From assembly GCA_011033025.1 (NCBI GenBank), contig WFMF01000084.1, forward strand, positions 62,001 to 126,000: 64,000 nucleotides of DNA, written 5' to 3'. Below, piece after piece: positions 1 through 64,000 of this stretch. Numbering within the stretch: position 1 is the stretch's first letter; the number at the start of each line of letters is the position of its first letter. A model generated the notes under the pieces. It was not told the DNA's origin. It saw only the letters and a program-made list of their open reading frames with translations, and searched no databases. A program made the position numbers and the translations under genes. The stretch is from Beroe forskalii (taxonomy: Eukaryota; Ctenophora; Nuda; Beroida; Beroidae).

Positions 1-156
1 TTTCAGAAGCAAAGGCGCCGTATTTTAACGACTTTTGCACTTATTTAACAGCCCTGGTTGCTTGAAATGGTAAATAGCTGAAAGCTTACGCCTGGCATTG
101 GAAATTATTGTTTTTTACTTGACCTTATAATTTCCGACCTTAGCATAGCACGACCA

Positions 157-290
157 ACCATGGTGTCTCCACCTTTTAAGGCGCGGCGTATTACGCCGCG
201 CTTGGGTACTTTTTGGGTTCTTGCGTCTAACAAAACTTACCCTTGCGCGGCGTAATACGCCGCGCCTCAAAAAGTCAAGACACCAGGGTA
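157..290. repeat. Small palindromic (MITE-like) element
   Basis: The ends are imperfect inverted copies (around GGTGTCTCCACCTTTT at the left and AAAAAGTCAAGACACC at the right). Each arm carries its own GC-rich palindrome (GCGCGGCGTATTACGCCGCGC class). The same GCGGCGTAA-type core appears in the hairpins at 60622 and 63235. No coding capacity; probably a non-autonomous element. Confidence 0.6.
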
Positions 291-1741
291 AATTGGTAAG
301 GGCGATCCGAACATTTCTGCAAGCTACTCTCGAGTTTAAGCATTTTAGCCGGTGTGTCAGTGGTGCTATTTGCAGGGTGAATTATTTCACCGTCAATAAT
401 CAATATTAATATGAAATTATGGCCCTGTTTTGACACCAGCAGCAGTAGGCTTTGTGCAATCAGTAAGCAATATTCCTGGATAAATTACATAATGTATTGT
501 GCCCGTGCGTTCTCATAATGCAATAATGCAGGAACTATTGCCTATTGCCCTATTGGTGCTGCTTTACCAACGGGTAGACTGACGTATTATGCCCTACACG
601 AATGATTGACTGCTTGAGATGGCATTTTCAGGGCTTGTAATTCCAAACTGATGACACTGGATGCTGCCCCTTGCAATAGATTTAGTATTTAAATACCTAC
701 AAGAATGTTTTGGAGCGATCAAAAGACGTGCGAGCCAGTCTCTCGCTATTTCGTAGTGTCTCAGTTGTTAAATATTCCTTAATCTTTATTTGTCATACCG
801 TGGATGGTTTAAATTTAATACTGTTTGCAGTTTAGCAAATATGATGCAATGCTATTAGGTAATAGGTATGTAGATGTTTACTTGAAGATATGGAACCATG
901 CAGAAGGTATTTAACTTATTTTACAATTATTTTACGATTGCAATCTTGGAGGAAAAAGTAACAACCAAATAAAATTATTAAAAATCCTTCCCAATTTTTT
1001 TGATATTTCTTATCTTATCTAGCCAATAAAAATTTACTTGCAAATTCCATCATTTGGAAAGCTAGTTTCACATGTTTTGCTTAATTTTTTGCTTTTTCAC
1101 ATGTGAATTTGGTTTAAAAATGCTTCAGCATTATTTTCTACTTCCTAGTGTATACAGTGGCCCTTGAATTCCCGATTCATTCATGCCACATCCGATTCAT
1201 CCATACCTCATTATTATCAAACTCACCACTTTGTAAAAGCCAGGCCAACTTTTTTGTATTTTTGGCACCTCTCACCCGCTTATTTTTGTGAGGTTTGACA
1301 TTGCCAAAGAGTGTGCAAATATTATTTTCATTATCTGCTGTACCTACGGCTCTCAGAACGTGAAATCACCTGATTGGGATCATAGTAGCATGTGTAGAAA
1401 ATTCATTAAATTCTCGAAATGATACGATCTACTGTCAAATTTTGAATAAAGTCATCCTTGAATCACGATATTCCTTTGAAATAAATCATTAAGAAAGTTA
1501 ATGGATTCATCTCTTGCTGAGTGCCATAAAATTCTAATAGATTAAATTTAAAAATTCAGCAAAAAATTCAGGGCCGTTATGATATATGATTTCTATTACG
1601 TCTTGCAATAAATAAAACCATCAGCAAATTTCGAAAGTACCCATGACACGTCTTATTGCAAAATGCTTCACATGACAATAGCAGCGCATTAATTGTCATA
1701 AGAAATGGGACAAGGTTTAATAAATGGAGGCATATTTAAGG

Positions 1742-1845
1742 CACGTGACAGCTCTGGATTGCAGCGTTATGCATGGATATATCAGGCTGACACGTGACAT
1801 GTTTTACAGTTGTCACGTGACCTGAGTACCATAATCACGTGACTA
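1742..1845. promoter_or_regulatory. Cluster of four CACGTGAC E-box motifs
   Basis: CACGTGAC occurs near 1742, 1791, 1814 and 1836. The third copy is the full palindrome GTCACGTGAC, the form preferred by USF/MITF/TFE-type bHLH-zip factors. No gene start is recognisable within 2 kb, so a promoter or enhancer role is inference only. Confidence 0.4.
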
Positions 1846-2084
1846 CTCCGTGGCAAGAAGAACAGACAGTAGGGAGAGTATGTCATGATCACATCTTTTA
1901 AGAGGGGAGCTGGTGACGGGGAAGTGTGTGTTTTATAAGGCAGGGGTTAATGCAGGTACAGCTGACAGGTGCCCCCTATACCATTAATAATGTGTTTTAT
2001 TACTTTATCTCCGTTGATTGATATATCTCTAGAGCTGCTGGAGAGGAGAAGGAGATCGTGCTGTAGCAGTTCTGGAGTACCGAC

Positions 2085-2530
2085 TTTCCTTCTCCTTCTT
2101 ATTTCCTGACAATTCCTCATTTCATTCTCCTCATTTCTTTCTCCTCATTTCCTTCTACTCCATATTTCCTGACAATTCCTCATTTCATTCTCCTCATTTC
2201 TTTCTCCTCATTTCCTTCTCCTCATTTCCTCCCCCCTTTCCCTGCCCATTCTTCATTTCCTCATTTCCTGCCCACTCCTCATTTCACAATTTCCCGCCTT
2301 TCTTCATTTCCTTCCCGTTATTTTCTGCCATAATTTCCTGCCCTAATTTATTCACAAATCCTCATTTCCTTCTCCTCATTTCCTTCTCCTCATTTCCTTC
2401 TCCTCGTTTCCTGCCCTCATTTGCTGATCATTTTCTCACCATTCCTCATTTCATTACCACTCCTCATTTCTTTAGTCTTTACCCCTCCTCATTTCATTAC
2501 CCCTCCTCATTTCCTCATTTCCTGCCCCAT
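2085..2530. repeat. CT-rich minisatellite (CTCCTCATTTCC)n
   Basis: Dozens of degenerate copies of a CTCCTCATTTCCTT-like unit make one strand almost purely pyrimidine. Open frames across it are by-products of the repeat. Confidence 0.85.
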
Positions 2531-2596
2531 TAAAAGAATTGACAGATACTCAAGAAGGCCTTCCAAGTTTGTGCCATCGATTCAGTTGCTTCAAAT

Positions 2597-2711
2597 GGCA
2601 TAAAACTCTTACACTAAACTTTTTCATGTTATTCCAATATATTTGTTTCAAATTCAGTTGGTGTAAATAACATAACACTCTTACACTTAACTTTTTATGT
2701 TATTCCAATAA
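2597..2711. repeat. Two-copy tandem duplication
   Basis: A segment of roughly 70 bases with the core CTCTTACACT and TTATTCCAATA is present twice in direct orientation with minor changes. Confidence 0.65.
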
Positions 2712-5084
2712 AGGTGTTATGCTTTATATTTCCCTATTTCATTTCCCATAAGGAGGATAGTGGCATTCACCCTACGCTTGTCTTATAAGACGTTTATCAA
2801 CCCTCCTGCATCTTTCATGTGACAAATTTCTAAATTGGTCACGGCTTTAAAAAATCAAAACTTTAACTCGATAACTCTCCCGCACTTATAAGTTGAGTTC
2901 AATTATAAATATTAATATTTTGTTTTTAACCAGTCTAATTTCCATTAAGATAATAGATTTGAGAATTATGTTTTAACTGCTTCTACCCTTTCATCCACAT
3001 TTAGAATCACAGCACAACATTGAGTCCCGTGTGAGATTTTGATTAGAATAAACAGCAAAATGCCTCCCACATAATATTGTGATCGTTTAACTACTGGGGT
3101 GCTGAATGCTGCGTGCAATTTACATTTTCTATTTATTTTCTATCAATTTCATCTTTCAATTTCATTTTTTAAACTTTCAATTTGAATTTGAATATAGATA
3201 ATTATTTTGATTTTGATTTCAATATTTGTGTGTTTGGAACTACTGGTGAGCCGATGGTAGACACTAGACAGCTAGATGCTATAAGGTTTGTTAATTTCAC
3301 GGATCGTTAAGCAATAGTCGCATAGTTCAATTAGCTATGTGGACAAACCGCAGCTTGGTTTGTGGTGTTTAAAATCAATTACACTGCTAACTATAATGGG
3401 GCCAAATGTCAAATGGTTCATGCTAACTTATTGCATGCCCTGATTTAATAAGCATTAACGCTCGCAGCACGCTATTCTAGTGGCCATATTTCCCATATTT
3501 GCCATTAATCGTTTGAAGGGGAGCAGTGAAATCTGCTATTGTGTTTCCAAAGTGGAAATAATACGCGAGAAATTTATTGTATTTTTGTGCATTTTTTGTT
3601 ATTGCGATGTATCTTACTTGCACCCCTTGCGTGGCGTATAACACTTTGACAGTTCTGGCAGCCTGACTTCAGATTTACTCGGTTTTGCTGAGGAACACTA
3701 TTTTATATTACTTCCTCGAAATACATTGATGCCACACTATTTAATACCTATATTAGTTAAACACCATGTCCATGGTATAATGATCAGCGAGGAATATTGC
3801 CTGTGGGATCCTGGTCGAGGGGTCATACGAGCGAATTACTGCGGGGGACTCCCGGAAGAGTGAAGACTCCCGGTGGACTCCCGGAAGACTCCCGGGAGAC
3901 TCTCGAAGTACGCCCGCAGTAATTCGCTCGTATGACCGGATGAGGTATTTACCAAACAGAGGGCGAATTGAACAGTCAACTCGTGTGCTGATTGGTAATA
4001 TCGAAAGGATCTTTCGGTTAGGGTTAGGGTAATTTATAAAGCGTTGTCGATGTTAATATTCAATTTCACGGATGAAATTGAGGGGTTATAGATTTCATCG
4101 GAATTGAGGAAATGAATTTTGGTTAGCATCCCGACTGAAATCATGCTTCGATTCTGCTTGAACTGCCACTTTGTCATCCATAAGCAGCTATAATTCCTTG
4201 CCATTTAAACGTTGGCCACAAGTTTGTAAGACGTAATTTTGAACCTACGAAAATATTGCATCAATTAGCTAATTTTTCGTTGCAAATTGATAAATCATAA
4301 TCGTATTCGGGTTCCATAGTGGGATTATAAAGGCACTCACACTGAAGTCTTTTGCTGCAGATCTGAGTTTAAACTATTTTATTAAACGATACACTCGCCG
4401 ATTTAACAAGCAATTGACCACTGAACACTATTGATCTACAAAACATCTGCTTAGCACGGACTTTAGACACCTCGGCATCTGTAAAACACCACTTTAGAGC
4501 GTGATAATGACGTCACCATAACAACGTGTTATCTGTGCACGTGCAAGTAACGCCGTGCCATTACTTAACGCTATGCTGCAGTGTTTTCATCTACTGGATA
4601 TAAGCACATACGGTCAGATAATTATTTGAGATTGGTAATATTTGACTGTACTTTGCGTTTGTTGATTCTGTAGACTTGAGGAGTGAGTAGAATCATCTTT
4701 TCTTATTCCCATTTTCTCATGTTACAGTTATTAAAACTTAATTTTTGACACTTTTATTAACTTTTCACGCGTCAACGGTAGCTTAATTAAGAAAATTCAA
4801 ACGCTTTTTCAGTGTTGTCTCCGTTATTTTATTCAGTTTTCATTGGTTAATTATTTCTTTAATAATTAGTTATTTCGGTTTTCTCTAATCTATATTGATT
4901 GCTGTGAATAATTTCATAGGGCTTTACTGCTTTAAACGTTACAACACTACTTTATAGAATCAAATTTGAGCACCTTGATGACGCTGAAGTTTCAACGAAA
5001 TAAATTTAATTTCAGAAAAAGTTCGTTTCACTCTGCCGAGCCGGGTATTTGTGATGTCAATGGAGGTCTAACTTTAATAAGATT
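2712..5084. other. Non-coding stretch, no gene seen
   Basis: No supportable exon on either strand. It contains the hairpin at 3821-3937, a short telomere-like GGTTAGGGTTAGGGT at about 4017 (see rejected items) and one TGACGTCA at about 4508. Confidence 0.55.
3821..3937. repeat. 117-bp element with perfect 25-bp terminal inverted repeats
   Basis: The first 25 bases (starting GGTCATACGAGCG) and the last 25 (ending CGCTCGTATGACC) are exact reverse complements. The interior is three degenerate copies of GGACTCCCGGAAGA plus a CCCGGGAG palindrome. No reading frame. A recently moved or actively conserved hairpin element. Confidence 0.75.
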
Positions 5085-8000
5085 TTAAAAAATCAAAATC
5101 AAAATCAAAATAAAATACAATCAAAGTAAAACCAAAATTAAATCAAAATTAAATCAAAATAAAATCAAAATAAAACCAAAGTAAAATAGAAATAAAACCA
5201 TTTTAAAATGAAAATAAAAATATGAAAACGAAATGAAAATGAAAGAAAAATCAAAATAAAAGTAAAATCAAAATAAAACCAGAATAAAACCAAAGTAAAA
5301 CCAAAGTAAAATAAAACCATTTTAAAATGAAAATAAAATAAAATGAAAACGAAATGAAAATGAAAGTAAAATCAAAATAAAACAAAATAAAAGTAAAACC
5401 AAAATTAAATCAAAATAAAATCAAAATAAAACTAAAGTAAAATAAAAAATAAAACCATTTAAAAATTTTTAGAGTTTAAAAAAAAAAAAAACAAAAATTT
5501 AAGAAAAAAAAAAAAAAATGAAAAAAAAATGAAAAAAATTTCGAAAAAATTTTGAAAAAAAATCGCTCATGGCCGAGGTGGCTAATCTAGAATCTACAGC
5601 GCGCGCTGTATGAAAATTCGTGCGCAACAAAAGTTATGTTAAAGGAGTCCGCGCTCACTGACCCATATCTCAAGATCCACAAATAGTAGAGACATGATCG
5701 AGGTCATGTTTTGTTCATCTAAGACAGGAGTAGGTAATTGGCTATAAGAGAAGTTCTGATGACGTCATTATGATGTCATTATGACGTCATCAACTTAGCG
5801 AAATTTTCTTGCTTGTTTAGCGAAAATAGGTCATCTTTGTGCGCATTTTTGACCAAGAAGGAATGGAGATAGCTCAGAAATGTTGAAAAATCGTTAGTTG
5901 GAAATTTAAAGAGCTTTCAGAAAATCATACGGATCATTGGGCTATCTCGATTTTTCATCGAGATATACGCGATTTTCTAAGGCACGGTGAAAAATCGATT
6001 TTGAAGTTTTAGAAGAAAACTTAAACGAGTGACATGTCAAAACTTACGACTTATCATGAGCTGAGACCGGCCAAAGTATGTTGGGCTAAGGCGAAATTGT
6101 ATAGTAGGCTATGTGGGAAATCGATTTGAGCCAATTTTGGTGCTGTGATGACGTCATCAAAATCGCGTAAAAACACTAAAACAACGTATTTTGCGATAGA
6201 TTGTTATTTTGCGCTACTTTGAACATCTCTTTGAACATCTCTTACTCAGAGAGTTTTCATTGTATTATGTTTTACTTCAATACATTGCTTGTAGACCTCG
6301 AGATTTAGCTATAAAACGAGTTCCGTGGTGAACGGCCGAAAAATGTTGCCATGGGAAGCCTCCAAAGATTGACCGCTAAATTATTGAGATTACATCTATG
6401 ACGAAAATTTGCACTGTAGCCAGCTATTCTGTGATACGATGGTGAACTAATGTCTAATAATGGTTTTCATATTTCTCGCAGTGATTTGGGAGGGAAATAT
6501 AAGATGAAATTATGAAGGACGTGAATTCTCGTGGACATTTTGTAGAAATTACGGTATTTAAAGAAACTGGTATTTACACGTGAATTTCGACTTGATTACA
6601 TTGAAACAAGTTCAAATGCGATAAAGGTATGTGAAATTGAAGCCAGTTGCTGTTTTTCAGCACGTGAGTTCACGTCAATGAGTTGTAGAAATAAAGAATT
6701 ATGTCAATTTTTATAATTTCAAGTAAGAATAACGTTGTTTCGGACTGCACGAGGCTTAGTAATGTTCGTCCGAACAGAAAAATCGATGTGACAAAATGGA
6801 CTGGCCACACCTAATTAAGCTTTTAAGCAGGGGTTACCACGAAAACCGTCCAAAATGTCAGTTATGGAGGTCCTATATACATATCCCCGGAACGAAACTT
6901 GAAAACGAGATAGAAAACGATGAAAGGAAATGGGTTGAAATAAGCGAATTTACATTTGGTGAAACTCTGTTTGCACCATCTTATCTTACTATATATAATG
7001 CGTGTTTAATAATATATATATATATATTTATTTATTTATTTATGGCGATTCGTTTTCAGTGGGCAAAATTCTTTTCATCGTGTTGCAAAAACTGCGCACG
7101 TAAATCAGAAAATAATGACGATTTTTCGGCATTTCTGAAACTCGTTGGGCCACGCCCTTTTTCGCGTAAATAAAAAACAATTTTTCCAAAATTCTTTCGC
7201 CATCGAGTTGCTTATGATGAATAAAAATTCACACCCTGAGGGGCGTTTTGAAATTGGCTAAAATTAAAGGTTTTGTAATTTTTTCAAAATTGCAAACCAT
7301 CGAGTTGCTTATGATGAATAAAAATTTTGAGAATTTTGTCCGAATTATTGGGTCTCTCTGAGAGCGTGGGAGGCCACGCCCTTTTTCGCAAAATTAAACT
7401 TTCGAATTTTTTCAAAATTCCTTCGCCATCAAGTTGCATATGATGAATAAAAGTTTGAGAATTTTGTCCCACAATTATTGGTCACTTTAAGGGCGTGGGA
7501 GGCCACGCCCTTTTTTCGCAAAAATTAAACTTTCGAATTTTTTCAAAATTCCTTCGCCATCAAGTTGCATGATGAATAAAAGTTTTGAGAATTTTGTCCA
7601 GATTATTGGGTCACCCAAGGGTTCATGGGACCTCTCCCTTTCAAAAAAAATCAAAGTTTCGTTTTTCCGGGGTCCTTCGCTATGGAGTTGCCAAAATGGT
7701 TTTAAGGTTTTGACTGCAGTTGTCACTTTTTACCGTTGGGGGCGTGGGATACTTTTTTCACAAAATTTAAGTTTCGATTTCCCCTCCAAACTCGCTCGGT
7801 CAAATCACTGTCAAAGGGACATGTGGGTTGTTAAATATGCGGCTGCCATCATTCGCCGTCCGTAGGACGGGAACCGACTAGTGGTTATAATAGGCGGTTG
7901 AGAACGACGTTATTACTATGGTTGAATATGGTAAGTCAATGAAATAAGCGTCTAAATTTTCCCATGGGACCGTTTACAAAATTGACGTATTTCTTAATTT

Positions 8001-9842
8001 CTACAACTCATTGACGTGAACTCACGTGCTGAAAACAGCAACTGGCTTCAATTTCACATAAATTTATCGTATTTGAAGTTGTTTCAATGTAATCAAGTCG
8101 AAAATCACGTGTAAATACCAGTTTCTTTAAATCCCGTAATTTCTACAAAACGTCCACGAGAATTCACGTGCTTCAAATAACGATTTGACACTTTTTTGAC
8201 AGGATTAAAACAGACCCATACTTCTCTCATGAGTCGGATACTTAATATATGACTAAGATTTATGTAGTGATGTACGGTATTGCATATGAATTGATTGTGT
8301 CGAGAAGAATAAAATTTTAGTTTGATTCATAATTTCATCTTATATTTCCCTCCCAAATCACTGCGAGAAATATGAAAACCATTATTAGACATTAGTTCAC
8401 CATCGTATCACAGAATAGCTGGCTACAGTGCAAATTTTCGTCATAGATGTAATCTCAATAATTTAGCGGTCAATCTTTGGAGGCTTCCCATGGCAACATT
8501 TTTCGGCCGTTCACCACGGAACTCGTTTTATAGCTAAATCTCGAGGTCTACAAGCAATGTATTGAAGTAAAACATAATACAATGAAAACTCTCTGAGTAA
8601 GAGATGTAATGTTCAAAGTAGCGCAAAATAACAATCTATCGCAAAATACGTTGTTTTAGTGTTTTTACGCGATTTTGATGACGTCATCACAGCACCAAAA
8701 TTGGCTCAAATCGATTTCCCACATAGCCTACTATACAATTTCGCCTTAGCCCAACATACTTTGGCCGGTCTCAGCTCATGATAAGTCGTAAGTTTTGACA
8801 TGTCACTCGTTTAAGTTTTCTTCTAAAACTTCAAAATCGATTTTTCACCGTGCCTTAGAAAATCGCGTATATCTCGATGAAAAATCGAGATAGCCCAATG
8901 ATCCGTATGATTTTCTGAAAGCTCTTTAAATTTCCAACTAACGATTTTCAACATTTCTGAGCTATCTCCATTCCTTCTTGGTCAAAAATGCGCACAAAGA
9001 TGACCTATTTTCGCTAAACAAGCAAGAAAATTTCGCTAAGTTGATGACGTCATAATGACATCATAATGACGTCATCAGAACTTCTCTTATAGCCAATTAC
9101 CTACTCCTGTCTTAGATGAACAAAACATGACCTCAATCATGTCTCTACTATTTGTGGATCTTGAGATATGGGTCAGTGAGCGCGGACTCCTTTAACATAA
9201 CTTTTGTTGCGCACGAATTTTCATACAGCGCGCGCTGTAGATTCTAGATTAGCCACCTCGGCCATGAGCGATTTTTTTTCAAAATTTTTTCGAAATTTTT
9301 TTCATTTTTTTTTTTTTTTTTTTTCTTAAATTTACTTTGGTTTTTTTTTTTTTTTTTTTTTTTAAACTAAAAATTTTTAAATGGTTTTATTTTTTATTTT
9401 ACTTTAGTTTTATTTTGATTTTATTTTGATTTAATTTTGGTTTACTTTTATTTTGTTTTATTTTGATTTTACTTTCATTTTCATTTCGTCTTTCATTTTA
9501 TTTTCATTTCAAAATGGTTTCATTTTACTTTGGTTTTACTTTGGTTTTATTCTGGTTTTATTTTGATTTTACTTTTATTTTGATTTTACTTTCATTTTCA
9601 TTTCGTTTTCATTTTATTTTCATTTTAAAATGGTTTTATTTCTATTTTACTTTGGTTTTATTTTGATTTAATTTTGATTTAATTTTGGTTTTACTTTGAT
9701 TGTATTGTATTTTGATTTTCATTTTGATTTTTTAAAATTTTCATTTCATTTTTGTTTCATTTTCATTCTATTTTCATTTCATTTTGGTTTTATTTTTATT
9801 TTATTTTTATTTTAGGTTGATTTTACTCGGCTTGCATTTCTG
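5085..9842. mobile_element. Foldback element A (about 4.8 kb, ends truncated)
   Basis: The left arm (about 5085-6740) and right arm (about 8000-9842) are long, near-identical inverted copies. The outer parts are AAAATCAAAATAAAA-type simple sequence, followed by GGCCGAGGTGGCTAAT, a GCGCGCGCTG palindrome, several TGACGTCA sites and about 1.2 kb of unique arm. The centre holds about 0.9 kb absent from the sister copy at 20857-25970, including a 4-unit tandem repeat. The outermost TATGGTGGCC termini of the sister copies are missing here. A 160-bp arm segment (near 8177-8330) is in the right arm only; in the sister copy it is in the left arm, so the two elements lie in opposite orientation. No transposase frame is seen. 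Confidence 0.8.
7190..7690. repeat. Tandem repeat of about 120 bp x4 in the core of foldback A
   Basis: Four diverged copies of a unit containing TTCGCCATCGAGTTGC, ATGATGAATAAAA and GGCCACGCCCTTTTT. Small frames on both strands follow the repeat and are not gene-like. Confidence 0.75.
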
Positions 9843-12837
9843 GTAGATGTCAGTGAGCTGATCACGAATTTATGAAGTTTTTTGAAATTGAACAAAAATG
9901 ATCACGAATATATCACGATTTTTTAAATTTGACTAAGTCAGCGACCAGTCTGCTAATATCTTAATACTTCCGATGTGACGAACCGGTTCTTATGTTTGAT
10001 CATGAGGTATGTCGATGATATCCCTCTGGTAAGTATATGTAACTGGTTCTATAATCATGAAATATGTGGATGATAAAGGATACTAAGAACTTGAAACCTG
10101 GTGATATCCAGATGCCCAGGGCCCTGACCCATGGTATGGGAAGACCATGGACATATATGGAGAAATAGTAAATTTATGACGTCATTAAAATAGCATAAGG
10201 TAGTAAGTTTATGAGGTTAAACTGTTCATGTTTTGTGCGCAGGATTGCACTGATCTGTCACTACCGAATTTAGTCAATCGTGGATTTTATTTTTCTTTAC
10301 TGCAGCAAATGTTCGCTCCGAAATTGTCCTAAGTTTTTCTTGTATTGGCCTGGTATTTATTATCAATTTGATCAAATAAGGCGAAATTTTGGTAAATCTT
10401 AATTTATACTGACATTCTGCAACTCTTTATCGTTGATTATGCAGTTAAGAGTGATTGAGTACTTATGATAATAACCACAGTTTGACAAAGTAATGAGCAT
10501 TAAGGTTAAATAGTTTCTCTCATCAAGGTTTTCCTATGAAGCCAAACTATCAGTCAGAAACTACATAAACTCAGGTAAATAGTAGTAAACTAGGTATGTC
10601 CGTATTGATAAAGAGCAAAAACTATTTTACAGAAGTTTCTTTGCTTCGCGTCCTGCATCGTCCTTCCTTGGTGGATGAGCACACAATCGGTCGAACCACA
10701 CTCGGTTTTTGAGCTAGTGTGATAGAAGTATGAGATTTGTCCGAACTAAGAACTTTGCCTTAAAATGCACTTTTCGTGTTTCTTCTGCCCTTCTAAATCT
10801 GCCTCAACAAAACGACAGCAATTCCACAGTCCACACAACACAAAATTTAGGAATCATTGTAAGATTTCATTTTTGGGATTTTTTGAACTTATTATAATTT
10901 TATTTTACTACATGTGTTGTTTCGATAACACAACTTTATTACTTAAAGTGTGTTGACGGAAGACTTGCCGAGCTATTTAACCTCACTTCTAAAAACTCTC
11001 CTTTTAACGTCGTCAAGTCCCCACTTTCTGCCATGACGATTACTTCATCTCCGACGCCTACTTCGAGTGCTGCGCGCGCGCACTAAAATAATATATATTC
11101 TAGTAATCATCACTTGCATCATATATACATTGGCGTGCGCTGACTGCTGGTTGGAGGAATAGGCGGTTAATCATGACGCAATCACGCTAGTTTCACTCTG
11201 TGCGCTGCGCGTGTATAACCGTCTATTCCTCAGTCCGAGACCGTAACAATGTGCATGAACTCTGTTATTTTAAGGAGACCGGGGGGTTTTTAAGTTAATG
11301 GAAACAGGAATATTCCGCCAGATTATATTGGCTTCACGAACACAAGATTGGGATCACGCATTAAAAATATGCGTTTTTTTCAACAATTTGGCAGCGCGCA
11401 TACTGTCAATGACGTCATTTCGACCGCCTATTTATTCTGAGCGCACATCAGGATCGCTTCCAGGGAACAGGGAAATGCGGAAGATATTGTCGTCATCGTC
11501 ACGGTTCAGAACGGTGGGTTGGTGTCGTGGAGATGCGTATTTAGTGAGCGTAACATCTAGTGTATTAAATTTATTATTTTTATTATATTGTGATTCGTTA
11601 TATAACGATACTTGTTGCGTTTGGTGATGATGTGTAAGATTCTATGTGAATATATTTAGTTTTTCTATTCGCCACACGTGGACAGGTATTTCGTTTTGTT
11701 TATTTTCCTTTCGCTTTTGATTTGAGTGTTGATACTTGATTTCTATAACGCAGTCGCCTATTAGTAACATATTATGTATCTCAATCTAAATCGTTGGAGC
11801 TCAAAGATCATTATATCTCTGTTGCTGAAAAACATAAGAAATATTGCTATCCTCTTTATGACAGCTCAGAAACAGTTTAATCATACTGTGAGAAAGGAGC
11901 GTTCGAAGCTGAATAAAACATAATTTATTAGAGAAGGTATTAACTCTTTCACACCCTGCAACTGGCAGCAGAGTTGTTACATTTACGCACATAACGAATT
12001 TTTAAAACGGTGACGAATTTGACGAACTTCTTACAGCCCTGACAGAATTTTTCCCGAATTCTGAGATCATGTCACAAAATCAGGAAAAACTTTCGAAAAC
12101 ATGGATTTCTGTTGTGATTTTGTGATTTCGCAAGAATTTTCGATTTCCTTGGCTCGACGAATTTCGCCGAACTTTTCCCCGAATTTAAATCAGTGGCGAT
12201 TTTGACGAATTTTACCTTGATTTTTTGACAAATGTAATATCCATTATGATTGTGGGGAAAACTAAAGGATATGCTTCAGCGTGGACAGTGTGGTCATATA
12301 AGAGTACTGGCTTTAAAACACTGCCCTAATAAAGTGTTGCAGTTCTTAAGTATACTAAGGTAAAAAAATTCAGCGTGGGCAGTCTGAGTGGTTTATTTGG
12401 TATCGTACACAATCTAAATCTTGGCTGTATAATCACATTCGTCGCAATAGCAATCACGTGAGAGGCAGTCGATTGACCGAGCATTGTGCTCAAATACCGG
12501 AACTGTAGAGTTGTATCCGAGAATATCTGAGGAGAGAGTGTATCTGAGGATATCTGAGGATAGAGTATATCTGAGAATATCTGAGGATAGAATGTATTTG
12601 AGAGTGAGGATATACTGTGAAAACTGAAAATTACATGGCATATCTGCTACTAAACGGGGGATGGATCTACAAGAGATCCAAACAGAGTCCCCGGCACGGG
12701 ACCTCCCGCTGGAAGGTCCCTGTTGCCAGGGCTACTGTGGATGGGAACGAATCCCGTACCTCCCCAGGAACATGGCCATATCAGAGAACTGGCTTAATGG
12801 AAACTGCACAGGGGTTTTACAAAACACTAATAAATTG

Positions 12838-12873
12838 AGGTGAGAACTTCTGCTGAAGCAGAAGTTCTCACCT
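12838..12873. repeat. Perfect 17-bp-arm palindrome, 2-base loop
   Basis: AGGTGAGAACTTCTGCT is followed after two bases by its exact reverse complement. There is no T-run after it and no adjacent gene end, so no terminator reading is warranted. Confidence 0.8.
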
Positions 12874-13399
12874 TACTTTATTAGTTATAATGGATGGTAG
12901 TTAGACAGATACAATTAATGCGCTGAAGGGAAGTGAGATGAAGGGAAGTGAGGTGAAGGGAAGTGGAACAATGAAAACAAGAGATGGTTCTCATGTATGT
13001 TGAGTTACTTAGTGCTTAAGTGTATCACACGCAGTCTGATATACGCTCGAAAAATAATGCGCATCTTCTAAACCGACATTTTAAATCAACATTTCTCAGT
13101 AAAGGTTATTTGGCGCTGGGTAATTTATTCAGTAGTTTTATTTCTAAATGGATGAATTGCATAATTTATCCTCCAAGTATGCCCATTTGCCCCAAGTATT
13201 CCTTTTGTCTTTCTTTGCTTCAACTACTATGCCTCAACTGTGCCCTTTCATCTCATCTATTCTTCTACACAGCCAAGAAGTTATTTAAATTGATTCACTA
13301 GTTTGCTTTTCACAAGCGTTGCTCACTATTTTGTATTTTTCCTGATTTTGAGTAACTAATTCCCTTAGAATAATTTAGCAGAGGAATAGTCTCATGAAA

Positions 13400-13485
13400 T
13401 AACTTTGCAGAGGAGCGTTCACTAAAACTAACTTTGCAGAGGAGCGTTCGCTAACACTAGCTTTGCAGCGTAGCGTTCTCTAAAG
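13400..13485. repeat. Short tandem repeat (about 29 bp x3-4)
   Basis: Units of the form AACTTTGCAGAGGAGCGTTC repeat with small changes. Confidence 0.7.
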
Positions 13486-14545
13486 ATAGGAGACCAGGCT
13501 CATCACGTTGGGCTTGATGTCCACCTATATCAAGCGACTGGTTGACGAATACGTTGCTAGGAAACGAGCTAAAGTCCAGGGTCCAGGTAAGAAGTCAGTG
13601 TTAACGCTGCGCGCGGCGCGGAGAAAAAGCGTCGTTGCCTTAGCAACGGTAATCCTGTAATTACGACTCTAATTTAAGTTCTTAACTTCCTATATTCTTG
13701 GGTACGTGACTTATTGAGAGTATTTATGAAGAATACTAACCTCAAAAGACGCTTAGCACATGCTATTTGAAAGCCACCAGACAACCAACCTCGTTTCAAC
13801 TATAGTCTTTAACAAACCAACCAACAGTTTCAAAACACATTCTGTTCTTCTGTTATTCTGTTATTCTGTGCTCCGTCAATCAACACAACTTGTCCTGTAA
13901 ACATGGGGGGAAGCAATAAGCATCCACTGTTGGCCCTGTTCCAGTGGGTTCTGTGATTGGGTCTACTTGGAACTCAGACCGGAGGAGATTGGTACGATGC
14001 TTCTGAATATGGATGGGTATCTGAGTTTACAGTAAAGTTAGCTCTAAGAGCTACTGTAAACTCTGTAACTCGCTAATAGTCAAGATAGAATACAGATTAG
14101 TGTACTTCTGGTGTAATTCTGTAGGAGAAGCTCGATAATTCGAGTCAAGTGGAAAATTGAAAAGTCTTCATTTCGATTAAATGACGGTCCTAAGAGACTT
14201 CATTACGATAGTAATTTAAATTGACTGAATAAAAATGTTACTCATGACTACTCTTGGGGAAGCTATCACTCTGGTAATCTTATCGTGTGCTGGTGGACTA
14301 TAATCAATAATCGCTTCGCTAATTTACATAGTCACTAGTATATGCTAATGTCTTGTATAGCTGCTGGGAGATGTAATACCTGAATTCATCTCCTCGCCAT
14401 CTGTTCCTTACGCCATCGTATTACTGAGATGTCTGGGGAGGAGCATAGACTTTTGGATGCCACAAGCTCCGTACAGTTGACTTTTCAGCCTGGCGAGTGG
14501 TGAATGTTGTGACATTTAAATGTTTATCGTGTGCGTATCGGGCAG

Positions 14546-15212
<667 letters not shown>

Positions 15213-16199
15213 AATATGGGGTATAAAGATGGAGGGGTTATGCAATCGGCGCTTGGCTTGGGTATGGTTCATAGGCAGTATATAATAGGATGTTGTAATC
15301 GGTTAATCAAACTGGTTATAAACTCTAAGTCAACTTCGTAGTGGTTTTCAACTCTGTAACTATCATTTAACTTTTAAGCATTTACCATTTCCTAAAATTG
15401 TAAGTATCCAGTCAGGGATATCTAGAATTTCAAACTGTATTGGTTGAACTATTTCAATTTATGCCTATTGCCTTTACCTCAAATAGCTATCGACACAATC
15501 TCACTACCTTTATTACTGACTAACCAGTAAATGGCTATATTAAAGTCTGCGTGCACTGTGTATCTACAGTCAATTATCAATAAGATGCCTGAGAAGACCT
15601 ATAGTATTGGAGGTTATCCTCTGATAATACATCAAAGGACCCCCAGTCCTTCTGGCTGGACGAGGGAATCTGTAAAAGCCTCGCACAGAACACAGTCTAA
15701 CGTCATCACCTGATAATGCTAAATCATGATGATGACGGCATCGTGGCCAGCCCACTCTTACAATTAAGTATGCCTAAACGCATGGTTCCAGGGTTACAGA
15801 TACTTGACTATGCACCAGAGCTCTACGTTACGATCATAGATCCTTGATAATTCGTATAATTAACTCTAGTTTCTGATCCTTGCCTTGATAATTCTTATTT
15901 CAATATCTCATGAAGTTTGCAGCTCCCATTTTAATGCAAATGCTCCAAACTTCCTATATTTTTGACCGATGGTAGCATTATAAGTTAGCGTGCATTGAAC
16001 CCACCTAGATATTAAAAACTACTTCTGCAGAAATCATGAACAGATTATATCAATTTACGAGATTATATCAACTTAATGTGAGATGCTTGTTACAAGTTAT
16101 CCCTGGAAATAGGCAGTGTGACGTCATCAATTCACCTTTATAAACCCTGGTTATGACATCACCAATTCCCTGTTAGTCCCGGGCTTCTTGTTATAGACG
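15213..16199. other. Non-coding stretch, nothing recognised
   Basis: No frame with coding character; one TGACGTCATCAATTC motif near 16120. Confidence 0.5.
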
Positions 16200-16355
16200 A
16201 CGGCAAATGGAAATACACTTGATTTAAAATTTGTTTGTCTGCTGTGGACCGTTCTCAGCCGGCCTGTGGATGATCAATTCTTTTTGTTGAGGTGAATTTA
16301 ATGTTGGTGATAATAGACACACAAATTTTCAATCAAGTGTATCTTCATTTGCCGT
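16200..16355. repeat. 156-bp element with 25-bp terminal inverted repeats
   Basis: The left end ACGGCAAATGGAAATACACT and the right end AGTGTATCTTCATTTGCCGT are inverted copies with two mismatches. The interior is non-coding; MITE-like. Confidence 0.7.
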
Positions 16356-17395
16356 AGACTTAATATTAGCAGCATCTCTTTGTCAAGAAATATCACGGAT
16401 TATCTCTAATACTATTATAGATGCCAAATAATAGTATAATGTCTTTTTTCTCCGCTGTCGGCATGAGATTAAAACTTCAAGAAAATAATTGTCTAATTTA
16501 ATAGAATAATGTAAGGAGGCACACATTTCTAAGGTCGCTGAAAAATGTTAAATTTATTTATTAGTAGCTCTTATATTTTTTGGAGCTCTAATATTCTTAG
16601 TAGCCCTTATACCATAAAAACAATCGCGTTTATCATCAGTCTACGAAATGCTTAAAAGTTTGAGTAATTTGATTTGTTGTCATAGTAAGCTAAAAGTGGT
16701 TGGTTTGCTGTAATGCTGCATATGATTTATCTTGACGCATATGTGTGCACATGCGTCGGTCGAAAGATCGCACAAATTACAACAAAAAATCAGTGAAAAG
16801 CAAATTATATCAGTGCGCGCGCAATGTAATTTGCACGTTTTTTCGACGCAACTTTGGATCGATCCAATTTGCACACATACGTGTTACTTGAAGATCGTAA
16901 TATGTTTTATGCTGTTTTTCACAAACAGCGCACGGTTGCAATATAATGACAGCCAGCGCAAAATGCTAATGTTCTGTAATTTTATGTGCTTACTTTTTGC
17001 TAGTTCGATAATTAAAACCATTAATTATCTCCGATAATTCGCGAAAAAATAGACTATTGGTTCATCTATAAAAAATTATCTCGATGAAATAACTTTCTTT
17101 TAGAAAATAGATTTGAAAAATGGAAATTTCTGTGTGATATTCCGAGTACCTACTATAAGATTCTGAATGGTGAATTGAGGACGTCAATTGGCATTTGTGT
17201 GCACATTGCGCAATTATATGCGATGGAAACACTTTGGAACGAGAATCGGTTTAGTTTAGCGTTTATCATTATCATGATTATGTAGCTGGCCGATATTATG
17301 CGCTTTCTGTCGTGTTTTCTTTCCGAGTGAAGGCCACTTTTTAGATATACGTTCTGGGAGATTTTGTGCACTTCTGCCACTCTGATTTAGCTTTG
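16356..17395. other. Non-coding stretch with a diverged inverted repeat
   Basis: Around 16725-16895 an imperfect palindrome carries GACGCATATGTGTGCAC-like ends. It resembles the elements at 35102-35262 and 60130-60320, which also have (A)CGTATGTGTACAC-type ends. The small open frames here look random. Confidence 0.45.
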
Positions 17396-17598
17396 ATCGG
17401 TCTAACAATCTTTGATCAGTCTGACAATCTTTGATCAGTCTGACGATCTTTGATCAACCTGACAATCTTTGATCAGTCTGACAATCTTTGATCAACCTGA
17501 CAATCTTTGATCAGTCTGACAATCTATGATCAATCTGACAATCTTTGATCAGTCTGACAATCTATGATCAGTGTGACCATCTTTGATCAGCCTGAAGA
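17396..17598. repeat. Minisatellite, TCTTTGATCAGTCTGACAA x about 11
   Basis: A unit of about 19 bases repeats in direct orientation with few changes. Confidence 0.9.
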
Positions 17599-18679
17599 TA
17601 TATGATTCATGTTTTAGTGTGCCCCACGAGGGATATGTGGGCTGTAATTTTGATTGGAAGCTTGGTCGAAAATACATGGTGAACATTTCAATTGTCACTG
17701 GTGAGCATGTCAATTGTCACTGGTGAACGTTTCAATTGTGGATATCAGTGTGCCTCATTAATACAGTTCTCTGATTTTAACAGCCCAAAACAGCTGCTAT
17801 CAATATCCTCATTGACCACCCCATATTCTCCATGGCACAGCTCATATGTAAACGGCAGGTTGAGGTGTGACATCATTATCATGGTTTATAATGGTGTGTT
17901 GATGCCATCGTTTTGCCTACAGTACTTCCTCTTCATGGCACAGCTCATAAGTGACATGGTTTTGCCTACAGTTTCATTCGACATCCTGCCATAACAACTG
18001 ATTCGGAGTTATTGCTCTGCCTCTCTGTGACCTGTAGTAGTATTCATGTGTTTTTGTGTGAATTTGAAGTTAATGAAGTTCTGATTGGACATGTGGAGCT
18101 ACTGCTATTAGGCTTGTTAAAGAGTTAACGATGACCTTATACTCTAATTGTATTTTACATAAGCAAAACGAAAACCACCGCTGGGAATTTGCAGATGGTA
18201 TGATGAGCCTCGTTTTCTGCTTATTTTCAGCTCTCACTCAGGCAGCATTGAATATTGCTGTGCGCAGTAGCAGCCGAAAATCCACTAGTTTGCTTTCATA
18301 TTGCAATGTTATGCAAATTCTCCTCCCCCTCGTGCTTATGCCTAGAGTAAAGCAGCCACATTGCCTAATTCTCTGCATGCTCAATGTGCCGTTCTACCTC
18401 ATTAACTCACCATGGTAACCTATGATGATGGCGTCGTAAATCCCCGTGCTAACCTATGATAATGACGTCATCAATTCCCTCTCTCACCCCCTGATAATGA
18501 CGTCATCAATTCACCACGTTAATCTATGATAATGACTCTCGGTCCCCAATGACCGTGTTCCTCCCCCGTTTTAATTGCGGAGACTGTTAATCGTTTTACT
18601 GTCTTCATGAGACTGTGATTGTTTAGTTCTCATTGAGATTCTGCCTTTCACAGTACTGCTTGGCTCGGTGGTTGCCATA
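17599..18679. other. Non-coding stretch with repeated CRE-like motifs
   Basis: At 18421-18545 a segment of the type (C)TATGATAATGACGTCATCA is repeated three to four times, two of them with the full TGACGTCA palindrome. Open frames at 17692 and 18131 lack splice or codon support. Confidence 0.5.
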
Positions 18680-18960
18680 GTTACTGTGTCTCTGTGGTAA
18701 CTGTGTTTCTGTGGTTGCTGTGGTTGTTGTGGTTACTGTGGCTAGTGGGGTTGCTATGGTTGCTGTAGTTGCTATGGTTGCTGTAGTTGCTATGGTTGCT
18801 TAAGTTGCTATGGTTGCTGTAGTTGCTATGGTTGCTGTAGTTGCTATGGTTACTGTGACACTGTGACTATCTGTGGTTGTTGTGGTTACTGTGGCTAGTG
18901 GGGTTGCTGTAGTCGCTATGGTTACTGTGGTTGATTCGCTTACCGTGGTTACTGTGGTTA
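18680..18960. repeat. GTTGCTATGGTTGCTGTA minisatellite
   Basis: A direct repeat of GTTGCTATG and GTTGCTGTA blocks. The minus-strand Thr/Ala-rich open frame is a by-product. Confidence 0.9.
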
Positions 18961-20428
18961 AATGACTGTTGTTAATTTGAGTTACAAAATCACGGGGTTG
19001 ATTATGAGGTACAAAATGTACCACTTACAGTCTTTCGGCTCCCCAAGCCTGATAAACCAACAACCTGGGAGCCATGTGAATAACTACAGTGGAATTTACA
19101 GTGCGTGTTCATTGATTCCCAGTGATTGATTTGGCTCGCTTCCAGCTTAGGAATTTGTTACCAATATCATGACCATTGTCTATCTACTTCCTAGAAGAAA
19201 GCAGAGGATTCACTCGAAATGATATTGTAAGTTTGTAAAATGTAAGGTCGTCGTTCTGTTATTTTGCTTATCGAGATGGTCTTTTCACCTTTGAAAGGTT
19301 AGGGTGACCTTTGGCTGGATTTGGGTAAAAGCTGAAACGGCGGGTAGTCCAACGCAAAATCATTCTTTCAAGCCACCCCAAAATTTTTGGGGTCACCGAC
19401 CAGCCCCTAAGTTTGAGATGTGAATAACGGCTTGTCCTCTTGTCGAGCGCTTTGTTTTTTCCGTGTCATCAGCTGGGCCAATCACTCGAATGATCAGGAC
19501 ATCGGCAACTCCTCATTCGTAAGATAGTTGCTTGTTATTGAGTTCTGCAATGCAGTGATGAGTAAGGACAATTGAGGGGCTTGGCATCCTCCCAAGCAAC
19601 ATTATATTTAATCCTGTTGCTGTTTTCTGAACTTAACGGTGATAACAGGATAAGCTGCCAAAAAGTTGAAGTGTTGAACTGTTAAATTGTATTTTCACGA
19701 CCGGGTACGCTTAACACTTGTTAAGCAACCTCTCCGCTCGAGTGATCTTGAGAATTTCAAATCCAACCCAGAAAGTTTTGCCTTCTGGAAGACCTGTTTT
19801 GCTTGATTTCCCAATACCTACTCTATTTGTGAATTGGCTCCGGCCAATCCGCCAATAACAATGAATATATTAAAATCCCCAATCCTTCATGCCGCATCAA
19901 TAATTAAAATTTACAATTATCAGAAAATTAGCCTTTCCCATTTTGCACGAAACGTTGAAATCACCAGCCCCAGTGAACAATTAAATAAGCATATTTCGAC
20001 ACCCCTCCGGTGATACCCTCTACGATTTGTACTGTTTTTTGTTTCAGAAAGATTCATGCTATTTAAACCTTTGCAATGCAATTGCCAAGCTAGGAACCAC
20101 GTATAATACAAAACGTCTCAAGAAACATTGAGCAATCTCTATACAGAACGTACAAGGGGTGGTTTACAATAGAACTCTTTTCAAAGCTTTTCGATTGTCA
20201 TTGGTCGCATCTTCCGTTGCGATTTACGTGTATTTGCGCTTCACCTTTCAGCCTTTTTTTGTTTGTACATAGTGCATGAACCAGTTCAATTTGATGCCAC
20301 ATTGCTCAAATTTTTTCTGGATTTTCGCAAACACAGTTGTATCGAGCATAGTAAACATTTTATTATTTCTCGAGACGTATAAACTAATTGATTACTACCT
20401 GCCCACCCCGCGATGTATTATTAACTCA
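18961..20428. other. Presumed intron or flank of the gene ending at 20632
   Basis: No further exon was found on the plus strand, although the exon at 20429 needs one upstream. Nothing else is recognised. Confidence 0.4.
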
Positions 20429-20632
20429 GTACTCCCTGGGAAGAATGTGAAAGTTTCTGAAGAAGACTTGCAGAAGATGTCGTTGTCAGTCGTGAAAGTG
20501 CCGCTGCCGATCAAGCGACTGAAGTTCGTGAGGGTTCCGGAGGCAGTCAAGGAGAAGACCCATTTAATCAGCAGAAAACACTCAGATATTTCCGTGAAAT
20601 CTGTCAAGTCTTACACGGATGAGGATGGTTAG
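20429..20632 (+). CDS. Last coding exon of an unidentified gene
   Basis: A stretch of GC-richer, codon-like sequence follows a possible acceptor (ATTATTAACTCAG) and runs open to a TAG at 20630-20632. An AATAAA at 20741 gives a plausible 3' end. Read from the acceptor (phase 1 in), it encodes about 67 residues rich in Lys, Val and Ser: VLPGKNVKVSEEDLQKMS, then a basic stretch (PLPIKRLKFVRV), then SVKSVKSYTDEDG before the stop. It looks like a hydrophilic, basic C-terminal tail with possible kinase sites. The frame stays open upstream to an ATG at 20276, but that part (many Phe/Asn/Ile, AT-rich) looks intronic. The family is not recognised and no upstream exons were found. Confidence 0.5.
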   Translation, partial: VLPGKNVKVSEEDLQKMSLSVVKVPLPIKRLKFVRVPEAVKEKTHLISRKHSDISVKSVKSYTDEDG

Positions 20633-20680
20633 TGCGCGCGCATTTTTAGCACACGCGCGCATTCAGCGCGCACGCATATT
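20633..20680. repeat. Alternating GCGCGC tract
   Basis: Three closely spaced GCGCGC/CACGCG runs lie directly after the stop codon at 20632, in the presumed 3' UTR. Alternating purine-pyrimidine runs of this kind can adopt Z-DNA. Confidence 0.5.
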
Positions 20681-20740
20681 CTGCAGTAGTCTGAATGGTT
20701 TTTCGACTACCAGTTTAATCCAAGGAAATACAGTTATCTG

Positions 20741-20746
20741 AATAAA
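20741..20746 (+). promoter_or_regulatory. Polyadenylation signal AATAAA
   Basis: A canonical hexamer 109 bases after the stop at 20632, before the foldback element begins at 20857. Confidence 0.5.
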
Positions 20747-20856
20747 AAATTATAGCAATTTAAGCACAAGATTTTCTTCAGACGTTATCTGCCCCTCAAT
20801 CGCCAAATTATGGGCCAGACATGTGAACAAAGACCAAATTGATCATGATGGGTACC

Positions 20857-23800
20857 TATGGTGGCCGAGGTGGCTAATGGCATTTTTTAAGCAATTTTTA
20901 TTGTAATCAAAGTAAAATCAACCTAAAATAAAAATAAAATAAAAATAAAACCAAAATGAAATGAAAATAGAATGAAAATGAAATAAAAATGAAATGAAAA
21001 TTTAAAAAAATCAAAATGAAAATGAAAATAAAATACAAATCAAAGTAAAACCAAAATAAAATCAAAATAAAACCAAAATAAAACCAAAGTAAAATAGAAA
21101 TAAAACCATTTTAAAATGAAAATAAAATGAAAACGAAATGAAAACGAAATGAAAATGAAAGTAAAATCAAAATAAAAGTAAAATCAAAATAAAACCAGAA
21201 TAAAACCAAAGTAAAATAAAACCATTTAAAAATGAAAATAAAATGAAAATAAAATGAAAACGAAATGAAAATGAAAGTAAAATCAAAATAAAACAAAATA
21301 AACCAAAATTAAATCAAAATAAAATCAAAATAAAACTAAAGTAAAATAAAAAATAAAACCATTTAAAAATTTTTAGAGTTTAAAAAATAAAAAAATAAAC
21401 AAAAAATAAACAAAAAACAAAAAAAAACAAACAAAGGAAATTTAAGAAAAAAAAAAATCGAAAAAAAATCGAAAAAATTTCGAAAAAATTTTGAAAAAAA
21501 ATCGCTCATGGCCGAGGTGGCTAATCTAGAATCTACAGCGCGCGCTGTATGAAAATTCGTGCGCAACAAAAGTTATGTTAAAGGAGTCTGCGCTCACTGA
21601 CCCATATCTCAAGATCCACAAATAGTAGGTCATGTTTTGTTCATCTAAGACAGGAGTAGGTAATTGGCTATAAGAGAAGTTCTGATGACGTCATTATGAT
21701 GTCATTATGACGTCATCAACTTAGCGAAATTTTTCTTGCTTGTTTAGCGAAAATAGGTCATCTTTGTGCATTTTTTTGACCAAGAAGGAATGGAGATAGC
21801 TCAGAAATGTTGAAAAAAATCGTTAGTTGGAAATTTAAAGAGCTTTCAGAAAATCATACGGATCATTGGGCTATCTCGATTTTCATCGAGATATACGCGA
21901 TTTTCTAAGGCACGGTGAAAAATCGATTTTGAAGTTTTAGAAGAAAACTCAAACGAGTGACATGTCAAAACTTACGACTTATCATGAGCTGAGACCGGCC
22001 AAAGTATATTGGGCTAAGGCGAAATTGTATAGTAGGCTATGTGGGAAATCGATTTGAGCCAATTTTGGTGCTGTGATGACGTCATCAAAATCGCGTAAAA
22101 ACACTAAAACAACGTATTTTGCGATAGATTGTTATTTTGCGCTACTTTGAACATCTCTTACTCAGAGAGTTTTCATTGTATTATGTTTTACTTCAATACA
22201 TTGCTTGTAGACCTCGAGATTACACAATTTTCGTGTTAGGTCGACCTAAGAGGCTCGAAGTTTAAGGAGGAGCTCTAAGGAGCACCTCCTGTAGGTCCTC
22301 CTTTAGCAAAATCGGTATTACCCAATTCATAAAGGTCGACCTTAACCGTAAAGGAGGAGGTCGTCCTCAAACGCTAAGGAGCATCTTAGGAGCAGCTCCT
22401 CCTTTGACACTTTCTGAGATTACCCAAATTAAAGGAGCAACTCAGTTAAAGACAGCTCCATATATGGTAGAGACCACCATATAAGGAAGTCAAATGGAAG
22501 TGAAATTAAATCTAGAAATGAGATGCAAATTGAATCTGTTAGCAAACTAAATTATAGATGGATTTGAATGTGCTCGGTGCCAGTGAAATGGATTTTACTG
22601 CTAGTGAGTAAATATCTTGCAATGATGATTGATGAGGCTCGTTAAAAAATAAAATTAAACAGTTGCTGGATAATGGACCTATTGTCAATTTGATTGAAGC
22701 CTACGGTGGGGCACTGACAGTTCACACAGCTCCCAAAAGCATGAGAGCTGCCACTACCAGCTCTGTTTACCCTAATTGCTGAATCGAGATTGAATACTTG
22801 AATATAAATAAAAATGTTGTACACAAATTCCAGAGCTGATTATCGGTCTTACCGTTCACAAATTTTGCCGTTTACGAATCCCAATAAAACACACCACATT
22901 ATGTAAATTTTGGCTGTTTTTGCTTTTTGAACTGATCAGAGCCGGACCGCAAACTATCAGCTATCAGCAAATTGAATCATTGAATTTTATCTCTTCTTAT
23001 GTGACAACGATGTAGCTCCAAATTATTATCACATATAACGTGTGGTTTAAGGAGCACCTACTGGTTTTAAGGACGAGCTGGAGGTACCTTAAAAATTCGC
23101 CGTTTAAGGAGCAGCGTAAGGACCAACTTAAGGACGAGGTAGATTGGGTAATACCGATTTTTTGGGAATTTTAAGGTCGACCTAACTCGCTAAGGAGCAC
23201 CTTTAAATCGCCTTAAAGGAGCACATTGGGTAATACGGAATTTTAAGGTGGACCTTAAAATGAAGTTTGGGCCGTTTTAAGGAGCACCTAGGGCTAAAGG
23301 TCGACCTTAAACGGTTGTGTAATCCGGCCCTTAGCTATAAAACGAGTTCCGTGGTGAACGGCCGAAAAATGTTGCCATGGGAAGCCTCCAAAGATTGACC
23401 GCTAAATTATTGAGATTACATCTATGACGAAAATTTGCACTGTAGCCAGCTATTCTGTGATACGATGGTGAACTAATGTCTAATAATGGTTTTCATATTT
23501 CTCGCAGTGATTTGGGAGGGAAGTATAAGATGAAATTATGAATCAAACTAAAATTTTAATTTTATTCTTCTCGACACAATCAATTCATATGCAATACCGT
23601 ACATCACTACATAAATCTTAGTCATATATTAAGTATCCGACTCATGAGAGAAGTATGGGTCTGTTTTAATCCTGTCAAAAAGTGTCAAATCGTTATTTGA
23701 AGCACGTGAATTCTCGTGGACGTTTTGTAGAAATTACGGGATTTAAAGAAACTGGTATTTACACGTGATTTTCGACTTGATTACATTGAAACAACTTCAA

Positions 23801-25970
23801 ATACGATAAATTTATGTGAAATTGAAGCCAGTTGCTGTTTTCAGCACGTGAGTTCACGTCAATGAGTTGTAGAAATTAAGAAATACGTCAATTTTGTAAA
23901 CGGTCCCATGGGAAAATTTAGACGCTTATTTCATTGACTTACCATTTTCAACCATAGTAATAACGTCGTTCTCAACCGCCTATTATAACTATGGTGCAAA
24001 CAGAGTTTCACCAAATGTAAATTCGCTTATTTCAACCCATTTCCTTTCATCGTTTTCTATCTCTTTTTCAAGTTTCGTTCCGGGGATATGTATATAGGAC
24101 CTCCATAACCGACATTTAGGACGGTTTTCGTGGTAACCCCTGCTTAAATGCTTAATTAAGTGTGGCCAGTCCAATTTTCACATCGATTTTTCTGTTCGGA
24201 CGAACATTACTAAGCCTCGTGCAGTCCGAAACAACGTTATTCTTACTTGAAATTATAAAAATTGACATAATTCTTTATTTCTACAACTCATTGACGTGAA
24301 CTCACGTGCTGAAAAACAGCAACTGGCTTCAATTTCACATACCTTAATCGTATTTGAACTTGTTTCAATGTAATCAAGTCGAAATTCACGTGTAAATACC
24401 AGTTTCCTTAAATACCGTAATTTCTACAAAATGTCCACGAGAATTCACGTCCTTCATAATTTCATCTTATATTTCCCTCCCAAATCACTGCGAGAATATG
24501 AAAACCATTATTAGACATTAGTTCACCATCGTATCACAGAAAAGCTGGCTACAGTACAAATTTTCATCATAAATGTAATCTCAATAATTTAGCGGTCAAT
24601 CTTTGGAGGCTTCCCATGGCAACATTTTTCGGCTGTTCACCACGGAACTCGTTTTATAGCTAAATCTCGAGGTCTACAAGCAATGTATTGAAGTAAAACA
24701 TAATAAAATGAAAACTCTCTGATTAAGAGATGTTCAAAGTAGCGCAAAATAACAATCTATCGCAAAATACGTTGTTTTAGTGTTTTTACGCGATTTTGAT
24801 GACGTCATCACAGCACCAAAATTGGCTCAAATCGATTTCCCACATAGCCTACTATACAATTTCGCCTTAGCCCAATATACTTTGGCCGGTCTCAGCTCAT
24901 GATAAGTCGTAAGTTTTGACATGTCACTCGTTTAAGTTTTCTTCTAAAACTTCAAAATCGATTTTTCACCGTGCCTTAGAAAATCGCGTATATCTCGATG
25001 AAAAATCAAGATAGCCCAATGATCCGTATGATTTTCTGAAAGCTCTTTAAATTTCCAACTAACGATTTTTCAACATTTCTGAGCTATCTCCATTCCCTCT
25101 TGGTCAAAAATGCGCACAAAGATGACCTATTTTCGCTAAACAAGCAAGAAAATTTCGCTAAGTTGATGACGTCATAATGACATCATAATGACGTCATCAG
25201 AACTTCTCTTATAGCCAATTACCTACTCCTGTCTTAGATGAACAAAACATGACCTCGATCATGTCTCTACTATTTGTGGATCTTGAGATATGGGTCAGTG
25301 AGCGCAGACTCCTTTAACATAACTTTTGTTGCGCACGAATTTTCATACAGCGCGCGCTGTAGATTCTAGATTAGCCACCTCGGCCATGAGCGATTTTTTT
25401 TCAAAAATTTTTTCGAAATTTTTTTCATTTTTTTTTTTTCTTTTTTGTTTTTTGTTTTTTGTTTTTTGTTTTTTTTTAACTCTAAAAATTTTTAAATGGT
25501 TTTATTTTTTATTTTACTTTGGTTTTATTTTGATTTTACTTTCATTTTCATTTCGTTTTCATTTTATGTTCATTTTATTTTCATTTTAAAATGGTTTTAT
25601 TTTACTTTGATTTTACTTTGGTTTTATTCTGGTTTTATTTTGATTTTACTTTTATTTTGATTTTACTTTCATTTTCATTTCGTTTTCATTTCGTTTTCAT
25701 TTTATTTTCATTTTAAAGTGGTTTTATTTCTATTTTACTTTGGTTTTATTTTGATTTTATTTTGATTTAATTTTGGTTTTACTTTGATTTGTATTTTATT
25801 TTCATTTTCATTTTGATTTTTTAAAATTTTCATTTCATTTTTATTTCATTTTCATTCTATTTTCATTTCATTTTTGTTTTATTTTTATTTTATGTTTATT
25901 TTAGGTTGATTTTACTTTGATTACAATAAAAATTGCTTAAAAAATGCCATTAGCCACCTCGGCCACCATA
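20857..25970. mobile_element. Foldback element B (5.1 kb, complete ends)
   Basis: Both ends carry TATGGTGGCCGAGGTGGC and its reverse complement GCCACCTCGGCCACCATA, with the outermost TA fitting a TA target duplication. Inward come TGGCATTTTTTAAGCA, long AAAATAAAATC-type tracts, a second GGCCGAGGTGGCTAATC, TGACGTCA clusters and arms of about 1.5-2 kb that meet near 23.99 kb. The 1.1 kb at 22223-23330 is a separate insertion in the left arm. No transposase frame is seen; mobilisation in trans is inferred. The same family occurs at 5085-9842 and 27982-28495, with a diverged fragment near 39.47-39.76 kb. Confidence 0.85.
22223..23330. mobile_element. 1.1 kb insertion inside foldback B, TTA target duplication
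   Basis: The matching point of foldback A reads CTCGAGATTTAGCTATAA uninterrupted; here it is split. The insert starts CACAATTTTCGTGTTAGG and ends GGTTGTGTAATCCGGCCC, with subterminal AGGTCGACCT in inverted orientation, and is flanked by TTA on both sides. Inside are many AAGGAGCACCT and AGGTCGACC blocks in both orientations. A 3-bp TTA duplication would suit a PIF/Harbinger-type non-autonomous element; no transposase is present. Confidence 0.6.
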
Positions 25971-27981
25971 CACAGGAAGGTTTTGCAACAATAATATTGA
26001 GTTTTTTTTCTCTAATTTACAAAAATTTAATTTTTCACAAATGCAATACAAACACGATTAGGTACCGTAAGTATTTGATCGAAGGGGTTGGTAAAGCTTA
26101 TGTGAAGTTATAAGCCCGAGGGCCCGAAGGGCCCGAGGGCGAAAAATTTTAAAGGCGAATCGAATCTAAGCATGGATCAATCTCAAAGGTCTTGCAATCG
26201 AAGGATTATTGGCTAAAAAATGTGGTTAGATGCTGTTAATTAAACTTAAAACACTAGCAATCTTGGAAAAACAAACAATAATTGGAAAAACAAACAAGGG
26301 GAAAATGGTAGCATGTCACTTTGTGAAACGCATCAGTTACAGCAGAACTTGAAAAGAGATACAAAACGATGAAAGAAAATGGGTTAAAATGAGCGTATTT
26401 ACATTTGGTGAAACTCTGCAGCACTGTTATAACATGATAATACCTTGGTACTTTGAGCGCCGCGCGTGATAACGCTCGAACGAAGTGAGAGCGTTTGCGC
26501 GGCGTCTCAAAGTACCAAGGTATTATCTGTTATAATACCTGAAGGATGAATTTTCTGCGATTTTTCATGTGAAAAGCAGTTAAATAGTCGGGGCCAATTA
26601 TTTGACTGTGAAATGTATGTCCAATACTCACTCTCGGGAGCTTTTTGAGAGATTTACCTCTTCTAGAAAGTAAATGTTGAAAGTTTGAGTATAAATCTTC
26701 GAATTTTTTCAACCAACAGAAAGTTATTGCAGCAAAATGTCAGAAATAACAGCACAACTATCAAAGAAACAACAGATTGAACACTGAAATAGACTGAAAT
26801 TCTTAAATCAGGAACAGGATATTGATGATCTATGAAGCTGTGACAGGTCCGAGGGCTGATATGTATCTACATAAATCATAGGTCAGAAGCATCAGATCGT
26901 AAAGTAGGTAGAAAAAGTTAAAAAGGTTGGCAAAATGTCTAATAAACTGGGGCAACGGTGCTCTACTCGAACTTTCTACTTGTGATTTGTGAAAACATAT
27001 TCAGATATTGGTCAGAACCAAGGCTGCAAAATTCAATTCAATTCCAAACTTAGTGTATAGGCATGAGTCGCAATCAAACCATGATTTAACTATTGAAGAC
27101 ACTGTGAATTCTGATTCAGGAACTAGCAAACTCCGAACATTTCCGTGAGCCACAACTATAAAATCCACAAAACGAGAAATTGAAATTGGTTGAAATAACG
27201 CATGCATCTTTTGAGAAATGACTGGATTGTGTAATTTAAAAAAGCACTGAACACTGATATGCCAACTCAAAGAATGACACATCTTTGAAAACTATGAATG
27301 GGAACATTTTCTTGACCTGAAACGTCCTTAAAACAACACTACAACGTATGATAATTGCATCACAAAAAACATTTGAAATATTGAAAGGCTCTGTCGAGGG
27401 TGCCGACTAAGAAGTCGCGCACAAACAATGTGCCCTCACATTGGTACCAGCAGTAACGATCTAAGCGCCTATTGTTCGTGCGCGACACATAACATGCCCG
27501 GGCAAGTTAGACACAGTCTGGGAAATGTCGCGAAGTTGTTATGAAACATGGTGCTCGCTCGATAATTAGCGGGATACAGTGTTTGAAATGTCTAGAAGGT
27601 ATTATGGGATATAATTCTCTCATGAGAACGGATTATCATCGTATGCTGACAATATACTCTCCACGCACATGAAGGTTATCAATCATGAAGCACCATGAGG
27701 GTTATCGGAAATAACGTGCTTGAAGGTATTATAATAGTAGACAAATGAGAATGACGTAATTACCATGGTTGAATATGGTAAGTCAATAGAATAAAGTGTC
27801 CCTCAAAATTTTTCTCATGAGAAGTTGCACTATGTATCAGAGTGTCGCGGTAATTAGGCGGCATTTATTTTACATCGTATCCGCTGTGTGTGAGAAAAAA
27901 TAATGCACCATTGTTACTAATGATAATGACGTATTGCTCTCACTCACCTCTTGCTATTTCTGAAGAATGTGTAACCATGAC
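25971..27981. other. Non-coding stretch with repeat fragments
   Basis: At 26341-26423 and about 27720-27840 there are diverged fragments of the central part of the foldback elements (TACATTTGGTGAAACTCTG; GGTTGAATATGGTAAGTCAA). At 26095-26150 there is a GGGCCCGA-rich palindromic patch. The hairpin at 26428-26532 is listed separately. No gene is supported; the 93-codon minus frame at 27001-27282 has no splice or codon support. Confidence 0.5.
26428..26532. repeat. Long hairpin element with a GAA apical loop
   Basis: GATAATACCTTGGTACTTTG and CAAAGTACCAAGGTATTATC are exact inverted copies. They continue inward as GCGCCGCGC/GCGCGGCG, and an inner ACGCTC...GAGAGCGT hairpin has ACGAAGT at its tip. 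It shares loop type and neighbourhood with the cloverleaf-like elements at 28584 and 30710. Confidence 0.7.
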
Positions 27982-28495
27982 TATGGTGGCCGAGGTGGCT
28001 AATGGCATTTTTTAAGCAATTTTTATTGTAATCAAAGTAAAATCAACCTAAAATAAACATAAAATAAAAATAAAACAAAAATGAAATGAAAATAGAATGA
28101 AAATGAAATAAAAATGAAATGAAAATTTTAAAAAATCAAAATGAAAATGAAAATAAAATACAAATCAAAGTAAAACCAAAATTGATTTTACTTTCATTTT
28201 CATTTCGTTTTCATTTCGTTTTCATTTTATTTTCATTTTAAAATGGTTTTATTTCTATTTTACTTTGGTTTTATTTTGATTTTATTTTGATTTAATTTTG
28301 GTTTTACTTTGATTTGTATTTTATTTTCATTTTCATTTTGATTTTTTAAAATTTTCATTTCATTTTTATTTCATTTTCATTCTATTTTCATTTCATTTTG
28401 GTTTTATTTTTATTTTATTTTTATTTTAGGTTGATTTTACTTTGATTACGATAAAAATTGCTTAAAAAATGCCATTAGCCACCTCGGCCACCATA
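27982..28495. mobile_element. Short foldback derivative C (514 bp)
   Basis: It has the same TATGGTGGCCGAGGTGGC termini as element B, flanked by TA, but the arms consist only of the terminal 210-300 bases of AAAATAAAATC-type sequence, joined head to head near 28185. It is an internal-deletion (MITE-like) form of the 5 kb element. Confidence 0.85.
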
Positions 28496-28583
28496 CCTGT
28501 GTGTTCAAATCTTCGAGGATTTACTTGAACATTCAACTTTTTTCATCTTAGATATGCCATTCTCCCAAAAAGCTCACGCGAGT

Positions 28584-28775
28584 GGATATATACCATATAC
28601 TCCTCGCCTCATGGGCTGAATTTCGTATAGCACTCGGGCTCTTCGAGCCCTGCGTGCTATACGATATATATATCCCACTCGGGCTAGCGCCCTCGAGGGA
28701 TATATTTTCATATCGCACGCGCATGCGCGTGCGATATGAAATTCAGCCCTAGAGGCTGCGGGTATATGTATATAT
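28584..28775. repeat. Three-armed cloverleaf palindrome (element 1)
   Basis: The closing stem pairs GCCTCATGGGCTGAATTTC with GAAATTCAGCCCTAGAGGC, extended outward by TATATACC/GGTATATG. Inside are three arms: CGTATAGCAC/GTGCTATACG with GGCTC-TTC-GAGCC at its tip (28624-28663), ATATATCCC/GGGATATAT with GGGC/GCCC inside (about 28665-28706), and a perfect palindrome CATATCGCACGCGC/GCGCGTGCGATATG (about 28708-28741). No coding potential. Confidence 0.7.
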
Positions 28776-29500
28776 TAACTATTTGATGTTTATTTTAGAT
28801 GTACCAAAAGTTTCCAAGTTCTTAGGACCTCTGTGATACCCAAAATCACATAAAGACAACTTATATAACATAATATAGCCAAGATTTTAGATCTGTGACC
28901 TTTGTATCAATTTTTGATTGAAAAAGATACCTACATTACTTACATATGTTTAAAAGTAGTCAAATATTTCCATTAGACCAAGAAAATGCTCGAAAAATAG
29001 ATTTAAGATACCTAAATCACATGGTGAAATTCGTTAAATTTCGAAACAAAATCTGTGACTATTGTATCATCTTTAAACCCATATCAAAAATTTTGATTAG
29101 TATCAGTATATAATTGGGGCCACTACACCCTCCTTAATTTTCCGACATTTTCATTGATTGGTTAGATTTCTATGGCATGTAGTATCAATTGAAGAAATGG
29201 TTTTTTGTGATTTCTGTATCATTTCACTTTACAGCATCATATCTCAGGATCTGATTGAGATAGAATCTTCGTGATTTCAGGATCATTAAATAGAGAGTTC
29301 CATCCTTCATAAAAAATTTCCTTCAACCAATTCATTCTTCATCTAAGGCCTTTAAAACGCACAAACCAAAAAAAGAATTTCACAGCAGTTATTTTTGAAC
29401 ATGTCCAACTGGTTAAAAAATCATACTCACTTCATGATGACAAAAAGATGCATACCAGCAAAGATACACGAATAAAAAGAAAATTACGAGACATCGCCTC
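28776..29500. other. Non-coding stretch, nothing recognised
   Basis: AT-rich, no frame or repeat of note. Confidence 0.5.
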
Positions 29501-30022
29501 TACCTTAGTACCAGAAATATAGGTGACTAATAATTAAGGCGCAAGATATCAAGGCGACAAGATATTAAGGCGATTTTTCCTGAAATTCAAATTGAAGTTT
29601 TTTCCGAAAATAAACGATTTTTTCCATCTAAAAATAAAATGGCTATGATATGAATATGAGTATGAAATTGAACGAAAATGCAAAAAAATGTTGTTGAGTG
29701 GGCCTTCAAAATACAGTACATCATATTATCCTTAGCTTTTCAAACGAGTCAATCAACATTTTAGAGTCAATACCGGCATCTTAACATCGTGCCACAGTGC
29801 AATGATACCAGAAGTTGCACTGATAACTGGCTATTAAGTTATTTATTATGTTGCTAAATTAAAAAAGTCGATTGGGGAGGAAAAATAACTGAGAAAAAAG
29901 TCTTTTTAAAAATTAAGACGACTAGATATTTAGACGACAAGATATTAAGGCGACAAGAAATTAAGACGATTTTTCCAAAATCGCCTTAATTTCTTGTCGC
30001 CTATATTTCTGGTACTAAGGTA
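29501..30022. mobile_element. 0.52 kb inverted-repeat element
   Basis: The ends TACCTTAGTACCAGAAATAT and ATATTTCTGGTACTAAGGTA are exact inverted copies. Next to each end is an AAGGCGACAAGATATTAAGG-like tandem motif, facing inward from both sides. No transposase; MITE-like. Confidence 0.75.
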
Positions 30023-30072
30023 ATAGAATTACACTCCAACAGTGGTATGTCTATGAGATTTGGCGCCCGCAA

Positions 30073-30430
30073 AGTCAGAATAAAAATAGAAAAAGTGAAC
30101 AAAAGAGGGAGGAGAGCACTGAATGAAATCAAATTTAGACTAAACAAAAATCAGATTATGGAATTTATGTCGGAATAAGAATCCAAATCATATTGTCCAT
30201 ATAATCCTATCATCATATTATATGATATCATATATGGAATTTTTGTCAGAATTTTTGTCAGAATAAAAATAGAAGAGTGAACAAAAGAGGGAGGAGAGCA
30301 CTGAATGAAATCAAATTTACGATTCTAGACTAAACAAAAATCAGATAATGCAATTTATGCCGGGATAAGAATCCAAATCATATTGTCCATATTATCCAAT
30401 CATCATATATGATATCATATATGGATTTTT
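30073..30430. repeat. Tandem duplication of about 185 bp
   Basis: A unit containing GAACAAAAGAGGGAGGAGAG and CATATATGATATCATATATG-like palindromes is present twice, with 10-15 percent change by eye. Confidence 0.75.
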
Positions 30431-30709
30431 TGTGAATCTGGGGTTGGCGTCGTGGGCCGTCCCAACATACAATAAGGTGCGAGATAATCAAATTGAAGGG
30501 ACCGTGTGATCAGCGAGGCTCCAGTACTGCAGAATGGACGGCTTGTAATTAACAAGGTTTGATATTTCCACAGGATAAATTGGCGATTACAAAATTCGTG
30601 ATAACCAGATCACTATGTTGTAAGTTGATGACGTTGAACCATATACCTTATCCGTGTTATCCGTATCAAAGTATCCAGTATCCTGTATCCGGCTATAATA
30701 TAGAACTAT

Positions 30710-30870
30710 AGGTCGAAGGAGTAACCTAATACCACATATATATAGTGAGCGCGAAGCGCGAACTATATATAGACGCATTATTGGCCGAAGCGAAGCTGAG
30801 GTCAATAATGGTTTGTTCTGACGAGGCGAAGCCGAGTTCAAAACAATGGTATTAGGTACTCCTGAAACCT
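30710..30870. repeat. Three-armed cloverleaf palindrome (element 2)
   Basis: The closing stem pairs AGGAGTAACCTAATACCA with TGGTATTAGGTACTCCT. It encloses three arms: TATATAG...CTATATA with GCGC-GAA-GCGC at the tip, CATTATTG...CAATAATG with AGC-GAA-GCT, and TTGTT...AACAA with GGC-GAA-GCC. All three tips therefore contain GCGAAGC or AGCGAAGCT, the sequence class known to form exceptionally stable DNA mini-hairpins. No reading frame of note. Confidence 0.75.
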
Positions 30871-31859
30871 ATGGTGATATTACATGGCGAAATAACATAA
30901 ATTAAGTGGTGGAAACTCATTAGAAATAAGAAACATGGCGTCTCATAGTTGTACTTGTATCAGGCGTCATGGGCAGAAAAAAGTTTGAATGATCTCGCCG
31001 GTATTTACATTTTGTCGGGCCTCAAGACATGTACACATGTGTCGGTGGAATGCATATTATTATGCCATGTAGCAATTTACCACAGTGAAGCAAGATAACG
31101 GCGTCATTTGAACAGCCTGTTGTTCATTGGAGTCGCAAATACCACAGAACTCGAATATCTGCGTTCCACCAAAATTATTCAAATTGAATTGGCACTTAAG
31201 GAGGCAGGTAACGTTACTCGTTTTAAGTCTGCGAACAAATGTAGGCAACTCACGTCATAAACTTTCTTATAGATTCCATGACGATGCCATCATTGTAAAT
31301 ACCCTATCAACTCTTGGAAAATCCCATAACATGGGGTTATAGGATCCGAACGACGCTAAAAAATATGTAGGCAACTCACGTCATCAACTTTCATATTGAA
31401 TCTACGTCGGAGTCATCACTGTAAACACAGCTTATAGGGTCGGAAACGACCACATAACATGGGGTTATAGGATCCATCCCGACCCTATAATATTGAAATA
31501 ACCCGATGTATATGGTTGCAAATAAGGGCTTATGAGCCATGTAATAAGTGGTAGGTAATATTTTTTCCTTTGTCTTGGCGTCTTGCTTGAATTCTGTTCG
31601 TTGTATACTCAACAGTGCCTCATAAAAGGGGTTTGACGTAAGCGTACGCCATACTGGTTACCAGTGCCGTTTAATGTGGCCTACTGTTATTGGCTTAATT
31701 AATTGAATTATGAAAAAATTAAGACGTCCATCTAACTTTTTGGGGACGACCAATTAGAAATCATATCGACCTGGGGTCTGCGTCGTTAGTATGTATTGTG
31801 TGATTAAGTATCATTCATGAGGAACAACTTGAAAGTTAACAGCCTTATACATAATTTTT
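30871..31859. other. Non-coding stretch with one tandem duplication
   Basis: About 31241-31350 and 31371-31475 share GTAGGCAACTCACGTCAT and ACATGGGGTTATAGGATCC as a direct duplication of about 125 bp. No gene is supported. Confidence 0.5.
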
Positions 31860-33405
31860 ATCATCAGCAAAAAGGGGTTATATCATGAGCAAAGGGGGGG
31901 GGTAATATCATAAGCAAAATGTTTTATATGAACAATGAACATCAACTGGAACATAAAACAATTTCTAAATTTAAGAAAAATGTCGCCATTAAAAATAAAA
32001 AAAAAGGGAGGGGGGGGGTTTTTAAAATTTTTTTAGAATTATGTAGATTGTAAAAATTTTTAATCTTAAAACCATTTTTTATTATTTGCCCCATTGTAAA
32101 TAATTTTTTCATTCACGAAAAAAATCCACCTAATACTAAACTCAATTCCCCCCTTCAAAAAAAAATTAAAATTTTCGACGTTTATAAAACAACCCAGTTG
32201 TTTTAAGGGCCAGGGAACAATTTAAAAAATCTAAGTATGTATATTTTGGAAAGAAAGGGGTTTCCCAGCAAACCCCAAATTTGAATTTTCACTCAAAAAA
32301 TTTTCAAAACCCAAAAAAAATCTTTCAATGAAAATTTTAGAAAAACCATAAAAACTAGAACTAGGTAAACAAAAAAGGGGTTATGCCCCAAAAAAAACTT
32401 TGTACAAATTTTTTTTTAAAAATTTTGTTTTTAAATTTATTAAGATTTATCTATTTAATGTAACCAAACGGTTGGGTACCCCTACGCATTGGAAATACTT
32501 TAATAACTTGATGAATTACTTTACCGACTTCTTGAACGACGGGGCCAAAAGGGCGACCCCCCATAAATTGCTTTTCGCTTTTTTCCGTATGGCACCTGAC
32601 TGACTTGAAAAACAATAACTAACTTCGCACGACCTGCTAACCTGATCGACCCGACCACCCGCTTACCGAAAACGCGCAAAGGGGGTGACTGCCCCGGCGC
32701 AGACGACAGGGCTGGCGCGCGACGCTGACGCGGTCCCGCATGACTGACATGACGGGCCCCCCTGACCGGCGCGACGACGCGCTTTACGCTGGCCCCGACT
32801 GACGCGCTGTCAGACGACATACTTAGCTGACACCCGGGGCCCTAGACATGCGCAGACCCCGCGACTGACAACGCAACTGAACATTTTTGCGCTTATTTTC
32901 TTGTCAAAATAACTTGACTTGGTGGCTTTACAATTTGCGATAACGCCAACGGACCCAAAGCAAACGGCTTGAAAACGAATAACGACTAATTTTACTTCTA
33001 TTAAGCTTGAAAAACAGAATAAATAACGCATTATAACACTTTATTTTAATCTTTTTTTTGTATGGATTTTGACCCAAAAACTATTTAACTGGTTTTTTAA
33101 ATCTTTCTTCCCCGAAAATTTTTTAAAGAAAAAACCGGGGTTTCTTTTTTATTGTCAAAAGCGTGGTCGTAAAAGGTTTCCTGGGGAAGTTTGAATTATG
33201 GGGGAAAGGGGCAGTGGGGGGCGGGGGGTTCGGGGGTTGGGGGGTTCAGAGGGGGGGAAAAGGTCAATAGGGGGTTAAAGGGGGGGCAAAGGGGGCCCGG
33301 GGGGGGGTCGTAGGGGTTTGGGGGGGCAGGGGGTCAGCAGGGGTCATTAAAAGGGGGGGTCAGGGGGGACATCACATCTTGGATGCAAACGACCTAAAAT
33401 ACAAA
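31860..33405. other. Low-quality or chimeric-looking sequence beside a gap
   Basis: Homopolymer runs (A, C and G runs of 5-9) dominate 31.96-32.4 kb and 33.15-33.37 kb. Between them, 32.52-32.88 kb switches abruptly to GC-rich sequence full of GAC, CTGAC and GCGCG. The pattern fits erroneous consensus at the edge of the gap better than a biological island. Frames here should not be trusted. Confidence 0.6.
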
Positions 33406-33505
33406 NNNNNNNNNNNNNNNNNNNNNNNNNNNNNNNNNNNNNNNNNNNNNNNNNNNNNNNNNNNNNNNNNNNNNNNNNNNNNNNNNNNNNNNNNNNNNNN
33501 NNNNN
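33406..33505. other. Assembly gap (100 N)
   Basis: Exactly 100 consecutive N, a conventional placeholder for a gap of unknown size. Confidence 1.
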
Positions 33506-33573
33506 CAAATTTGGGTAAAAACATCTTTTTCTCGACAAAAGGTTCTAAATTTCTAACCTGCCCTTCAGCCTTG

Positions 33574-34145
33574 GGATACCTTTTGGTAAACAGTATGGTG
33601 CTTGGAGGGAAGGTCCAGGTGTAAAGCCTCGAAGGGAAGGTCTGAATGAAAAATTAAGCATTGGATATCGGTTCAGCTCCTTTGAAAACCATTATGCACA
33701 CGTCCTGTATGCACTGTGGACAAGAAATCAGAAATTACAAAATTTTTTGGGTATTTTGGCAAACTTTGGCAAATTTTGGCAAACTTTGGCAAACTATGGC
33801 AAACTTTGGCAAACACTTTTTTTTTGGCAAACTCCAAAAAAGTGGAAGCGTTGCCAAAGTTTGCCAAAGTTTGCCTTACCCCCCTTTTTGTAAACAGTAT
33901 GGTGCTTGGAGAGGAAGGTCAGGCGTAAAGCCTCGAACAGGAAGGTCTGGATGAAAATTAAGCATTGGATATCGATTCAGCTCCTTTGAAAACTATTATG
34001 CACACGTCCTGTATGCACTGTGGACAAGAAATCAGAAATTACAAAATTTTTGGGGTATTTTTGGCAAACTATGGCAAACTTTGGCAAACACTTTTTTTGG
34101 CAAACTTCAAAAAAAGTGGAAGCGTTTGCCAAAGTTTGCCAAGTT
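33574..34145. repeat. Tandem repeat of about 300 bp x2 with inner TTTGGCAAAC array
   Basis: Each unit carries ACAGTATGGTGCTTGGAG, CCTGTATGCACTGTGGACAA, then several TTTGGCAAAC decamers and their inverse GTTTGCCAAAG. The first copy begins right after the gap, so the gap may lie within a longer array. Confidence 0.75.
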
Positions 34146-34155
34146 TGCTACCCCC

Positions 34156-34210
34156 GTTTCACTTCCACAGCATTTCTTCTAATTTAGAAGAAATGCTGTG
34201 GAAGTGAAAC
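34156..34210. repeat. Perfect 27-bp-arm hairpin
   Basis: GTTTCACTTCCACAGCATTT begins an arm whose exact reverse complement follows after a single-base loop. A perfect stem this long is unlikely by chance. It is too perfect for a typical animal miRNA precursor; more likely a recent inverted duplication. Confidence 0.75.
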
Positions 34211-34448
34211 TCATTATCAAAAGTTACTGAAACTATATCTTTAAGTATATCCTCTAAGTTCACTGAAAGTTAATGCCAATTCCAAATAAATATGGGCATA
34301 AAACACTTAATGGATCTAAAAGTAAAAACATTAATAGCTCACCTCACATCAGGGGTATTGTGTTGCTCATATCAATATCATGCTTGCTCGTCGGTCCGGA
34401 CTCGAGGGATTCGGTAGAATTTGAAAGGATCGATCAGTGTTGTCTTAT

Positions 34449-34632
34449 AAACTCTAACCCAGGTGTCTCGACCTTTTTGAGTCTGACTTAGAGGCGAAGA
34501 GTATTACGTCCCACCTGGGTACGCGTGACAACGCGCAAATCTGATGTCTGTGTAAATTCTACGGAAAAAGCACACATTTGCGGGCTATCACGCACCGCAA
34601 AAGTACCCTTCAAATGTCGAGACACCACGGTT
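34449..34632. repeat. Palindromic element with GGTGTCTCGAC ends
   Basis: CCAGGTGTCTCGAC at the left faces GTCGAGACACC at the right. The ends resemble those of the hairpin at 157-290 (GGTGTCTCCACC), suggesting one family. Confidence 0.5.
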
Positions 34633-35719
34633 ACTCCATCATCGGCGGCGTATTAGTTTACCCATGATTCGTCTGACATTGACCAATCAGCATGCGAGTT
34701 CACACTAACACTAACGACAGTAGTTGTAAGTCCGTCAACTCGCTCACTGATGAAGCTATCTTAAACGGGATCTGATGATATGAGCGAATACACAGTCAAT
34801 AATCATGGTTATTAAGTCTAGTTTCGACAACTTTTCATCCAGGAATTTTTAGTTTTTCTAAAGGAAGAATTACGGTTCCATCTCTGATCGAAGGGTGTAG
34901 TAATTAACCCACAGATCACAATGCCCGGCTCTTCCGCCTCCCTTCTGACAGATGAGCCAGAGCACACAATATGAGCACACAAATATGTCAGTTCTAACTG
35001 TCAGTTAGTAATACAATGTCAGCCATTAACCCCTCCCTCTTTTTAAATTCTAAATCAGCATTCGATGGAAATCACCGATACTTCAAGTTCACGTGAAACA
35101 TTTACCCGTATGTGTACACATGGATCGATCGATAAAATTAAAAAGCGTAAATTTTGCGTAAATTCATGCAATTGAAATACATTGCGCGCGATGTATTTGC
35201 AAATTCAAATTCAAAATGCGCATCGATCGATAGTCGATACAAGTGCACACATACGGGTTAAAGATTAGGAATAGATAGAGGGGAGGTTACACCAAAAATA
35301 GCATTTAATTATCAACCGGTTTCCGGTAAATCAGATTTACCAGATTCTGGTGAAATAATTAAGATAAATTGAGTATTAATTAATGACTATGAGTATCACT
35401 ATCAGTAAATTGGCCCGATGACGCATCGAGCACGGAGTCAAACTCTTGAAACCCTCGCTAAAAGATTTTAATAACAATGCCTCTGAAATGGGCTTTCGAG
35501 CTGAACATATTTACATGAGAAAAGTGCTCGGGATCAAATGAGCTCGCGCTCTTTTTTGTCAATCATTCACTGATCAGAATGCAAACCCAAACTAGGTTTG
35601 CACCCTGATAAATAATCATTATAACTCCAAAAAACTGTGGGTAAACTGTTTGCAAAGTAACTTCTTAGTTCTAATAAGTAAAATAAAAAAGGCTCATAAT
35701 TCAGCGGGCCTCTGTGCAG
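34633..35719. other. Non-coding stretch with one inverted repeat
   Basis: At 35102-35262 TTACCCGTATGTGTACAC faces GTGCACACATACGGGTTAA, with inner GATCGATCGAT and ATACATTGCGCGCGATGTAT palindromes. Nothing else is recognised; this lies downstream of the receptor gene's most distal 3' exon. Confidence 0.5.
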
Positions 35720-35983
35720 CTAAACTTTGAGTGGTGGCAAAGGCCTATTTCTCTGATTGTTTGTGTTGGGAAAGTCCAGCACGTCACGAGGCACTGGTTC
35801 GGGCGAGGGAGTGATTTGGTTAGCTTTACCCGCTTTTTTACGTCGCTTCTTCCGCTTCTTTGGCGGAGACGTGTCGACAGCTGTCGCTCCTTCACTGGCT
35901 GTATCCACGGTGGTTTGGGTGGGAGGCCTAGTCCCATAGGCTTCCAACATGGGTTCCGAGATCTTGCAGATATCTTCCGATCC
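35720..35983 (-). CDS. Candidate alternative tail exon D (polybasic, Pro-rich)
   Basis: Acceptor GTCCATTATTTCAG, phase 0, 87 codons to a stop. It starts GSEDICKISEPMLEAYGTRP, has a Thr/Ala-rich middle, a strongly basic run PPKKRKKRRKKAGK, PSPEPVPRDV, and ends NRPLPPLKV. The basic run would pass as a nuclear localisation or phosphoinositide-binding signal; RPLPPL is an SH3-type PxxP motif. It lies 1.6 kb beyond tail C on the same strand with no other upstream exon visible, so a fourth tail is plausible. It could instead belong to an unrecognised gene. Confidence 0.45.
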   Translation of the reverse strand, partial: GSEDICKISEPMLEAYGTRPPTQTTVDTASEGATAVDTSPPKKRKKRRKKAGKANQITPSPEPVPRDVLDFPNTNNQRNRPLPPLKV

Positions 35984-37632
35984 CTGAAATAATGGACAAT
36001 TCAGGGTGCAACATTGATGGCGCGAGAAGTAGCATGCCACACGACGGCAACTTCAGAGCACCAGTGTCGTCAGTGTCACTCGTCTAGTTCTATATAGTGT
36101 CACAAATCACAGTGCCATTATGCTTAAAAGTGTATTTTGTGATTGTGCCGATTTTTATTTAAAATAATAAATAGTGTACATAACAATTTATACAGTGTCA
36201 CCTGCCCGAGATAACGACATTCACAAAACTACAGTTGCTAGAGTTTGGGCACGTGCAGGGAACTGGGAAGCCGAAACTCCCCATTTCAACACATTCACAC
36301 CCGAAAACATCATAAATCACACAATTGGTTAATTACATGAAATGGTAAATAATTTCAAACATCAAATAAATCACATAATGTATTATTTCTGATCCGATCA
36401 ACTTTGTGTCACTACCAAGATGGAAAAAGGACAGTAATGCCAATTAGTTATAGCGAGTGATTAATGAGTTATCTTTTTGTTGTGTGGGCGCCGTATGGTC
36501 GTTATACGCAGGGACCTGGAGCATGCTCAATTCGAGCACGGCCGTGGATACATTAACTTTAAGAGATGTCAGAAAAATGATAGAATAGTGTAAGGAATGA
36601 TCTAGAACAATGATAAAATGGTTCACGAAATATATTGAGGGAGTTTTCAGTAGTTCTCTTCATCTTGTGAAGGCTGAACCACATCTCGATTAAGAAATGT
36701 ATAAGATTGCCGCCGTCCAATGCTGTCAGATAGTTAGCTTCCAACAGATCAGTACTATACAAGGCATAGTGTGTTTTTACGGAGCGCTAGTAATTCGTTG
36801 ATTTGAAAGTTTTGTTTTGTTTTGAAGCAAATATACGTAGCTTGGGTGAAATTCTTGGTTTTTATTTTGAATTGAAATATATTATTTTTCTGATTTCGTA
36901 TTTCAGAAAAAACTTTTGTAAATATCAGTTCTTCCAAAAGTATTTAGGCTTAGTAAAATGCAGCCAGAGTGAAATTTTTTCAACGTGAAATGGTGTCAGA
37001 GTGAAATTGTGTCAGAGTGAAATAAGGGTTATGTGTGTTAACAAGGGATATGGTGATGATTGGTATTAATTTTTTCAACATTTGATAGCCCTGGTATGAC
37101 CGACATTTTTATCCAATATCCATTGTACACTCAATTAAAAGGGCTTTTTATGCTCATGCTGTAGTGCTTGAACTGCTTGATATTCCCAAGTTATTTCAGT
37201 TAGTGAACAAAATGAAAACACTAAGGCCAGAAATGTGGTTCAGTAATTATGCCTCAAAATTAATTCATATTCAGCGACAAACTATACGAAGAAAGCAGGT
37301 TTTTAGTTAATTGACACTGATAATTGGAAAGAGCTGTTGATTAGATTTGTTATTTGATAAAATTCTCAAGCTTCAGAACACAAAAATCAAACAAATCATA
37401 GTTAGTGGATAGTCAATCAAAGGTCATCGGCTTGATATTGTACCAGATGATTTATGCTGATGATACACTTGATAATACATTTGATTCGTTGCGACATCAC
37501 AAATAACAGTAAGCAAGTCAAACACAAGCAAATAAATTCACAGCACAAAGAGGAGATCAGTAAGTATAGCAAAAACACAAAAGATCGTTGGAGATTACAA
37601 GAGGATTAAAATCAAGATTCCCTGCTTCTGAC
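35984..37632. other. Non-coding stretch between tail exons C and D
   Basis: No repeat or frame stands out; AT-rich. GTGTCAGAGTGAAAT recurs twice near 36992-37020. Confidence 0.45.
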
Positions 37633-37881
37633 CTAAGGTTTATTAAGATCAACCTCCTCGTACGTCTGGTCTTCAGCGGGCTTCTCAGCATTGTTATTAT
37701 ATTGCTGATCCTGGAGTGGGGTTTCTGAGTTTGCTTCCTCCCCTAACTCCTCGGCTGTAGGCTCGCCTTTACCTCCACCCTCCTCCAGTTTGATAGGGTT
37801 TTCCGATCCGTTGTTGATAAAGGCTACTGGAGGTGCAGCATCCTTCTCAGTTTCTTCCTTGGGAATAGGTTTAGCTGGCTT
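37633..37881 (-). CDS. Tail exon C (acidic, Tyr motifs)
   Basis: In phase 0 from the acceptor CTGCCCAAG (37881) it encodes 82 residues: KPAKPIPKEETEKDAAPP, an acidic Gly/Glu stretch, then QDQQYNNNAEKP and DQTYEEVDLNKP before the stop. YEEV fits the YxxV/L core of ITIM/ITAM-like motifs and YNN fits the YxN type bound by Grb2-like SH2 domains. Another AG (GCACTTAG) lies 14 bases upstream but would need phase 2. AATAAA lies within the last codons. Confidence 0.6.
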   Translation of the reverse strand, partial: KPAKPIPKEETEKDAAPPVAFINNGSENPIKLEEGGGKGEPTAEELGEEANSETPLQDQQYNNNAEKPAEDQTYEEVDLNKP

Positions 37882-40800
37882 CTTGGGCAGGAAACTAAGT
37901 GCAGTGAAAAGTAAGAGTGACAATACAGGACACACAGAAGTGAAAGGTATTAAGTAAGGTGAAAGAGGTGTGAAGTCTTATTATCTGATCAATGGCTTGA
38001 TTTCTAAGATTTGACGTGTAGTATAAAGAAAACACCGTGAAAATCTCACGTTGTGACATCAGTGAGTAGGGTTAAAATGTGTTATAGTTTTAATGTGCTG
38101 CTGCTGTTTACGGGTCTCAGACATACACAAACGTTAACGTATTAGAAGATTAGCGGCTAGTTATTGATTATTGATCTATTACCCAGTTATTAGGAACATC
38201 GAGGTATATAAAGAATTAAACAATATTGTCTGCTATCAGCCCAATTGTAGTTATCTAAAATAATCATGTGGGATATTCTTCTGAGCGTATAACCGTACTT
38301 AGGACTATGCTGATTGCTGAATCGATCTAACTATTCCGTCAATTTTTATTTCAATGACGTCACCTATCTTTGCCCACGACCTTTTTTGACATACCAGGAG
38401 CCGAAATGGACCTCCATTGAGACTAATTTCGACGTAATATTGCGTACCCTCGACCCTGAATTAGGATTTTGATTGATCAGCAAGATTGGGGAACAAAGTC
38501 TGGATAAAAAGAAAGGGTGAAATAAATAGGGATAAGTGACAATGTACAGGATATAATATCTTTTGAAATTAGGAAAAAACTAAAACATCTGCTCTATCAT
38601 GAGTCTTATAAATCGTTCAGTCAATTGGTCAAGCAGTTTATTGGTTAAACATACACACTTAAGTCATTGAAAGAACAAACAAATAGCAAAAATAAAAACT
38701 GTCCCCATACAATTAAAAAAGAAAAGAAAGAAGAGATAATTCCTCACGCGCACACACACACCCCACAAACAACACAAGGACATGAGTCTGGTCCCCCACT
38801 ATACCAAGAGCATCAGATACAGAACTCTCTTTTCTGCTTCAAGTCCTCGAATATTTATTCAAGAAACAGAAGGAGAGGCGAATCTTTGACTCTTTTCATC
38901 ACTTTAAAAAAGGATATCATTCTTTTGGTTGAGGAGACAATGAGAGATCAGACAGATGACTCCCAAAATTGGGGTCTATTACCCAGCCTGAGAATATATT
39001 TAAGCGAGCAATAATCCATTTAATTAGCTGTACTCTACTACTAGGAATATTGATTATGCAACCATATTAGCCGATTTGTGAGACCGTTATCCCTCAGTTG
39101 TTTCTTGAGGGGTCTTGTCATATGACACTAGCACCCCGGGCAACAGAAGTAAACTTTACACACTGTACATTGGTCATGGTCGCATCGTGCCGTGACGAAG
39201 CGTCCAGTATTCGAGTGTCTGCGTCATAATTAGCTTATTAGCCAGCACAAGGTTCGCGGCGAGGTTCACGGAGGGTTTCGGGCTGGCTCAGCGCTCTATC
39301 ACTTTCACCGTCTTTAACCGTGTTGGTCACTGTACTAGCAAAACACTGCAGGGGGAGGAACATGTTAAAATTGTTGTCTAAACGACTTAATTCGATTAAA
39401 AGGAGAAGCAATTAATTTTGAATATTAGAAGTATTCTCATATTCGCGTCCCGAAAAACCACTCCTCTGATACCCCACATGCCATATTACGTGAAAATTAG
39501 TCTCAACTTGGCCCAAAAAAGGGGACGTCATCGAAATAGAAATTAACGAAATAGCTAGAGCTATTCAGCATATTCCAAAGCACCAGAAACCGATCCCAAC
39601 GCCGTATTAACGATATTCCATTTCATCCCTGACTAAAAATAGCGTATTTTGCGATAAAACGCAATTTTGCTCTACCTAGAACGTCTCTAAGACTCTAACT
39701 CAGAGAGTTTTCATCGGATTATGTTTTACTTCGATATCTTGCTTTTAAACTTTGAGATTTACACAGCAACCATTTGGTGGACGTCACGAAACAAAAAGCT
39801 GCTTGACGGACAATTATTACAGAGAATTCTAAAACGAATGGTAACCGAAATTTCAGAAAATAGAGCAGCACAAAAATTATAGGATGTAGAAGGTTCAGAC
39901 AGGACAAAAGGTTCAGAAAGGACCAAATCATGACAGAGGAATAGGTAATCAGTCTAGAAAGTTTGAAAGAAGAAGTGCTCGTAATAATAGAGTAATAGTA
40001 TCATGGATTTACTGAGAAATGAAAATGCTATACAAATTCTAATAATTAAACAAAAGTTTATCTTTTGAGTGAATGAAGAATGATAACCAAAAAATTGTTT
40101 ATTTTTGTCATTTGTAAATGAAATGACCGATTTAGCAGGATCACCCTACGCCAGCTTAAGAAATTAAATCAAACCATACATAAAAAAAGTTAGATGATCG
40201 GTGCACAGAAATAACATTCAGGTGCGGCAAAAGTTAAGCTCTTGATTGAATTTTGGAAAAAATCAAGACATGCAGAATCACAAAAAAGAGCAATTATTCT
40301 AAAATCCAAATAGAAGAGCAGGATGTCATTCTGAAACACTTACTTCAGCACGTGTACTTCTCAGGAAGGGCAGCCGGCACCTGAATGTCTTTATACCCTG
40401 TAACACCCCACCTAAACACACTGATATACATAACTCACCTTGGTAACACCATCGTCCTGCGCACCACCCCCGTATGGTAACATCCCCTTGTTATAGAGCA
40501 CCACGACTACCACCACCAGGAGAACCAGCCCGGCCAGCACCACCACTATGATGCCGATAATGAGTCCAATGTCAGCTTCGCTTGTGATTTTACCAGCGTC
40601 AGCATCCCCTAGTGTATACTGTATACTATGGTGAGCGTCATTCACAATCTACGTCACGGATTGTAGAGTGTTAATCAATTCAATAGCTGGTGCTTTTTAC
40701 GGACGTAGCTTGTAAATGGTTGCTGTTTTTTGGAAGAATACATCTACTCTAGTAGCAGGGTGTAGTTGAGTGTGCACTTCGTTGGCCACAAAGTTTCTCG

Positions 40801-43800
40801 GTTCAGGGTCGTTTATTATGTTATTCTGCACCAGAATCACCTAGGTACGCAATTTGTATCGCTACTATGGACCCTGTGGGGCCATTTTTGTAATCCCCCT
40901 CAAGCACGTATAGTGAAAATTCATATCTCCGTCCAGGAAGGTCGTAGAGACTTCATTTTTAGCTCAAACGAATCGCAATGACCATGTTTTTATGCAATTT
41001 GTATCGCGAATATGCCTTAAAATGACCAGGAAAAAAGTTATGGGCCAAAAACTGGTTTTTCAGTGTATCGCTAGCAAATTACACATGTTAATTTGACATC
41101 TCGGTCCAGTAAGGTCGTAGAGTCTTCGTTTTGAGCCCAAAAAAATCGCAATGACTATGTTCTTATACAATTTTCAATGTAAATATACCTTAAAGTGCTC
41201 AGAAAAATAGTTATGGGCCAAAAAGTGGTTTTTCAGTGTAACGTAAGCCTATATAATGCTGCATAAGAATTGGGGTTTTGCATCTCAGTTCAAGAAATAC
41301 CTCCAGACTCCATCTAACTCTAAACATAGGTGGCTGCATAAGGCCAGATTCACTCAGGTACTGTATGCAATTTTATTGCTGTTCAGAATACCTCAGTACT
41401 CCATTTTTAACCTAAACACAGGGTGGTTTAATGTTAATAAAGAAAATTTAAGCATCTTGGCTCAGGTATGAAGATTGCTGTTCAGAGACCTTTGGTCTTT
41501 AAGCTTGAAAATCTGAAATGGCCATAGTGAAAATTGCATCTTTTAAGAAGATCATAGAGACTTGGTCTTAAGCCCGGTGATCTGAAAATGAGTATCAAAT
41601 TCATTGCCCTGCCTTCACCCTGCCTGTATTCACATAAAGTTTGTATGTGTGACTACAGGTAAGGGTGAATTTCATAAATAAAACCAAGCATTGGCATGCA
41701 ATTTGCATAGGTATCATGTAGTTAATAGTGTAGTACACTCATGCAGGTTATCTCGTTGACCGAGAAAGGTATATGTACCAAGAGTGCCATAGGAATTAAA
41801 TCTGATATCCATATTCAATTTGTTATAACATTAGTAAGTAAGTGTTATACATATAGAAGGACTCAGGGAAATGTTATTAAGTACTCATGATATTAACTTT
41901 AATTTGGACCATGTGCTTTTGGTCAACCTGTGTGATGGAGGATTCTTGTAAATTGTTCCAGGAGCACATGAGACTTCGTTTCTTGACTCTTGTACTACTG
42001 AGGATATTTTAGGCAATTCTAGACCAATTCAAATTTAGGTAGCTAGATTAATCGTGCACTGTGTCCTTTTTTCTTAGTTGCCCTTTGGCATTTCTTAAGA
42101 CCTTAATTATTGTTATAGAATAAATAAAAATTCATCTGGACCAGTAAGATCCAAGGTAGTGAAGTAAACATCTGTTTTCATATACCAAATCTATCAAGAA
42201 CTTTTAGCTAAAAGGCCTCCTAGCTAGGATCACCCTAGCTAGTGTCTTTAGCTAGTTTCTACTTCGTCCTTCAAAAGTTCAGTGACCCTACTCCTCTATC
42301 AAAGTTTCTTCTTGCTCAGATTATTCATGAATTTCAACCTTTGGGTTTAACTTTTGAGAACTAGCAATGAAACCGTGTAGCTAGGAGGTCCTAGCTGATT
42401 CTGATTGAGAATTGCCTAAAAATCCTCTGAAGTGCAAGAACGAAGTCAACTAAATTCCTAGAAGAACTAGCAAGAGAACCAGCTTGGGGATCCCATCAAG
42501 GAAGTACCCTTCTAGGATCTCCTAGCCACGTTTTTATTGCTAGTTCTCGAAAGTTTAACCTAGCTAGTTGGAATTTCATGAATAATATGAGCAAGAAGAA
42601 ACTTTGATAGAGGAGTAGAGTCACTTTGAAGGACAAAGTGACAAACTAGCTAAGCAGCTAGAAGACACTAGCTAGGTGATCCTAGCTAGGAGGCCTTAGC
42701 TAGAAAGTTCCTTGATGGGTACAATATGAGGCAAATGTTTATTCTGTACTACCTTGATCTATCTGGTCCAAGATAACGAATTTGTAATTTATTTCTGTAA
42801 TAATTAAGGTCTTAAGAAATGCCAAAGGGCATCTAAGAAAAAAGGACACAGTCCAGGGTTTATCTAGCTACCTCGGGGGGGGATCAGGTACTAAGTGCAT
42901 GACACAGGGTGTACTAACTGAACTTTTCTGAAAATTTTGAAACGTGACCACCCACCCCTACACTTGGTACATTATACTAACTCTTTTTTGAGCTAAAAAT
43001 CGAGGACCACCCCTTAATTACATTAATTAAAAGTTTAAATTATTGGTACCTTGTGGAACTACGAGTCAAACTTACCTATAGGTAATTCAGAAGTGCAATA
43101 GGTACTGAATAGAAAACACTATAATATCATAATTTCGATGCAGTTGAGTAAGAAGAAGTATAGAAAACTTTAAAATTAGTTATTAAAGTTTCATTTGATT
43201 ACTAATTATTAATTTAATTATGTATATAATATTAATCACAATATGTTAATTGTTAAATGATGCTATTTTTATTGCCTTCAAACAATTTGATCAATTATCA
43301 AGTAGGCATGGGCCATCCATAAGGACGTCCAAAAGAGGGGGAGGGGGAGTCCGGCCGCCAATGCGGACGTTTGCGGACGTTTGGGGAAATGCGGACGTCG
43401 CATTTATGGGGGCGGAGTGGGTGTTTTCATGAAAATTTTTTTTTGACGAAATGCGGACCAGGATTTTGGCTTATATTTTCGTCGAATTGAGTTTTTCAAA
43501 AAATAGACGATTTTTTTTTTTACCTTATATTTGTTACTCATTTGAAAAAGGCATAAAGATAATGACACAAAAGATTTTCAGTGAAATGCGGACGTCCGCA
43601 GGGGGTATTTCAGGTTTGCGGACGTTTGCGGACAAGGGGGGAGGAAGGGTCTGAAATAGCTGAAATTTTGCGGACGTCCTTTATGGATGGCCCCTACTAT
43701 TTGGCCTTTTTTGTGAATACTGAATAGGCAGATTGCCAATCAAACTCGACAAAAATCTAACATATTTGTATAATTTTTTAAATCTTTATTTTTGTAATGT

Positions 43801-46800
43801 ACTCAAATTAAGAATCGTTCATTGCCGGTCGTTGTACCTACCTATACATCTGGAAATTTCTATCGAAGTAATTTTCGGCTAAGTACCCGTGATCAATCAA
43901 CTAAAATTTTCAATCAATCAATCAAACTAAAATTTTATTGTTTTCGACTAAATCAATATGTGATATATCCCTTACAGCACAATATAAGGCCTAGTATGAA
44001 GAAGTATCCGACTCAAGAGAGAACAATGGATTGGTTTAAATCTGGTCACAAAATGACTGGGTGATTTCAATCAATAAAATTTTACCAACCAACTTTTTAC
44101 TTTTTGAGTCAGAAAATGTAAAGGACCGTAAAATATATATTTAAAAAAAGTCCTTGGCTATCAAATTTAGTACACTGTACTAACATTTTGGATACAAAAT
44201 TGTGGAATACCACCCAATTTAGTACACTGTACTAACTGTTTGGTACAAAAAACTTCAAGGACCACCCAACTTAGTACACAATGACTAACTGTATTTCACA
44301 CTCGGCCGAGACCCACCCACCCACACCCTGTGTCATGCACTTAGTACCTGATCCCCCCCCGGCTACCTAGGTGATTTGGGTTCAGAATTGCCTAAAATAT
44401 CTTCGGTAGTACAAGAAACGAAGTCTCATACATGCTCCTGGAACAATTTACAAGAATCCTCCATCACACAGGTTGACCAAAGCACATGGTCCAAATTAAA
44501 AGTAAATATCATGAGTACTTGATAACATTGCCCTGAGTCCTTCTATGTATTACATACTTACTAATGTTATAACAAATTGAATATGAATAGCATGGCCATT
44601 TCAGATCTTCAAGCTTAAGACCAAGTCTCTATGATCTTCTTGGACCAAGATGCAAATTTTCACTATGCAGTAAGTAACATAGGGCAATTAAGAAAATAGA
44701 TTACCAGGGATCTGAACAGCAATAAAATTGCATACAGTACCTGAGTGAATCTGGCTTAAAATTTTGCTTTATTAACATTAAAGGTGCAGTCCGGGATATC
44801 GGCAAAAAATTAAAATTCCTAAATTTCCGCTCAAGTCATTAGTATGATGCCCAACATTAATCCTACAAACGGAATTCGAGTGAAAATAATCGTATCATCG
44901 TCTAATTGGCCACTGAAGTTCGCACGTGTGATCCTTGAGCAGCATCCGCCCGCTACACTCAGCTTATATTTCATGTATTTGCGTGTAGTTTCGTTGTTAT
45001 TTTACCACTTTACATTGTTTCTTGTTTTATCTGTTTTGTTTTCAGTCCTTACACAAACATAGGACAGTTGTGTGATTATTGGTTACTTGTTTCATGCAAT
45101 TTACTTACTTTTACATGCTATTAATTAAAACCCAATGTGGGCCATGAAGTATTTCAGGCAATTTTCCTAGAGCTTCTTTTTTTGACCTACTGCTCTTATT
45201 CACATATCTACCCAATGTTTCCCGTTTCTCAAGCTTTTCTGAAATTATATCTTTGCCAACTGCTCTTTTAAATCTAAATTAAAGTAAATGGCTATCCTTT
45301 TTCAGTCAAATTCGCCACATAACAGTTCAGCCATAAAACCATTCAACACTTTAAATGCTTCTTGTCTACTGTGCATAGCATAGTCTTTGAAATTCGGTAA
45401 AATTTAAATCCGGCTTGTTCTGCCCTGAAACAAGGCTGCTCTGACAGTTTGACTTATTAAGATTTTCTGATAGCAGGTTTTATTCAGTCACTAACACCGG
45501 CCCGTTATCAAAGTTCGACTATAATCAGAGCAGTATCCTGATGTCTACTGACACTTGACAGTACTACTGTTTTATCAGGAAAGCTTTATTGTTATCCATT
45601 GTTATATTTACTGTGCCCAGACCTGATACGAGAAAAATCAAAGCATCAATATAAATACATATTTAGTAACTTATCAGAACTTTTATTTTGCCGTATTTGA
45701 ATTCGATACTATCCTGAAAGCAAAATGCTCTTTACTTACTTACTTGAAAAGACTGGTCTACTATACATTTGTCGTTTCACCGTTCACTGGAGCCTGGTAG
45801 CTACCTCTGACAACAGTCTGCTATCTGACTATTGATCATTCCATCATGATAACAGTCTAGTGCCTCATTGAACTCCCTAGCTATAACTCTATAACCTGAT
45901 TTTTGGCGTACTGGCTGACATCTCGTGTAAATTAACTGCTTATTTGACACCAAACTATAACGACTGTGCTGCTAAAACGAAGATATATTGTTAAGACTGT
46001 GACTTTATACTGCACTGATAGTAATACCAATCATCAGTGCTTCTCAATCTTCCAATGTCAGATAGCATAACTGACCCTAATTGTGTTGCTGTCGCAATGT
46101 TATTCGTATTGCGCGTCATGCCGGGACGCTGCTCAAGCGTCTGTGGGTGTAATTTGATACGCTAATTTTAGCATGATCTAATTAGTTCCGATGCGCGAGA
46201 CCACGCTACATGTTGTTTATTCACGCCCTACTACCGATTTAGCTAAAGTTGTAAATATCCCGGACTGCACCTTTAAACCACCCTGTGTTTAGGTTAAAAG
46301 ATAGAGTCTGGAGGTATTTCTTGAACTGAGATGCAAAATCCCAATTCTTATGCAGCATTATATAGGCTTGCACTACACTGAAAAACCATAACTATTTTTC
46401 TGAGCACTTTAAGGTATATTTACATTGAAAATTGTATAAAAACATGGTCATTGCGATTTGTTTGAGCTCAAAACGAAGTCTCTACAACCTTCCTGGACCG
46501 AGATATCAAATCAACATGACGTGTAATTTGCTAGCGATACACTGAATAACCAGTTTTTGGTCCATAATTTTTTTCCTGGGCATTTTAAGGCATATTCGCG
46601 ATAAAAATTGCATAAAAACATGTTCATTGCGATTCGTTTGAGCTAAAAATGAAGTCTCTATGACCTTCCTGGACGGAGATATGAATTTTCACTATACGCG
46701 CCTGAGGGGGATTACAAAAATGGCCCCACAGGGTCCATAGTAGCGATACAAATTGCGTACCTAGGTGATTCTGGTGCAGAATAACATAATAAACGACCCT

Positions 46801-49800
46801 GAACCGAGAAACTTTGTGGCCAACGAAGTGCACACTCAACTACACCCTGCTACTAGAGTAATCATGAAATAGGCTCTTTAAATTGTTAATAAGCATTAAG
46901 TAGGCATTTGCAAATCATAGCGCAAATGACAGAAATGGATGATTGGAAACAAAATTTGGATTAGAAAGAGGCTAGAAAACCTGATTCCAATCTATCTCGA
47001 GTGGTACAAATGGCACTAAGGTAAGGGGTACTAGTCGGACTAATAGAGCAGCCAGGTGAGTTCCAGCAGAGCTCTCCGCCATGGAGAGCTGCCAGTGACG
47101 TGGGAGGTGGTCACTGGTCAGTGAATATTGCACCAAAAAATGACAAAAGATGCAAAAAAGTGCTGAAGATCTCTTATATGAAAGTATAAAACTACAAGAA
47201 GGCCCGTGTATTTGCCCGTTGGGCAAATACACAGTTCACTCGGCGAATACATCATGAAACAGGCTTTATAAATTGTTAATAAGCATCAAGTATGCATATT
47301 GCATGTGCAAATCATAACGCAAATGACAGATTGACAGAAATGGATGATTGGATAAAATCTTTGGATTAGAAAGAGGCTATAAAACATGTTTTCCATCTAT
47401 CTCGAGTGGTATAAGGGGGCCGGGGGGGGGGTCTGAGGCCGATTTCCGGTTTTTTAGATGTTTCTGATAAAAACAAGGTGCAAAGAAAGATGCAACAAAA
47501 GATGCAAAGAAAGATGCAACAAAAGGTACAGCAAAAGATGCAATAAAAGGGCTGAAGATCTATGAAAGTATAAAGTTACTAGCAGGCCCGTTGGGCCTGC
47601 AAATACACAACTCACTCGGCGCTGTTGCGCAGCACCTTGTTCGCACATTTCAAAAAGTATTCAACTAATTGAATACTTTTTACCGCATTGGATAATTCCA
47701 ATCAGATCAAAAGTTATGAACAACGAAATCAAAACAGCATTAAACAGAAATGAACGCAGGTGCAATTAATCTGCACGTGCAATTTTCCCACTGCGTGTGC
47801 GTTGCCATGGAGCATTGAAGCGTGACGTACAATGGTACAAAGAAACACGGAACGCGACTTTATAAGTAAGACTAGCAGGCCCGTTGGCGGTTGGGCCTGC
47901 AAATACACAGCTCACCCGGAACTATATTACGCTGCAAGTCTGCAACTAGTTCGCAGCTTCCGCCTATGTAATTCCTATTGATTGAATACGTTTTACCGCA
48001 TCAAAAATTCCAATCGGATCAAAAGTTACGGAGCAACGAACTCAAAACAGCATTAATCAGAAATGAACGCGCGCGCGCAATATGCAACCATAGCAACGCG
48101 CGCGCCTATATCCATACTGCACGTGGGCGACAAAAATCATTCCGACATACAAAAAATAAGAACAATAAAAAGAATTATATAAAGAATGGGATTTTATAAT
48201 AGATACTAGCAGGCCCGTTGGGCCTGCAAATACACAGCTCACTCGGTTCTGCTACGCAGCACCTCGTTCGCAAAATTCAAATCAACTAAATGCTTTTTAC
48301 CGCATCAAAAAATTCCAATCACATCAAAAGTTACGCAGCAACGTATTCAAAACAGCCTTAAACAGAAATGAACGCGCGCACGCAATATGTAACCATAGCA
48401 ACGCGCGCGCATATACCAAAACTGCACGTGCACGCTTCAAAATGTGTCTACAAAAGGACAAAAAACGTGACGGAGGTACAAAATAATAATAATATTACAG
48501 AGGTTGCGAAATTATATAAGAGATACTAGCAGGCCCGTTGGGCCTGCTAATACACCAAATACTTTTTACCACATCAAAAATTCCAATCAGATCAAAAGTT
48601 ATTACGGATCAACGTATTCAAAACAGCATTAAACAGAAATGAACGCTCGCGCAATATGTAACCATAGCAACGCGCGCGCCTATATCCAAACTGCACGTGG
48701 GCGCCTCAAAATATGTCTACAAAAGGACAAAAGATGTTACGACGTACATAATAATAATATTACAGAGGTTGCGAAATTATATTAGAGACTAGCAGGCCCG
48801 TAGGGCCTGCAAATACACAGCTCACTCGGCGCTGCTGCGCAGCACCTCGTTCGCAAATTTCAAATTCACCAAATACTTTTTACCGCATCAAAAAATTCCA
48901 ATCCGTTCAAAAGTTACGCGGAGCAACGTATTCAAAACATCATTAAACAGAAATGAACGCGCGCGCAATATGTAACCATAGCAACGCGCGCGTCTATTTC
49001 CATACTGCACGCGCGCGCCCTAAAATGTGTCCACAAAAGGACTAAAAACGTGACATGTCACAAAAGAACAAAAAACGCGACAGAGAATGCGAAATTATAT
49101 TAGAGACTAGCAGGCCCGTCGGGCCTGCAAATACAAAGCTCACTCGGCGCTGCTACGCAGCACCTCGTTCGCAAAATTCAAACCAACTAAATACTTCTTA
49201 CCGCATCAAAAAACCCAATCAGATCAAGAGTTACGGATCAACGTATTCAAAACAGCATTAAACAGGAATGAACGCGCGCGCAATATGTCACCATAGCAAC
49301 GCGCGCGCATATATCCATACTGCACGTGGGCGCCCCAAAATGTGTCTACAAAAGGACAAAAGACGTTACGACGTACATAATTATGATGATAATAATACAG
49401 AGGTTGCGAAATTATATTAGAGACTAGCAGGCCCGCTGGGCCTGCATATGCACAGCTCACTCGGTGCTGCTACGCAGCACCTCGTTCGCAAATTTGAAAC
49501 CCCACAATTCAAATCAGGTAAATACTTTTTACCGCATCAAAAATTCCAATCAGATGAAAAGTTACGGAGCAACGAAATGAAAACAGCATTAAACACTCAA
49601 CAGATCAAGTCCCAGTATCAGATTTGTTGCTTCTTTGATTTTTCAAGACTCGTCAACTTTTCCGTTGAGTCAAGCTTTTTACCGCATCAAAAACCCCCGA
49701 TCCGTTCAAAAGTTGTTACTTGTTAGAGATCGCGCAACGTAATCAAAACACCATTAACAGAAATGAGCGCGCGCGCAATTCTCCGTGCACGTGTCACCAT

Positions 49801-50717
49801 GGCAACCCGCACAAATCGTAATGCGCGCGCGTTCCGAAGATGTTTCCGCCGTTACGTACAAACAAAAAACAGAGAATGCGAAATTATATTAGAGACTAGC
49901 AGGCCCGTTGGGCCTGCAAATACACAGCTCACTCAGAGCTCGCAAATTTCAACCAATGCAATTCAAATCAACTAAAAAATTTTACCGCATCAAAAAACTC
50001 CGATCCGTTCAAAAGTTATTAAAGATCGCGCAACGTAATCAAAACACCGTTAACAGAAATGAGCGCGCGCACAATTCTCCGTGCACGTGTCACCATGGTA
50101 ACCCGCACAAATCGTAAATGCGCGCGCGCTACGAACATGTTTCCGCCGTTACGCACAAACAAAAAACAGAAAATGCAACTTTATATAAGAGATAACATGG
50201 CTTTTTCAACCGTCCTGTTTTACAACCCTTTCGAATTGCTGCTGTTCATTGACGAGCGCACATTAGAATCAAAGTTCTACATTTTTACAACAGATCACCC
50301 CTGAAATTGACTAAATGATATAAAACACAGGGCCGTTCAGGAACCGAACAAGTAACTCCACGAACGAGTGGGCACTGAACACAAGCCTACTGTCACTTGT
50401 TCAATGATATTTCTCGACTCTGCCATTATCTGAGTTCTTTAAGGTCTATATTTTGCTATGGCAGTGCTCTAGAAGCTTTCTTCAGTAGGAGATTTACCGA
50501 CTTTCATGGTTCAATTAAGAATCCGTATTTATATGCTTTGTTGGTCAACTGCTGTTGAGAGCTGACCAAACTATGAAACACAGACATTGGAATGGTCCGA
50601 TTAGGCCAAAACTCGATGCTGCTGAAAATACCGATCTGCGTGGTTATGATCAAGAATCAAATGTTTCAAGTAAAAACTTTTAAAATAAAAACTTCGATCA
50701 AGTGTGTGTGTGTGTGT

Positions 50718-50780
<63 letters not shown>

Positions 50781-53700
50781 TGTGTGTGTGTGTTTGTGAT
50801 TTTTCAAGACAGATAAGCCGTCAGCATCCTCTCCACATTTCACAGTGTGAGAGCACCCCGTCTTGCCCCCGTAAGCAGGCATCACACTCACTTCCAAGTC
50901 TCCTGTAAATGGCGGCGGCCCCGGAACCGTGAGGAGGTCCGAGGCATTGAATTTCAGGTACATATTCCGTTGTGAGCCTGATGAGGAGAGGCGATGTTAG
51001 TGGGATTTTATGCCTTTTGTAGTAACATAACCAATATATAATGAACGGCATCGTTTGGTTGAAAGCAGTGCAGATCCCTGATGCATGGCATGTTAAACAA
51101 TAAATAAGGTATTGGAACTGAAGGGCATTTAACCAGGTCACTGCTAGCATTCCTCAAGATTAACATTCTGATTCTTAAAGAAAATCCTTTGATGATTCGC
51201 AAATTATTTGATTTAAAATCCTATTCATCTTCATGTTCAAGATGTTAAAATAGGACTATTATAAATCATTGAATGATTTAGATCAAGCTCAAGTCCGCAA
51301 TCTACAATGACACCATTTATCTACAACTCGTTGCACTTAGAGGGAAGTACAATATGTATCGAAACTTACAACTTGTCGCAACTTGGGGGAAGTATTTGCG
51401 ATTTGAGACCACTCTCCCGGCAACCTTGAGCTCTACAGCTACGCACTGGGCGGCCGTGTACTGGGCGAGGGTCACAGAGAGCGTGCCATCCTTACTACAT
51501 TCCATAGTGGCATCAGAACACGTCGTCTCAACGATGTCACTACAACCTGAAAATGTGAGATATGAGTTGGGATACTTCTTAAAACCCAGAGGAGACTAGC
51601 AATGTTCCACAGAGTAGGAGACCTCTCAGAGAGATATGAGTTTCTGAGAATTGTCCGCTTGATCGGGCAAGCCGTGAAGTGCAGATCTAGGAACGTTGTT
51701 CAGTGTCCATGGGGGTGTAAGGAAAATGCGATTCGTGTTCAGCCCAGAATAAAGACCCTACAAAATCAAAGTGTGAAAGTTCCATCTCCCGAAAGACATC
51801 AAACTTCCCACTTTTTTGAAAATAATTCTTATTATCTGTTTCTACACTCTTATTACCACTATCCGAGCGGTCCACTTTAGCGGTATCGACCATCTGGTAC
51901 GCAGCTCCTATCTTGTTTTTGTAGTCGGTGTAACTCAGGTATTGGAAGTACAGGCACCTGCAGGGTTGAGGAAGGGGTGAGGCTGGGGGTGAGGCAGGGT
52001 TGAGGAAGGGGGTGAGAAAGGGGTTGAGGAAGGGGGTGAGAAAGGGGTTGAGGAAGGGGGTGAGGCAGGGGTTGAGGAAGGGGTGAGAAAGGGTTGAGGA
52101 AGGGGTGAGGCAGGGGGTGGAGGAAGGGGTGAGGCAGGGGTGGAGGAAGGGGGTGAGGCAGGGTTGGAAGGGGGTGAGGGGGGTGGAGGAAGGGGTGAGG
52201 CAGGGGTGGAGGAAGGGGGGTGAGGCAGGGGTTGAGGAAGGGGTGAGACAGGGGGTTGAGGAAGGTGAGGCAGGGGCTGAGGAAGGGGGTGAGGCAGGGG
52301 GTGAGGAAGGGGGTGAGGCAGGGGTGAGGAAGGGGGTGAGGCAGGTGGTGGAGGAAGGGTGAGGCAGGGGTGAGGAAGGGGGTGAGGCAGGGGGTGAGGC
52401 AGGAGGTGAGGAAGGGGTGAGGAAGGGGGTGAGGCAGGGGTGAGGAAGGGGGTGAGGAAGGGGGTGAGGCAGGGGGTGGAGGAAGGGGAGAGGGGGTGAG
52501 ACAGGGGGTAAGGCAGGGGTTGAGGAAGGGTGAGGCAGGGGTGAGAAGGAAGGGGTGAGAAGGAAGGGGTGAGAAGGAAGGGGTGAGGCAGGGGGAGGAA
52601 GGGGGTAGAGGCAGGGGTGGAGGAAGGGGGTGAGGCAGGGGTGAGGCAGAGGGTGGAGGAAGGGGTGAGGCAGGGGGTGGAGGAAGGGGGTGAGGCAGGG
52701 GTGAGGAAGGGGGTGAGGCAGGGGGTGGAGGAAGGGGGTGAGGCAGGGGTGGAGGAAGGGGGTGAGGCAGGGGGTGAGGCAGGGGGTGAGGCAGGGGGTG
52801 AGGAAGGGGGTGAGGCAGGGGTTGAGGAAGGGGTGAGGCAGGGGGTGAGGCAGGGGGTGAGGAAGGGGCTCACTTTTAACAGGATTTTATGAGGGACTCA
52901 GGACTCACCGTTGAGATTCAAGGTTTTTATTACTATGGTGATTTCTGCCTGTGATTTTTTAAATCAATAAAATTCCAAAAAAATCCATAATTCTGGCCGT
53001 GGATGATGGATATCATAATAGATCTAACTAAATCTAAGCCATCAAGCCATGTTCAGGAACTTGTACTACGTACAACATAATTTATGAACTTCATTGCACA
53101 CTGTGTGACAAATATTACGTAGGCAGATCAGTCCGTAGGCTTGCGGACCGTGTAAGTGAGCATAGACAAAAGTACTATCAGGTGGTTAAGGACCCTGACA
53201 GTGTCTTTAAAAATAACATCCGTGAAGAGGATGATTCATACTCACCTGGACTTCATTTAGTAGATGAACATGCTGCCACAGAATTAAATACATTCAGTTT
53301 TGCTTACAAAGTTTTCTTAATTGATGTGTGCAGCCCACAAGTTTTAGAAGTTCGGGAATATAAATACATTCATGAATTGAAAACTTTAAAACCCTTTGGA
53401 ATTAATACAGTCAGCCCATTCAGTTTACCCATTCTAGACATATGATTTCAGTTTGAGGGGTTACAGAATTTCTAATTTCTGAGTTCGATTTAAAATTTTG
53501 ATTAATTTTGGTATTTTTTTAGAATTTTCCTAGGTATTTCTAAGTCTGATCTAACATTTTATCTTTCAACTTTTCAATAGGATGTTGACAATGAAATTTG
53601 AAAACGTTTCATCCGAAGATATAATGTGAAAGATTTTGTACTAATTCATGAAGTCTCATTTTCGTCTGTGATTGAAGGGAAATTAAAATCCTATAAATCT

Positions 53701-56700
53701 AAAGGATGCTTATCCGTACTTCATGAATAGATCTCAAACAAATAGAAGCCCTATTAACTAACTTAATTAGCCGACAATTATCCAAACAAATGGAAACATA
53801 CTAAAAATTTGAGCAGCGAACCTGTCGTTCTGGTTGGAAGCGAACTTCGTGTCGAATAAAGTCCCAGGATACGTCAAACCTTCGTCTTTTGTCATCGCGA
53901 CGGGTGGCGGAGCGTTAGTCAGAACCGTCAAAGGTACGTCATTGAACAGGAATTTATTTCCGTTCTTGATCAACAGCTGAAAAGGAATGTAGGTGTCATG
54001 AATCGTATTGGTATAGATGACAAAGACACCTTAAGGTGTCCACCGTAGGGTTTATTTTCTGTGATTTTCTTTCCAGGATATCCACAGAAACTGAGGTCAT
54101 ATTTATGGCTCCTTGACCCTATTGTACGTCAAATTTGGGCTCTATAGTGTTTATAATACATAAACCCACCCACCTTTGGGCTTTTACACGATAAAACCCT
54201 CGGGCCACGCCCATGGGTTTACCAATTGTGGCATCATACATCCTGAGCAGGCCGAGAATTGCATTAGTCACCATTAAATATGGGCAAAGTCATATAAATC
54301 ATTTCTTAGCTATTCTTAATTCCGATGATGCGTATGGCAAATTACATTCTGTGTCTCATGTCTCACTTGTGATCAGCCTCACACACATTCAGGTAACATG
54401 GGGAGCTTTTAGTGGCGAAATATTATCGAGCATTAATAAATTTGCTAAATTCGGTACATGTCGTGTTACGTGTGGCACACTGAGTTGTACTTAGAGGATG
54501 TAAGAGGGCCTTGTTTCTAGCCTTGCTTGCGTACCATATTTCATTTCAAAGCTGAACTTCGGCAGCGGGTTTGATACTGTTTAGTGTATGATTACCTTAG
54601 GAGGTGTATTTATGTGGAGTAAAATTTTGGTGTTTACAAATTTGGCAGGTTGTAACTTTGGGGATCTTTCTCAAGTCATTACTCTAGTTAACATATGATA
54701 ATGACGTCATTTTGAACTTCCATGGTGGGTAAAAATATGGAGATTTTTCCGGAAAATCCCCAAATTACAACCTTTATAAATACACCTCCTAAGGTAACTG
54801 TTTTTGTTTGCCAGATAACTGATAACTTGCTAACTCTTGTATAAGTTCAATATCAAGTTGCTGAGGTATGTGGTACGTTCCTCGCCATCAAACTCAGTGA
54901 GATCATGGGCCAATGGCTCTTACACTAAAACTCAACACGGAATTTTAGTTTTTCATGCTGTATGTGACGTAACTAAGATGGTTTAAAAAGGGGAATTAAT
55001 GACATCATCCCTCTTTCTATTTCTATCTCTACATCATGTAAAGATGTAAGCGGTGTGGAGTGTATGTTATTATGCAACATCTGTAAATAAAGTTTAATTA
55101 AGCCATTGTCAAGTCAACATTTTGCACACTGTATGGCGTATAAATGTACAAGACAATTCCTCAGTAAACAACACATTTCATTGTGTGGATTGATTGTTCT
55201 TTGTCCGAAATCTACTTCTATTTACAGAGTGTTCGAGTATCGAATCGTCAGTATTTTACACTTATTGCTGCTGTAGTCTTGGTTTAGCGCTGTAGTTCGC
55301 TTATCCACCGGATGATTTGTTTGAAATACAATAGCATCTTTACAAATTCATGCAATGACTAAGCAGTAATAGGCTTAGTTTTTCATACTCGAGGCATTTG
55401 AATTGTGCCGGCTTGGTCACCTGACCCAAAACCAGCTTTGCTCTGATTTCTCTTGTCACCACGGCAATGAATAATGATTATGAGAATGATTGAAGCTACA
55501 TGCTGATTAAAGTGTAATTATTCTCAATACATGATAATTTACATTTTGAACACCTGTGGTATCCGAAATATATAAGACGTATTATTTTCTCTTCTCTCTC
55601 CTGTTTCGATCCTAGAAGTATAAAATCGGTTTGCAGTACTTTGAATTTTGATATGTTTGTAATATACCCATACGCCTTTATACTTTTATAGATAAGACCT
55701 TGGATTTCCAAAGAACAGTGATTTTTCAATTTTTGTAATACAATGATCTTTGATAGTTTGATGACCGAAATATCGTTTTTAGGTAGGTGTCAAATCAAAA
55801 CATTTTCCGATGAGGTGAAAATCAAAGTCTCTTAACAGTTCAATTGAAGGATAAGTGTTTCTAGAACAGGAATAAAAAGTAAAAGAAGTGTTTTGAAGGA
55901 TAAGCGTCGCTTAAACAGGAGTAAAACTCAAATAAGTGTTCCAAAAACAGGAGTTCAATCGGTGTCGCTAAATGAAAATGTCACGGTTCCTCGAAACAGA
56001 GATTTCCTTTCTCAAGTACTACGTTCCCATATCAGTTGACGTGTTTCTCAGCCTATTCACCGAGTTTGTGGCTGCATTTTTCTCAGCTAAAATAGGTTTG
56101 TTGCATTTAGTGTCTGACTTTATCAAAATCCGTGATAAATATTGTCGCTTCTAGTTCTGAAAAATTCGATAAATCCCACATTCTCAAACTGGCACCAACA
56201 TATTATATACACATTCTCAATTACAGCGTTAAATCTGCACTGACACCCACGGGTTCTTCTAAATTTCACCCAGTTCTACAACTGGGTGTCATCTTACTGA
56301 CACCCGCTAACACATTTAAACTGGTAACCAGGAATACCTGTTCAACTTCTTCTAACCCGTTCTCAGGTGCTGGTTACTACGTAACGGGTGCAGGTATCAC
56401 TAATACGTGTTATTCTAACCTTACACCCGTTCCCAGGTGCTGATTACTACGTAACGGGTGCAGGTATCACTAATACGTGTTATTCTAACCTTACACCCGT
56501 TGTCAGGTGCTGATTACTACGTAACGGGTGCAGGTATCGCCGGACAAGTCACGCTCTCCACCTTATGGGCTATCCTGTACGGATACAGCTCAGTCTTTGA
56601 GTGCTACGCAGGAGCTCTGAAGAAGATGTCAGGACGACGAGCCCTGGGAGTCCTGCTGGTGAAGTGTCTCCTCCAAGGAGTAGGAGTATTCCTTGTCTTC

Positions 56701-59700
56701 ATCCTTCCTTTCCTCGCTACCTGCTGGATCATCCCCCTCTTCGGAACAGACGAGAAGGTTTTCATATAATGATAGTAATGATAGAATATAGGCAACATGG
56801 CAAACTGGTCGTTTATGAATACCAAAATTATCTAAATATCTTTACCCTTTTATTTTTCACACAACAATTGATTGATATTTCATATGCATTAACTTCTCTG
56901 ATTTTAAGGTCCACGAGATAGCAGTACTATGCATCCAACTCATGTGCATCCGACCGCTCCTCATCTACTTCAGAGACCTGCTCATCAAGTTCCTGGTAGC
57001 CCAGGACCATGTGTACGTGTGTCTGGGGATGACGGCGCTCTGCGTACCCCTCAGCATCGTCATGGACTGGTTCGCTGTGGTCCGCATGCAGTGGGGTATC
57101 TACGGCCTGGGGTTCGCTCAGTACGCCACTGTGTCCCTATCACTACTCCTCCTGGTGCTTTTTATTGTGTGGAAGAGAAAAGAGCTGTGTTTCCCGGACC
57201 TGTGTTCGCTAGAACTGGACGAGTTAACGAAGGGTTGGGGCGAGATGTTTAAACTCGGCATTTTCTCGGGTCTCCGGACCTTTGCTTCCTTCGCGCTGAG
57301 CGCTATCGCCGGGGTGGTTTGTCAGAGCTCCGGAGCGACTACCGCTGCCGCTAACGTGGTGATTACCATCTCCACCCTCATGTTACACTCCAGTGTGTAC
57401 GGTGGTGCTTACGCTCTGGCTCTCTTAGTCGGGGAGGCTCTGGGGAAAGGCAACAAGGACGATGTAAAGTATGCCATAAAGTTAGGAATGCTTAACCTTG
57501 CTGTGGACAGGTTAATGATTATAACGATATTCCTGGTATCGATCAGACCGATAGCTCAACTCCTCTCGTACAACCAAGCTGTTATCCAGGAGGTGGTGGA
57601 TGCTAATGGGGCAGTGGTTGCCATGATCTTGCTGTTTGGACTGGACGAGTACCTCTCACGAGGCATACTCGTTCCCTTTGCTCGGCAAGCCCTCGTGGGA
57701 ACCATCACCCCTGCATCGATCTACCTGATAGCTCTTCCCCTGCTGATCACCATGATACGTGTCTACCATGTCCCCGTTTCGGGGGTTATCCTCAGTGAGT
57801 CCTCCAGTTTCCTTGTGCAGTGCATTGTATACGTCATCAAGCTGTGTACAAGCGACATCACCCATGAGATTGAGAGATGTCGGGAACGTAACGCCTTGAC
57901 GGACGATGGAGGAGGGGGAGGAGCGGCTAAGAGGGGGAGCTTGTTTCCGAGTGGGGGCATGCAGCCCGTACCTTCCCCCATGATAACAGACCAGGATCTC
58001 TGCTTCGAATTCGATGATAGGACTGTGGAAAAGGCCGAGGGAGGAGAGGGGAGTGGTGATGTTGGAAAGGCTGAAGGGAGTGGTGGTGTGGTAGGCGGTG
58101 AGGAGGGAGAGGGGAGTGGTGAGGGGATGGGGTGAGAGAGTGGTAGTGAGGTGGAAATGGGAGTGGTAATGCGGAAAGTGATAAGGGGAGGGGTAACTGG
58201 TGGTTGGTTATTGATAAGTGGTGAGTTGAGGCGAGCGGTCAGTAATTGTGATGGTGTGGTGAATGGTGAGGGGAAGGTGTGAGTGGTGAGGGAAGGTGCG
58301 AGAGAAGAAAGGATAGTGAGGAGTGATATGATTGTGAAAGTGATGATATCTCGTTAACTGGTGACAAGCTGGACGCGATTACGACTGAAAGCGGCCTTTA
58401 ATAAACTTAGAATTGTATAATGCGAATGTTAGCGTAGATTTTATATTTTTCTAGATGATTGAAGAAGTATCGGATGTAATAAAGTGTGTTATCATAATTT
58501 TCCCATATATTTCCTAAATTACGGATTTACGGTAGACGGTAGTGTTGAACTGGAAATATGAATTTGCTAAATCAATGGGGAGCACTGGTGTTATTTCAAT
58601 TCTTATTGTGTTTTAAACTTATTGTAGAAACTGAATAAACCGGACTAAACATTGATTTATTTGAATATTAGAATATTATGGTGTCAGATTAATACGGATT
58701 GTTCACATATGACATAGGTACGTATTCAGCACGTTCTGGAGAGTTCGTCTTACAATAACGTACGTGTAATTTCAAATATAACAGTTTTAAAACACAATAA
58801 AATATGAGGGGAATGGAGTCAGCCAAAGTTGATAAGTTGATTTCACCAACCTGCTTCGACTCGACGCCTTCTTTCGATACGACTCGCATATATTCTTGGT
58901 TCACCGTGGTTTGGATGTTCTCAGCTTTAGTGACACACGTCTCCGACGTAACTGGAATCTTGAAAACCTGATGAGGGGTCTGATAAGTGGGCGATTGAAC
59001 GAATAACCCCTCCTACGATCATTTTAGTGACCATATATGAGTTGTTAGTAGCAGTATATTCGGTCACCACTGAATAATAGCGCAAACTAGCTTAAATTCG
59101 AACTCAATTTCATGAAGGAGACTCAAGAATATAAAAAGGCGTTGAACTTAGCGATGTTTGTTAGGACTGAGTAGAAGTCGGTGCACTCTATTTATGGTCC
59201 GGTATAATCAGGTTCCTCAGCTGTGACAGAATACCTTCGATAACGAACTCTACACGCAAGGTCAATTATCCAAATAACAAATTCTCGGCTTCCCCTCGAC
59301 CATGTTACAGGCGGCACACGGTCACAAATTCCAAAATAACCGCTAATTGGACCAGTTGACATTTCATAATAATAGACCCTGGTAATGACGTTTTTCAACA
59401 TTTTCAATGTTTATGGCTATGCCTAGGGATTTTAAATTCTTCGCTAAAATTCAATGCTTATTATTTCCAGGGCTTAAAAACAGTATTACAACTCTGGTGC
59501 TCATAGAGTACTCTTTTCACAGAATTATCTCGTACAAGATAAACCCGAGGTGTGTCCCCGGTGGTTGTGCCCAGGTGTGCATCGGCAGATTACCGAGTTA
59601 CCAGATAAACTCTCTCTCAGACATTACCTCAGGCAGGAAGAGCTGGGTGTCATCGTCGCTATTCCCGAACTGCAAGCTTTGCGGCGGGTTCCCTTCCTCA

Positions 59701-62700
59701 CCCGTTCTGGTGGCCGTACACTTAAAAAGCGCACCTTTGTTAACCTCTTCCGAGAAGATCTGGTAGATGTTGGTTAGCTCGAGAGTCCGGCCGCCGTTAG
59801 AAAACTTTACGTTATTCGTGAAGATATCACCGGTGTATTGGTTGGAGGCTTCTAACTTTTCTAAGAAAATATAACACGTTATTGGTATAACTTTTGAGGT
59901 GCAGTTAAATCACAATGAAGGATTCAGTAACAAGCGAAAAGAACAAACCATGAAATCACACAATACACACGAGTGGCCGAAGGCCTCTCTGGAACCGTGT
60001 ATAATAAATTATTGTGAACAATTCTACGCGCGTAAAGGGTTTCAAAATATACTGCCTAAACATGTAAGCAAAAAATTAAATTCATAAGATGAAATACTGA
60101 AATATATTACGTAATGGTAGTGGCAGTAGAGCGCACGCATATGTGTACAGACCGCTCGATTACCGGAGGGCTGGCAAAGGACACGCGTGGCATTAACTTT
60201 CTACATATAGACGCGCAAAATTATGTGCTTTTGATGGAATTCAATCAAAAGCACACAATTTTGCGCTTCCTTTTCGAGCCCTCCGGTAATCGCGGGGTCT
60301 GCACACATTTGCGTCACATGAAATTATCACATCTACTTTTCCCAAGTTGTTTCCCCCGTCACAGCTTCATTGTAATATAACCACTCATACTGCATTTGAG
60401 CTATTGGGGTACCATCAACGGTAGCAGACGCGTCCTTGAAGTAAGCCGTGTAGTAAATGGGATCATCTTTACGCATGAGCACTGGACTAGCCACACTTGA
60501 TATAGCCTCGTAAGCGGGACTAATGTTGTTGTTGTTACCTGTAACAGGGTTGGATATGGGGCATGGGCCCACGGGGGCGCTGAAGTTCATTGTGTGCTTT
60601 CCCGAAACCATTCCAGTGATAACAGTGGTAGTTCGAACTGCAGTTTTATGCGGCGGCGTAAGTTTGCGCGGCGTAAAGACATGTAATCTATGTCTTTACG
60701 CCGCGCCAACTTACGCCGCGCACATGAAACTGCAGTTCGAACTGTCACCGTAGTAACATTATCTGTGTACGGATGTGAATGAGAAAGCATTTAATTGTGG
60801 TTATAGTTACTGGTCAGCAATACGGTTATTGTAGTGTAAATTGCATCGACGAGAGCGTATTCCCCCACACAAGTAACAAAACTTGAACAAGGCTTGTGTT
60901 CCATTTCCCCAATAACCGTCACGACTCACGAACCTGTATCTGATAGTGTGTACCAAGAAACAAAGTCTTTTGTGGTGGCACCCGTGAACAGATCCGTGTA
61001 CTGAGCGTAACATTTGTAATCGCCGTTATCTTCCGCAGGAGTCGTATTCATGACAAGGAGTGTTCCTCGGTCCGCAGCGTCAGCTTGTTTAATGACAGCC
61101 AAACGATCCATCCTGGTACTTGAAGGAATGTCTATCACAGTATCTTTATACTCCCTGAAAAGTTGACAATGGTAAGGTGCGGGCGTGCGGCACTCAACAT
61201 GAAATATTGTGTGATCTTTCCTGGCTATCTATATTCAAAGTTTCCATACGATATCCTTTTACAACTTTACAATATACATTCAAATAAGAAAAAGTTCATT
61301 AATCATTTTGACTGAACAAGAAAACATTTTGTGATGATCTCATTTGCCCGACCGATACAACACAGCATAGTATACCGAATCCTAATCATATTGGTTGGGT
61401 TGGGGGGTTAGCCTAGGAAGGGCACACCAAGTACTGACCATATTGGTTGGGTTGGCGGGTTAGCCACTGGGAAGGGACACCCAGTACTGACCATATTGGT
61501 TGGGTTCGGGGATTAGCCTAGGAAGGGCACACCCAGTACTGACCATATTGGTTGGGTTGGCGGATTTGCCACTGGAAGGGAACACGCCATGGAAACAGAG
61601 GGATATCCGATATTCTTATTCTCGGATTCTCCAGACGTGGGTGCAGTCGGGGCAGTGGGTCCAACTGTAGGGAGATAACATGGTGTCAGTGTCATGGTGT
61701 CAGTGTCATGGTGTCAGTGTCATGGTGTCAGTGTCATGGTAACAGTGTCATGGTGTCAGTGTCATGGTGTCAGTGTCATGGTGTCAGTGTCATGGTGTCA
61801 GTGTCATGGTGTCAGTGTCATGGTGTCAGTGTCATGGTGTCAGTGTCATGGTGTCAGTGTCATGGTGTCAGTGTCATGGTGTCAGTGTCATGGTGTCAGT
61901 GTCATGGTGTCAGTGTCATGGTGTCAGTGTCATGGTGTCAGTGTCATGGTGGCAGTGTCATGGTCATGGTAGCAGTGTCATGGTGTCAGTGTCATGGTGT
62001 CAGTGTCATGGTGTCAGTGTCATGGTGTCAGTGTCATGGTGTTAGTGATTTGGTGAAAGGCAAGGTTTTATCTATAAGTAGGCATGAAATAACTTCAAAT
62101 TTTAGGATTACATTTATTATTCATGTACATTTCCGTCCTGCAAATCAACCCTCTCTCTCCTTCCAACCCTCTCCTGTCCTGATCCTCACTTACAGACTAC
62201 ATCGAGATACACAGTCCGGGACACGATGGTGTGGGTTGTTCCGTCCACCAGAGTGACTGCTGCTAGGCACTGGTAAAAGTGGTTATCTGCTCCTGACATG
62301 TCCTTATTATCAGTGGTGGCAGATCCTGTCTTAGCCTTCCACTGTACTGATGTCATGGTGCACTCGCTGCTATCGGTTGTCGAACTGCACACCTGAAAAC
62401 ACCAGTAATTGTCAAACCTGGTTAAAAAAGAGGAAAGAGATACGATTTAAACGAAATAAATTAACATATTTATTAACCATGAAAAATGACAAGATATAGA
62501 CATAAGATATAGACATAAAATGAAAAAAGCCCCAAGGCCCTAATTACAACAAGCCTCTGATTAATGATGATAACAGTCTCCGCGACCAAAATAAAAGTAG
62601 CTGATTTTAATAATGAATCTGATTTAATAAACTGAAATCGGGAATATTTTCGGAATTCTACTCCGTCATCAATCTCAAATTTGATTGTATAAAGTTGTGT

Positions 62701-63586
62701 TGTAAAGTTTAAAACAAGCCCCTAGATAGTAACAGGTAGCTCACCTGAGCTGCGCTTTGGTATGTACTGAGGGTGTTCGTCTGCAGGGCACCCGCTCTGT
62801 AGAACTTGTATACAACACTTTGTACTGAGGGGTGGTCAGCATCTTCTAACTGACACCTGGTAAGAGAAGGAGATGACAACACTTGACAACACTTCACAAC
62901 AGCTGACAACACGTTAAAACTTGAACACACCACTTTAAACTGAAAGGTGGTCCGCATCTTCTACCAGGCATCTGGTAAGAGAAGGAGATGACAACACTTT
63001 CCAACAGCAGTTGAAATCTGACAAAACATAATAATAATAAACGTGTAAATGGAAACAATTGCTCACATAAATTTAACATCGGCATCCTTCTTCGCCACAC
63101 ATCGGTAGTTGTTGTCCATTAGTTTAACAGTTCCATCCTGTTCCTCACATGTCAGGTAGAGGTTGATGCTGGGACAACAACAGACCTCCTCAGAGGTTGA
63201 GATCCTCAGGATCAAGGCCCTAAAACGGGGTGTCAGTGGCAGTTCGAACTGCAGTTTTGGTTGCGCGGCGTAAGTCTGCGCGGCGTTAAGACTTATAATC
63301 AACATTTCTTTACGCCGCGCAAACTTACGCCGTGCACACAAAACTGCAGTTCGAACTGTTACCGTATGGTTATCAATGATCCATAGTAGCGGTGTCGTAC
63401 AATCACAGTGCACTATGCTTGATAAGAACTTCATTAAAAGCAAAGAGACTAGTGTATTAGTGTAATGGAGAAAGCACATGGGTATCAAATCTTTAAATCT
63501 GAAATTCAATCTAAGCAAAACCTCCTCATTATTTGAACTTACCAGCAAAGGAGAAATATCGTCTGAAATACGGATCCAGAAGACAT
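37633..63586 (-). CDS. Ig-superfamily single-pass receptor (allorecognition-like), 14-exon model
   Basis: Predicted type I membrane receptor. Coding exons, 63586 downward: 63543-63586, 63067-63219, 62745-62856, 62194-62392, 61544-61664, 60934-61154, 60363-60538, 59628-59855, 58851-58967, 53802-53976, 51370-51546, 50892-50977, 40439-40618, then a tail (37633-37881 in this 745-aa model). All junctions keep phase; exon 7/8 and the exon 13 acceptor are weak. Order: signal peptide (1-24), Ig-like D1 (about 60-169), D2 (about 190-270), D3 (about 290-400), stalk with scattered Cys (about 420-603), TM helix (about 620-645), cytoplasmic tail. D2 has the classic Cys, Trp and DNGDYKC pattern. An in-frame TAA 33 bases upstream supports the start. 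The architecture recalls hydrozoan Alr proteins, but homology cannot be tested here. Cell-surface recognition is inferred. Confidence 0.75.
37882..39237. other. Intronic stretch between tail exons B and C
   Basis: No exon seen. One TGACGTCA near 38355. A plus-strand open frame at 38667-39014 shows no coding character. Confidence 0.45.
39238..39345 (-). CDS. Candidate alternative tail exon B
   Basis: Acceptor TTCCTCCCCCTGCAG (excellent tract), phase 0. It encodes CFASTVTNTVKDGESDRALS, then QPETLREPRREPCAG and a double stop (TAA TAA). The GC-rich, codon-like composition contrasts with the AT-rich surroundings. No Tyr, so no phosphotyrosine signalling motif. Confidence 0.5.
   Translation of the reverse strand, partial: CFASTVTNTVKDGESDRALSQPETLREPRREPCAG
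39470..39765. repeat. Diverged fragment of the foldback arm
   Basis: GCGTATTTTGCGATAAA, CTCAGAGAGTTTTCAT and ATGTTTTACTTCGATA match the same order of motifs in the arms at 6190-6300 and 22100-22215, with many changes. An old remnant in the receptor gene's tail region. Confidence 0.65.
40344..40380 (-). CDS. Candidate alternative tail exon A (short)
   Basis: Acceptor AAAGACATTCAG and a strong donor GAA|GTAAGT enclose 37 bases. Read in phase 0 after the transmembrane exon it gives VPAALPEKYTC and a stop. Inclusion would produce a receptor with a very short tail, or a transcript open to decay. Real use is inference. Confidence 0.4.
40439..40618 (-). CDS. IgSF receptor exon 13 (transmembrane)
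   Basis: Encodes KITSEAD, then a 26-residue helix from IGLIIGIIVVVLAGL to a Val-rich end, then LYNKGMLPYGGGAQDDGVTK. The helix has small-xxx-small packing motifs (GLIIG). Donor ACCAAG|GTGAGT is strong (phase 0). The acceptor is less sure: AGTATACAG at 40618 keeps phase 0 with exon 12, giving exactly 60 codons. A second AG (CACTAG, exon from 40608) would need an extra phase-1 exon upstream. Confidence 0.7.
42041..42873. repeat. CTAG-rich palindromic insertion in the left foldback arm
   Basis: GGTAGCTAGATTAATC faces TTATCTAGCTACC, and inward TTGCCCTTTGGCATTTCTTA faces TAAGAAATGCCAAAGGGCA. Dozens of CTAG sites fill the interior. The right arm lacks it, so it was inserted after the foldback formed. 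Confidence 0.7.
43303..43698. repeat. 0.4 kb inverted-repeat element, GCGGACGT-rich
   Basis: GGGCCATCCATAAGGACGTCC faces GGACGTCCTTTATGGATGGCCC almost exactly. The interior repeats TGCGGACGTTTGCGG. MITE-like, in the centre of the foldback. Confidence 0.7.
44782..46272. mobile_element. 1.5 kb element with TTAA target duplication
   Basis: It starts AGGTGCAGTCCGGGATAT and ends ATATCCCGGACTGCACCT, exact inverted copies, with TTAA immediately outside both ends (44778-44781 and 46273-46276). The uninterrupted other arm of the host foldback shows the empty site as a single TTAA. TTAA duplication is typical of piggyBac-type transposition. The interior has no transposase frame, so it would be a non-autonomous member. 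Confidence 0.75.
46861..50195. repeat. Tandem array of about 0.3 kb repeats in intron 12
   Basis: About nine units beginning ACTAGCAGGCCCGTTGGGCC recur at about 47577, 47869, 48206, 48526, 48788, 49106, 49422 and 49896, with a more diverged duplicated form at 46862-47576. Each has a GCAGGCCC-GTT-GGGCCTGC hairpin, CTCACTCGGCGCTG, TTTTTACCGCATCAAAA, GAACGCGCGCGCAATATG and a second GCGCGCGC block. Short plus-strand frames repeat with the units and are not genes. Confidence 0.9.
50196..50701. other. Intronic stretch, nothing recognised
   Basis: Part of intron 12 between the tandem array and the GT repeat; no exon supported. Confidence 0.45.
50702..50803. repeat. (GT)n dinucleotide repeat in intron 12
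   Basis: About 100 bases of GT with a few GGG/TTT interruptions. On the receptor gene's sense strand it is a CA repeat starting about 90 bases after the exon 12 donor. Confidence 0.95.
50892..50977 (-). CDS. IgSF receptor exon 12 (stalk end)
   Basis: Acceptor CTCTCCTCATCAG, donor TTGGAA|GTGAGT, 86 bases, phase 1 in and 0 out. The junction codon makes Cys, then SQRNMYLKFNASDLL (one N-glycosylation sequon, NAS) and PGPPPFTGDLE, a Pro-rich membrane-proximal linker. Confidence 0.75.
51370..51546 (-). CDS. IgSF receptor exon 11 (Cys-rich stalk)
   Basis: Acceptor CTCACATTTTCAG, donor AGTT|GTAAGT, 177 bases, phase 1 to 1. It encodes CSDIVETTCSDATMECSKDG and TAAQCVAVELKVAGRVV: four Cys that could stabilise a small membrane-proximal module. 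The family is not recognised. Confidence 0.75.
51957..52865. repeat. GAGGAAGGGGTGAGGCAGGGG minisatellite in intron 10
   Basis: About 900 bases of purine-rich units (GAGGAAGGGGTGAGGCAGGG) with many GGG/GGGG runs. On the sense strand of the receptor gene this is an almost pure pyrimidine tract ending about 410 bases before the exon 11 acceptor. The long Pro/Ser-rich and Gly/Glu-rich frames are by-products. Confidence 0.95.
53036..53445 (+). pseudogene. GIY-YIG nuclease fragment of a Penelope-like retroelement
   Basis: An open plus-strand frame of about 136 codons reads PCSGTCTTYNIIYELHCTLC, DKYYVGRSVRRLADRVSEHR, then DEHAATELNTFSF, a VREYKYIHELKTLKPFGIN segment and a stop. The Cys-x3-Cys before the first strand, the Y-V-G core, the Arg pair, the Glu-His and the LKTLKPFGIN ending match the GIY-YIG domain at the C-terminus of Penelope-like elements. 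The reverse transcriptase part is absent: a stop (TAA) precedes 53036 and no RT motif is seen nearby. It is a 3'-end fragment lying antisense in intron 10 of the receptor gene. LINE-type origin is excluded by domain type; a host GIY-YIG gene is less likely given the lack of context. Confidence 0.7.
53802..53976 (-). CDS. IgSF receptor exon 10 (stalk)
   Basis: Acceptor ACATTCCTTTTCAG, donor TTTTTA|GTATGT, 175 bases, phase 0 in and 1 out. It encodes NKFLFNDVPLTVLTNAPPP, then TYPGTLFDTKFASNQNDRF. No Cys. The 4.9 kb intron upstream of it contains the antisense transporter gene. Confidence 0.7.
53977..55971. other. Intron 9 of the receptor gene, upstream flank of the transporter gene
   Basis: No exon is supported on either strand. 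One TGACGTCA near 54699 and repeated ACACCTCCTAAGGTAA / TTACCTTAGGAGGTGT (about 54594-54800), an inverted pair of about 200 bp. The transporter's promoter should lie here but no TATA or initiator is convincing. Confidence 0.45.
55972..56095 (+). CDS. MATE transporter exon 1
   Basis: ATG at 55972 with an in-frame TAA just before it. 124 bases encoding the N-terminus and first membrane helix, donor AAATAG|GTTTGT, phase 1 out. The frame continues open for some codons into the intron. Confidence 0.7.
55972..58135 (+). CDS. MATE-family transporter (3 exons, 533 aa), nested antisense in the receptor gene
   Basis: Exons 55972-56095, 56507-56757 and 56909-58135 join in phase (1, then 0). MATE proteins are 12-helix antiporters exporting organic cations in exchange for H+ or Na+. 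Two lobes are visible. The N-lobe has YYVPISVDVFLSLFTEFVAA and YYVTGAGIAGQVTLSTLWAI, followed by FECYAGALKKMSG. The C-lobe has KLGIFSGLRTFASFALSA, GATTAAANVVITISTLM and GGAYALALLVGEALGKGN, the last matching the repeated G-x-A-x(5)-VG-x-xLG-x-GN segment of the family. The usual length is about 450-570 residues. The C-terminal ~95 residues are a hydrophilic Gly/Glu-rich tail of low complexity. TAA directly precedes the ATG in frame. Acidic residues expected in the first C-lobe helix are not obvious. Substrate unknown. Confidence 0.8.
56360..56506 (+). repeat. 70-bp tandem duplication of the MATE exon 2 acceptor
   Basis: TTCTAACC...CCGTT-N-CAG|GTGCTGATTACTACGTAA recurs with a 70-bp period. Acceptor AGs end at 56366, 56436 and 56506. 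Only the third copy leads into the full exon. The first two run ATCACTAATACGTG and reach a stop (TGA) soon after, so they are decoy exon starts with intact splice signals. Confidence 0.85.
56507..56757 (+). CDS. MATE transporter exon 2
   Basis: Acceptor GTTGTCAG (third tandem copy), donor GAGAAG|GTTTTC, 251 bases, phase 1 in and 0 out. It encodes helices 2 and 3 of the N-lobe with FECYAGALKKMSGRRALG between them and a further hydrophobic segment VFLVFILPFLATCWIIPLFG. Confidence 0.8.
56909..58135 (+). CDS. MATE transporter exon 3 and stop
   Basis: Acceptor TTCTCTGATTTTAAG, phase 0. Begins VHEIAVLCIQLMCIRPLLIY, carries the rest of the N-lobe and the whole C-lobe, and ends with the Gly/Glu-rich tail and TGA at 58133-58135. 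The GC content is clearly above the flanks, as expected for coding sequence. Confidence 0.85.
   Translation, partial: VHEIAVLCIQLMCIRPLLIYFRDLLIKFLVAQDHVYVCLGMTALCVPLSIVMDWFAVVRMQWGIYGLGFAQYATVSLSLLLLVLFIVWKRKELCFPDLCSLELDELTKGWGEMFKLGIFSGLRTFASFALSAIAGVVCQSSGATTAAANVVITISTLMLHSSVYGGAYALALLVGEALGKGNKDDVKYAIKLGMLNLAVDRLMIITIFLVSIRPIAQLLSYNQAVIQEVVDANGAVVAMILLFGLDEYLSRGILVPFARQALVGTITPASIYLIALPLLITMIRVYHVPVSGVILSESSSFLVQCIVYVIKLCTSDITHEIERCRERNALTDDGGGGGAAKRGSLFPSGGMQPVPSPMITDQDLCFEFDDRTVEKAEGGEGSGDVGKAEGSGGVVGGEEGEGSGEGMG
58136..58640 (+). other. 3' flank of the transporter gene
   Basis: The G-rich GGTGAGGGGA-type sequence of the exon end continues about 180 bases past the stop. AATAAA hexamers occur near 58400 and 58631 (and AATAAAG near 58478) as possible polyadenylation signals. 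Confidence 0.5.
58851..58967 (-). CDS. IgSF receptor exon 9 (stalk)
   Basis: Acceptor ACCCCTCATCAG, donor AAGCAG|GTTGGT, 117 bases, phase 0 to 0. It encodes VFKIPVTSETCVTKAEN and EYMRVVSKEGVESKQ, with a single Cys. No known domain is recognised. Confidence 0.7.
58968..59627. other. Intron 8 of the receptor gene
   Basis: No further exon or repeat is recognised; small frames on both strands look random. Confidence 0.45.
59628..59855 (-). CDS. IgSF receptor exon 8 (D3, C'-G strands)
   Basis: Donor CCTGAG|GTAATG (phase 0) is clear. The acceptor is either TTCTTAG (exon from 59860, needs phase 1) or GAAAAG (from 59855, phase 0); only the latter fits the exon 7 donor seen. It encodes LEASNQYTGDIFTNN, GGRTLELTNIY (E strand) and GALFKCTATRTG with the F-strand Cys, followed by an acidic linker (SDDDTQLFLPE). 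Confidence 0.7.
60130..60320. repeat. Palindromic element in intron 7
   Basis: CATATGTGTACAGACCGC / GGTCTGCACACATTTG ends, TTACCGGAGGGCT / AGCCCTCCGGTAA, and a central AAGCACACAATTTTGCGC / GCGCAAAATTATGTGCTT pair fold into one long imperfect hairpin. Confidence 0.7.
60363..60538 (-). CDS. IgSF receptor exon 7 (D3, A-C strands)
   Basis: Acceptor ACCCTGTTACAG (phase 1 in) gives Gly-Asn-Asn-Asn, then a strand-like PIYYTAYFKDASATV and QMQYEWLYYNEA with the C-strand Trp. There is no Cys at the B-strand position; Tyr sits there. The donor is uncertain: GCT|GTGACG gives phase 0 and joins to exon 8 at 59855. The frame stays open 8 codons further to a TAG. Confidence 0.65.
60622..60755. repeat. Hairpin MITE copy in intron 6
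   Basis: The ends GTTCGAACTGCAGTTT and AAACTGCAGTTCGAAC are inverted copies. The inner arms CGGCGTAAGTTTGCGCGGCG and CGCCGCGCCAACTTACGCCG also pair. The whole unit folds into one long hairpin. A close relative lies at 63235-63368. Confidence 0.8.
60934..61154 (-). CDS. IgSF receptor exon 6 (D2, D-G strands)
   Basis: Acceptor AACTTTTCAG, donor ACAG|GTTCGT, 221 bases, phase 2 in and 1 out. It contains TPAEDNGDYKCYAQYTDL, the Asp-x-Gly-x-Tyr-x-Cys signature of Ig F strands, 61 residues after the Cys in exon 5. Before it, RGTLLVMNTT forms the E strand. Confidence 0.85.
61385..61575. repeat. 52-53-bp tandem repeat spanning the exon 5 donor
   Basis: The last part of exon 5 plus the start of intron 5 is repeated about four times. 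Three copies keep CCAATATG|GTCAGT (exon ends at 61544, 61492 or 61439); a fourth near 61390 has lost the GT. Copies beyond the first run into TAA or a frame change, so use of 61544 best fits the reading frame. Confidence 0.85.
61544..61664 (-). CDS. IgSF receptor exon 5 (D2, A-C strands)
   Basis: Acceptor TCTCCCTACAG, donor CCAATATG|GTCAGT, 121 bases, phase 1 in and 2 out. A Thr/Pro linker (GPTAPTAPTSGESEN) leads into YPSVSMACSLPVANPPTQPIW: B-strand Cys and C-strand Trp, 14 residues apart, of a canonical Ig domain. The 3' end of the exon and its donor are part of a 52-bp tandem repeat extending into the intron. Confidence 0.8.
61678..62045. repeat. 14-bp minisatellite filling intron 4 (about 26 copies)
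   Basis: ATGGTGTCAGTGTC repeats from about 61680 to 62042 almost without change. On the gene's sense strand the unit reads GACACTGACACCAT, and the array ends only about 14 bases before the exon 5 acceptor. The long open frames through it (Val-Ser-Val-Met type) are by-products. Confidence 0.95.
62194..62392 (-). CDS. IgSF receptor exon 4 (D1, distal strands)
   Basis: Acceptor GGTGTTTTCAG, donor GTCT|GTAAGT, 199 bases, phase 0 in and 1 out. It encodes VCSSTTDSSECTMTSVQWKA and GADNHFYQCLAAVTLVDG, followed by a G-strand-like ending SRTVYLDVV. FYQC supplies the second disulphide Cys, 77 residues after the Cys of exon 3, a V-set-like spacing. The extra Cys pair in VCSS/SEC may form a second disulphide. 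Confidence 0.8.
62745..62856 (-). CDS. IgSF receptor exon 3 (D1, B-C strands)
   Basis: Acceptor CTTCTCTTACCAG, donor GCTCAG|GTGAGC, 112 bases, phase 2 in and 0 out. The junction creates Met then CQLEDADHPSVQSVVYKFY: the B-strand Cys of domain 1, with Tyr/Phe where the C-strand Trp is usual. A partial, broken duplicate of this exon lies 115 bases upstream. Confidence 0.75.
62917..63005 (-). pseudogene. Broken partial duplicate of IgSF exon 3
   Basis: The acceptor region (CTTCTCTTACCAG) and the first ~50 bases of exon 3 recur, shifted by 115 bases. Read in the exon's phase it gives CLVEDADHLSV and then a stop, and there is no donor before the stop. It is a decayed duplicate exon start that keeps an intact 3' splice site. 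Confidence 0.7.
63067..63219 (-). CDS. IgSF receptor exon 2
   Basis: Acceptor CCCCGTTTTAG, donor AT|GTGAGC, 153 bases, phase 2 in and out. It encodes the end of the signal peptide, then EEVCCCPSINLYLTCEEQ and NNYRCVAKKDADVKF. The run of Cys residues near the mature N-terminus is unusual. It leads into the first strand(s) of Ig-like domain 1. Confidence 0.75.
63235..63368. repeat. Hairpin MITE copy in intron 1, abutting the exon 2 acceptor
   Basis: Same family as 60622-60755 (GTTCGAACTGCAGTTT ends, GCGCGGCGTAAGT arms). On the sense strand it ends only about 15 bases before the exon 2 acceptor at 63220. Confidence 0.8.
63543..63586 (-). CDS. IgSF receptor exon 1: start codon and signal peptide
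   Basis: Encodes MSSGSVFQTIFLLC plus two bases and ends at a strong donor (GCTG|GTAAGT). Joined to exon 2 (phase 2) it gives a continuous hydrophobic run FQTIFLLCWALILRI before STSEE, a textbook signal peptide. Upstream in frame, TAA precedes the ATG by 33 bases. An AG just before the ACGATA sequence could be misread as an acceptor, but the signal-peptide reading is simpler. Confidence 0.75.
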
Positions 63587-64000
63587 GGAAGTGACGAGTG
63601 GCAAGGATATGATCCTTCTTTATCGTTCACACTTTCTACTTCTCAACTTATTTACCTACTCAAATTTGATTGTATATTGTACAAGTCTTGTGGGTAGTAT
63701 TTCTTGTGTATTGTACTGTTCGTATGTTGTAGGAAGCACACCATATTGAACGAGCACGATATCACAAGAAATTACGAAGTGAAACTCTGTAGTTAGAACA
63801 GGGCATGGGAATTGGGACTACGAGCCCCCTAGCGTTTGAAAGGCCCCCTCTAGAAAAATCTTAGAGGGGCCATAGCCCTACTTTAGATTTTCTCAAAAAT
63901 TTGGACATCAAATGGAAGTTAAAGTTGAGATTAAGTTCAGTTAGTCAGGAAATTTCTTGAATTTCACCTTTTAGAGTCAAATCAATCATTAAAACATGGT
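63587..64000. other. 5' flank of the receptor gene
   Basis: Includes the in-frame stop 33 bases before the start codon. No convincing TATA box or initiator is seen, and the 5' UTR end cannot be placed. Confidence 0.4.

What the first reader, a model, noticed from the sequence alone, without database searches (positions are those of the whole stretch)
37633..63586. Complete IgSF receptor with an allorecognition-receptor layout
Reading splice sites and phases on the minus strand gives a continuous 745-aa model: signal peptide, three Ig-like domains, Cys-bearing stalk, one helix, tail with Tyr motifs. Exons 1-13 total 1989 bases, an exact multiple of three, although they were chosen one at a time from splice signals. 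This layout is known for hydrozoan Alr proteins. The gene may be a new member of such a family in this species, possibly in a polymorphic cluster.
Basis: partly seen in the sequence, partly recalled or inferred. Interest (0 to 1): 0.85.

Follow-up and report, generated by a model that had tools for sequence, protein, structure and literature searches.

The report
Ig-like surface gene, damaged copy
The window holds a real, long gene for what looks like a cell-surface protein built of antibody-like (Ig) domains, with relatives elsewhere in the same genome, but this copy appears to have lost two splice signals and nothing found here ties it to known self-recognition (allorecognition) genes.

Summary
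Partly confirmed. Thirteen ectodomain exons on the minus strand (63586-50831) are one real gene. All 13 recur collinearly on contig C878, with phases that close, no stop in 686 codons, length differences in multiples of three and dN/dS about 0.42. A neighbouring gene on the same contig aligns along the ectodomain at 26% identity.

Two donors that are strong in C878, after exons 7 and 13, are not GT in the window: this copy is probably damaged or differently spliced. The TM (40608-40439) and tail (37881-37633) exons lie 10 kb away without support from another copy.

Ig evidence is modest: Pfam Ig_3 0.14 for the window ectodomain, 0.0064 for C878, 3.3e-6 for the neighbour, all below threshold.

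Alr membership is not supported: four related loci including this one, domain 1 conserved between copies, and a genome that looks like a ctenophore rather than a hydrozoan (not proven).

Best reading: a member of a small Ig-like adhesion/recognition family with divergent, mosaic copies. Ordinary in kind, somewhat interesting for its lineage.

The parts
63543..63586 (-). Exon 1: start codon and signal-peptide-like sequence
   Evidence: 95% identical in C878; donor GTAAGT in both
63067..63204 (-). Exon 2: N-terminal Cys-rich stretch and start of domain 1
   Evidence: C878 copy and neighbour gene
62745..62856 (-). Exon 3: domain 1
   Evidence: C878 and neighbour
62194..62392 (-). Exon 4: domain 1, YQC motif
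   Evidence: C878 (one codon shorter) and neighbour
61544..61664 (-). Exon 5: linker and first half of Ig-like domain 2; its 3' end with donor is repeated in tandem into intron 5
   Evidence: No difference from C878 over the 40 codons compared; tandem repeat
60930..61220 (-). Exon 6: second half of Ig-like domain 2, DNGDYKC motif
   Evidence: 98.6% in C878 (slightly different boundaries); Ig_3 0.045 for this frame alone
60341..60579 (-). Exon 7: first half of domain 3; donor lost (AAAAGT where C878 has GTAAGT)
59628..59860 (-). Exon 8: second half of domain 3, FKC motif
   Evidence: C878 copy two codons shorter; neighbour
58851..58967 (-). Exon 9: start of domain 4
   Evidence: 96.6% in C878; neighbour
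53822..53976 (-). Exon 10: domain 4
   Evidence: 88% in C878; neighbour
51857..51957 (-). Exon 11: end of domain 4
   Evidence: C878, C358 and neighbour
51370..51546 (-). Exon 12: Cys-bearing stalk segment
   Evidence: C878, C358 and neighbour
50831..50977 (-). Exon 13: Cys-bearing stalk segment; donor lost (AGGATG where C878 has GTGAGT)
   Evidence: C878, C358, neighbour
40439..40608 (-). Exon 14: transmembrane helix; assignment to this gene uncertain
   Evidence: Phase 1 acceptor fits the C878 exon 13 donor; hydropathy 3.76; no second copy among 13 candidates scored
37633..37881 (-). Exon 15: cytoplasmic tail with YNNN and YEEV and the stop; assignment uncertain
   Evidence: 98.8% nucleotide copy at C958:432.9 kb
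55972..58135 (+). MATE-type transporter gene nested in intron 9, exons 55972-56095, 56507-56757, 56909-58135, 533 aa, open
   Evidence: two fragments of its exon 3 remain in C878 intron 9
63239..63358 (.). Palindromic MITE-like insert in intron 1, just 5' of exon 2
   Evidence: inverted repeat, 82%
60622..60751 (.). Second palindromic MITE-like insert, in intron 6; also in C878
   Evidence: inverted repeat, 85%; C878 alignment
51963..52868 (.). 24-bp satellite in intron 10
   Evidence: matches a longer array in C878

Best explanation
It is one gene of a small family of Ig-like surface proteins in an animal genome, probably a ctenophore. Shown: thirteen exons encode one ectodomain, shared in order with C878 and, at 26% identity, with a neighbouring gene; relative to C878 the window copy has lost the donors after exons 7 and 13. 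Supported but not proven: domains 1-3 are Ig-like, followed by a fourth domain and Cys-bearing stalk segments. Inferred: domains 1-3 bind a partner on another cell or a microbe; the disulfide-braced stalk holds them off the membrane; in a TM form one helix leads to a tail whose YNNN and YEEV motifs (motif meanings recalled) could recruit SH2 proteins; the neighbour, ending in a short hydrophobic C-terminus, would be GPI-anchored. Inferred: the window copy is a decaying or alternatively spliced member, so its own receptor output is doubtful.
For: All 13 exons collinear in C878; phases close, no stops up to exon 13 in either copy, dS 0.123, dN 0.052. Neighbour aligns across the ectodomain with shared Cys and YxC motifs. 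Ig_3 0.0064 in C878 domain 2; Ig_3 3.3e-6, ig 3.8e-4, Ig_2 5.1e-4 in the neighbour. Donor scores. Four related loci.
Against: No transcript data. The window's own corrected ectodomain gives only ig 0.074 and Ig_3 0.14; no hit in any copy reaches Pfam's gathering score; PDB searches gave nothing significant. Domain 3 lacks the B-strand Cys that the neighbour has. Exon 13 shows no purifying selection (dS 0.259, dN 0.252). TM and tail exons have no second copy joined to the ectodomain. The lost exon 7 donor could be bypassed in frame by sites inside exon 7 (after 60539, 4.3, and 60497, 4.4). Ligand and signalling are inference only.
Confidence: 0.68

Rival explanations
1. It is an Alr-type allorecognition receptor: polymorphic, homophilic, in a recognition cluster.
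For: Same outline of signal peptide, Ig-like domains, Cys-bearing stalk, TM and Tyr tail; a related gene 23 kb away; divergent, mosaic copies with dS from 0 to 0.26 by exon.
Against: Four related loci including this one; domain 1 conserved between copies; genome probably a ctenophore; introns fall inside the Ig-like domains. That Alr Ig domains sit on single exons is recalled, not checked.
Confidence: 0.05
2. The window copy is a plain pseudogene, and C878 and the neighbour are the working genes (overlaps with the best explanation).
For: Two lost donors; C358 is already decayed in exons 6-8; TM exon unsupported elsewhere.
Against: The reading frame is open over 691 codons and dN/dS to C878 is below 1; the other 12 of 14 donor positions are GT with positive scores.
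Confidence: 0.4
3. Two genes: an Ig-like ectodomain gene (63586-50831) whose own 3' end is lost or of the neighbour's type, and an unrelated TM/tail gene (40608-37633). Overlaps with the other readings.
For: 10,222-bp gap full of repeats; exon 13 donor lost; tail exon duplicated without TM exon or ectodomain at 432.9 kb; neighbour has further exons and a GPI-like end.
Against: Same strand, and the TM acceptor phase fits the C878 donor phase, one in three by chance.
Confidence: 0.35

Closest known systems
Ig superfamily surface adhesion/recognition proteins (general IgSF)
   Same: Tandem Ig-like domains with Cys pairs and YxC motif, stalk, membrane end
   Different: Sub-threshold Pfam scores; extra N-terminal and stalk cysteines; domain 3 lost one canonical Cys; family seen here only in one genome, because no other animal genome could be searched
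Hydractinia Alr family (allorecognition complex)
   Same: Outline: signal peptide, Ig-like domains, Cys-bearing spacer, TM, tail; low identity between members (Alr points from passages of PMC11067881 and recall)
   Different: Probably a different phylum, four loci rather than about 41, introns inside Ig-like domains, domain 1 conserved between copies
Contactin-2 (Ig domain E-F strands)
   Same: Short motif around GxLxxMN...DxGxYxC, E 0.77
   Different: Not significant, 22 residues only

Membership tests
Immunoglobulin superfamily | Profile match to an Ig domain | tested here: inconclusive
   Window ig 0.074, Ig_3 0.14; C878 Ig_3 0.0064; neighbour Ig_3 3.3e-6; all below gathering score
Immunoglobulin superfamily | Paired Cys with DxGxYxC | tested here: met
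   Met in domain 2: C192/C275 with D269-G271-Y273 invariant in three sequences; domain 1 has C62/C140 and YQC; domain 3 lacks one Cys
Immunoglobulin superfamily | Ig fold | not testable with these tools
Hydractinia Alr | Sequence or structural homology to Alr proteins | not testable with these tools
   No Alr sequence available; Huene et al. 2022 not held
Hydractinia Alr | Signal peptide, Ig-like domains, spacer, TM, tail | tested here: inconclusive
   Outline present, TM and tail join unproven
Hydractinia Alr | Large clustered family | tested here: not met
   Four loci including this one by protein searches of the whole genome (26 and 15 candidates scored); lower bounds
Hydractinia Alr | Hypervariable membrane-distal domain | tested here: inconclusive
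   Two copies only: exons 1-4 dN 0.027, dS 0.153
Hydractinia Alr | Hydrozoan host | tested here: inconclusive
   Innexins on 8 contigs, zf-C4 not found, Hormone_recep not found either, organism not named
Hydractinia Alr | Homophilic allele-specific binding | not testable with these tools
   needs cells or protein

The most novel reading that the evidence does not exclude
A ctenophore self- or partner-recognition receptor family with several divergent gene copies per genome, diversified by gene conversion between copies and by switching the membrane end (TM with tail against GPI), independent of Alr.
Probability: 0.07. Interest if true: 0.8.

Novelty: new member of a known kind. Interest (0 to 1): 0.35.

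Why it matters
If the host is a ctenophore, this would be an Ig-like receptor family in a deeply branching animal phylum, with copies that differ in patches and perhaps in membrane anchor, and so a usable candidate for recognition studies. For the scan it shows that a splice-by-eye model can find a real gene while overstating completeness and family.

Tried and rejected
Rejected: exons 10-13 as a separate gene because of the nested MATE gene and the 4,874-bp intron 9. In C878 exons 9 and 10 lie 956 bp apart, and that intron keeps two fragments of MATE exon 3 (alignments of 55 and 178 columns, 89% and 84%). So MATE was probably nested there before and was mostly deleted in C878.

Rejected: my first junctions for exons 5/6, 6/7, 7/8 and 10/11. 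Comparison with C878 moved the first three. One search held off-by-one exon ends of mine, one search failed to find C878 exon 6 (so its C878 protein and dN/dS are void), and one search scored the window donors one base out of register; (window part), 60 and 89 replace them. The PDB query and the genome query used the earlier junctions; the neighbour sequence lacked a short stretch that is.

Led nowhere: PDB sequence searches, GFP family (no control rang), 18S and COX1 families (not completed), Huene et al. 2022 (not held). No structure prediction or fold search was run.

Not resolved: whether C878 is an allele or a paralog. Its sequence had no megablast match over 300 bp with the 40 kb of C958 beyond the window, which favours a paralog but does not prove it.

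Full report
The window is G000:C958:62001-126000 of an unnamed 216 Mb genome in 1134 contigs.

Copies. The exon 6 frame has one other close match, on C878 (3 candidates scored). I fetched that contig. All 13 ectodomain exons recur there in the same order and orientation over 12.7 kb, at 77-100% nucleotide identity (with my first boundaries). C358 at about 753 kb holds a third copy: exons 11-13 are close to C878 (96.2% over an alignment of 1,483 columns), while exons 6-8 are decayed, with a stop in exon 6. A relative lies 23 kb from exon 1 on the same contig, opposite strand, C958:148,999-155,771. I read 15 exons in it, have not located its first exon, and am unsure of the junction after its fourth listed exon; it ends in a short hydrophobic C-terminus that looks like a GPI signal. 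Whole-genome protein searches with the window model (26 candidates scored, 28 matches) and with the neighbour (15 scored, 18 matches) found only these four loci, the window's included, plus one match at E 7.8 on C622 that I treat as chance. The tool calls such counts lower bounds.

Corrected model. C878 fixes the boundaries: exon 5 ends at 61544, exon 6 is 61220-60930, exon 7 is 60579-60341, exon 13 runs to 50831. In C878 the 13 exons then read as 686 codons without a stop, and every phase closes; the window reads 691 codons over the same exons, and 830 aa with the TM and tail exons. Exons 4, 8, 11 and 12 differ in length by 3, 6, 3 and 3 bases. Counting substitutions by the Nei-Gojobori method (my own script) gives dS 0.123 and dN 0.052 over 686 codons; exons 1-4 0.153/0.027, exons 5-7 0.019/0.008, exons 8-13 0.192/0.098, exon 13 0.259/0.252. 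Purifying selection is visible overall and not in exon 13. Exons 5-7 and intron 7 (97.5%) are much closer than most of the rest, where alignable introns range from 70% to about 92% (short pieces up to 100%), and C878 resembles C358 rather than the window in exons 11-13. This points to gene conversion or recombination between copies, which is inference.

Damage. I scored donors with a matrix from 13 C878 and 14 neighbour donors, leaving out the C878 donor of the exon tested. In the window 12 of 14 donor positions are GT with positive scores. The donor after exon 7 reads AAAAGT (-4.2, against 9.6 in C878) and the one after exon 13 AGGATG (-8.7, against 10.7). One C878 donor, after exon 10, also scores poorly (-1.3) although it is GT. 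Inside exon 7, sites after 60539 (4.3) and 60497 (4.4) have the phase needed for exon 8 and would drop much of exon 7. At exon 13 the strong site after 50892 (9.2) has the wrong phase for the TM exon, and the sites with the right phase are weak (1.4 and 0.3).

Membrane end. The TM exon has one very hydrophobic stretch (3.76 over 19 residues) and no second match among 13 candidates scored. The tail exon has a copy at C958:432.9 kb inside an inverted duplicate of window about 34.2-44.4 kb (93-97% identity in pieces). In that duplicate window 40.0-42.9 kb, with the TM exon, is missing or replaced. The three tail differences all change residues. C878 ends 0.8 kb after exon 13, so it cannot decide. 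I treat TM and tail as likely but unproven parts.

Domains. In Pfam the window's corrected ectodomain gives ig 0.074 and Ig_3 0.14, the exon 6 frame alone Ig_3 0.045, C878 Ig_3 0.0064 over most of the profile, and the neighbour Ig_3 3.3e-6, ig 3.8e-4 and Ig_2 5.1e-4, with weaker hits to unrelated families (DUF930 0.0092, DUF6736 0.038). None passes a gathering score, so three Ig-like domains in the window rest mainly on alignment with the neighbour. PDB searches gave nothing significant: best single-sequence hit E 0.5, a butyrophilin at 1.8, and by profile a 22-residue motif of contactin-2 at 0.77. The three-sequence alignment keeps C62/C140 in domain 1 and C192/C275 with DxGxYxC in domain 2; in domain 3 the window and C878 have Ala where the neighbour has the B-strand Cys.

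Organism. Innexin: 13 matches on 8 contigs. zf-C4: none. SRCR: 90 matches (150 of 155 candidates scored). Ig_3: 148 matches (150 of 426 candidates scored). GFP: none, with no control. Innexins have not been identified in sponges and placozoans but occur in ctenophores (passages of PMC9949713), the Mnemiopsis nuclear receptors lack the DNA-binding domain (abstract of PMC3038971), one M. leidyi assembly is 215.8 Mb, in 207 contigs (passages of PMC13231562), another is 247.97 Mb with 55 SRCR genes (passages of PMC11797021). A ctenophore, perhaps Mnemiopsis, fits best. Against certainty: the ligand-binding domain was not found either, no control genome rang for zf-C4, contig number differs from the published assembly, and the 18S search did not complete. 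That Mnemiopsis individuals fuse without rejection is recalled, not read; the papers listed showed none on it.

Nested gene. On the plus strand inside intron 9 lies an open three-exon MATE-type transporter gene, 533 aa (Pfam MatE 1.9e-4, just below its cut-off, on the last exon; NorM E 0.0073). C878 keeps two fragments of its exon 3.

Verdict. The gene is real and probably Ig-like. The copy in the window is not shown to be complete and is probably damaged, and the Alr reading is not supported. None of the titles and abstract openings listed concerned this family; these are listings, from open-licence papers only.

Noticed in passing
window 55972-58135, plus strand: Open three-exon MATE-type transporter gene nested antisense in intron 9; mostly deleted in C878. 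A 70-bp repeat (2.6 copies, 56355-56538) carries the start of its second exon.
   Followed up: partly
window 5079-9741 and 20857-25970: Two foldback elements with about 1.4 kb inverted arms (96% and 91%), 11-bp AT-rich satellites and ATGACGTCAT repeats, alike at about 93% over the longest piece. A similar one seems to lie in L011:3140-6580 (by eye).
   Followed up: partly
G000 contigs C224, C220, C880: Dense runs of Ig_3 matches (17, 16 and 9 rows by my count), none on C958 among the scored rows: larger Ig clusters than the one given to me.
   Followed up: no
window 61387-61585, and intron 5 of C878: The 3' end of exon 5 with its donor is repeated in tandem (52 bp x 3.8 in the window) into the intron; C878 has similar repeats.
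   Followed up: no
window about 34.2-44.4 kb and C958:426.5-436.7 kb: Inverted segmental duplicate, 93-97% identical in pieces, carrying the tail exon but not the TM exon.
   Followed up: partly
L011:1148-1864: Single-exon open frame for a secreted-looking TENA/THI-4-like protein (Pfam 5e-05).
   Followed up: no
L005 (C878:21389-24621): Open frames of 356 and 777 codons; the first 300 residues of the longer one hit Ldl_recept_a at 0.0017, below its cut-off.
   Followed up: no
window 53038-53445, plus strand: GIY-YIG-like open frame (E 0.017, below cut-off) in intron 10, perhaps a retroelement remnant.
   Followed up: no
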